From contig NZ_JTCM02000060.1 in the NCBI RefSeq assembly GCF_000817785.2, positions 1-39,226 on the forward strand: a DNA stretch of 39,226 nt. Direction: 5' to 3'. Positions 1 through 39,226 of this stretch are shown here, piece after piece (position 1 is the stretch's first letter; each line of letters begins with the position of its first letter). This stretch comes from Hassallia byssoidea VB512170. Its GTDB lineage: Bacteria; Cyanobacteriota; Cyanobacteriia; Cyanobacteriales; Nostocaceae. The notes under the pieces were generated by a model, which worked only from the letters and a program-made list of their open reading frames with translations, had not been told where the DNA came from and did no database searches. Both the position numbers and the translations under genes were made by a program.

Positions 1-250
1 CTTCTCCCAAAGGGAGACGCTTGCGCGAACGAGAGGCTTCTCTTCGAGACGCTTCGCGAACGCCAACGGCAACTTTGCATAATCGCGAACGGAGGAAGCC
101 TCCGCTCAACGCGGCTGTCGCCCAAGTCAACGAGTTCCCGTCTTGGCGCCTTGCGTCGATGGGAATCTCGTTGACCCCTTTGGGGTCGGGAGACCCGCCC
201 ATGCGACTGGCTCAACTTTCCGCTTTTCGCTTCTTTAAAACAGCCTATTA
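1..250. repeat. GC-rich dispersed-repeat block
   Basis: This stretch is a mosaic of short GC-rich words such as GAGACGCTTCGCGAACG, AGGCTTCTCTTCGAGACGC and TTGACCCCTTTGGGGTC. They recur in other intergenic parts of the window (for example around 30650 and 16600). The reading frame across it is made of repeat words and has no recognisable protein character, so I call no gene here. Confidence 0.5.
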
Positions 251-302
251 GATTGTGTGACTTCTGTCAGCCAAATGGTAAGTGGGCGAAACTAAACGTA
301 AT

Positions 303-391
303 AGGACTTACGCAAAGAAAGGCAACCGCAATCTTAGCGGCAAGCCGAGGCGATCGCGTCTAGGTTATTTGGTCTTAAAAGCGTAAGTCCT
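303..391. repeat. MITE-like element with 11-bp inverted ends
   Basis: The ends AGGACTTACGC (303-313) and GCGTAAGTCCT (381-391) are perfect inverted repeats around about 67 bases that include a HIP1-like site. Small elements with these ends recur in filamentous cyanobacterial genomes (from memory). No ORF lies inside, so if mobile it would depend on a transposase elsewhere. It sits just beyond the rpoC2 terminator. Confidence 0.6.
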
Positions 392-394
392 AAA

Positions 395-428
395 GTAAAA
401 AAATAAAAAACCCTCCCATTTGGGAGGG
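395..428 (-). terminator. intrinsic terminator of the rpoBC1C2 operon
   Basis: Read on the minus strand, a CCCTCCCA/TGGGAGGG hairpin (411-428) is followed by a T-rich run (395-410). It begins about 40 bases after the rpoC2 stop codon. A strong GC stem followed by a T tract is the standard rho-independent form. Confidence 0.9.
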
Positions 429-469
429 ACGAATGTTGGAATGGTAAAAGAAATTTCACCCTTTACCTT

Positions 470-3400
470 TTATATTTCCTCGTCGAAGTCGTCTTCTTCC
501 TCGTCTTCCTCGTCTTCTTCAAAATCGTCTTCTTCAACAAGGTCGCCAACTTCATCAGCAATCATCAAATCATCCTCATCATCTAAGATTGACGACGATT
601 CTGTACGTCTACCGCCAAATCCTTCTGCCCCAAGTCCAGGAGAATCCAAATTATAAGCGCGAGCTGTGCGGTCATCTAACACCATATCCATCGGGTCATC
701 GACTTCATCCAATACGCTGCTGCTGTCTGCGCTTCCATAGTCGTCAACTATACCCGTCTCTTCATAGGCGTTATACCCAGTACCGGCAGGAATCAATCGC
801 CCGATAATTACGTTTTCTTTCAAACCGCGCAACCAGTCAGATTTACCTTCAATTGCCGCTTCCGTCAACACCCGCGTTGTTTCTTGGAATGATGCCGCCG
901 AGATAAAGCTGTCGGTATTCAATGATGCTTTGGTAATCCCCAATAATACTGGGGTATACTGCGCCCTCGCACCGCCGGTGATTGCCATTGCTTCATTCAC
1001 CTGCTCAATTTGCCGCAGTTCTACCAACTCTCCGGGCAACATCGTTGTGTCACCCCCATCATCTACCCGCACTTTCGCGGTCATCTGCCGCACAATCACT
1101 TCGATGTGCTTGTCGGCAATATCAATTCCTTGAGATTGATACACCATTTGCACTTCGTTCACCAAGAAAGTCTGCACCTTCTGCAAAGCAAGACTTGCAC
1201 AAGCATACACCCCATCTTCAGAACCAAGACTAAAGAACACCTCCAAAATTTCGTGCGGATTGGCAGGACCGTCACTCAACGGCTCTCCTGCTGCGACGGT
1301 CGCACCATCTGTCAGCACCAAATTTTGCCCAGGTCCTAAAGGATAATCGGTGACAACACCATTCGGCTCGATGACTTTAGCAGCGATCGCCTCATCACCA
1401 TCACCATATACAACCGATACTTCCCCGGCTCTCTTTGCCAAAATACACGCCTCTTTTGGCTTGCGTGCTTCTAGCAATTCCTCAATTCTCGGCAAACCTT
1501 GAATAATGTCTCCCGTCTTCGCCCGTTCAAACACCAACAACACCAAATTATCACCGCGTTGCACCAAATCCCCATCCTCTATCTGCAACACCGCTCCCGG
1601 CGAAACTCGATAAGGACGACCAATGCGAATCGACACAGTGTAAGAAGAGGCAGGGGGGAAGGGGGCAGGGGGCATGGGGGAAGAGGGGGAAGAGGCAGGG
1701 GGCAAGGGGGAAAGATTTCTCTCTTCTGCTCCCTGCTCCCTGCTCCCTGCCCCCTGCCCCTCTCCCTTCTTCACTTCCAGCACTTGCCCAGACAAAGGAG
1801 CAAATACTCCTGGGGCAATTTCCGAACCCTCTACCAGCAAGTCCCCCTTCTTCACCTTCGGCGCACTTGTCGTGTTCACCGTCACCATGTCCGTATGACG
1901 CAACACCAAACAGCGACGCACTGTTTCGCTTCCTTTTTGCACTCCCCGGACAATACCCCCCTCCTTACACAAAATTTGGGTACGGGCAACTACAGCACCA
2001 GGAGCGATACTTGCTTGTGCTTCCACCTCCAAACTCGTAGTCGTGCTACCTTGAGTCGCATCGGCGGTAATGTCGCGACGCACTATCAAAGATTCCAAAA
2101 TCACCAATTGCAAACGAGAAGTTTCCGAACCCTCACCATCACTCAACAACTCAATATCCGCTGCTAATGGCGAAGCGTTGTGGTCGGCGTCACCCTCAGT
2201 CTCAATTTCCAACACCAGTTGCGTCCGCAGCAACTCCACGCCTTCCACCGACTTAACCCGCTCAGAATCTTTATAAGGCAGTCGTTGCACCGCCCGCAAC
2301 TCAATACTGCGCCCCGTCTGCTGACTAACCGATGTCGTTGAAGGCACATCCGGATTATTCGGTACCGCGAACTCTTCTACCGGACGACTCAGCAGCGCAG
2401 GACCTTCTGGCGACTCTATATATTGGATGTAGCGCAGTTCGCTCACCACTTGCCCCAATAACTCCTCACCCGGCTGAACAAAAGTATTATCTCGTCCAAT
2501 CACCGCTTCCGGGTCGTCCACCATCAGCAGTTCTCCGGGCTTAATCACCACCTCCCTCAAAATGTCGTTTTTCTGGGTGACTTCCACCACGCCGTTGTTT
2601 GATGCGAATATATCCTTAACAACTTCTGTGCCAGCCTCCACATACTGACCGTCTTCCACCAACAGCAGCGATATATCTTTATTTACCTCATGAGTTTCTT
2701 CCGGAATCCACAATAATGTGCCTCCTTGAACTACCTCATAACCCAGCTTCGCCTTGCCTTTTTTCTGCACCTCCACACCGGCGTATTTCAACAACCCACC
2801 TGTATTGGTGCGATAGCGATCGTCAATTAACTCCGCCACAACTTGACCATTTTGCACTTTTGTGCCTGGAGTTGCTCTGAGGTTAAAGACTTGGTTGTGA
2901 GCAGTGGAAATAAGGTAATTATTGCGACCTTGGGAACTTTGCACCGTCACCGTTGCCTGATCCAAAACCACACTAGCGGTGATAATCTCAATTTCCCTAG
3001 TACTCTTACCCACTTGCGCTTCTGGCAAGCGGACTATACCGCCATGTAAAGTAGTTAACTTGGTTTCTGCCAAGACACCATTTGTCTCAATTGCATCACC
3101 ATTATTCACTACCAACTCCGCTCCAGGTGGCAAGTTATATACTTCCCCAGACAAAATCCAAATCAAACCACCCCGCGCCGCTGTGGTCGTTGTGTTGCCT
3201 TGACGGTCTGTTTTTTGCTCTGGCACCACTTCCGCAAACTGCACTTCCCCAGCCAAATCGCTGGCGACATCTTTAACAGCCTTTTCAGTATTTGCCCGAG
3301 TTGTCCGTCCGCCAAGTGCCACTTCTGCCAGCAACTGACCAAGCTTTACTTGCTGCCCATCGACTATATATAGTGTCGAACCTTGGGTAACGGCAATTTC

Positions 3401-4594
3401 AATTGAACCAGATGTCGTTTCCAACGAAAGCGTACCGTTTGCTTCCACAAACAGCGAATCTTCCCCGTGTCGAGTGCGATATGCTCTGGTTTTCAACTTG
3501 CGCGGCAGGCGAATGGTACCATCTTTTTCGGCACGCACTTGTTTTGCTACTTCCCCGGTGAATACACCACCAGTGTGGAAAGTCCGCATCGTTAGCTGCG
3601 TCCCCGGTTCGCCGATACTTTGAGCGGCAATAATTCCTACCGCTTCACCCAAATCTACCATCTTCGCGTGTGCCAAACTCCAGCCATAGCAGTGTTGGCA
3701 AACACTACGCGCTGCTTCACAAGTTAAAGGCGATCGCACCACCACCGATTGCACGCCGCTTTTTTGAATCTCGTGTGCTAACTCGTTACTAATTGGCGTA
3801 TTGCGCGGGGCAATTATTTGTTTGGTGGTGGGATGCACCACATCTTCTGCCACTACCCGTCCCATCAAGCGCGTGCCGATGGGAATCAGGATTTTGCCAC
3901 CTTCTATCATCGCTCCGAGGGTAAGTCCCCTGGTAGTGCCGCAGTCAAATTCCCGCACAATCACATCTTGGGATACATCCACCAAACGACGGGTGAGATA
4001 TCCAGAGTCAGCAGTTCTTAACGCCGTATCTACCAATCCCTTACGAGCGCCGTAAGAAGAGATAATATATTCGGTAACGGTCAATCCTTCGCGGAAGTTG
4101 GTTTTAATCGGCAAGCCGATAATTTCCCCTTGGGGATCTGCCATCAACCCGCGCATCCCCACCAATTGGCGCACCTGGGAGATGTTACCCCTAGCACCAG
4201 AAAACGCCATCATATATACGGAGTTGAGCGGGTTAGTACTCTTAAAGTGCTTCACCACTTCATCTTTCAGCGCTTCCGATGTTCCGTTCCAAGTATCAAT
4301 TACTTTTTGAAAACGTTCTACTTCCGTAATTTCACCACGTTGATAGCGTTCTTCCGTGGCGCGAATTTCTTCTTCTGCGGCATCGAGGAGCGATCGCTTG
4401 CTTGGCGGCACCATCAAATCATCTACACTAATCGAAACTCCGGCTTTGGTGGCGTAGCGAAAGCCTAAGTCTTTTAACTTATCCGCCATCACCGCCGTTC
4501 GCGCCGTGCCACAATTGGTGAACGCCCAAGAAATTAAATTTCTCAGTTGACCTTTGTCAACGATGCGATTGCGAAAAATCAGTTTTTCAGTCAT
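470..4594 (-). CDS. rpoC2: DNA-directed RNA polymerase subunit beta' C-terminal part (RpoC2)
   Basis: This is the C-terminal half of beta', which cyanobacteria encode as a separate gene. The protein is 1374 residues from the chosen start MTEKLIFRN. Visible parts are the zinc-site cysteines (C218 and C292/C299/C302), the trigger-loop helix near 323-343 ([21 protein letters not shown] region), a very long SI3 insertion of hybrid-motif repeats, then the closing trigger-loop part with [21 protein letters not shown] near 1030. The frame stays open 31 codons further upstream, but that stretch translates heptamer repeats (MPIAQCPLP...), so I place the start at 4594. No clear Shine-Dalgarno precedes it. 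Residues about 940-984 (1644-1776) are a low-complexity Pro/Ser/Ala/Gly insert encoded by another repeat array. The C-terminus is strongly acidic ([17 protein letters not shown]). It is the last gene of the rpoB-rpoC1-rpoC2 operon. Confidence 0.98.
1644..1776. repeat. opposed heptamer arrays inside rpoC2
   Basis: The left arm (about 1645-1714) is built of GGGGGCA and GGGGGAA words. The right arm (about 1724-1774) is built of GCTCCCT and GCCCCCT heptamers. The arms are largely complementary, so the DNA or RNA could fold into a long hairpin. The array length keeps the rpoC2 frame open. The encoded stretch, rich in Pro, Ser, Ala and Gly, interrupts the SI3 region between LEVKKGE and [11 protein letters not shown]. 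The same architecture appears in intergenic positions elsewhere in the window. Confidence 0.85.
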
Positions 4595-4596
4595 TA

Positions 4597-4793
4597 GTAA
4601 TTGGGAAAAAGGTAATTGGGAAAAAGATAATTGGGAATTGGGCAATGGGCATTGGGCAATGGGCAATGGGCATTGGGCAATGGGCAATGGGCAATGGGTA
4701 ATAGGAATAAAAAGAAGCTACACGTATTTCCATGCCCCATGCCCCATGCCCCATGCCCCATGCCCAATGCCCCATGCCCAATGCCCCATTCCC
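4597..4793. repeat. opposed heptamer arrays, rpoC1-rpoC2 junction
   Basis: The left arm (about 4597-4700) carries GGGCAAT/GGGCATT heptamers. The right arm (4732-4793) carries CCATGCC and CAATGCC heptamers. The spacer holds GGAATAAA (4704-4711) and TTTCC (4727-4731). The arms are near-complementary and could pair over tens of bases. The array fills the whole space between the rpoC1 stop and the rpoC2 start and leaves the rpoC2 frame open. Confidence 0.9.
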
Positions 4794-4795
4794 TA

Positions 4796-6673
4796 CTAAC
4801 TAGCTAACGCTTCTTGGATCGCCTTGTTATAAATAACGCGACCTGGAGTTGTGCGTATATATTGAGAAATCAAATTCCCTGACTTGTCTTGTCTGACACG
4901 ACGGAATTTATACAGCAACGTCCGAGTACCATCGGTATTTTCTTCAACCTTCACGGGTTCGGTATCTGCCACATCAGTTTCTACTTCGCCATCAAACCGC
5001 ACAAATACATAAGCGTGCAAATCAACTTGCTGCTGTTCGTAAGCCATAATCGCGTCATCCAAAGAACCGAAGTATTTTCCTGCGCCCTTTGTCGCATCCG
5101 GATTTTCCGCAGTTAAATAATACGCCCCCAATACCATATCTTGGCTGGGTGTAATAATTGGCTTACCGGTTGCCGGCGACAATATATTGTTAGAGGCAAG
5201 CATCAACAACCGCGCTTCTGCCTGAGATTCCAGCGATAAAGGTACGTGTACTGCCATTTGGTCGCCGTCAAAGTCAGCGTTAAAAGCCGGACACACTAAC
5301 GGATGCAACTGAATTGCTCTACCTTCTACTAAAATCGGCTCAAAAGCTTGAATTCCCAAACGGTGCAGTGTCGGTGCCCGGTTTAACATCACCGGATGCC
5401 CTTCAATCACTTCTTCCAACACATCCCAAACACTGGGGTCGTTGCGAGAAATCAGCTTTTTCGCGGCTTTGATGTTATTCACCATACCAGAGCGAATTAA
5501 GCGATTAATCACAAACGGTTGAAATAGCTCGATCGCCATTTCTCTCGGCAAACCGCATTGGTGGATTTGTAACTTTGGTCCAACGACAATTACAGAACGA
5601 CCCGAATAATCAACCCGCTTACCCAACAAATTCTGCCGGAAACGTCCTTGCTTACCTTCAATAATGTCAGACAAAGACTTCAGCGGTCGGTTATTTGCTC
5701 CTACCACCGTCCGTCCCCGACGACCATTGTCGATCAAAGCATCCACCGCTTCTTGCAGCATCCGCTTTTCGTTTCTGACAATAATTTCCGGTGCTAAAAT
5801 TTCTTGCAGCCGCGCTAAACGATTGTTACGGTTAATTACCCGGCGATACAAATCATTTAAATCGCTCGTGGCAAAGCGTCCACCATCCAACTGCACCATC
5901 GGGCGCAAATCCGGAGGGATTACTGGAATCACCGCCATTACCATCCACTCTGGCAACGAACCAGTAGCGATGAAGTTATCAATCACCCGCAACCGCTTAA
6001 TCAGCTTCGCCCGTTTTTGTCCTTTGGCGTTACCAATTTCTTCGCGCAAATTTTCCGCTTCTTGCTCCAAGTTGATATCAGCAAGCAACCGCAGCAGCGC
6101 TTCTGCCCCAATTCCTACCTCTACACCCTGAAGCTGAGAATCTTCCGCATAAATCTGGTCTTCAATTTCCAGCCACTGGTCTTCACTCAATAGCTGTTTA
6201 TAAGTTAAAGTTTCCGCATTACCTTTGCTGAGGACAACATAAGAGTTGAAATAAACTATCTGCTCGACATCCCGCAAAGGCATATCCAGCAAAATCGAAA
6301 TGTAACTGGGGATACCCTTGAGATACCAAACGTGCGCTACTGGTGCCGCCAGTTTGATATAACCCATGCGGTGACGGCGCACGCGTGATTCGGTGACTTC
6401 CACCCCACAGCGTTCGCAGACAATACCGCGATGGCGCACTCTTTTATATTTACCGCAGTGACATTCCCAGTCTTTCGCAGGTCCAAAGATGCGCTCGCAA
6501 AAAAGCCCGTCCATCTCTGGCTTCAAAGTTCGATAATTAATCGTCTCTGGCTTAGTGACTTCACCTACCACCTGACCGTTAGGCAAAGTTCGCTCGCCCC
6601 AAGTCCGAATCCGTTCTGGGGAAGCCAAGCCGATTTTCACATAGTCAAACTGATTAGTTTGTGCGTTTCTCAT
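4796..6673 (-). CDS. rpoC1: DNA-directed RNA polymerase subunit gamma (RpoC1)
   Basis: This is the N-terminal part of beta', carrying the catalytic centre. It is 625 residues from [19 protein letters not shown], the usual cyanobacterial start. The zinc-ribbon cysteines are C71, C73, C86 and C89. The metal-binding NADFDGD motif at 465-471 holds the three aspartates that bind catalytic magnesium. The bridge to RpoC2 ends at ...[10 protein letters not shown]. The frame is open for 35 more codons upstream to a GTG at 6778. That stretch is Leu/Pro/Phe-rich and translates a CCCTTTC repeat array, so I do not include it, though a weak GAGAAG lies before the GTG. The gene sits between rpoB (175 bases upstream) and rpoC2 (about 200 bases downstream), both gaps being repeat-filled. 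Confidence 0.98.
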
Positions 6674-6682
6674 ATATTTTTT

Positions 6683-6843
6683 GAAGAGGGGCAAAGGGGA
6701 AAGGGGAAGGGGGAAAGGGGTTTTCCAAGAGGGGGAAAGGGAAAAGGAAAAAAGGGGAAAGGCGAAGAGTATCTTCACTCACTTCTCGACTGATTTTAAA
6801 TAACTCCATCCCTTTCCCCTTTCCCCTTTCCCCTTTACCCCTC
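6683..6843. repeat. opposed purine/pyrimidine arrays, rpoB-rpoC1 junction
   Basis: The left arm (about 6683-6768) is GGGGAAA-type and the right arm (6809-6843) is CCCTTTC-type with several exact heptamer copies. The spacer is 40 bases. The arms are complementary. The array removes any purine-rich ribosome site in front of rpoC1, because on the coding strand the sequence next to its start is pyrimidine-rich. Confidence 0.85.
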
Positions 6844-6848
6844 CTTCT

Positions 6849-9800
6849 TTACTCGTCGTCTTCCATCGATTCTCGCGATAGAGATTCGTAAGTTGGGCGT
6901 GGGGGAGTGCGGCGCGTTCCTTGGTCTGCCATCAAATCAACTTCTACATCCAAAGAACTACCGTCAGCTTGGGTTTCCACTTTATGCACGGCTATGTCTA
7001 ACCCCAACGATTGCAATTCTCGCATCAACACTTTGAATGATTCCGGTGTACCCGGTCGCGGAATTGCTTTGCCTTTAACGATCGCATTCAAGGCTTCGTT
7101 TCGTCCTTGCATGTCGTCAGATTTCACAGTCAGCAACTCTTGCAGCGTGTAAGCCGCCCCAAATGCTTCCAGCGCCCATACTTCCATTTCTCCAAAGCGC
7201 TGACCGCCTTGTTGTGCTTTACCACCCAAGGGTTGCTGTGTCACCAATGAGTATGGACCTGTCGAACGAGCGTGAATCTTATCATCCACTAAATGCACCA
7301 GCTTCAACATATAAGCGACACCTATCGTCACCGGTCTATCAAAAGGCTCGCCAGTCCGCCCATCAAACACCATGATTTTGCCAGGGTCATCCGGGTTATA
7401 TACCCAGTTTCTCCCCGTCTCATCTCGTGCTTCTTGCAACTTACCATGCACAATTCTTCTAGATGACTCCTCCCCATACATTTCGTCAAAAGGCGTAATC
7501 TTAAAGCGCACTCCCAAAGTGTGACCAGCCCAACCGAGCAAACACTCAAACACCTGCCCCACGTTCATCCGTGATGGCACGCCCAACGGATTGAGCACAA
7601 TATCCACCGGCGACCCATCCGGCAAATAAGGCATATCTTCCAATGGGAGGATGCGGGAAATAATTCCCTTATTCCCGTGACGCCCTGCCATTTTGTCGCC
7701 AACTTGGATTTTTCGCTTTTGCGCTACATACACCCGCACCACCATATTCGCTCCCGGTGGCAATTCGTCGCCTTGTTCGCGGGTAAATAACCGCACGTCA
7801 ACCACGCGACCTTTTTCACCATTCGGCACTCGCAATGAGTTATCGCGCACATCCCGCGCCTTTTCACCGAAAATTGCCCGCAGCAGCTTTTCTTCTGGTG
7901 GTTGGTCAGATTCACCTTTGGGGGTAACTTTTCCGACTAATATATCCCCCGCATCTACCCATGCCCCAATGCGAATGATTCCCTGTTCATCCAAAGAGCG
8001 CAAAGCATCTTCCCCAACGTTGGGTATTTCTCTGGTGATTTCCTCTGGTCCTAGCTTCGTCTGTCTTGCCTCAATTTCATATTTTTCAATGTGAACCGAA
8101 GTATAAACATCTTCCTGCACCAACCGCTCGGAAATCAAAATCGCATCTTCGTAGTTGTAACCTTCCCAAGGCATGTAAGCGACGACAATATTTTGTCCCA
8201 GCGCTAATTCTCCACCTTCAGTAGAAGATCCATCCGCCAACACTTGACCTGCTACCACCTTCTCACCCATCCGCACCAGCGGCTTTTGGTTCAAACAAGT
8301 GTCTTGGTTAGAACGCTGATACTTAGAAATCTTGTATTTAATTTCGTTTTGGCTTCCCTTAGGACGAACGCGAATTTCTGTAGCATCAACATAAGTTACA
8401 TCCCCATCAGTCCGCGATACAATCACCATCCCAGAGTCACGAGCCGCTTGCGCTTCCAAACCAGTCCCCACTAAAGGACGTTCTGGCTTCAACAACGGCA
8501 CCGCTTGCCGTTGCATGTTCGACCCCATCAGCGCTCGGTTGGCGTCATCATGCTCCAAAAAGGGAATCATGCTGGTGGCAACCGACACAATCTGCACTGG
8601 GGAAACTGCTACATAGTCAACTTGCTCAGGTGTTGTCGTTGTCCAATCTTGGCGATAACGCACCGGCACCGAAGGTCCAATAATGTAGCCGTTTTCATCT
8701 AAGGGGATATCCCCCGTCGCAGTCTGCAAATCGTCTTCTTCATCAGCCGTCATATAAACCGGCTGCACGTCAAACCGCACTTTGCCGTTTTCTACCGGAC
8801 GAAATGGTGTTTCTAAAAAGCCGTATTGATTCACCCTGGCATGAGTTGCCAACGAACCAATCAAACCGGCGTTGGGTCCTTCTGGTGTCTCAATCGGGCA
8901 AATGCGTCCGTAGTGCGATGGGTGAATATCTCGCACCGCAAAACCAGCCCGTTCTCTGGTTAATCCCCCAGGACCAAGTGCCGATAAACGGCGTTTGTGA
9001 GTCAGTTCTGCCAAAGGATTGGTTTGATCCATGAACTGCGACAATTGGGAAGAACCAAAGAATTCTTTGATTGCCGCTACCAACGGTTTCGGGTTAACTA
9101 AAGATGCCGGTGTCAACACTTCCGCATCGGATACTGTCATGCGTTCGCGAATAATCCGCTCTAAGCGGTTTAAACCCACCCGCACCTGGTTTTGCAGCAA
9201 TTCACCCACGCTTCTTACTCGGCGATTTCCCAGGTGGTCGATGTCGTCGGTGTTACCAATATCAAATTCCAGGTTGATTAGGTAATCTACCGCCGCTAAA
9301 ATGTCAACCGACGTTAATACGCGAGTTGTTTCTGGAACTTGCAAACGTAACTTTTTGTTAAGTTTGTAGCGTCCCACCCGACCCAAGTCGTAGCGTTTGG
9401 CATCAAAAAAGCGCGAATCGAGTAACTGCTGTCCTCCCAATACTGTGGGTGGTTCACCAGGACGCAGTTTGCGATACAACTCCATCAAGGCATCTTCTTC
9501 GGAAAATTGCCCTTCTTTTTCGATGGTTTTTTGGAAATATTCTGGGTGACGCAGGGCGTCAAATATTTCGTTGTCTGACAGCGAGAGTGCTTTCAGCAGC
9601 ACTTGCGCCGACAATTTGCGGGTTTTGTCGATGCGTACCCAAACTAAATCGTTACGGTCTGTTTCAAATTTCAGCCATGCCCCCCGGTTGGGGATCAAAC
9701 TAGCAGAGTAAGTGCGGCGTCCGTTTTTGTCGATTTCTGATTTGTAGTATACGCCTGGGGAGCGGACGATTTGATTGACGATTACCCGCTCGGCACCGTT

Positions 9801-10148
9801 GATGATGAAAGTTCCGCGATCGGTCATCAAAGGCAAGTCGCCGATAAAGACTTCTTGCTCTTTGATTTCCCCGGTTTCTTTGTTAATTAATCTTGTCGGT
9901 ACATACATTTGCACCGCGTAGCTACTATCCCGCCGTTTGGCTTCTTCGACGCTGTACTTGGGTTGCTTAAGTCTGTAGTTCTGACCCAAAAAGTGCAGTT
10001 CTAGTTTGCCAGTGTAGTCTGTAATCGGACTAAAGGAGTTAAGTTCTTCTATTAGCCCTTCTTCTAAAAACCAGCGAAAGCTTGAACGCTGGATTTCAAT
10101 TAAGTCGGGTAATAAAAAGGCGGGTTCCATATATGTTTCTTTAGTCAT
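6849..10148 (-). CDS. rpoB: DNA-directed RNA polymerase subunit beta (RpoB)
   Basis: This is the second-largest catalytic polymerase subunit. It has 1099 residues, normal for cyanobacterial RpoB. The start [11 protein letters not shown] at 10148 has AAAGG seven bases upstream. The rifampicin pocket region is at 363-396 ([30 protein letters not shown]) with the usual Asp, His and Ser positions intact. Further on are the conserved [10 protein letters not shown], the [10 protein letters not shown] segment and the C-terminal [15 protein letters not shown] clamp contact. It is the first gene of rpoBC1C2 and is preceded by a 905-base gap after tatD. It ends with the acidic SMEDDE tail just before a repeat array. 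Confidence 0.99.
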
Positions 10149-11053
10149 GCCTCTACCTTTATCAATTGTGAATTATCGCTCGTACACTGCACAAGGGCGT
10201 TCGCACATGAAGGAGCCTCTCGTAGAGAAGCCTCTAGGAGAGCGCTTCTCGTCTTTCTTTGGGAGAAGAGAAGCGCGTCTTTGCAGGAGAAGGTTATCAT
10301 CGAAGCGCCGATTTCCGTATTGGAAACTTATTTTTATACCAATTGACTGGCTATAAGTGCCGACAAACAAAGCACAGTAAGCTTTAAGAACTGATTTTGA
10401 CTTTAGCGGGCGATCGCCCCGATTAAAGTCAATTACGGCAAAAATCCTGCTTTTGCGTTGGAGCAATTGCAGATGAAAGATATCTTGTTGATTTTTATTT
10501 GCTTTCCTCACTTCCACTTCTATGGTTAGCGCGTCAATTAGCGCACGAGTGCGCTCTACACTGTTCTGTCTTTTATACACGCACAGCCTTTTTCAAAGGG
10601 TGATGTTAAGAGACTGAAGCAACGCTCCGCTTTTATAAGCTCTAATCAGTATGGCTTTCTCTTGTTGGGTATTAATCACAAGTCAATTAACGGTTAACAA
10701 TTTTTATAGATTAAATACAGATCTGCTTTCAAAGGACAAAATTTTAGCTTTAACGTAGTTGTTTTTGCAGGATGGTCGTGTATTTTTCGCATCCGCATGT
10801 AGAGAGAGGATGAAAAAGTGATGAAGCGTGAAACTTCAGTTTACTAATTTTTAGTTCCTTCCTTAACCATTATGGCGCAAGAAAAACATTTTTGAGGCAA
10901 TAATACTAGCATATTTTTGCGCATGTGCGATTTTTATTTTTTTGCCGATTGAGGTAAGCCACTGCGTTGCGTATTTTATCGCCTATGAGCGCATGTGGCG
11001 TTAGAGTCAAAGTGGCGAAACAATCTTAGGGTGATGTATCCGGCTCACTTGAG
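10149..11053. other. 905-base leader between tatD and rpoB
   Basis: There is no convincing gene. The rpoB promoter and leader should lie here, on the minus strand, but I cannot place the -10/-35 boxes with confidence. Bases 10200-10290 contain a GC-rich repeat (GCCTCTCGTAGAGAAGCC and inverted parts). A HIP1 site is near 10410. The rest (10640-11000) is AT-rich with short direct words such as GCGCATGTG. An open frame of 135 codons on the minus strand (10173-10580) runs through the repeat and has no family resemblance. Confidence 0.5.
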
Positions 11054-11839
11054 CTAGAGTACTAACCCAAATAGTTTACAGGCATTCTCAGTAGTTTGAG
11101 TAGCGATCTGAGCTAGACTTTCCCCACGCAAACGAGCTATAGCTTCTGCTACATAACGCACGTAAGCTGGCTCATTGCGCTTTTCACCTCGTTTCGGAAC
11201 CGGTGCTAAAAAAGGACAGTCTGTTTCAATTAACAAGCGATCTGATTGAACCAACACAGCTGATTGTTGAATGTCTATGGCGTTTTTGAAGGTGACGGTG
11301 CCACTAAAGCTGATATAAAACCCCAAGTCGATAAACCATTGAACTTCTTGTGGTTTTCCACCCCAGCAGTGCATGACACCTCGGATATTGTCTCCTTTAA
11401 GATTCCTCCATTTTTGCAATATGTCTCTCAGTTCTGATGCAGCATTCCGGCAGTGGATAATCACTGGTAAGTTGAGTTCACATGCGATCGCTAATTGAGC
11501 TTCAAACACCAAAAGCTGCTTGTCGTAGTTATCTGCTTTATAAAAATCCAGCCCCGTTTCTCCGATTGCTACCACTTTGGCATCAGAGGTAGCCAAAGAT
11601 AATATTTCCTTTTCTGTTTGGCTATTCCATTTATGGGCATCTAAAGGATGTAAGCCTACAGCAAAGCTGATTTCGGGACATGCGTTAGCTATCGCTTGAA
11701 TGCTGGAAAACTCTGATGGCTCGACGCACGAATGTACTAGACGTACTACACCGGTTTCTTGCCATCGCGATCGCACTGCTGCTAAATCCGGTTGAAAAAG
11801 GTCAAAGTTGAGATGAACATGGGTATCAATCAGCTGCAT
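11054..11839 (-). CDS. tatD: TatD-family metal-dependent hydrolase
   Basis: The 261-residue amidohydrolase-fold protein belongs to the TatD DNase/hydrolase family. Metal-site motifs are in order: DTHVHL (H7, H9), GETGLDFYK (Glu), VIHCRNA (His), GVMHCWGG (His) and ETDCPFLAP (Asp). Family members remove nucleotides from DNA 3' ends in vitro, but the exact cellular substrate is not fixed. The ATG at 11839 has AAAGGA seven bases upstream. It lies 63 bases downstream of rpsT on the same strand. The order rpsT-tatD-rpoB is conserved in cyanobacteria as I recall it. Length and motifs are complete. Confidence 0.95.
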
Positions 11840-11866
11840 CGAGGGGTCCTTTGTCCTTTTTCAAAG

Positions 11867-11891
11867 CATGAGTCCTGATGACGAACTCATG
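11867..11891. other. stem-loop between rpsT and tatD
   Basis: CATGAGT (11867-11873) and ACTCATG (11885-11891) can pair around an 11-base loop in the short rpsT-tatD gap. No T run follows on the minus strand, so it is not a clear terminator. It may be a processing or attenuation structure. Confidence 0.3.
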
Positions 11892-11902
11892 ACTGTTAAC
11901 AG

Positions 11903-12196
11903 TTATGCTGATACGGTAGAGCTTTTTAGTTTTTTCGCCAATTTTGACTTTTTCCTCGCTCCATTGTTCGGATGAAGTACACCCCGCTTTACAGCTTTAT
12001 CGATTTTGCTGTACGCCTCCGACATGCGATCGTCTACTTCTTTCTTTGATTCTGAGCTAGGATTAGCTGCATAGGTTGCTACAGCCGAAAGGTATTTTTT
12101 CATCAGCGTTTTCACTGCTGATTTATAAGCTTTGTTACGCAAGCGATTGCGTTCTGCGATCTTGGCGCGTTTCAGAGCAGACTTTGTATTCGCCAC
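11903..12196 (-). CDS. rpsT: 30S ribosomal protein S20
   Basis: This small basic protein binds 16S rRNA in the small subunit. From the chosen GTG start at 12196 it is 97 residues and begins [26 protein letters not shown], the normal family N-terminus (quoted here in pieces: [11 protein letters not shown], then [11 protein letters not shown]). A TTG 12 bases further out adds MGLT, which matches no S20 I know, so I prefer the GTG. Lys/Arg-rich helices run the whole length, ending [15 protein letters not shown]. It is the first gene of the minus-strand rpsT-tatD-rpoB block. Confidence 0.96.
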
Positions 12197-12841
12197 TGTC
12201 AATCCCAAAAATACTATTATTTATGTACACACACTACTAGGCTTACTAATATAGCATCTTTTTTGCCAATGTTATAATTCGGGCGAAAAAAATATCATAA
12301 CTAAATTTTGGATTTAAATTTTAATTTTGACGGCAAGCAGAAAAAAAGACGTTAACTCACCTACATGGAGGATATGACGACAACTAAAGAAATGCGTTAA
12401 AATTAGGTACTCCAGTAAATAAGGACTTCTCGCCAAGAGTTACCAAGCGCTCAGACCGCCTTTGTGAAAATGTGTTGCTGTCCTGCAAGGATCTATGAAC
12501 GGTTAAAGTTCAGTGGTGGAAATGTAGAGACACGATACCAAGCGCGTATCTACAAAATCAAGCTAATAAATTAGAAAATAGACAAAAATTATACTCAATG
12601 CTTACCTAAATTGCCAAAAAAAGGCAAGATGTTCAAACAAAACACCTCCACCGTTTGAGGTTAGAAAGCATACTTTCGCTGCGCGATCGCAACCCAAGTG
12701 CGATATGAAGCCTTGGGAGTATCAAAAAAATACAGGTTAAGCTAGAGAAGAGAATTAGGGTAAGCTTTGCGCCTAATTAGGTAAAGGGCAAAACTGATTC
12801 TCGGCGGGAATATTCGTTCATTTTGGCACTTTCCTTACTCC
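12197..12841. other. divergent promoter region between rpsT and hisD
   Basis: The 645 bases separate two divergent genes and must contain both promoters. I cannot place boxes confidently. It holds an imperfect GTAGAGAC-type hairpin at 12524-12553, HIP1 near 12680 and several poly-A tracts. A GGAGG followed by an 8-codon ORF (MTTTKEMR, start 12374) is visible but has no histidines, so it is not a his leader peptide. Confidence 0.45.
12524..12553. repeat. GTAGAGAC-type inverted repeat, diverged copy
   Basis: GTAGAGACACG and CGCGTATCTAC are imperfect inverted arms around 8 bases. The sequence resembles the cleaner copy at 37164-37193 and is a dispersed intergenic hairpin family. Confidence 0.5.
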
Positions 12842-14143
12842 ATGCTGCGAATTATTACTCAGCAGGCAGACGTCAGAGCAGAACTGCAACGTATCTGCGA
12901 TCGCACCCATGATGAACAGGTGCATCACAAAGAAGCAACCGTGCGGGAAGTGTTGCAAGCAGTGAAGCGCCAAGGCGACAAAGCTGTATTGCACTACACT
13001 GCCGAATTTGACCACCAAACCCTCAATCCCGGTGAACTGCGCGTTTCCGGTTCCGAACTGGATACGGCTTATCAACAGGTGTCAAAGGACTTGCTAGAGG
13101 CAATTCGGCTCGCTAGCAGGCTTATTGAAGCGTTTCATCGTCAGCGAGTACCGAAAAGCTGGGTACACTTTGGCGATGATGATGTAGTGCTGGGTAAGCG
13201 CTACACTCCTGTAGACCGAGCGGGATTATATATTCCTGGTGGTCGAGCTGCTTATCCAAGTACGGTGCTGATGAATGCTATTCCAGCGAGGGTGGCTAAT
13301 GTCCCCCGTGTGGTGATAGTAACGCCACCGGGAGCGCACAAAGCGATTAACCCAGCAGTGTTGGTAGCTGCCCAAGAAGCTGGGGTACAAGAAATTTATC
13401 GTGTCGGAGGCGCCCAAGCGATCGCCGCTTTAGCCTACGGTACAGAAACGATTCCGAAAGTAAATGTGATTACAGGTCCAGGTAACATTTATGTCACCCT
13501 AGCAAAAAAACTCGTATACGGTACTGTGGGCATTGATTCTTTAGCAGGACCAAGTGAAGTGCTAATTATTGCCGACGAAACCGCAAATCCCGTACATGTG
13601 GCGGCGGATTTGTTAGCACAAGCCGAACACGATCCGATGGCAGCAGCAATATTGTTGACAACGGATACAAGTTTGGCGAAGAACGTGCAAGTCGCTGTGG
13701 AAAGACAGCTAATAGATCACCCTAGAAGAATAGATACAGAAAAAGCGATCGCTCACTATGGCTTAATCGTCGTTGTCGAATCTCTAGAAGCCGCAGCTCA
13801 ATTCTCAAATGAGTTTGCCCCCGAACACTTAGAATTAGAAGTCGAAGATCCTTGGGCATTAATTCAACATATTCGCCATGCAGGGGCAATCTTCTTAGGG
13901 CATTCTACACCAGAAGCTGTGGGAGACTATTTAGCTGGACCAAATCACACTTTGCCTACTTCCGGTGCTGCTCATTATGCTTCGGCATTGGGTGTGGAAA
14001 CTTTCTTGAAACATTCGAGTATCATCCAATACTCCGAAACCGCCCTGCAAAAAGTGGCTGGCGCAATTGACGTACTAGCGACAGCGGAAGGCTTGCCTTC
14101 TCATGCTGATTCAGTTAGACGCCGAGTTCAAGAAGATGAATAA
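12842..14143 (+). CDS. hisD: histidinol dehydrogenase
   Basis: It catalyses the last two oxidations of histidine synthesis, L-histidinol to L-histidine, with NAD and zinc. It has 433 residues, normal for the family. Visible features are the YIPGGRAAYPSTVLMNAIPA segment (quoted short: YIPGGRAAYPSTV), IYRVGGAQAIAALAYGT, the GPGNIYVTLAKK loop, GPSEVLIIAD, the metal-site region LLAQAEHDP, the catalytic EFAPEHLE with its Glu-His pair, and GPNHTLPTSGAAHY. The ATG at 12842 follows a weak upstream purine stretch. It runs divergently from rpsT. No other his gene is in the window, as expected for cyanobacteria where his genes are scattered. Confidence 0.98.
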   Translation: MLRIITQQADVRAELQRICDRTHDEQVHHKEATVREVLQAVKRQGDKAVLHYTAEFDHQTLNPGELRVSGSELDTAYQQVSKDLLEAIRLASRLIEAFHRQRVPKSWVHFGDDDVVLGKRYTPVDRAGLYIPGGRAAYPSTVLMNAIPARVANVPRVVIVTPPGAHKAINPAVLVAAQEAGVQEIYRVGGAQAIAALAYGTETIPKVNVITGPGNIYVTLAKKLVYGTVGIDSLAGPSEVLIIADETANPVHVAADLLAQAEHDPMAAAILLTTDTSLAKNVQVAVERQLIDHPRRIDTEKAIAHYGLIVVVESLEAAAQFSNEFAPEHLELEVEDPWALIQHIRHAGAIFLGHSTPEAVGDYLAGPNHTLPTSGAAHYASALGVETFLKHSSIIQYSETALQKVAGAIDVLATAEGLPSHADSVRRRVQEDE

Positions 14144-14401
14144 TTACAAATTCTTAATTTTTTCTTAAACTTTTGGCAAAAGTTACCTAGTGGCTACAAA
14201 CTGAAAGTTTAAACGGCGATCGCAAGCCAGGTGTTACAACGGAGGGCAACCTCCGAAGTACAGCAAATCGCGATGCTATTTACGCAGGGCGTAGCTTCCA
14301 CGACAAAGGCACGTCCATATCGCTGCTCTTATTGTTGGTGTAACCGCCAACACATAAAGCAGGTAATAATGTGAAATGTCTACCTTGAGGAGACTACAGC
14401 G

Positions 14402-14827
14402 GTGCTAAATACTATTTTGGTAGCTCTGGACGGTTCAGAAATTGCAGAACGTGTAATTCAGACTTTACAGGAATTGGTGCTGCTAAAAGAAAGCAAAATA
14501 ATTCTCTGTCATGTGTTTCCCACCCCAGAGTCGGAAATGGAACTATCGGCAGATCGTCCTCAAGGAGAGTCACCAACACTTTCTTATTTTCATGTAGAAA
14601 AACAACTGCAATCCTATCAGGAACAGTTGCCAGTCAACAGTGAATTAGAATTAGTAACTGGCGATCCGGCAGAAGAAATTATTCGTCTTGCGAATATTTA
14701 CCAAGCTGACTTGATTATTATTGGCAGTCGCGGGTTAACTGGGATGAAGCGAATTGTTCAGGGTTCAGTTAGCAGTCAAGTGGTGGAAGAAGCTAATTGT
14801 TCAGTCTTGGTGGTGAAGTTGAATTAA
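14402..14827 (+). CDS. universal stress protein (UspA family)
   Basis: The 141-residue cytoplasmic protein has the Usp fold. It starts with ILVALDGSEIAERV and ends with the nucleotide-binding signature GSRGLTGMKRIVQGSVS, which fits G-x2-G-x9-G(S/T). It is therefore the ATP-binding type. The start is GTG at 14402 with GAGG about ten bases upstream. The 258 bases before it, after hisD, contain GC-rich repeat words and a HIP1 site. Usp proteins act in stress survival, but the specific trigger cannot be told from the sequence. It lies 28 bases before a Uma2 gene. Confidence 0.92.
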   Translation: MLNTILVALDGSEIAERVIQTLQELVLLKESKIILCHVFPTPESEMELSADRPQGESPTLSYFHVEKQLQSYQEQLPVNSELELVTGDPAEEIIRLANIYQADLIIIGSRGLTGMKRIVQGSVSSQVVEEANCSVLVVKLN

Positions 14828-14855
14828 AATCAGGTAAGGCAAATCAGATAATGCC

Positions 14856-15452
14856 ATGACCACAACTCCAGCAGTCACTAAACGACTTACCTTTGAAGAG
14901 TATCTAGCTTATGATGATGGTACTGATACACGCTACGAATTGGTTGATGGAGAACTAATTCCCATGAGTTTGGGAAGTGGGCAACATGGGGGGGTAACAG
15001 AATTTATCAATGTTTGCTTTCGAGAAGAAATTCTCCGATTAAAGTTAGATTGGACATCTAAACAAATGGTTGTCGGTGTTCGTTCTCCCCGCGCTGGCAG
15101 ATGGGATACATCAAGAATTCCCGATGTAGTTGTGCTTTTATTGCCCCAATGGCGAGAATTGAGAAACCGAGAAGCAGTTATTGAACTTAATGAACCACCT
15201 CCCTTACTTGTGGTAGAAGTTGTGAGCGAGTCAACAAAAACCGTAGATTATCGAGCCAAGCGAGTAGAATATAATATTTTAAATATTCCAGAGTATTGGA
15301 TTGTCGATTTATTAACTAACAAAGTAACTGTCTTCACATTAATTGAAGAATTATACGAACCAGCAGAGTTTGTTGGTAGCGAGCAAATTCAATCTCAAAT
15401 CTTTCCAGAATTAAAATTAACGGTTGAGCAAGTTTTAACAGCCGAAAATTAG
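14856..15452 (+). CDS. Uma2-family endonuclease-like protein (first copy)
   Basis: The 198-residue protein belongs to the Uma2/DUF820 group, a PD-(D/E)xK-fold family greatly expanded in cyanobacteria. Landmarks are [23 protein letters not shown], the Asp at 90 in RIPDVVVLL, Glu at 121 in [10 protein letters not shown] and Lys at 135. This is the expected catalytic triad, so the fold looks intact. The biological role of the family is not established. The ATG at 14856 is 28 bases after the usp stop, close enough for co-transcription. Confidence 0.9.
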
Positions 15453-15652
15453 AGAACAGATTTCAAGACTTATTACTTACTAAATAATGCCTATACTCTC
15501 TTTTTTGAGCTTTATGAGTAAACACATAATCTGATATATTATGTAATTTTATATAGACTAAACTGACTAGTTTTCTGACGATATTCCCGGATAATTGTAA
15601 GGATTACACCACCAATTCTAATAGTGAAATAGAATATATGTTTTCTTGGTTA

Positions 15653-15919
15653 TTAACTTTCGTCTTTATAAATCTTGCTACGATGTCCAATTTCTACAAC
15701 AGTCACCAATAAAATATCATCGAGAATATCGTATAAAATGCGATAATCACCTACTCTAATTCGATAACCATACTCTCTATTTTTTAACTTTTTAACTTCG
15801 TTGGGACGGAGTTCTGTAGCTAAATCATCAATTTTAACTTGTATGCGTTCTTGAAGTTCAGACGATAATTTTTTAAGTTGTTTTGATGCACCCTTTGAGA
15901 TTTCAACTTTATAACTCAC
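15653..15919 (-). CDS. RelE/ParE-family toxin
   Basis: The 88-residue protein has the RelE/ParE fold. It begins MSYKVEISKGASKQLKKL and has the core YRIRVGDYRILYDILDD followed by VVEIGHRSKIY, typical of RelE/YafQ-like mRNA interferases. Basic residues and a final Tyr are present, as in active toxins. The start is GTG at 15919, and its first bases overlap the antitoxin stop by four bases (GTGA), which implies translational coupling. The partner is the upstream antitoxin gene. Length is complete. Confidence 0.9.
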   Translation of the reverse strand: MSYKVEISKGASKQLKKLSSELQERIQVKIDDLATELRPNEVKKLKNREYGYRIRVGDYRILYDILDDILLVTVVEIGHRSKIYKDES

Positions 15920-16143
15920 ACTACTTCCTTTTTCAGTTCTTTTTTAACTTCTTCCCATGACATTGTGCCGTTAATCCGTATATCTTCCTTGGCTTCATCA
16001 TAGGCTTTGAGATCGTCTTGTTCCTCTTCTTCATCTATACGTTTTAGTAATGCGAAAATCTCATCTAAAGTGCTATCGTAAGCTTGATTTAGCAGTACGT
16101 TGATAGCTTTGATTATCTCTTCTCTGTCTTGTTCGGTTTTCAT
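15916..16143 (-). CDS. antitoxin of the RelE-type pair
   Basis: This acidic 75-residue protein precedes and overlaps the toxin gene. It begins MKTEQDREEIIKAINVLLN and ends EEVKKELKKEVV. The sequence is mostly helical and rich in Glu/Asp in the middle (RIDEEEEQDDLK). Small acidic proteins in this position neutralise the toxin and often bind their own promoter. No DNA-binding fold is obvious, so repression is inferred only from the family. It begins at ATG 16143 with a weak upstream GAG. Confidence 0.82.
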   Translation of the reverse strand: MKTEQDREEIIKAINVLLNQAYDSTLDEIFALLKRIDEEEEQDDLKAYDEAKEDIRINGTMSWEEVKKELKKEVV

Positions 16144-16203
16144 TTTTATTTCTCACTTTCGGTTTTTAAGTCTAGTGTAGACGGGTTAATCATTCTTTAA
16201 AAC

Positions 16204-16422
16204 TTATTTAATTTGAAACATTTCACCTATGTCTACCTGGAAATAACTACATAATTTAATAGCGACTTGGCAATCTATCCAGCTAAAACTATTTTTTAAA
16301 TAACCTCTTATAGCGTTTTCACTCACTTCTAGTTTTTGAACTTTATAAGTAAACACATCATCAAATCGGTTACACCATTTCTCAAAGCACGGAGGCATGG
16401 CTGCGGGCATTGTCTCTTTCAT
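16204..16422 (-). pseudogene. small ORF: transposase-like start joined to HTH-like tail
   Basis: The 72-residue ORF has two unlike halves. Residues 1-32 (MPPCFEKWCNRFDDVFTYK region) resemble the N-terminus of an IS4/IS701-type cyanobacterial transposase, from memory. From residue 33 the sequence AIRGYLKN... IKLCSYFQVDIGEMFQI matches the end of XRE-type HTH proteins, as seen in many antitoxins. The junction looks like a deletion or insertion scar. It lies 61 bases upstream of the toxin-antitoxin pair on the same strand. It could be expressed as a short HTH-like protein, or be a dead fusion. Confidence 0.45.
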
Positions 16423-16806
16423 CGAAAGTCACTTTGATGTGAAAACTATGCTGGTAGAGCATTATACCCTTTTTTATTCTTCTTTTTGTTTAAGTCCCAC
16501 TAATGACTTTAAAAGCTAACGTAGGTAGGCTTTGTACGCGCAACCCCGCACACTTGAGTCTAATACGAAGTTGCATTGTCATTGGTAGTAAGGAAGTCCG
16601 AAGCGACGTTCACGCGTAGCGTCTGGTGACAGGAGAAGGAAGCAATAGAAATGGACTTTGAGCTACCACGAACTTAACGCAACTTGGTATAAGTCTCGTT
16701 ATCTTTATGAGTGCAAGAGGTCTAATAATTTAAGGATTTATTAACGCTTTCCCACGTTGTACCTCAAAACAAGGGAAAACGAGGGAAAAAGCGATCGCAT
16801 TCCGTT
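16423..16806. other. intergenic repeat-bearing region
   Basis: No gene is visible. Around 16600-16650 it has the words GACGTTCACGCGTAGCGTCTGGTGACAG (given in parts: GTTCACGCGTAGCGTC), typical of dispersed GC-rich repeats. A HIP1 site is near 16793. The ends may mark old insertion events. Confidence 0.4.
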
Positions 16807-17034
16807 TTACTTACCCTGTTGTTCGACGAGCCAAGTTACCAAATCTCCCACCGAGGAGAAATCTAACAAAGCCTCACTTAAATCTTCCAAGCGATCGGTG
16901 GAAGAGGAGCGAATACGTGCTTGTAAATCAGCGTCGAGTGTACCGAACAACCGTGTCAGTGGACGCATAATCATTACTAACGCCTCTTCCTGTCTTCCCT
17001 CTTCTAAAATTTCTTGGAAAATGACTGACTGCAA
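16807..17034 (-). pseudogene. C-terminal remnant of an Rpn/DUF4351 protein
   Basis: The 75-residue ORF begins at a TTG and reads SVIFQEILEEGRQEEALVM, then RLFGTLDADLQARIRS and LEDLSEALLDFSSVGDLVTWL. This is the DUF4351 end of Rpn-type recombination-promoting nuclease/transposase-like proteins. The catalytic N-terminal domain is missing. Upstream in frame only about 17 more codons are open before a stop at 17083-17085, so the gene is truncated. It is not expected to function. Confidence 0.7.
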
Positions 17035-17130
17035 AGCGCGAGCACATACGCTCCGAAGTGGACAGTTTTTTGGTGCGGTTTGTCAGTAAATGTCAGGTTT
17101 TGTCCAGTAAATAGTCTATTAGAAGATAAC

Positions 17131-17559
17131 TCACCGCTTTTGAGTTGCCAAAAAGGTTCGCAAGCTTAACAAACTCAAGCTTTGCCCCAAATTCAACGGC
17201 AAAATTGATACTCCTTCCAAGCGGGACTGTACCCAACCTTCACCCCAGTACCATTCATGAAAGCCGTCGATACCTTGACTGAGTAGCAAGCGCAAACAGT
17301 TGGGTTTTGCTACGTCTACTTGATGATGAATCTTAACTAGTCCAATTGAGCTAGTAAACTGAAATCCTGAATGTAGTTCTTCAGGCATTCCGGGGGAAAA
17401 ACGTTGCCCGATGAGCCATTTTTCTTGTTGCACAGGACGCAGCAGACTGTCTTTGATTGTAGCGGCTGATGCTTCAACTTCTATACGTAGTTGACTTTGT
17501 TGAAAATTACCGAACATTTTGAGAGCGATGGCTTTGCCAACGCGCTTGAGCGATCGCAT
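17131..17559 (-). CDS. conserved cyanobacterial hypothetical protein
   Basis: The protein has 142 residues from an ATG at 17559, which overlaps a HIP1 site. The pattern of alternating hydrophobic strands, FQFTSSIGLVKIHHQVDV, the tryptophan-rich GIDGFHEWYWGEGWVQS and LEGVSILPLNLGQSLSLLSL is recognisable from related cyanobacterial genomes, but no function is known to me. A START/SRPBCC-like ligand-binding fold is possible. No signal peptide or membrane segment is seen. It runs opposite to hslO, separated by about 240 bases. Confidence 0.75.
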   Translation of the reverse strand: MRSLKRVGKAIALKMFGNFQQSQLRIEVEASAATIKDSLLRPVQQEKWLIGQRFSPGMPEELHSGFQFTSSIGLVKIHHQVDVAKPNCLRLLLSQGIDGFHEWYWGEGWVQSRLEGVSILPLNLGQSLSLLSLRTFLATQKR

Positions 17560-17803
17560 TTTCTTTTAGTATGACAAATGTGGTTCATCAGATACGGGCT
17601 TGTTCAAAGGAAAATGAAAATTTCATTACACGACGGGCACGTTGAAATATTTCTTCAAAATTCCCTACTTTCGCTCAAGCGCGGAAAACCGCTTCTTTTC
17701 ATACGGACATCTTTAACCATTGTTGCTTTGTTTGGTCACTTTTCTACGAGCTGATGAACTTAAAATAGAAAAAGTGAACTTGTTAAGAAATGTAAGGTTA
17801 TTC

Positions 17804-18703
17804 ATGGCGGATCAGTTAATTCGCGCCACAGCGGCTGATGGTGGAATTCGTGCAGTCGGTGTGATTACCACACGTCTGACAGAAGAAGCAAGGACTAGAC
17901 ACAAGCTTTCTTATGTAGCAACCGCAGCCTTGGGTCGAACTATGGCAGCTGGCTTGTTGATGGCTTCTAATATGAAGCGAGAAGGCTCTAGAGTCAACGT
18001 CCGAATTAAAGGCGATGGTCCTTTGGGTGGTATCTTGGTAGATGCTGGCTTAGATGGAACGGTACGCGGCTATGTAGAAAATCCGGCGATCGAATTGCCT
18101 CCCAATGCCAAAGGAAAACTTGACGTTGGTGGCGCAGTCGGTAATGGCTACCTTTACGTCGTTCGCGATGTGGGTTACGGCTATCCTTACTCTAGTACGG
18201 TAGAACTCGTTTCTGGGGAAATTGGGGACGATATAGCTCATTATCTGGTAAACTCTGAACAAACACCTTCTGCTGTAGTTTTAGGTGTGTTCGTGGGTGC
18301 AAATGGGGTGACTGCTGCTGGAGGCTTACTCGTACAAGTGTTGCCAAAAGCCGCTAGAGATGAAGAGCTAGTCGCAAAGTTAGAATCACGAGTGGCAAGT
18401 TTAGCTGGATTTACGCCATTGTTGCAAGCAGGCAAAACATTGCCAGAAATTTTTCAAGACTTGCTGGGTGATATGAATTTGGTGATTTTCCCAGAAACTC
18501 AAATGCTACGCTTTCATTGTGGTTGCTCTTTTAACCGCGTCCTCGGAGCGTTAAAAATTTTAGGAGAAGCTGAACTGCAAGACATGATTGCTAAAGATGA
18601 TGGTGCTGAGGCAACTTGCGATTTTTGCGGCTCAGTATATCACGCAAGTAGCGACCAGCTAGCGCAATTAATTGACGATTTACATGCGGAATCTTCCGTT
18701 TAA
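17804..18703 (+). CDS. hslO: redox-regulated chaperone Hsp33
   Basis: This is a cytoplasmic holdase activated by oxidation. From the ATG at 17804 it is 299 residues and begins MADQLIRATAADGGIRAVG, the usual family start. The frame is open 28 codons further to 17720, but that part is not conserved. The four zinc-binding switch cysteines are at 239 and 241 (HCGC) and at 272 and 275 (CDFC). Other landmarks are IKGDGPLGG and the long central beta-rich domain. It starts 240 bases from the divergent hypothetical gene. Confidence 0.97.
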   Translation: MADQLIRATAADGGIRAVGVITTRLTEEARTRHKLSYVATAALGRTMAAGLLMASNMKREGSRVNVRIKGDGPLGGILVDAGLDGTVRGYVENPAIELPPNAKGKLDVGGAVGNGYLYVVRDVGYGYPYSSTVELVSGEIGDDIAHYLVNSEQTPSAVVLGVFVGANGVTAAGGLLVQVLPKAARDEELVAKLESRVASLAGFTPLLQAGKTLPEIFQDLLGDMNLVIFPETQMLRFHCGCSFNRVLGALKILGEAELQDMIAKDDGAEATCDFCGSVYHASSDQLAQLIDDLHAESSV

Positions 18704-18859
18704 AGATAAGTATAAAAAGATACGATTATTTCATTGCGTTAATGATATCTGTGGAGAGAGATAATTGAGACTAGCTTTTTCATGACGAGAAAGTTACTAT
18801 GGCAACAAAGAAATTATCGAATCATAACAGATCGCTGTGAAATTATTTTGGTGTGAGAG

Positions 18860-20896
18860 ATGACAGAGCGGGATATTCCAGAGAGTTGGTCATCAGCCAG
18901 AGCAACAGAGCCAGATGAAATAACCAGATTATCACGATCGCTGCCAATCGGCGATCGCGTGTCTGGTGTCCCAGCTAATGGTTCTACCTCAAAGTCAGTG
19001 AAGCGCCGAAAAAAACGCAATTCTGATAAAGAACAAGGGACAGCCAGCACTAGTTATGGTAAAATCCCCAACTGGATGAAAAGCTGGGTGTTATGGACAG
19101 TTTTATTAGCGTTGATTCCTGGCAGTATCGGCTTTATTTCGATGGCGATGCTGCTAAAGTTGCCATCGGCACCAAACTGTCCATCGATTTTTTGGCCCCT
19201 TGCTAGTGCATCGGTGCGACTGCACTGCGCTCAATTGGCAGCTTCTAAGCAGACGGTGAATGACTTGTTACAAGCGATCGCCTTAGTCAAGCAACTGCCA
19301 GAAAATCACCCACTACGGGCAGAAATTAATCGCAACCTAGAAGAGTGGTCGCGTTCGATTTTACAGCTAGCCGATCAAAGTTTTCAATCAGGGAAGTTAG
19401 ACGAAGCGATCGCAACAGCACGTAAAATTCCTCAAAACCTCTCGGCTGATAAATTAGTAGATGAGCAAATTACCAAATGGCAGTCAATTTGGTCTAAGGG
19501 AGAAAACATTTACCAAAAAGCGGAAGAAGAACTACGCCAAGCACATTCGCAATCCGCTTTTATGGTGGCATCTAAATTGCTGCGGGTAGATAATAAATAC
19601 TGGCAAACAGCTAAGTACGATCAATTAAATCGCTTGATTGTCTCAGCGCGAGAAGATGGCGAAAAGTTAGCAAAAGCCAACGGCTTGGCTGAAGACTCTG
19701 GAGTAGATAATCTACTAAAAGCCATCAAGATAGCTGAATCAATTGGGCAAGATAGTTACGTTTATCAAAAGGCACAGGCAACGATTCCAGTATTTGGACG
19801 GAAAATCCTGGCATTAGCACAGAAAAAGCTAGATCGTCGGGATGCGGATGAAGCGCTGGAAATTGTCGGCAAAATTCCGGCAAGTACAGGGCTAAAGTTG
19901 GAAATCGAAGACTTTACAGCTATAGCTGATGCCCAAAGAAATGCGTGGATCGGCAGTGTTTCTGGTTTAGAAACAGCGATCGCCCAAGCACAACAAATTG
20001 ACCCCTCAAGACCAGTTTACGACAAGGCACAAAAACTGATTGCTCGTTGGCAGTTGGAAATTGAAGATGTTGCCAATTTAGAAAAAGCCCGTACACTGGC
20101 AAGTCAGGGAACAGTTAGCGATTTGAATGCAGCGATCGCTCAAGCGCGTCTTATCCCGGCTAATAATCCTCGTGGTTCTGAAGCTAGACAAGAAATGGGA
20201 CGCTGGCGTGCCGAAGCTGAGACAATCGAAGATAAACCTTATTTGGAACGCGCTGAACAGATAAGTTTTATAGAAGATGTTAACTCATTGCAAGCAGCGA
20301 TCGCCGAAGCAAGTCAAATTCGTAACGGTCGGGCATTGTATCCAGAAGCACGCCGAAAAATTCGCACTTGGACGGCGAAAATTCAGCGAATTCAAGATCA
20401 GCCATACTTAGATCAAGCGCGACAAATTGCTAGTACTGGCGATCTAGCCTCTGCGATTAAAGCTGCCGAACAAATTGCCTCGTCAGGACGCGCACTAAGT
20501 GGTGAAGCACAAGCATCTATAGACGATTGGCGAGGGCAAGTCCGCGCTAGAGAAAATTGGCGGAAAGCGCGGGAAGTGGCACTTGCTGGCACTCCAGAAG
20601 CTTTGTCAGAGGCAATACAGCTAGCGGATCGAGTGCCAAGTCGTAGTTTGTTACGCAATGACGTGAATCCGGCTATTGACCAATGGAGTCAGCAATTATT
20701 AGACATAGCCCGCTCTTTGAGTGAATCTGATATCGTCCAAGGTATTGAAATTGCAAAACTGGTTCCCCAAGGTTCTGCTGCTTACAGCGCAGCGCGAGAG
20801 CAAATTAGGAATTGGCGCGAGTTGCTCAAGCCTGAACCTGAGCCAGAGCCACAGCAATTTCCTGAGGAATCAACAACGACACCTGAGCAGCAGTAA
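18860..20896 (+). CDS. membrane-anchored helical-repeat protein
   Basis: The 678-residue protein has a polar, basic N-terminus (RRKKR near 49-53), one membrane helix at about 76-99 and a long helical-repeat body. At least eight units end in an Ile-x-x-Trp type motif (NLEEW, ITKW, IARW, MGRW, IRTW, IDDW, IDQW, IRNW). Each is preceded by AI..A..IP-like helices (LQAAIAEASQI, LNAAIAQARLIP, LETAIAQAQQI). These are TPR-like repeats. The tail is acidic and Pro-rich (PEPEPEPQQFPEE). Homologues are often labelled chromosome segregation ATPase-like, but there is no Walker motif here, so I do not accept that label. A role as a scaffold at the membrane is inference. Start ATG at 18860; terminator about 230 bases after the stop. 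Confidence 0.85.
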   Translation: MTERDIPESWSSARATEPDEITRLSRSLPIGDRVSGVPANGSTSKSVKRRKKRNSDKEQGTASTSYGKIPNWMKSWVLWTVLLALIPGSIGFISMAMLLKLPSAPNCPSIFWPLASASVRLHCAQLAASKQTVNDLLQAIALVKQLPENHPLRAEINRNLEEWSRSILQLADQSFQSGKLDEAIATARKIPQNLSADKLVDEQITKWQSIWSKGENIYQKAEEELRQAHSQSAFMVASKLLRVDNKYWQTAKYDQLNRLIVSAREDGEKLAKANGLAEDSGVDNLLKAIKIAESIGQDSYVYQKAQATIPVFGRKILALAQKKLDRRDADEALEIVGKIPASTGLKLEIEDFTAIADAQRNAWIGSVSGLETAIAQAQQIDPSRPVYDKAQKLIARWQLEIEDVANLEKARTLASQGTVSDLNAAIAQARLIPANNPRGSEARQEMGRWRAEAETIEDKPYLERAEQISFIEDVNSLQAAIAEASQIRNGRALYPEARRKIRTWTAKIQRIQDQPYLDQARQIASTGDLASAIKAAEQIASSGRALSGEAQASIDDWRGQVRARENWRKAREVALAGTPEALSEAIQLADRVPSRSLLRNDVNPAIDQWSQQLLDIARSLSESDIVQGIEIAKLVPQGSAAYSAAREQIRNWRELLKPEPEPEPQQFPEESTTTPEQQ

Positions 20897-20935
20897 TATC
20901 AAATCTGGTTGTGAGATATTGATTTCGTTGCATTA

Positions 20936-21066
20936 CCCGCCAGAGATTAAAATCTCTGGCTAATAGCTAAAGTCATCTCAAGATGACTAAATGAATCTTG
21001 GTCAAGCTTTTCAGTCCATTTTAATGGAATACGCGCTATTAGCCATGAACTAAAGTTCATGGCGGG
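20936..21066. repeat. nested multi-hairpin palindromic element
   Basis: The outer arms CCCGCCA (20936-20942) and TGGCGGG (21060-21066) enclose a second stem GGCTAATAGC / GCTATTAGCC. Inside are local hairpins CAGAGATT/AATCTCTG, AGTCATCT/AGATGACT, GTCCATT/AATGGA and CATGAACT/AGTTCATG. The folded form resembles a four-way junction. Elements of this build recur in cyanobacterial intergenic DNA. It lies between the helical-repeat gene and dapL and has no ORF. Confidence 0.8.
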
Positions 21067-21125
21067 ATAAATGGTTAATTGAGAATAGTGCATTTCGCTC
21101 AGTTTAAATCAACAATAATTCTCAT

Positions 21126-21160
21126 AAGGGTACAGCATTGCTGTACCCTTAATTATTTCT
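21126..21160 (+). terminator. intrinsic terminator after the helical-repeat gene
   Basis: AAGGGTACAGC (21126-21136) pairs with GCTGTACCCTT (21140-21150) around a three-base loop, followed by AATTATTTCT. It serves the plus-strand gene ending at 20896, downstream of the palindromic element. Confidence 0.7.
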
Positions 21161-21302
21161 GTGTATCGATGCCAATTGTTTGCAGATGAATTTTGAACAT
21201 CAAGATTGTGACTCTAAGGAATAATGTTGCACAATATTGAGGTTCCACTCAGCGTAGGCACTCTCCGGCTGATGTCGTATTTCGTGTTTGTCGCAATCTA
21301 CT

Positions 21303-22538
21303 ATGGCGAAAATTAACAACAATTTCCTTAAGCTCAAAGCAGGCTATTTGTTTCCAGAAATCGCTCGACGAGTCAATGCTTTCGCGGAGGCAAACAGTGA
21401 TGCAAATATTATTCGGTTAGGTATTGGTGATGTCACCGAACCTTTACCTGAAGCTTGTCGCACAGCTATGATTAAAGCTGTCGAAGAAATGGGCGATCGC
21501 TCTACGTTCAAAGGCTACGGTCCAGAACAAGGTTATGCTTGGTTGCGAGAGAAAATTGCTTTACATGACTTTCAATCTCGCGGATGTGAGGTTGATGCAT
21601 CGGAAATTTTCATTTCTGACGGTTCTAAGTGCGATACAGGCAATATTCTGGATATCTTTGGTAATGATAATGCGATCGCTGTCACCGATCCTGTTTATCC
21701 GGTGTATGTAGATACCAACGTGATGGCTGGACATACGGGAGCGGCTAATGATAAAGGTGAGTTTGAGGGTTTGGTATATTTGCCAATTACGGCAGAGAAT
21801 AACTTCACCGCCGAAATTCCTGATAGAAAAATCGATTTAATTTATCTGTGCTTTCCTAATAATCCCACCGGCGCAACTGCCAGCAAAGAACATCTCAAGG
21901 CTTGGGTAGATTATGCTAAGTCTCATAACTCGATTATTTTCTTTGATGCAGCTTACGAAGCGTTTATCACCGATTCCGAGATTCCGCACTCGATTTATGA
22001 AATTGAAGGTGCAAGAGATTGTGCGATCGAGTTTCGCTCTTTCTCCAAAAATGTCGGCTTTACCGGTACTCGTTGTGCCTTAACGGTTGTGCCGAAGACA
22101 CTCAAAGCCAAAGCTGCTGATGGTTCTGATGTGGAACTGTGGAAGCTGTGGAATCGCCGCCAATCTACCAAGTTTAATGGAGTGTCTTATATCGTCCAAC
22201 GCGGAGCGGAGGCAATTTACTCTGAGGAAGGTTTAGCACAAACTCAGGCGCTTGTCAAGTTTTATATGGAAAATGCGAAAATAATTCGCGAGCAACTAAC
22301 AGCAGCGGGATTGCAGGTATATGGCGGTGTAAATGCGCCTTACGTCTGGGTGAAAACGCCTAATAATTTGTCGAGTTGGGATTTCTTCGATAAATTGTTG
22401 CAAACTGTAAACGTTGTGGGAACACCCGGTTCTGGTTTTGGTGCTGCGGGTGAAGGTTACTTTCGGATTTCCGCATTTAATAGCCGGGAGAATGTGGAAG
22501 AGGCGATGAAACGGATTACCGAGAAGTTTAAAATGTAG
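21303..22538 (+). CDS. dapL: LL-diaminopimelate aminotransferase
   Basis: It converts tetrahydrodipicolinate to LL-diaminopimelate in lysine and peptidoglycan synthesis, the short route used by cyanobacteria and plants. From ATG 21303 it is 411 residues, the usual length, and begins [24 protein letters not shown] 15 bases upstream adds MSQST and is not needed. Landmarks of the fold-type I PLP enzyme are [35 protein letters not shown], the PLP lysine K249 in [14 protein letters not shown] and [16 protein letters not shown]. It is a stand-alone gene. Confidence 0.97.
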
Positions 22539-22648
22539 ATTGGGGTGGGCGATCGCGTAATTAGTTCTGTGCCTGTTCGTGTTATAAAATCGTCAAAGGC
22601 GAGTACGCGCTTGTTGCTAGGCACTGAAGACAGTTGAAAGTTCTTGTC

Positions 22649-22678
22649 AGCACTCTTGTGCGATCGCACAAGAGTGCT
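22649..22678. repeat. 30-base perfect palindrome centred on HIP1
   Basis: The arm AGCACTCTTGTGCGA is followed directly by its exact complement, with the centre at GCGATCGC. It lies 110 bases after the dapL stop. There is no T tract, so a terminator role is uncertain. Confidence 0.75.
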
Positions 22679-22847
22679 AGCTTATCCAAAAAGGCGAATA
22701 TGCCCTGAAAGCAGTCGAATAAACTAATTTGGGTTGCAACGTATCGAATAGTTTTAACATTGTCTGCATAAGTTGCTGGATAAACTTTGGTGCAACTGAA
22801 CAGATTGCTTTCATTATTGGCAGGGTTCTAAGGAGTAATTGCTGATT

Positions 22848-23414
22848 ATGCTATCAACTCAGGTATCTTCAAACCTTTCGCTAGAAGAGTTTCTGAAATT
22901 GTCAGAAACCAAACCTGCTAGTGAATATATCGACGGACGTATCTACCAAAAGCCAATGCCACAGGGAAAACATAGTACAATTCAAACTGAATTAGTCTCT
23001 GCCATCAATCAAGTTGGTAAAGAACAAAAATTAGCTTATGCTTTTAGTGAATTACGCTGCACATTTGCGGGACGCTCTTTAGTTCCAGATATTGCTGTGT
23101 TTGAATGGCAAAGAATTCCTCTTGATGCCAAAGGGAGAGTTGCTAATAAATTTGAAATTTATCCAGATTGGATAATTGAAATTCTTTCTCCCGAACAATC
23201 TCCAAACAGAGTTATCCGTAAAATTACATTTTCTATCCAAAATGGTACAAAGCTAGGTTGGTTTCTTGACCCTGAAGATGAATCTGTAATGGTTTTTCAA
23301 CCTAACCAACTACCAGAAATTAAAGAAGGACAAGATATTTTACCAGTTCTCAGTGTATTAGGAGACTGGCAATTATCTGTTGCAGATGTATTCGCTTGGT
23401 TAAGTTTTACATAA
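22848..23414 (+). CDS. Uma2-family endonuclease-like protein (second copy)
   Basis: The 188-residue Uma2/DUF820 protein starts at ATG 22848. AGGAG lies at 22831-22835. A TTG at 22839 would sit only three bases from AGGAG, so the ATG is preferred. Landmarks are LSLEEFLKLSE, SEYIDGRIYQKPMP, Asp81 (LVPDIAVF), Glu111 (WIIEILSPEQSP) and Lys125 (RKITFSIQ). The triad is intact. It follows a long gap after dapL and has no obvious partner. Confidence 0.9.
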   Translation: MLSTQVSSNLSLEEFLKLSETKPASEYIDGRIYQKPMPQGKHSTIQTELVSAINQVGKEQKLAYAFSELRCTFAGRSLVPDIAVFEWQRIPLDAKGRVANKFEIYPDWIIEILSPEQSPNRVIRKITFSIQNGTKLGWFLDPEDESVMVFQPNQLPEIKEGQDILPVLSVLGDWQLSVADVFAWLSFT

Positions 23415-23476
23415 AAAATTGGGCGTTGCGGAATTATCGCGCTATCAAACAAGATTAAAATTTCAACTTTAATTTT

Positions 23477-24106
23477 TTAATTTATCCGATTTCCATCTTG
23501 CCCGTAAGCTTGCCAAGCTAAATCTATCAGACCGTCGGCGATCGCAGCAGCAATCACAGCATTACCTTTGCGACTGTCAATTGTAATATTAGGTACGAGA
23601 GAATCTTGCAAACGTTCTTTAGCCGCATCCACATTTACAAATCCGGCTGGGGTGGCGATGATTAAAGCTGGTCGAATTTCTTCCGCTTCAATTAAATCAA
23701 CTAGTGCTGTCAAAGCCGTTTGCGCTTGACCTATAATAAAAATGCCTTCTGGGTAACGTTTAGCTAAAGTTTCAATTCCCCAGGCAACACGAGTTTTATC
23801 TTTTTGGGGACGTGTCAGCGCTTCCATGCTGCAATACACCGGATTGGCAAAAGTATTTTGAATGTGTTGGGCGATACCCACTTGTACCATTGGCACATCT
23901 ACAACAATCGTGGTACGCGCCGCAAGTGCTGCGGCTCCAGCTTGCAAAGCACGCTCAGAAAACCGAATTAAATAATTATACTCAAAGTCAGCCGTTGCAT
24001 AAATTACCCGCCGGACAATTTCATACTCTGCGGGTGAAAAGACATGTTCGCCAATTTCACTATCAATGATTGCCAAACTTTGAGCATCAGTTACGTGCCA
24101 TTCCAT
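23477..24106 (-). CDS. cobH: precorrin-8X methylmutase-like protein (CbiC/CobH)
   Basis: Family members move a methyl group on precorrin-8X to form hydrogenobyrinate in cobalamin synthesis. The protein is 209 residues from ATG 24106 (MEWHVTDAQSLAIIDSEIG). The frame extends 15 codons upstream without conservation. Landmarks are FSPAEYEIVRRVIYATADFEY, AALAARTTIVVDVPMVQVGI, FIIGQAQTALTALVDLI and RPALIIATPAGFVNVDAAKE (each cited in short form). At the place where the family has a catalytic histidine (VIHATAD) this protein has tyrosine. No other cobalamin gene is nearby. It may be a functional variant or a paralogue with another job. Confidence 0.85.
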   Translation of the reverse strand: MEWHVTDAQSLAIIDSEIGEHVFSPAEYEIVRRVIYATADFEYNYLIRFSERALQAGAAALAARTTIVVDVPMVQVGIAQHIQNTFANPVYCSMEALTRPQKDKTRVAWGIETLAKRYPEGIFIIGQAQTALTALVDLIEAEEIRPALIIATPAGFVNVDAAKERLQDSLVPNITIDSRKGNAVIAAAIADGLIDLAWQAYGQDGNRIN

Positions 24107-24150
24107 CGGTATCAGCTTCTCTAGAGCTTTCAGCTTACAGCTTATCAGCA

Positions 24151-24292
24151 ATAGAGAGTTAGGAGTTAGGAGTTAGGAGTGAGGAGTGAGGAGTTAGGGG
24201 TTAGGAGTTAGGAATGAGGAATGAGGAATTAGGAGTCAGGAGTTAATTAAAAACTCTTAACTCATAACTCATAACTCATAACTCCTAACTTT
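24151..24292. repeat. opposed heptamer arrays, cobH - TPM gene gap
   Basis: The left arm (about 24153-24243) carries GTTAGGA / GTGAGGA heptamers. The right arm (about 24255-24290) carries ACTCATA and ACTCCTA heptamers. The spacer is short and AT-rich (TTAATTAAAAACT). The arms are complementary in part. It is directly upstream of cobH and at the end of the TPM gene. Confidence 0.85.
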
Positions 24293-24293
24293 C

Positions 24294-25103
24294 TTAGGAC
24301 TCAGCACTAGGAGAAGACCGACTGATAACTACCGACAGATAGGCAACCAACGCACCAATGAGAAAACCGGAGATATTACGAACTATAGGTAGCCATTCCT
24401 GCGTCCGCGTTACTACGGGTCCTATACCGAAGGCAATAAACAAAATTCCCCACAAAGGCGAGAAAATTAAAGCCCATTGCCAAGCAAATGCTTGTTTATC
24501 GCTGCGGGGTTGACCTGCAAAGCCACAAATTACCCCACCAAGTACAGAGCTAATCAGGGTAAGAATCCATTGCTCTCGTGGTAGTCCGGGAACGGCAATG
24601 CAACCACCTTTAAGCAAACAGCCTTTAACTGATTGTAAGGCTTGGAGAATCGCTTGGTCTTCGCCTTCTTCTCGGACAAAGTACAAGTTACCGAAACGAG
24701 TTTGTAATTCTATCCAAAAAGTGCGCGGTAGAAGTTCATAAACTGCGTCGCCGACACTAAAGCTGAGGATGTTACCCCCACGGGAATCGGCAACTAGCAA
24801 AATGCTTTTGTCATCCAAACCCCAAAATTTAATTACAGCGCGACCTGGGGTGCGATCGTATTGAGTCAAAACTCTCAGTTTCCAGCCGGTTTCGGCTTGA
24901 AATTGATTTAAGTCTTGGACAAGCTGTTGTTCTTGAATGTCGGTAAGAGTTTTAGCTAAGTCTACAACTGGGGTTGGTTTGTCGGGTAGTAACTCAGGAT
25001 TGTCATAAGCCAGTGCGCTTTGGGAATGCATTACCCAAATTGACCCAACCAAGAAAAATACAGTAATCGATACCAGAATTCGTCGCCAAAAACAATTCTG
25101 CAT
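24294..25103 (-). CDS. TPM-domain membrane protein
   Basis: The 269-residue protein has an N-terminal signal or anchor helix (residues about 8-30, ending SQSALA). A TPM domain follows at about 45-165 with PVVDLAKTLTDIQEQQLVQ and ILSFSVGDAVYELLP. Three membrane helices lie at about 178-200, 212-236 and 245-265. TPM proteins of cyanobacteria are related to Psb32/TLP18.3, linked to photosystem II repair in plants. That assignment is by family, not proven for this protein. ATG at 25103. The 3' end abuts a heptamer array. Confidence 0.85.
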   Translation of the reverse strand: MQNCFWRRILVSITVFFLVGSIWVMHSQSALAYDNPELLPDKPTPVVDLAKTLTDIQEQQLVQDLNQFQAETGWKLRVLTQYDRTPGRAVIKFWGLDDKSILLVADSRGGNILSFSVGDAVYELLPRTFWIELQTRFGNLYFVREEGEDQAILQALQSVKGCLLKGGCIAVPGLPREQWILTLISSVLGGVICGFAGQPRSDKQAFAWQWALIFSPLWGILFIAFGIGPVVTRTQEWLPIVRNISGFLIGALVAYLSVVISRSSPSAES

Positions 25104-25247
25104 GGACGTTTTTATACAAATTTCAACAGTAGACGTGAAGAAGTGGTTTTAAAAGAATACGGTAAAAGTGATACTTCTTTACACTTGTTTACTTTACTCT
25201 AATCTAATGGTGTAGATCAAAGCATTGTTTGACATCCTCATTTTTGG

Positions 25248-25432
25248 GGCAATGGGCAATGGGCAATGGGCAATGGGCATGGGCATTGGGTAATGGGTAA
25301 TGGGAATAAAGCCAAATTTCTTTCCATGCCCGATGACGGCAGGTGCTGTAGCCTGTGGAACCCGTCCACCGCACAGCCAAACCTATGCCCGATGCCCGAT
25401 GCCCGATGCCCGATGCCCGATGCCCCAGTCCC
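25248..25432. repeat. opposed heptamer arrays
   Basis: The left arm (about 25248-25302) carries GGGCAAT and GGGTAAT heptamers. The right arm (25326-25430) carries CCCGATG heptamers in five near-exact copies, broken by GACGGCAGGTGCT at 25335-25347. The spacer has GGAATAAA at 25303-25310 and TTTCC at 25321-25325, the same core as in the array at 4597-4793. Confidence 0.9.
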
Positions 25433-25983
25433 TAGTCCTCAGACCATTCCTCAGTGGCAGTGGATTGAGGCAACGAATCTTCATCATCGAAATCCCAGTT
25501 AGCAGCGTCGTTGTAACCGTTGTCATTGCGGCTGCGTTGCCTCTTGGCTTCTCGTTCTCGCAACGCGATCGCTGATGAGGCATTGGGTGACAAACGGTCA
25601 ACTTGTCGCCTGGGAGATTTTTGGCGTGTAAAGGTTTTCCAGGCTGCTTTCACGCCAACAAATATGCTGCGCGTGCCTATTTGAACGTTTTGCGCTTGCT
25701 TTTTAGCACTATCGAGGCTTTGATCGACTTGTTGAACAACTTGACTAGCACTTTTAACACCTTCACTGACATCATCAGTCAAGTCAGTGATTTCCATGCC
25801 AGTGGTGCGGATAGCATTTAGAGTCGGTGGTAACTCTCGTGAGAGGGTATCAAATAATTTTTCAGCACTGCGGGCGGCTCTCGCTAGCTCCTGCAAAGCT
25901 GGTATAGCCGCTATTAAAACAGCAGTTAAACTAACGGCGACCAAAAGAATCGATAGTCCCAGCCAAAACAGGGGGTCAATCAC
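25432..25983 (-). CDS. DUF948-like envelope protein
   Basis: The 183-residue protein begins at GTG 25983. An N-terminal hydrophobic segment (FWLGLSILLVAVSLTAVLIAA) is followed by a helical domain with EITDLTDDVSEGVKSAS and VVQQVDQSLDSAKKQ, as in DUF948 proteins. The C-terminus is charged and low in complexity. It lies 11 bases downstream of the YtxH gene, likely one transcript. DUF948/YtxH pairs occur in envelope stress contexts in Gram-positives and cyanobacteria. The exact role is unknown. The 3' end falls in the heptamer array. Confidence 0.8.
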   Translation of the reverse strand: MIDPLFWLGLSILLVAVSLTAVLIAAIPALQELARAARSAEKLFDTLSRELPPTLNAIRTTGMEITDLTDDVSEGVKSASQVVQQVDQSLDSAKKQAQNVQIGTRSIFVGVKAAWKTFTRQKSPRRQVDRLSPNASSAIALREREAKRQRSRNDNGYNDAANWDFDDEDSLPQSTATEEWSED

Positions 25984-25994
25984 AGTTATGCTAT

Positions 25995-26375
25995 TTATGG
26001 GCGATCTAGATTTGATGTTCGGGAATCGGAATTTTGTACTTGCACTCTTGCAGCGCTTTGGTTTTCTTGTGTGGTTTGCCGCTTCAAGACTTGGCTTTCT
26101 CGCACAGTTGCATCTATCCCGGAGGCGATCGCATCTCGCAATCGATCCAATGTCTCATCCCAGTTTCTCAGTGCGCTGGTAGACAGACGATCTGCCTGAA
26201 TCTGGACGCTTGTTGATAAATCTTCTGCCAATTCTGGCAAAGCATCGGCAGATTTCTTTAATATTTTCCGCGTTTCGCGCCCTGTGCGTGGAGCTGCCAG
26301 TAAACCGGTTAAAGCACCGATGGTAGCTCCCAACATCAAACCGCCAATAAATACTCCAGAACGGTTGTTAGACAT
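25995..26375 (-). CDS. YtxH-domain protein
   Basis: The 126-residue protein begins with the hydrophobic glycine-rich segment SGVFIGGLMLGATIGALTGLLAAP, the typical YtxH start (shown in parts: GGLMLGATIGALTG, LLAAPRTGRETRK). A basic turn and an amphipathic helical tail follow. ATG at 26375 with AAGGAG twelve bases upstream. The stop is 11 bases before the DUF948 gene. The family is associated with stress but its molecular action is not known. Confidence 0.88.
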   Translation of the reverse strand: MSNNRSGVFIGGLMLGATIGALTGLLAAPRTGRETRKILKKSADALPELAEDLSTSVQIQADRLSTSALRNWDETLDRLRDAIASGIDATVRESQVLKRQTTQENQSAARVQVQNSDSRTSNLDRP

Positions 26376-26460
26376 CTTCTTATTTTTCTCCTTACACCCA
26401 TTTTAGGTGGGTTTTCACACCTTGCAAGTCAAAATAATTTTACTCCTTCGGAGTTCGCCA

Positions 26461-26560
26461 GTCGCTCATGGGGGAGACCACGGCAGGTGCTACAACGGGG
26501 GGAACCCCCGCAACGCACTGCCTCCCCAAGACCGCGCTGGCTCACTTATCTTTTTTAAGT
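26461..26560. repeat. GC-rich dispersed repeat
   Basis: The block GTCGCTCATGGGGGAGACC ... ACGGCAGGTGCT ... CCCCAAGACCGCGCTG recurs near 30570-30650 with the words partly rearranged. It belongs to a repeat family scattered between genes of this window. Confidence 0.6.
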
Positions 26561-26588
26561 GACAATATCCTAGCTGGAATTGTTGCCT

Positions 26589-26942
26589 TTATTTCTCAGT
26601 TGATTTTACTACTATCTTTTTCTTAAATTTTGTTCCTAACCCAAGTTTGACAAAATAGCGCCCGTGAATTTGCTGTCCGACAAGCAGCAGGCTGAAGATT
26701 TGCCGCACTTGTTGAATTTGTACTTGTATCGACTGGTTTCCCTGCCGCAAGTTGTGGATATTCTGCTGTCGTATAGAAATATTGGACGGTGCTTTGTCAA
26801 GTACCGCATGAGTGCAGCGTTCAGCAGCAGTTAACCGATTGGCTATATTCGCCAACCGCTTTTTAAGTTGCCACACTCGCCGAGCGATATAAAGTAGTAT
26901 TAAGGAAATGAGAAGATTAATAATAACAATGACTGTTACCAT
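26589..26942 (-). CDS. small conserved membrane-anchored protein
   Basis: The 117-residue protein starts MVTVIVIINLLISLILLYIA, a clear membrane helix (residues 1-20). A charged region, RRVWQLKKRLANIANRLTAAE, and a polar middle follow. The tail is very basic (KFKKKIVVKSTEK). ATG at 26942. I know similar cyanobacterial proteins but no function. The order after the YtxH/DUF948 pair suggests the same envelope context. No terminator is visible at its end. Confidence 0.7.
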   Translation of the reverse strand: MVTVIVIINLLISLILLYIARRVWQLKKRLANIANRLTAAERCTHAVLDKAPSNISIRQQNIHNLRQGNQSIQVQIQQVRQIFSLLLVGQQIHGRYFVKLGLGTKFKKKIVVKSTEK

Positions 26943-27056
26943 TTTTTACCTGGGGTAGATGCTTTCAGGGAGCTTGTTTTCAACAAACCCCTATTAATGA
27001 TAGCGACAGCGCCAAAAATATAGATCCAAATCTTCAGTAATCATAAAGTAATAAAT

Positions 27057-27091
27057 CATCAGCCCGATTTCTTGAAGAAATCGGGCTGATG
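27057..27091. terminator. 17-bp-arm hairpin
   Basis: CATCAGCCCGATTTCTT and AAGAAATCGGGCTGATG are exact inverted arms separated by one base. The word CCCGATTTCTT...AAGAAATCGGG is a common cyanobacterial intergenic hairpin. Either strand could use it, but no T run is present. Confidence 0.5.
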
Positions 27092-27126
27092 GCAATACAA
27101 GCATTCTCACAAGTCAAGTAGGATTG

Positions 27127-27314
27127 CTATAGCTCAATACGCTTGGTATTAAGACTTGATCCTCCCTAACCCTCCTTAAAAAGGAGGGAATTAAGCCCCC
27201 CTTTTTAAGGGGAGCCAGCGCCGTGCGGAGGTCACGAACGTTGAGGCGACTGGCGTGGGTTGGGGGGATTTACCAGAATCGAACAACACTAACACCAAGC
27301 GTATTGTGCTATAG
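27127..27314. mobile_element. MITE-like element with 23-bp inverted ends
   Basis: The ends CTATAGCTCAATACGCTTGG (27127 on) and its near-complement ending at 27314 form inverted repeats of about 23 bp with two mismatches. A second nested stem (ATCCTCCCTAACCC / GGGTTGGGGGGAT) lies inside. The loop carries the GC-rich GGAGCCAGCGCCGTGCGG repeat. The flanks do not show a clear target duplication. No ORF is inside. It would be mobilised in trans if at all. Confidence 0.65.
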
Positions 27315-27540
27315 CTTGCGATTAGCCGATTGTATTTGTAGCTGGTATGTACTAAGTAGGTGGGTTGAATTAAATATAAAACCACCTGCGGGTGTGTTAC
27401 CGCCATTCATTACGGCAGCTTGAACCATTAATGGTGCGTTAAACTTCGTTATAACGCACCTACTTGTTTTTTTCCCATGCTTTATGCTTTTTGCCCAACC
27501 TTAAGGAGTGATGTTTAATTGTACCGATTACTTACAAATA

Positions 27541-28260
27541 TCAATTTGTTCTTGCCCAGCGAGTTCCTCTCCAAATACTAATAAACAAACCACTAGCAAC
27601 TAAAGCTCCCAAATTCCATTTGACAGAAGACTTAATTAAACTTAAACCTCGAGAAGATTGAGTTGCTTCAGCTTGAGTTTTAATTTGTTTCTTCGCTTGA
27701 GAAACTTGTGACAAGACTTGAGTTTTTAATTCGTCAGGATTTTTACCTTCTAATGAACGACCTTGGCTTTTGATAAAATTATCAATTTGTTGCGGTGTAG
27801 CTTGGTTTAATTGCTTTTCAACCTGTTCGGCTTGAGATAGTTGTTGCTTAGATAAAGTGCTAATTTGAGCAGCACTTTGATTATTGAGCCGGAGAGTGTT
27901 ACCAATTCCTAAAGGAATTAGTAAGAAAAACAATAAGGCAAATAACAAAGTTAACCAAGATAATAACTTTAATATAGGGAATTCCCATTTCGTTCGCGAA
28001 TTCATTTCTCCAAAAAATACCAACACCAAACCGATTAATGGAACTGGTACTCGTTCAACCAGCGCTCCAAAAGTTTTAAATTCCCAAGCGGGGTTCATAA
28101 AGTTGGGTGGAACAAACATCTCAACGATGTCAAAAAGTGCTAATAATAGCAGACCATAGCCAAGCGATCGCAAAATACTCATCGACCCTTGCTGACTAAA
28201 AGCAAACGCTTGTAACTCTTGTACTATGGAAGTAAATCTATCACTATTTGATTTAGTCAT
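27541..28260 (-). CDS. HpsJ-like membrane protein, cyanoexosortase-associated
   Basis: The 239-residue integral membrane protein has predicted helices at about 29-50, 72-86, 99-120 and 215-231. A polar, Gln-rich coiled part (about 125-200, SAAQISTLSKQQLSQAEQ) lies between them. It resembles HpsJ-type proteins of the hormogonium polysaccharide system. Such proteins are found next to cyanoexosortases, which is the context here: it is the last gene of the minus-strand cluster PEP-CTERM protein, exosortase, associated protein. A role in surface polysaccharide or protein export is inferred from context. ATG 28260. Confidence 0.7.
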   Translation of the reverse strand: MTKSNSDRFTSIVQELQAFAFSQQGSMSILRSLGYGLLLLALFDIVEMFVPPNFMNPAWEFKTFGALVERVPVPLIGLVLVFFGEMNSRTKWEFPILKLLSWLTLLFALLFFLLIPLGIGNTLRLNNQSAAQISTLSKQQLSQAEQVEKQLNQATPQQIDNFIKSQGRSLEGKNPDELKTQVLSQVSQAKKQIKTQAEATQSSRGLSLIKSSVKWNLGALVASGLFISIWRGTRWARTN

Positions 28261-28261
28261 T

Positions 28262-28530
28262 TTGTTGGTTGTTAATTGTTGGTTGTTGGTTGTTGGTTGT
28301 TAAGTGTTGGTTGTTGGTTGTTGGTTGTTAGTTGTTAGTTGTTGGTTGTTAGTTGTTAGTTGTTAGTTGTTGGTTGTTGGTTGTTAGTTGTTAGTTGTTG
28401 ATTGTTAGTTGTTAGTTGTTGACTACTATCCACCATCCACCATCCACTATCTACTATCTACTATCTACTAACAACTATCCACCATCCACTATCCACTATC
28501 CCCTAACAACTATCCACTAACCACCATCCA
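28262..28530. repeat. opposed heptamer arrays, HpsJ-like gene gap
   Basis: The left arm (28262-28420) is a run of TTGTTGG and TTGTTAG heptamers, more than fifteen copies. The right arm (28422-28530) is made of CTATCCA, CCATCCA and CTATCTA heptamers. The arms complement only partly (CTAACAACTATCCACC words). It fills the gap between the HpsJ-like gene and the exosortase-associated gene. Confidence 0.85.
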
Positions 28531-28539
28531 CTATCCACT

Positions 28540-29193
28540 TTAAAGTTTTGGAAAGTGGGGTTGCCACCATTGATGCCAAAAAAACCAGGCGTTTTCCAGT
28601 TTTTTGTAAGCAGCTTCCGGGGTAGAATTCTGTACAGTAATCGACAAATGCGCCCATAAACAACGTTTATCTTCGATTGGCTTTTTGCCCAGTAACCAAG
28701 GCAGTAAACGTTCTGTAGGGCGATCGTATAAAGAGCGATTTTGGATAAACTGTTGATAGGTGAAAGTACTGCTGCCCTGTGGGTTAATACAGGCACTTAA
28801 ATATGCTCGTCCTTTGTCAACGCCAAGCCCGTAGTAACCTACTTTATCTTGCTGACGCACCACAGGAGAGGATGAAATCGAAGTGTATTCTTTGATAAGT
28901 TTGTTAACATCAAAAATTGTCACATAGCGCATTTCGATATTTAGGGACTGGTCTTTTTGAATGTATTGATAATGCTTTTGGGCAATGAGATTAGAATCCT
29001 TTTTAGTTAATGTAGGCTGAGAATATTTTGTATTTAACTGCCATTCTGATAATGGTACTGCATCTAGAAAAACCAAGGGGGTAAGCGTGCTTTTTTCGGC
29101 TTTGGGAAATAGAATGACTTTGCCCAAAACTAAAAAGACACCGCTAAAGGTGAGAGCCAAAAGTGGAAGGCGAAATTGTTTCCAAATAATCAT
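28540..29193 (-). CDS. cyanoexosortase A system-associated protein
   Basis: The 217-residue protein has an N-terminal membrane helix (residues about 8-28, PLLALTFSGVFLVLGKVIL) and then a soluble extracytoplasmic domain. It includes LDAVPLSEWQLN, GVDKGRAYLSACINPQG and HQWWQPHFPKL at the end. This pattern fits the family that travels with cyanoexosortase A. It is comparable to EpsI-like partners of exosortases, whose role is not biochemically settled. ATG at 29193 lies three bases inside a GTG. AAGG precedes it. Co-oriented with the exosortase gene upstream. Confidence 0.75.
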   Translation of the reverse strand: MIIWKQFRLPLLALTFSGVFLVLGKVILFPKAEKSTLTPLVFLDAVPLSEWQLNTKYSQPTLTKKDSNLIAQKHYQYIQKDQSLNIEMRYVTIFDVNKLIKEYTSISSSPVVRQQDKVGYYGLGVDKGRAYLSACINPQGSSTFTYQQFIQNRSLYDRPTERLLPWLLGKKPIEDKRCLWAHLSITVQNSTPEAAYKKLENAWFFWHQWWQPHFPKL

Positions 29194-29321
29194 CACCTTA
29201 TAGAAGACTTAGAGGATGCGAGTGAAAGTATTGTTATTAACACCAAAGCCTAAGAAACCTAACCCCCCTGCCCCCCTTCCCTAGGAGGAAATGGGGGTTT
29301 TAAAGCCTCTCTCCCTGTGGG

Positions 29322-29402
29322 GGAGCCAGTGCGTTGCGGAGCCAGTGCCGTGCGGAGGTTCCCTCCGTTGAGGCATCTGGCGTTGGGGTTCCCAAGGCAC
29401 GT
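29322..29402. repeat. GC-rich GGAGCCAG dispersed repeat
   Basis: The words GGAGCCAGTGCGTTGCGGAG, GCCGTGCGGAGGT, CGTTGAGGC and CTGGCGT occur in the same order as in 27211-27260. This is a second copy of the same dispersed unit. Confidence 0.6.
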
Positions 29403-29427
29403 TTTCGGGGGAAGCTTCCCCCGAAAA
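29402..29427. repeat. 26-base perfect palindrome
   Basis: The arm TTTTCGGGGGAAG is followed directly by CTTCCCCCGAAAA. It lies 70 bases beyond the end of the exosortase gene. On the minus strand the downstream end has only four Ts, so terminator activity is possible but not clear. Confidence 0.6.
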
Positions 29428-29497
29428 GCTGCCGAGAAAGTTGTAGCACCTGGCGTGAGAGGTTTGGAGAGGGGTTCTTCGGTAAACTTTGCGACTT

Positions 29498-30361
29498 TTA
29501 AAATATTGACTTGTGTTGTTTGTTTTTTGTTTCATTGATATTTAGTAAAAACCAGCAAAATAAACCAAATAGTATGACGGCAATCATGGAAAAAATTAAA
29601 GAACCATCTCCATGATGCCAATATTCAAATGCTTCCTGATTGCCTTTTGCGACTATAACACCCATGAGAGCAACTCGTACCCCATTGACGATAAATCCCA
29701 AAGTTGCCGCTACTATCGGCGCAAGAATTTTTTGCTGTCGATTTAGAGGAAACATTAAAATAAAAATTATTGCTAAACCCAATTGTTGGAAGATAATTTG
29801 TACACCAGAACAGCCACTAGCTACTTGTATACTTCCTGTTGGCAGATAAATGTTTACTCCAGAGCGAGTAATTTCAAAACCTGTGTACCAAAGAATAAAA
29901 GCGGCAAGTTTTGCTGTGAGTAAAGTTATATGCTTAATCAGCAATGATGGTAATAGTTTGGGTGCGCCAAGAAAAAATAGCGCCAGCAATTCTCCTTTGT
30001 ATTGTTTTAATCCACGAAAGCCAGAAGCTAGCAGAGCAAGACCAAAGGCAAGAATGAAAGGTGAGAGGAATAGAAAGCCACCAAAACTTGTTAAAGATGC
30101 GCTTTTGATAAGTACAATTGCAATGATTGATATTCCTAAAAAGCTGGGAAAAACTCCACTTTCTAGATTTAAGCTGTGGCGTTTTTCCCAAATGAGAGAA
30201 GAGACAGCAATCCAAAATAAAACACTGCTTCCTAAAAGGCTAGGAATATTTGATTTACAAGTTAAAGTTATGTGAATTGCAATTAAGCCCGCGCCTATTG
30301 CTAATAGCCAGAATTGGGCATTTTTTAAACGACTGACCGGGGTCAGGTGGATGGATTTCAT
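29498..30361 (-). CDS. crtA: cyanoexosortase A
   Basis: This 287-residue integral membrane peptidase-like protein belongs to the exosortase/archaeosortase family. About eight hydrophobic segments are visible. The catalytic residues are Cys184 in QVASGCSGVQ, Arg229 in VNGVRVALMG and His249 or 250 in YWHHGDGS. Exosortases cleave and reattach proteins that carry a C-terminal PEP-CTERM signal. The adjacent gene encodes such a protein. ATG at 30361. The order PEP-CTERM, exosortase, associated protein, HpsJ-like makes a self-contained sorting locus. The symbol follows common usage for cyanoexosortase A. Confidence 0.9.
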   Translation of the reverse strand: MKSIHLTPVSRLKNAQFWLLAIGAGLIAIHITLTCKSNIPSLLGSSVLFWIAVSSLIWEKRHSLNLESGVFPSFLGISIIAIVLIKSASLTSFGGFLFLSPFILAFGLALLASGFRGLKQYKGELLALFFLGAPKLLPSLLIKHITLLTAKLAAFILWYTGFEITRSGVNIYLPTGSIQVASGCSGVQIIFQQLGLAIIFILMFPLNRQQKILAPIVAATLGFIVNGVRVALMGVIVAKGNQEAFEYWHHGDGSLIFSMIAVILFGLFCWFLLNINETKNKQHKSIF

Positions 30362-30391
30362 GTAGATGTAGCGGTAGTTTCAGCTAATATT

Positions 30392-30745
30392 TAATAGGTA
30401 ATGGGGAATCGGTAATGGGGAATGGGTAATGGGTAATGGGTAATGGGTAATGGGGATTTTCAGGGGGGAAAAGAGGTGCATGGGAAAGGGGAAAAGAACG
30501 CTTTCCCAATTACCAATTACCAATTCGCTATTACCCTCCGGGTTCGCAGTTCCTTCAAGTCGGCATCCCCGACGGCAGGTGCTTCAAGCCGGGAAACCCT
30601 TTGGTGCAGTCGCTCATGGGGGAAACCCCCAAGACCGCGCTGCTTCTCCTGACGGAGACGCTACGCGAACACCAACGCACTGCCTCCCCAACGGACTGCT
30701 CACCAATTACCGATTCGCTATTACCAATTCCCAATTTGCTTGTTA
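30392..30745. repeat. heptamer arrays and GC-rich repeats
   Basis: GGGTAAT heptamers (about 30397-30455) face ATTACCA heptamers (about 30508-30540 and 30712-30735). Between them lie GGGGAAAAG words and a mosaic of GC-rich repeat words (GACGGCAGGTGCT at 30571, GTCGCTCATGGGGG at 30609). The region fills the gap between the exosortase and PEP-CTERM genes. No gene is supported. Confidence 0.75.
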
Positions 30746-30757
30746 AACCTGCTATTG

Positions 30758-31696
30758 TTAGACTTTGGCGGCTTCTTTTTCTTGCTTCTGGCGTTTGCGA
30801 CGTAAAGCTACACCGATACCACCGGCTGTTAATGAACCTAAGATGGTAAAAGGTTCGGGGACGGCATTAGAGGGTGGTTGTACTGTTGGACCCTGACCCA
30901 CGTTTGTGAAGTTTGAACTAATCCCTTGAGTGAAGTCATAAAAGTTCTCACCCGGATCTACATCATCAACTTGGTAAACAACTTGTTGTGTATTCACAAC
31001 GCTGTTATAGAAGCTAGTGAGAAGTGCAGCATCACTACTAGAGAACCAGCCTGTGTCAAGTGTGTCATTACGGAAACCGCCGCTACTAAAACCGGCAGAA
31101 CCAGCATTTCCATTAGCGTCGGTGTTTTGAGCATTAACACTGCTCCAATTGCCAAAGTTTAGACCATTGAGTCGCAGTCTATTGTCATTAAAGTCGAAGT
31201 CGCCTGCGGCTGTATCACCGTCATAAAGGGTAAAGCGAATGGCAGCCTGTTTCAAACCGCCTCCTAATGCTCCGGTAATTGCTGAAGTAAAACCAGTTTG
31301 AGTACCGATATTACCTGGATTGTTACTATAGAAGCCTTGGAACAGCTGATTGGCTGCTAACTGACTAGTTACCCGTGTATCGTTCAGACCAATTAAATCC
31401 AAGACAATTCCACCTACTGGGCTGATTCCAGCAGCCACCGTTCCACCTGAGGTTGGAGAAGTTAGTGTAAAGCTAGTTGCGTGCGCTGAACCAGCTACTA
31501 CACTCATTCCCAGTACAGTGGTAGTGCCATATGCAAAGAGGCGAATGAACGACTTCATTGTTGCTAGTTTCATACTAGCTTTGCTTATGCTCAGTCTGGA
31601 TGTGCCTTGACTAACATTCCCCAGTCTTTCCACAGCAATAGATTTTGCTTTAGAACCAGCTTTGCGTAACTTATTTCTAACTTGAAATCTTGTCAT
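30758..31696 (-). CDS. PEP-CTERM sorting-signal protein
   Basis: The 312-residue exported protein ends with the sorting signal: VPEP at 279-282, a hydrophobic stretch (FTILGSLTAGGIGVAL) and a basic tail (RRKRQKQEKE). The mature part is rich in Asn, Gly and Ser with FNDNRLRLNGLNFGNWSSVN-type repeats. The start at ATG 31696 has GGAAG eight bases upstream. The N-terminus before the hydrophobic signal is long (about 45 residues), with the signal core at about 55-73 ending AHA. Later ATGs (31573, 31558) would give a normal-length signal but lack a ribosome site. It is the likely substrate of the neighbouring exosortase. Confidence 0.9.
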   Translation of the reverse strand: MTRFQVRNKLRKAGSKAKSIAVERLGNVSQGTSRLSISKASMKLATMKSFIRLFAYGTTTVLGMSVVAGSAHATSFTLTSPTSGGTVAAGISPVGGIVLDLIGLNDTRVTSQLAANQLFQGFYSNNPGNIGTQTGFTSAITGALGGGLKQAAIRFTLYDGDTAAGDFDFNDNRLRLNGLNFGNWSSVNAQNTDANGNAGSAGFSSGGFRNDTLDTGWFSSSDAALLTSFYNSVVNTQQVVYQVDDVDPGENFYDFTQGISSNFTNVGQGPTVQPPSNAVPEPFTILGSLTAGGIGVALRRKRQKQEKEAAKV

Positions 31697-32251
31697 TGAA
31701 CTCACTTCCGTAATTAGGTAAAGGTTGATGGTAGATTTACCCGGTAGTGAGATTCGCTCTTTATCTCAAAGTTGCTGCACAAACTCCCGCAAGAGGCATT
31801 CACGCGGCGATAGGTGGGTGCTGCTTGTGACAATAAAGCGCAGATATGACTTCAGTCTTTAATCTGGCTTTTGCTTCGAGTTGCTGGCGATGTCTTCAGT
31901 GTTTATTCCCGAACTGCACAGTAATCAGTGTTACTAGTTAGGTAGAAAAAATCAACTAGTACGGGCTTGTCTTGATGAAATCTTTAAATTAGTGAAGGTT
32001 ACTTTTAGATATATTCACCTACCAAAAGTTAGATTTTATAAGGCTTAGAGGCTAAATTTAGTTGTTTATTGTATAAAATTTGTGTGAATACTCTTTAAAA
32101 TGTAGTAAATTACTTAGTAGTTTCTAGTCTGCGTTTTCATACTTACATGTTGCACCACAACGCCGTCACCCTAGAAGGGTGCGGCTATACGTACAAAGCC
32201 TGCGGAGGCAGGCTCTAAAATTCTTGATAATCCTTAATTTTCTCTAGTTTT

Positions 32252-32332
32252 GTAGGGTGTGTTATGCCGTAGGAAGATCGCACCATCCAGATTTTCGGTG
32301 CGTTAGGACGCTTCGTCCATAACGCACCCTAC
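32252..32332. repeat. MITE-like element with GTAGGGTG ends
   Basis: GTAGGGTGTGTTATG (32252 on) and CATAACGCACCCTAC (ends 32332) are inverted ends with one mismatch around 51 bases with internal TGCGTTAGGACGC. A related word, GGTGCGTTAAACTTCGTTATAACGCACC, is at about 27432. This is a dispersed hairpin element of cyanobacteria. Confidence 0.65.
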
Positions 32333-32387
32333 CAGATTATACTTGTATTTATTTTAAGCACTCTCCGTGCTTACTACGAAAAAAATT

Positions 32388-32412
32388 AAGGTGGGATATT
32401 ATACCCCACCTT
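32388..32412 (-). terminator. intrinsic terminator
   Basis: On the minus strand AAGGTGGG pairs with CCCACCTT around a 9-base loop and is followed by TAATTTTTTTCG. It lies 38 bases after the stop of the small conserved gene at 32451. Confidence 0.8.
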
Positions 32413-32450
32413 ATTTAATCACAACTTACACACAACTTAATACTCAGCTA

Positions 32451-32975
32451 TTATTTATGATGACCACCCAACCATTTGGCTGCTGCGATTCCCAAAACGG
32501 CTGCGACGACGGGGTTGCTGAGAAACTTGAGAATACCTGGTTGCTCGGCTAGGACTTCGCGGAAGATGTCGGGATGATTGTGATATGCGAAGGACGCGAG
32601 TTTGCTGACATCATCAGCGCTCATGCGACCGGCGTGATGAGTGGAAAGTCCGAGCTGCTGCTCTAGATGACGCTCGTCCAATCCTCTTTGCTTGAAGTGT
32701 TTGAAAAACGATCGCGCAACATCATCACGTTCGTTGGGTTTAATTTGCGCGATCGCTTTCTGCAATTCCGGTTCCATTTGGCTGGTTGGAATGCGATCGG
32801 GATGCAAAGATTTACCAAACAACTGACGACGTTCGTCTGTAGTTGTCCGTTGAGCAAAATCGTCGAAGCTTTGATATTGCTTTGATGGATCAACTGAAGC
32901 ATCATCCAATGATTCTACATTCCCTTGAGCCAAGTCGTTCATTATTTGACGCTTGTACTGTTCGCTACTTGACAC
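32451..32975 (-). CDS. conserved hypothetical protein
   Basis: The 174-residue protein starts MSSSEQYKRQIMNDLAQ if the GTG at 32975 is used. It has GGAGG with an ideal eight-base spacing. The ATG 15 bases upstream has none, so I prefer the GTG. The body is polar and helical (LGLSTHHAGRMSADDVSKLASFAYHNHPDIFRE, cited in parts). The C-terminus is hydrophobic and glycine-rich (NPVVAAVLGIAAAKWLGG), perhaps a membrane-contact segment. I recognise it as a cyanobacterial hypothetical but know no function. Neighbours are a lipoprotein and a CsbD-like protein. Confidence 0.7.
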   Translation of the reverse strand: MSSSEQYKRQIMNDLAQGNVESLDDASVDPSKQYQSFDDFAQRTTTDERRQLFGKSLHPDRIPTSQMEPELQKAIAQIKPNERDDVARSFFKHFKQRGLDERHLEQQLGLSTHHAGRMSADDVSKLASFAYHNHPDIFREVLAEQPGILKFLSNPVVAAVLGIAAAKWLGGHHK

Positions 32976-33159
32976 TTTACTTACCTCCATTATTCAGAAA
33001 GCTCATAGCTTTCTTTGTCAAATTTCCACGCAGCAACTAATTAACGTGCATTTATGTTGCTTGCTTTCACTTTTTGTTGATAATTGGGTAAATTGATAAA
33101 AACCCATTACCTATTACCAATTACCAATTACCGCGTTCCCCATGACCAATATCGAGTAA

Positions 33160-33603
33160 TTATGCGTTATACTCAATTTTATTAGTCTGAACATCATACT
33201 TAGTCGTCAAAATCAATTGCTTATCAGGCGCATATATCAGAACTGTTAAGTCTTGATTCGGGAAATTCTTCCGGAAACCTTGCGCTAAAGATTTTGCCAA
33301 GTCTCGCACTTCGTTAGGACGAACTTGAGGAGAAATCACAACGCCTAGTTTGTTATTATCACGCACGTAAGCATCACGAATTAATCCCTTGGATGATTGC
33401 ACAACCCAGTCACCAAAGGTTTGTCCTGTCGCAGTATTTCCTCGCTCTAGTTCTGCGTAAGCTGTAGTTGTACCAATTGCTGGTTGATTAGTTGTGCGGT
33501 CAAGTTGTGCTACATTACCGCTACTGCAAGCTGTACTTATTGTCAGAACTAAAATCAACACGAAAGCTGTCAAGATTTTCCGACCCCGCTGAAGCAGAAT
33601 CAT
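33160..33603 (-). CDS. small lipoprotein
   Basis: From ATG 33603 the protein has 147 residues, with GGGAGGA seven bases upstream. The N-terminus is a signal peptide (MILLQRGRKILTAFVLILVLTISTAC) with a lipobox-like TISTAC and cysteine at about 26, so it is probably lipid-modified. The mature part resembles a YhcN/YlaJ-type spore or envelope lipoprotein only loosely (VRDNNKLGVVISPQVRPNEV, LTVLIYAPDKQLI). No function is assigned. Confidence 0.75.
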   Translation of the reverse strand: MILLQRGRKILTAFVLILVLTISTACSSGNVAQLDRTTNQPAIGTTTAYAELERGNTATGQTFGDWVVQSSKGLIRDAYVRDNNKLGVVISPQVRPNEVRDLAKSLAQGFRKNFPNQDLTVLIYAPDKQLILTTKYDVQTNKIEYNA

Positions 33604-33924
33604 TTTTGTATCCTCCCAAAAATTACATTTGCGATCGGACAAAATATAGTAATCCTATCTAAGGTTTTTTAAACCTATTTTTCTATAGCAACTACACTAT
33701 ATTAACGAATCGTTTAGGATTGCTATATTTGTTATTCTTTATATCTTAAAATCGCTCTTGGTAGTAAGCATCCCTTAATTTGGGAATTTAGTCTGCACAT
33801 CTATCCTTTGCACCTTTATCCCCCCATTCAAGGGGGATAAAAGGAATGTGGGGATTTACGTTTGTCAGGCATCCAGTCAGGGAATGCACCCTATTCTACA
33901 GACATAAAGCAAAAAGCATTCTGC

Positions 33925-34107
33925 TTAGTCAATTGCTTTTTTGACGTTATCTTTTACGTCTTCAACACCGTGACGTACTTCGCTTTCAGCTTGCTTTGCT
34001 TTGCCTTCTGCTTTATCTTCTGGATCGCCGGTAACATTTCCCAGTGCTTCTTGAGCTTTACCTTCGACGTTTTTAGCAGTTGCTTTAGCGCGATCTTCTA
34101 TGCTCAT
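33925..34107 (-). CDS. CsbD-like stress protein
   Basis: The 60-residue charged helical protein MSIEDRAKATAKNVEGKAQEALG... has the repeating KA/EGKAK pattern of CsbD, a general stress family. ATG at 34107 with AAGGA eight bases upstream. A promoter is expected upstream, before the terminators at 34313. The name is a family label and no mechanism is known. Confidence 0.9.
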   Translation of the reverse strand: MSIEDRAKATAKNVEGKAQEALGNVTGDPEDKAEGKAKQAESEVRHGVEDVKDNVKKAID

Positions 34108-34312
34108 TTTTGTTGTCCTTATGAAGAATAGTTTTTATTTCAAAGCTTGTTTATAACTTTGAAATTGTTTTTTATCACTATTACAAACTAGCTTAATGTT
34201 TTTACTGTAGCCTTCCGCCACAAGATATATTAGTTATCTATGCTTAAAGAGGGAGATAAAAGAATCAACAAGAACTAAAGTACTAACAAAGCAAATAGCT
34301 AAAAAAAACATC

Positions 34313-34339
34313 CCCCGACAACAAAGAGCGAAGTCGGGG
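34313..34339 (-). terminator. intrinsic terminator
   Basis: On the minus strand CCCCGAC pairs with GTCGGGG around a 13-base loop, and a T8 run follows (34302-34309). It is the second terminator behind the 19-residue-repeat gene. Confidence 0.75.
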
Positions 34340-34376
34340 TTCTGAATAATTGTTAACTATTAGCTATATAATAAAA

Positions 34377-34403
34377 AACTCGGTTCCGCAGAAAAACCGA
34401 GTT
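34377..34403 (-). terminator. intrinsic terminator
   Basis: On the minus strand AACTCGGTT pairs with AACCGAGTT, then T6. It lies 25 bases behind the stop at 34429 and is in tandem with the one at 34313. Confidence 0.8.
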
Positions 34404-34428
34404 AATAAAGGTCTAAGTATTATTTTGT

Positions 34429-34782
34429 TTAATCCAGAAAACCCATTATACTGTCTGGATCGTCAATCATATTTGATGCTACTGGACGATCGCCCATTGC
34501 GGAGTAAGTTTGCGAAATTACTAGTCCACTTGAAGCGATTGGACGAATCCCAGAATCGTAAACACTTTCAACAACTTCCATTGTATTCTCACCAATTGGA
34601 CGAATTCCTGAAGAATTCATTGTATGAGCAACATGCAAATCACCCGCGCTAGTTGGACGTACATGAGAGATAGCTAGTGTCTCATGAACTTCTACATTTG
34701 GTGACTCTAGCTTCACTGGTTTATTATCTTGCTTTCCTGCATCTGTATTCAAGCTATTGCCTTGGTTATTTTTAACTTCCAC
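34429..34782 (-). CDS. protein of four exact 19-residue Arg-Pro repeats
   Basis: The 117-residue protein is not recognised. After a polar N-terminus (MEVKNNQGNSLNTDAG) residues 34-109 are four consecutive 19-residue units. Arg-Pro is at 42-43, 61-62, 80-81 and 99-100, exactly 19 apart. Units read like SHVRPTSAGDL, SSGIRPIGENT, DSGIRPIASSG and AMGDRPVASN. It has no signal peptide and no membrane segment. The start is GTG 34782 with GGGAG eight bases upstream. The unit length suggests a repeated beta-hairpin or a binding motif. It ends with two tandem terminators. Confidence 0.8.
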   Translation of the reverse strand: MEVKNNQGNSLNTDAGKQDNKPVKLESPNVEVHETLAISHVRPTSAGDLHVAHTMNSSGIRPIGENTMEVVESVYDSGIRPIASSGLVISQTYSAMGDRPVASNMIDDPDSIMGFLD

Positions 34783-34925
34783 TGTCGTGTCTCCCTTTAG
34801 CTTTGCAAGCTTTTGTTAAGTAAATTTTACAATAGTGAGGAGAAAAATGAATTTTTCCTTAATATTTAGAGTGTAACCTGAAAAAAGTTGCTATGGATAT
34901 ATATTTCTTCAAAAGATACATATGG

Positions 34926-35004
34926 AAAAGAGGGGGAAAGGGGAAAGGGAAAGGGGAAAGGAATAAAAAAACTTTCTTTTCTTCCGTTTACCCTTTACCC
35001 TTTA
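34926..35004. repeat. opposed purine/pyrimidine arrays upstream of uvrB
   Basis: GGGGAAA heptamers (34930-34960) face CCCTTTA heptamers (about 34988-35004). The spacer has GGAATAAA (34960-34967) and TTCC (34982-34985), as in the arrays at 4597 and 25248. Confidence 0.8.
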
Positions 35005-35142
35005 ACATGCACCTCCTCTTAGGTAAATTTTTGTAATAAAAAATGACGTTTTATTAAGTTTATCGCTCAGGTGTGTAATCACGTTCGGTTAGTACTCAAC
35101 GTAAAACACAGCGCATTCGCTACTATGAGATAGGGTATTTAT

Positions 35143-35156
35143 AGTACATTTGTATG
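35143..35156 (+). promoter_or_regulatory. LexA-like box over the uvrB start
   Basis: AGTACATTTGTATG fits the cyanobacterial LexA pattern RGTACNNNDGTWCB with one mismatch (T for C at position 13). It overlaps the uvrB ATG at 35154. The pattern is cited from memory of work on Anabaena; binding here is inference. Confidence 0.35.
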
Positions 35157-37151
35157 ACAGAATTTTGTCTTCAAGCACCGTTTGTGCCGACAGGAGATCA
35201 ACCACAAGCGATCGCCCAACTTACCACGAGTATCCAAGCCAACAACCATTATCAAACTTTACTGGGAGCCACGGGAACAGGCAAGACATTTACAATCGCA
35301 TCAGTAATTGAAAAGGTAGGGAAACCCACACTTGTATTAGCGCATAATAAAACCCTCGCCGCACAACTTTGTAACGAGTTGCGGGAATTCTTTCCCCACA
35401 ACGCAGTCGAGTACTTCGTCAGCTACTACGACTACTATCAACCAGAAGCTTATATTCCCGTCACCGATACATATATAGAAAAGACAGCTTCGATTAACGA
35501 TGAAATAGACATGTTGCGTCACTCAGCGACGCGATCGCTTTTTGAACGGAAAGATGTCATCGTTGTTGCTTCCATCAGCTGCATTTACGGTTTAGGAATT
35601 CCTTCAGAATACCTCAAAGCTGCCATCCCCTTTCAAGTGGGTATGGAAGTTAATCAACGCGAGATTTTACGAGATTTAGCATCAGTTCAATATAGCCGCA
35701 ACGATATAGAAATGGGTCGCGGTAAATTTCGCGTTCGAGGTGATGTTTTAGAAATTGGTCCCGCTTACGAAGATAGAATTATTCGCGTTGAATTTTTTGG
35801 TGATGAAATTGACGCAATTCGTTACGTCGATCCGGTGACGGGTGAAATCATTAAAAGTATACAAGCGGTAAATATCTATCCAGCGCGTCACTTTGTCACC
35901 CCAGAAGAAAGATTACAAATCGCTTGTGATGAAATTCAAGCAGAATTAAAACAACGCAAAGCTGAATTAGAAGAAGCAGGAAAATTATTAGAAGCGCAAC
36001 GGATAGATCAGCGGACGCGCTATGATTTGGAAATGTTGCGCGAAGTCGGTTATTGCAACGGTGTAGAAAACTATTCTCGCCATTTAGCCGGCAGACAAGC
36101 TGGAGAACCACCAGAATCTTTAATTGATTATTTTCCGAAAGATTGGCTGTTAGTAATCGATGAATCTCACGTTACTGTGCCACAAATTCGCGGCATGTAC
36201 AACGGTGACCAAGCGAGGAAAAAAGTCTTAATTGAGCATGGATTTCGTTTACCCAGTGCTGCTGATAACCGTCCTTTGAAAGCAGAAGAATTTTGGGAAA
36301 AGGTGAATCAATGTATTTTTGTTTCTGCTACACCGGGAAATTGGGAATTAGAAATTTCGGAAAATAGTATAGCACAACAAATAATTCGCCCAACGGGAGT
36401 AATTGACCCAGAAATTGTTGTGCGTCCGACAGAAGGACAAATTGATGATTTGTTGGGAGAAATTAAAGATAGAGTTGACCTTCGCGAACGCGTGTTAATT
36501 ACCACATTAACTAAGCGGATGGCGGAAGATTTAACTGAGTATTTGGAAGATAATGGGATTAGAGTGCGATATTTGCATTCTGAGATTAATTCAATTCAAA
36601 GAATTGAGATAATTCAGGATTTGCGTGAGGGTAAATTTGATGTGTTGGTTGGGGTGAACTTGCTGCGGGAAGGTTTGGATTTACCGGAAGTTTCGCTGGT
36701 AGCGATTTTGGACGCAGATAAAGAAGGGTTTTTGCGTGCAGAGCGATCGCTCATTCAAACTATAGGTAGAGCAGCGCGTCACATTCGCGGCAAAGCGATT
36801 ATGTATGCTGATAATCTCACAGATAGCATGATTAAGGCAATTGACGAAACTGACAGGCGTCGTGGTATTCAAACAGCATACAACAAGTTGCACAATATTA
36901 CACCGCAACCGATTGTGAAAAAATCCAGTAATGCGATTTTATCATTTTTGGAAGTATCGCGGCGCTTGAATGCAACTGAGTTAGAAACTGTCGATCAACA
37001 TATGGATGAACTACCGTTAGAACAAATTCCCGATTTGATTACTTTGCTAGAAGCACAAATGAAAGAAGCAGCGAAGAAATTGGAATTTGAACAAGCGGGT
37101 AAATTGCGCGATCGTATTAAGAATTTGCGCGATAAATTAGTGGGACGTTAA
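35154..37151 (+). CDS. uvrB: excinuclease ABC subunit B
   Basis: This damage-verifying helicase of nucleotide excision repair works with UvrA and UvrC. It has 665 residues, the family length. Walker A is GATGTGKT (38-45). The beta-hairpin that wedges DNA is near 91-102 ([12 protein letters not shown]). Later are VIDESHV, the helicase motif [24 protein letters not shown], and a UVR domain in the last 40 residues ([16 protein letters not shown]) that binds UvrC. ATG at 35154 has only weak upstream SD. Regulation by LexA is possible (box at 35143). Confidence 0.99.
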
Positions 37152-37163
37152 ACGTTGTTGAAT

Positions 37164-37218
37164 GTAGAGACGTTCGGTGTGGAACGTCTCTACAAATGTT
37201 CCGCCGGAACGTCTCTAC
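37164..37218. repeat. GTAGAGAC hairpin repeat, tandem
   Basis: GTAGAGACGTTC pairs with GAACGTCTCTAC around a six-base loop (37164-37193). A second half-copy with GGAACGTCTCTAC ends at 37218. It is a common cyanobacterial intergenic repeat and here may also help end uvrB transcription. Confidence 0.75.
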
Positions 37219-37336
37219 AAATAATAATTTTAGGTTTTAAATTGTTCGCAAAAATTTTAAATATGAATTTCAAATCAGCAACCCCAGACGTTAAGCCAAA
37301 CTTATAATTAAAAAGAAAAGTTCATTCTTAAAGCTT

Positions 37337-37906
37337 ATGAACGCCATCACTTTGAATATCCCCAATCTGGGTGCAGAGGGATTTAAGGAACTGTGCCAAG
37401 CTAATCAAGATTTACAGTTAGAACGTGCTGCAACTGGAGAAGTTATAATTATGTCTCCAACGTATCCGTGGACGGGTAAGAAAAACTCTGGTTTGAATGC
37501 TCAACTATGGAATTGGAACGATCGCACAAATTTAGGTATTGTATTTGACTCTTCCAGTGGTTTTACCTTGCCTAATGGTGCAGTTTACTCACCCGATGCT
37601 TCTTGGGTAAGTAATGAAAAATGGGAGGCTTTAACCCAAACTCAACGAGAAGAAGAATTTTCTCCTCTCGCACCTGATTTTGTCGTGGAATTGCCTTATA
37701 GTAGTGATTCCCTGAAAAAACTTAGAGAAAAAATGCAAGAGTATATTAACAACGGGGTTCGCTTAGGTTGGTTGCTTGACCCTAAGAATAAAACAGTAGA
37801 AGTTTATCGTTTAGAGAAAGAGGTAGAAATATTGCAATCTCCTACAACTGTATCCGGTGAAGATGTTTTACCAGGGTTTGAGTTGAATTTGAATAAAGTG
37901 TGGTAG
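37337..37906 (+). CDS. Uma2-family endonuclease-like protein (third copy)
   Basis: The 189-residue Uma2/DUF820 protein starts at ATG 37337 (MNAITLNIPNLGAEGFKEL). Landmarks are LERAATGEVIIMSPTYP, SSSGFTLPNGAVYSPDASW with the catalytic Asp, FVVELPYSSDSL with Glu, and a following KLREKM Lys. The triad appears complete. It lies 185 bases after uvrB and runs toward the fourth Uma2 gene, which is convergent (22 bases between stops). Confidence 0.9.
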   Translation: MNAITLNIPNLGAEGFKELCQANQDLQLERAATGEVIIMSPTYPWTGKKNSGLNAQLWNWNDRTNLGIVFDSSSGFTLPNGAVYSPDASWVSNEKWEALTQTQREEEFSPLAPDFVVELPYSSDSLKKLREKMQEYINNGVRLGWLLDPKNKTVEVYRLEKEVEILQSPTTVSGEDVLPGFELNLNKVW

Positions 37907-37927
37907 CACTCTTATACTCACATATTT

Positions 37928-38677
37928 TCACAGATCAATTCCTCTTTCTTGCAGTCGCGCTAATAAATCTTGATAGCGCTGTCGTTCTTCCTCCAACTGA
38001 AGCTGCGCTGCTTCCTTTTCCTGACGTTCTTGTTCAGCGCGTTGATGTTCGTGTTCAGCTCGTTGACGTTCGTGTTCAGCGCGTTGACGTTCGTGTTCTC
38101 GTATTTGATCTAGTTCTACAGAAGTGAGAAACCTTCGTCCTGAAGGAGAGAAAATTTCTAGAGTATTCGGTGTAAGTTCAAAACGTATTTCTAAGCGAGG
38201 GCTAACCCAATTATTTATCTCTTCAATAACTTCTAAATTATCTTGCTCACGCAGCAACCCAGTTAATTCATTCGTCTGTGGATCGTAGATATAATACTCT
38301 TCTACACCGTGGCGTTGATAGAACAGCAGTTTATTTGCCATATCTTTAGTTTTGTTACCGGGCGATAAAATTTCAAATACCACCTGTGGGGGAATATTAT
38401 CTTCTTCCCACTGTTTATATGAACCGCGTTTTCCTTTTGGTCTACCAAACACAACCATTGCATCAGGTGCTTGTCGGACTTTCACATCGCCTTGGACAGC
38501 ATACCAAAGTAAATTACCTGCGACAAAGACATTATCCTGTAATGCAAATAAGATTTCTAAATTTTCTTTAATTTTTACTATCCATTGAAATTGTTCAGTA
38601 TTATCTGCCATCGGTTGTCCGTCGCTTTCTGGGTAGATGACAAGAGCGGCTGTGTCCGGCGTTAGTTGTTGTACCAT
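37928..38677 (-). CDS. Uma2-family protein with a tandem coiled-coil tail (fourth copy)
   Basis: The 249-residue protein has a Uma2 domain in residues about 20-150, with VRQAPDAMVVFG (Asp) and PQVVFEILSPGNKTKDMANK (Glu, Lys). The C-terminal 60 residues are a highly charged coiled coil with repeated ERQRAEH heptads (about residues 193-220). In DNA this is a tandem 21-base repeat at 38036-38100. Such tails are common among the largest Uma2 clade and probably drive oligomerisation. ATG at 38677. It converges on the third Uma2 gene. Confidence 0.9.
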   Translation of the reverse strand: MVQQLTPDTAALVIYPESDGQPMADNTEQFQWIVKIKENLEILFALQDNVFVAGNLLWYAVQGDVKVRQAPDAMVVFGRPKGKRGSYKQWEEDNIPPQVVFEILSPGNKTKDMANKLLFYQRHGVEEYYIYDPQTNELTGLLREQDNLEVIEEINNWVSPRLEIRFELTPNTLEIFSPSGRRFLTSVELDQIREHERQRAEHERQRAEHEHQRAEQERQEKEAAQLQLEEERQRYQDLLARLQERGIDL

Positions 38678-39226
38678 GCTTACAGTACCTCTATATTTGG
38701 CGTTTTCAGGCTGATATCAGTGTAGTTGGCACTAAGAAGGGAGACTCACATCGTTGTAGATAGTAATAATGTACTATATAGTTGCTCCGCCAACACTTAG
38801 GACTCATCATCAAATTTCACCCCAAAGTCAACGCCTAACACTTCCTCTATCCGTCTTAACGTTACAAGAAAGCAAAGCTTTAGTCTCTTCAGCTTCAATC
38901 CTATACCAGTTCACTCTAGGAGCGTTGTTGGGGTGCGCGATCGCCTTCACCAATTCATCAAACAGCATAGAAAGCAACTTTCGCCATAAGTTTACCTTGT
39001 AAGTGCTTACCGTTAAGTAGTTGCTTGCCTTGAGGGGTGACAAAAAATCAGACAAAACGGGACCTGGAAATTGCCGTAAGAAATAGGGCAGGCTTTATTA
39101 ACTAGTCTCCGGGTGTTGTCGGCTTTTTGTGGGGTTTCACAAACACTCTTTCACTCATTGACAGCCAACATCTGTAAAATGTCGTGGGGTGTTGAGGATC
39201 TAGTAAACGAACTATGAGTGCCATTT
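38678..39226. other. terminal intergenic region
   Basis: No gene is supported. A minus-strand frame of 75 codons (38828-39055) reads MLFDELVKAIAHPNNAPRV in part and has a HIP1 site in it. It could be a decayed fragment. The remainder to the window end holds nothing I recognise. Confidence 0.35.

Follow-up and report, generated by a model that had tools for sequence, protein, structure and literature searches.

The window, by which we mean the whole stretch of 39,226 nucleotides analysed here (Hassallia byssoidea VB512170, contig NZ_JTCM02000060.1, positions 1 to 39,226), contains rpoC2, rpoC1 and rpoB and a series of paired heptamer arrays lying in and between these genes and further along the contig. 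The initial annotation had described opposed tandem arrays of 7-base units at seven to eight loci, and this layout was recovered at eight loci by TRF and a lag-7 scan, while Rfam returned 0 matches above the gathering score over the window. The elements, none of which is assigned to a strand, are as follows.

1644-1785 (tandem part 1654-1760): E1, opposed G-rich and C-rich arrays inside the rpoC2 frame (TRF)
4597-4793 (arrays 4629-4793): E2, hairpin of the rpoC1-rpoC2 spacer, with left GGGCAAT units, loop GGAATAAAAAGAAGCTACACGTATTTCC and right ATGCCCC units (TRF, comparison of relatives)
6683-6842 (arrays 6687-6842): E3, hairpin of the rpoB-rpoC1 spacer, GGGGAAA and TTTCCCC units (TRF, comparison of relatives)
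24156-24290: E4, GAGTTAG and AACTCAT arrays around loop AGTTAATTAAAAACTC (TRF, comparison of relatives)
25247-25438: E5, GGGCAAT and ATGCCCG arrays, loop core at 25304-25323 (TRF, relatives, genomic copies)
25331-25384: another small dispersed module, GACGGCAGGTGC...GCACAGCCAAACC, lying within the right arm of E5 (by eye)
28262-28539: E6, TTGTTRG (22.7 units) and ACTATCC (16.4 units) (TRF; a short version in genome G002)
30385-30525: E7, GGGTAAT array, long loop and short CCAATTA array (TRF, lag-7 scan)
33080-33132: E8, weak left arm ATAATTGGGTAA and right array ACCAATT (33102-33132), mostly one-sided (TRF)
34933-35004: E9, GGGGAAA and TTTACCC arrays around loop GGAATAAAAAAACTTTCTTTTCTTCC, upstream of a uvrB-like ORF (TRF)

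The rpoC2 frame around E1 (named by eye, gene on the - strand) is open from 470 to 4687; the orthologous place is variable among relatives, some of which have different arrays there (L040, L049, L056). The genes on both sides of E2 and E3 share one direction and are taken as co-transcribed, on which ground a reading of these hairpins as terminators was set aside; the word "repeat" is absent from the accessible part of a termination paper (PMC13289151). By eye, words of the module nested in E5 follow the loop at L209, L216, L232, L336 and other loci as well.

Such arrays are not peculiar to the window. A sample of 914 kb from the 7.5-Mb genome holds 284 period-7 arrays per Mb, which occupy 1.46% of the sequence; at lag 7 there are 260 arrays, versus 1-70 at lags 5, 6 and 8-13. 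The counts at lags 8 and 9 (70 and 49) partly consist, by eye, of true 8-9-base units. A 179-kb portion of own sequence gave 57 arrays at lag 7, whereas every other lag between 2 and 13 gave 0-7 and a single dinucleotide shuffle gave 0. Outgroup loci were drawn from distant cyanobacteria and other bacteria; among the other cyanobacteria, 8 loci, all from the rpo region (104 kb), held a single array, and arrays in rnpB were seen in 2 of 9 judged loci from the same order outside the family. Among 84 neighbouring array pairs in the 914 kb, 58 have a G-rich array, a loop and a C-rich array in this order; the pair tests below omit same-sense neighbours (11 with two purine-rich, 11 with two pyrimidine-rich arrays), and 144 of the 260 arrays have no purine-pyrimidine partner within 200 bases. 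Most pairs lie outside long ORFs, only 2 of the 58 being inside an ORF of at least 150 aa.

The view that each locus has its own heptamer did not hold up, as the palette is shared: E2 and E5 have units in common, as do E3 and E9, and three consecutive GGGCAAT units recur across the genome with 34 matches (overlaps counted) in 17 arrays, against 0 in the backwards control. The two arms of a pair had also been described as often complementary, which stands insofar as they are closer than shuffled arms (mean distance 1.86 of 7 versus 2.48, with 0/2000 shuffles as close; 58 own pairs), but the match is only modestly better and exact complements are rare (identical unit consensus in 3/58). In G032, with 6 pairs, arms do not match better than shuffled ones (839/2000; 1299/5000). 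A nested order of heptamer units within arms is only suggestive, with 6 cases for, 1 against and 15 ties among 22.

The order of the arms is far more regular. Pairs were retained when the unit distance was <=2, the inverted match was better than the direct one and the loop was <=120 bases, which left 135 pairs in the pool grouped by heptamer class and, in the separate sets, 62 from the own genome and 38 from the relatives, the relatives set also including the own rnpB locus (L195). The G-rich arm comes first in 62/62 unselected own pairs and in 34/38 of the relatives set, where the exceptions are 3 C-first pairs and 1 tie. Grouped by heptamer class, in a pool that includes selected and homologous loci, 90/90 and 87/87 were consistent in polarity versus 60.4 and 57.5 expected. 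Judged by the left unit alone, one class in the own genome is C-first (AACAGTC) and one is tied, and the 29 classes in relatives include 3 with a C-first pair and 6 with a tie. Polarity was scored by G versus C and by heptamer class in addition to purine content, since the low-GC classes of G032 and G007 are near 50% purine. Both polarity and paired layout are weaker in these two genomes: by purine content, neighbours are purine-first in 6 and pyrimidine-first in 2 cases in G032, and 2 and 1 in G007, and inverted unit distances of <=2 were found for 6/15 and 4/11 neighbouring arrays, respectively.

Besides heptamers, different places share loops. Spacers of the form GGAATAAA...TTCC are indeed present at 4704, 25303 and 34960, and their proposed common descent is supported by three sets of copies. 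The loop core of E5 occurs 8 times in the genome (backwards control, 1), each time, by eye, within opposed heptamer arrays, and the asymmetric arms GGGCAAT and ATGCCC recur around one loop at different places. With <=2 mismatches allowed, the core GGAAAGAATTATTNCC is matched 101 times, against 16 for the backwards control; of its 30 best loci, 21 are flanked on at least one side by an array <=70 bases away (control rate 0.029, which divides by all draws including skipped ones, the true rate being about 0.03-0.04). The 60-base E2 loop of G002, a congener, is matched 19 times in G002, counting itself, 4 times in G004 and once in G001, and has no match in the own genome. Flanks were compared for 20 of these 24 matches (15, 4 and 1 in the three genomes, respectively), and by eye they differ save in the orthologous pair L241/L253, while the copies end in AAGA(A)GGGG in 14/20 and in CCCCT(T)CTT in 15/20 (control rates 0.003 and 0.000). 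Loop cores are thus dispersed in these genomes.

These observations bear on the simplest alternative, in which quasi-palindromic spacer seeds grow locally, by slipped synthesis and hairpin-templated copying, and nothing moves. Growth by slippage is indeed seen at E6, where G002 has a short seed and the own genome 16-23 units per arm, and E4 likewise is short in G002 (L041), with a similar loop region and different arms; the free variation in unit number also counts for this alternative, as does the closer match between arms than after shuffling. Yet independent slippage from random seeds would yield both polarities, so that the G-first order weighs for copied units, and the loop families of 8 and 19 copies already strain a purely local process, which also leaves unexplained why different places have loop cores in common and why the same asymmetric arms recur around one loop. 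We therefore regard local slippage as the sole process as unlikely.

At fixed sites, the hairpins change between relatives. At the rpoB-rpoC1 and rpoC1-rpoC2 spacers and inside rnpB, relatives have hairpins with different heptamers in which both arms are changed. Covariation of arms across strains, named beforehand as a check, was found in 30 E3 and 28 E2 spacers with splits scanned on both sides (the 21-base E2 spacer of G007 having been skipped earlier): arms from the same genome match better than arms from different genomes (16.1 versus 9.5 for E3; 16.1 versus 8.7 for E2; 0/5000 permutations each), the true partner being the best in its row in only 12/30 and 11/28 cases, respectively. The rnpB array is present in 18 of 28 judged loci, the incomplete loci of G035 and G037 not being judged. 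At one further site a hairpin stands in three congeners and the fourth shows broken-off arms at the ends of contigs; between these copies the loop and inner arms differ, with the right end CTCCCC kept in 4/4.

Such swaps could reflect selection on RNA, if operon spacers need a hairpin for mRNA processing, stability or pausing, any pairing heptamer suffices and turnover is compensated. The concerted change of both arms agrees with this, as does the retention of the rnpB hairpin with swapped heptamers, and lag-7 runs are frequent in the two rpo spacers (20/30 and 22/30 genomes) versus 106/393, 30/99 and 20/76 general spacers of 40-400 bases. However, pairs also occur within rpoC2, and of the 52 that were placed 15 are between convergent and 8 between divergent ORFs, close to the 87 and 83 seen as background in 480 neighbouring ORF pairs; arms are often imperfect, G017 by eye has no hairpin of the E2/E3 kind at either rpo spacer, and selection alone leaves the shared loops and the polarity unexplained. 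Selected RNA hairpins as the whole explanation thus appear quite improbable.

The initial annotation further suggested transposition as one possible mode of spread, which in the strict sense was not supported. None of the three G002 copies compared proved to be a clean insertion showing an empty site or target duplication, and at the place of E5, which is free of arrays in G002 and G004, the resident sequence is replaced and offers no clean empty site for comparison. Nor was there a tie to genes for Y1 transposases or reverse transcriptases, with 1 array around 20 loci matching either, and 0 arrays at 9 Y1 loci (3 own, 6 G002; about 1.5 kb per side where the contig allows), so that an association of the RAYT type is absent there. 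Ectopic gene conversion among pre-existing arrays would spread heptamers and loops with no new insertions, and fits both the palette shared within the genome and the site whose interior is replaced while its outer ends persist, but E5 sits where two relatives have no array, and we give this explanation little credence. Least credible of all is that the arrays are kept as G-quadruplexes, as proposed for GGGGATT/GGGAATC arrays, with pairing secondary: many units are GGGNNNN, and formation in vitro is reported for such repeats in the accessible part of Rehm et al. (PMC4692102), but units lacking G3 tracts (TTGTTAG, TAGATTT, GAGTTAG) have the same layout and polarity.

On balance, we favour an explanation in which the arrays are small dispersed hairpin repeats, copied as arm-loop-arm units and later rewritten on site. 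In each unit, heptamers bearing G would make up the 5' arm and heptamers bearing C the 3' arm, with some 10-60 bases of loop between them. Judging from the loop cores and recurrent asymmetric arms, whole units may be copied to new, mostly intergenic places, where the settled arms would grow or drift as 7-base units are gained and lost, and further copies would land inside older hairpins. Drift and nested copies together would rewrite the interior and loop of a site while outer remnants could persist, and in consequence sites that tolerate a hairpin (putatively operon spacers, the variable RpoC2 stretch and a helix of RNase P RNA) would keep one, its heptamer changing between close relatives in both arms together. 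Pairing would presumably matter for persistence, and any host function is most likely incidental, except for keeping the rnpB helix closed. A bolder version, which we put forward tentatively and consider rather doubtful, holds that these are a class of mobile hairpins whose identity lies in the layout (a 7-base period, the G-arm in front, a loop) rather than in the sequence, spreading via an RNA or single-stranded intermediate by undescribed machinery while their arms are continually rewritten. If so, a single element family would show up in these cyanobacteria as dozens of heptamers that look unrelated, and its members would replace hairpins even within rpoC2 and RNase P RNA.

Several known repeats resemble these elements in part. 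Short tandemly repeated repetitive sequences (STRR) of cyanobacteria have been described as arrays and are, to our knowledge, confined to the heterocystous forms. The arrays found here likewise have 7-base tandem units and are dispersed, numerous and mostly intergenic, but their unit is defined by arms, loop, polarity and dispersal. The SDR of Nostoc, very small dispersed elements, are reportedly often embedded in tandem heptamers (Elhai and colleagues, 2008). By description, the module nested in E5 resembles them, and our loop families too are small, lineage-specific and found at different places, but what disperses here is a heptamer hairpin with its loop.

The accessible part of Rehm et al. 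(2015, PMC4692102), in which Calothrix heptamers are also cited, describes GGGGA(C/T)T arrays of Nostoc PCC 7120 and inverted GGGAATC pairs of Xanthomonas (70 and 75 convergent pairs), with the arrays nearer to the 5' neighbour ORF. Those heptamers are similarly G-rich and mostly intergenic, but only a few inverted pairs were reported in Nostoc, from a narrow set of heptamers searched, whereas our unit-blind search finds pairs to be common in the own genome and fewer in G032 and G007. That the two arms differ may partly explain why so few Nostoc pairs emerged from a search with few heptamers. Another comparable case is the P6b stem of the Nostoc trnL intron, built of Class I (TDNGATT) or Class II (NNTGAGT) heptamers, in which one class is repeatedly replaced by another; where the classes come from is, according to the part available of Kaasalainen et al. 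(2015, PMC4476775), not known. That is a single locus, while here swaps occur at the rpo spacers, rnpB and one more site, and loop families link loci. REPIN/RAYT systems, short dispersed palindromic repeats of bacteria with Nostoc punctiforme among the genomes studied (PMC3116915, in its accessible part), differ in that arrays of our type are absent at Y1-transposase matches of two genomes. Heptamer repeats, small dispersed repeats and one stem-swap site are thus known, while the genome-wide heptamer swap and the G-first polarity seem under-described. This polarity across common classes and the loop families linking loci suggest that the arrays did not arise independently by slippage but belong to units that are copied; they offer direct tests of where swapping heptamer stems come from, and rewriting on site between close relatives provides a handle on the old question of the origin of such repeats.

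The window, an entire contig of 39,226 bases in a 7.5-Mb genome of 219 contigs, carries rpoB, rpoC1 and rpoC2 among other ordinary genes (ORFs named by eye), and its RpoC1 is 90-99% identical to those of same-family relatives. Gene content and relatives suggest a filamentous, heterocystous cyanobacterium. The seven to eight heptamer-array loci of the initial annotation were recovered here as eight paired arrays of 7-base units, and a weak ninth, E8, joins them (E1 to E9):

1644-1785, E1, heptamer hairpin lying in frame within the essential gene rpoC2
4597-4793, E2, paired arrays in the rpoC1-rpoC2 spacer
6683-6842, E3, paired arrays in the rpoB-rpoC1 spacer
24156-24290, E4, paired arrays
25247-25438, E5, paired arrays
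28262-28539, E6, paired arrays
30385-30525, E7, paired arrays
33080-33132, E8, weak left arm and right array
34933-35004, E9, paired arrays

Since 7-base units repeat in three frames, spurious ORFs cross the heptamer arrays at 4554-4799 and may be annotated as proteins. Unrelated to the heptamers is a coding repeat at 38022-38098, a 21-base tandem repeat near the C-terminal end of a by-eye Uma2-like ORF.

The period of seven is not a product of chance. In 179 kb of this genome, 57 arrays were found at lag 7, versus 0 to 7 at every other lag between 2 and 13 and 0 after a dinucleotide shuffle. A larger sample, 914,180 bases in 50 stretches that often began at a contig start, held 260 arrays, or 284 per Mb and 1.46% of bases, along with 70 arrays at lag 8 and 49 at lag 9. 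The rpo region yielded 1 array in other cyanobacteria (8 loci, 104 kb) and 5 in non-cyanobacterial bacteria (72 loci, 886 kb).

The opposed layout described in the initial annotation held up; the arms are not perfect complements. Among 84 neighboring array pairs at most 200 bases apart in the genome sample, 58 run from purine-rich to pyrimidine-rich, 4 in reverse and 22 in the same sense (144 of the 260 arrays lie outside any purine-pyrimidine pair), and only 3 of the 58 pairs have an identical unit consensus in both arms. Arms of one locus nonetheless resemble each other more than arms shuffled between loci, both in mean unit distance (1.86 of 7 versus 2.48; 0/2000) and in duplex energy (-1.006 versus -0.800 kcal per mol per base; 0/5000). 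In the compared genome G032, neither measure beats shuffled arms (6 pairs). By purine content the layout is also weaker there (6 purine-first to 2 reverse) and in G007 (2 to 1), with an inverted unit distance of at most 2 in only 6/15 and 4/11 neighboring arrays, respectively. Pairing in the intergenic copies is thus favored, yet loose; a strong predominance of the paired layout is shown in the H. byssoidea genome only.

When both arms are counted and purines disregarded, the G-bearing arm comes first in all 62 inverted pairs with similar units in this genome, and in 34 of 38 in the set of relatives (3 C-first, 1 tie). By the left unit alone, one class here, AACAGTC, is C-first and one other is a tie; among the relatives' classes, 20/29 are G-first only, 3 include a C-first pair and 6 a tie. 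Every heptamer class with at least 3 pairs keeps a single polarity among 135 distinct pairs, a pool that takes in selected and homologous loci: left-arm classes are consistent in 90/90 cases (17 classes; expected 60.4) and right-arm classes in 87/87 (15 classes; expected 57.5). Common ancestry of the heptamer classes may explain this polarity, as may a constraint such as the transcription order of G-rich and C-rich arms. An array of 8-base units of GGAGACAA type in this genome (L271) is likewise G-first.

The loops between the arms form families that recur at separate genomic places. Other loci thus do share spacer cores, contrary to the refuting condition set in the initial annotation, and the result favors common descent, although the GGAATAAA...TTCC motif of three window loci is just one among several loop types. 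The E5 loop core has 8 genomic matches versus 1 for the reversed motif (20 positions, at most 1 mismatch), all 8 enclosed by opposed heptamer arrays by eye; in six the left arm is of GGGCAAT type and the right arm of ATGCCC type, and in the other two the arms are GGGTAAT and CCAATT-type. A second core, GGAAAGAATTATTNCC, has 101 matches versus 16 in the control (at most 2 mismatches); its left arms vary widely, and an array lies within 70 bases on at least one side at 21 of the best 30 loci (left 19, right 15), compared with roughly 0.03-0.04 per 70-base stretch in the control. The E2 loop of the congener G002 has 19 matches in that genome, counting the original and the G002 E3 site, 4 in the congener G004, 1 weak match (79%) in the congener G001 and none in H. 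byssoidea. Flanks are distinct by eye among the 20 of 24 copies fetched, except for one orthologous pair (L241 in G004, L253 in G002), and common ends recur (AAGA(A)GGGG in 14/20, CCCCT(T)CTT in 15/20). Small dispersed repeats are reportedly often embedded in heptamer arrays; here, a second dispersed module (GACGGCAGGTGC...GCACAGCCAAACC) is nested in the E5 right arm at 25331-25384, and its words recur after the loop at L209, L216, L232 and L336.

At fixed sites, arrays persist and their heptamers change. A strong lag-7 run occupies the rpoB-rpoC1 spacer in 20/30 genomes and the rpoC1-rpoC2 spacer in 22/30; such runs are rarer in general spacers of 40-400 bases (106/393, 30/99 and 20/76 in three genomes, with 60 bases of flank added on each side). 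The units vary between genera and also inside the genus: in the rpoB-rpoC1 spacer they are GGGGAAA-type in H. byssoidea and G002, TTCAAAA-type in G001 and GGGCATT-type in G004, and in the rpoC1-rpoC2 spacer GGGCAAT in H. byssoidea, a TTGATGG-type 14-base unit in G001 and GGGGAAA-type in G002 and G004. Arms from the same genome match better than arms from different genomes at E3 (16.1 versus 9.5; n = 30; 0/5000) and E2 (16.1 versus 8.7; n = 28; 0/5000), but the true partner tops its row in only 12/30 and 11/28, and the cross-genome null contains palette differences, so that the within-genome shuffle is the stricter test. In several genera, repeated TGACTAA units adjoin and overlap the start codon of rpoC2 (L045-L055; 8/30 by a strict pattern).

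In rnpB, the RNase P RNA gene, 18 of 28 judged loci (among L177-L206, including L195) have an array at one position, which we take to be helix P12. Its units are AGTTAGG-type in H. byssoidea, G002, G004 and G010, CAGTTAT-type in G009 and G011, and GGGACTA-type in G001 and G005, there with the loop GGGAAAGAAT that also occurs in intergenic copies. The E1 position varies in length among relatives, some of which have other arrays there. A further site has a hairpin in H. byssoidea, G001 and G002, and G004 contigs end inside one; loop and inner arms differ, the right end CTCCCC is common to all four genomes and the left end GGGGAGAG to H. byssoidea and G004.

Purely local growth of arrays would predict neither shared loops nor a single polarity. 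The data fit a scheme in which arm-loop-arm units would be copied into tolerant spacers, some landing inside older hairpins, with 7-base units gained and lost afterwards. In H. byssoidea, E5 has replaced resident spacer at a position where G002 and G004 have no array; at one junction G002 shares the GGGG, and G004 has GGAG. E4 and E6, whose loop regions resemble those of G002 and whose arms have grown or altered, represent the other process, arm growth or change around a similar loop. Transposition in the strict sense, one of the two routes initially suggested, found no support: neither a clean empty site nor a target duplication was seen at the three sites compared, and 20 loci with Y1-transposase (9) or reverse-transcriptase (11) matches in H. 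byssoidea and G002 held just 1 array.

Titles and abstract openings yielded no report on polarity or genome-wide heptamer swap, though subscription journals were mostly outside this coverage and absence is not proven. For the trnL intron, Kaasalainen et al. (PMC4476775) describe one heptamer stem repeatedly replaced by another, and say it is not known where the repeat classes came from. Convergent heptamer pairs occur in Xanthomonas, and in Nostoc PCC 7120 GGGGA(C/T)T arrays are described with only few inverted pairs, according to Rehm et al. (PMC4692102). A search restricted to few heptamers could overlook pairs like those of H. byssoidea, with one to three mismatches between the arms.
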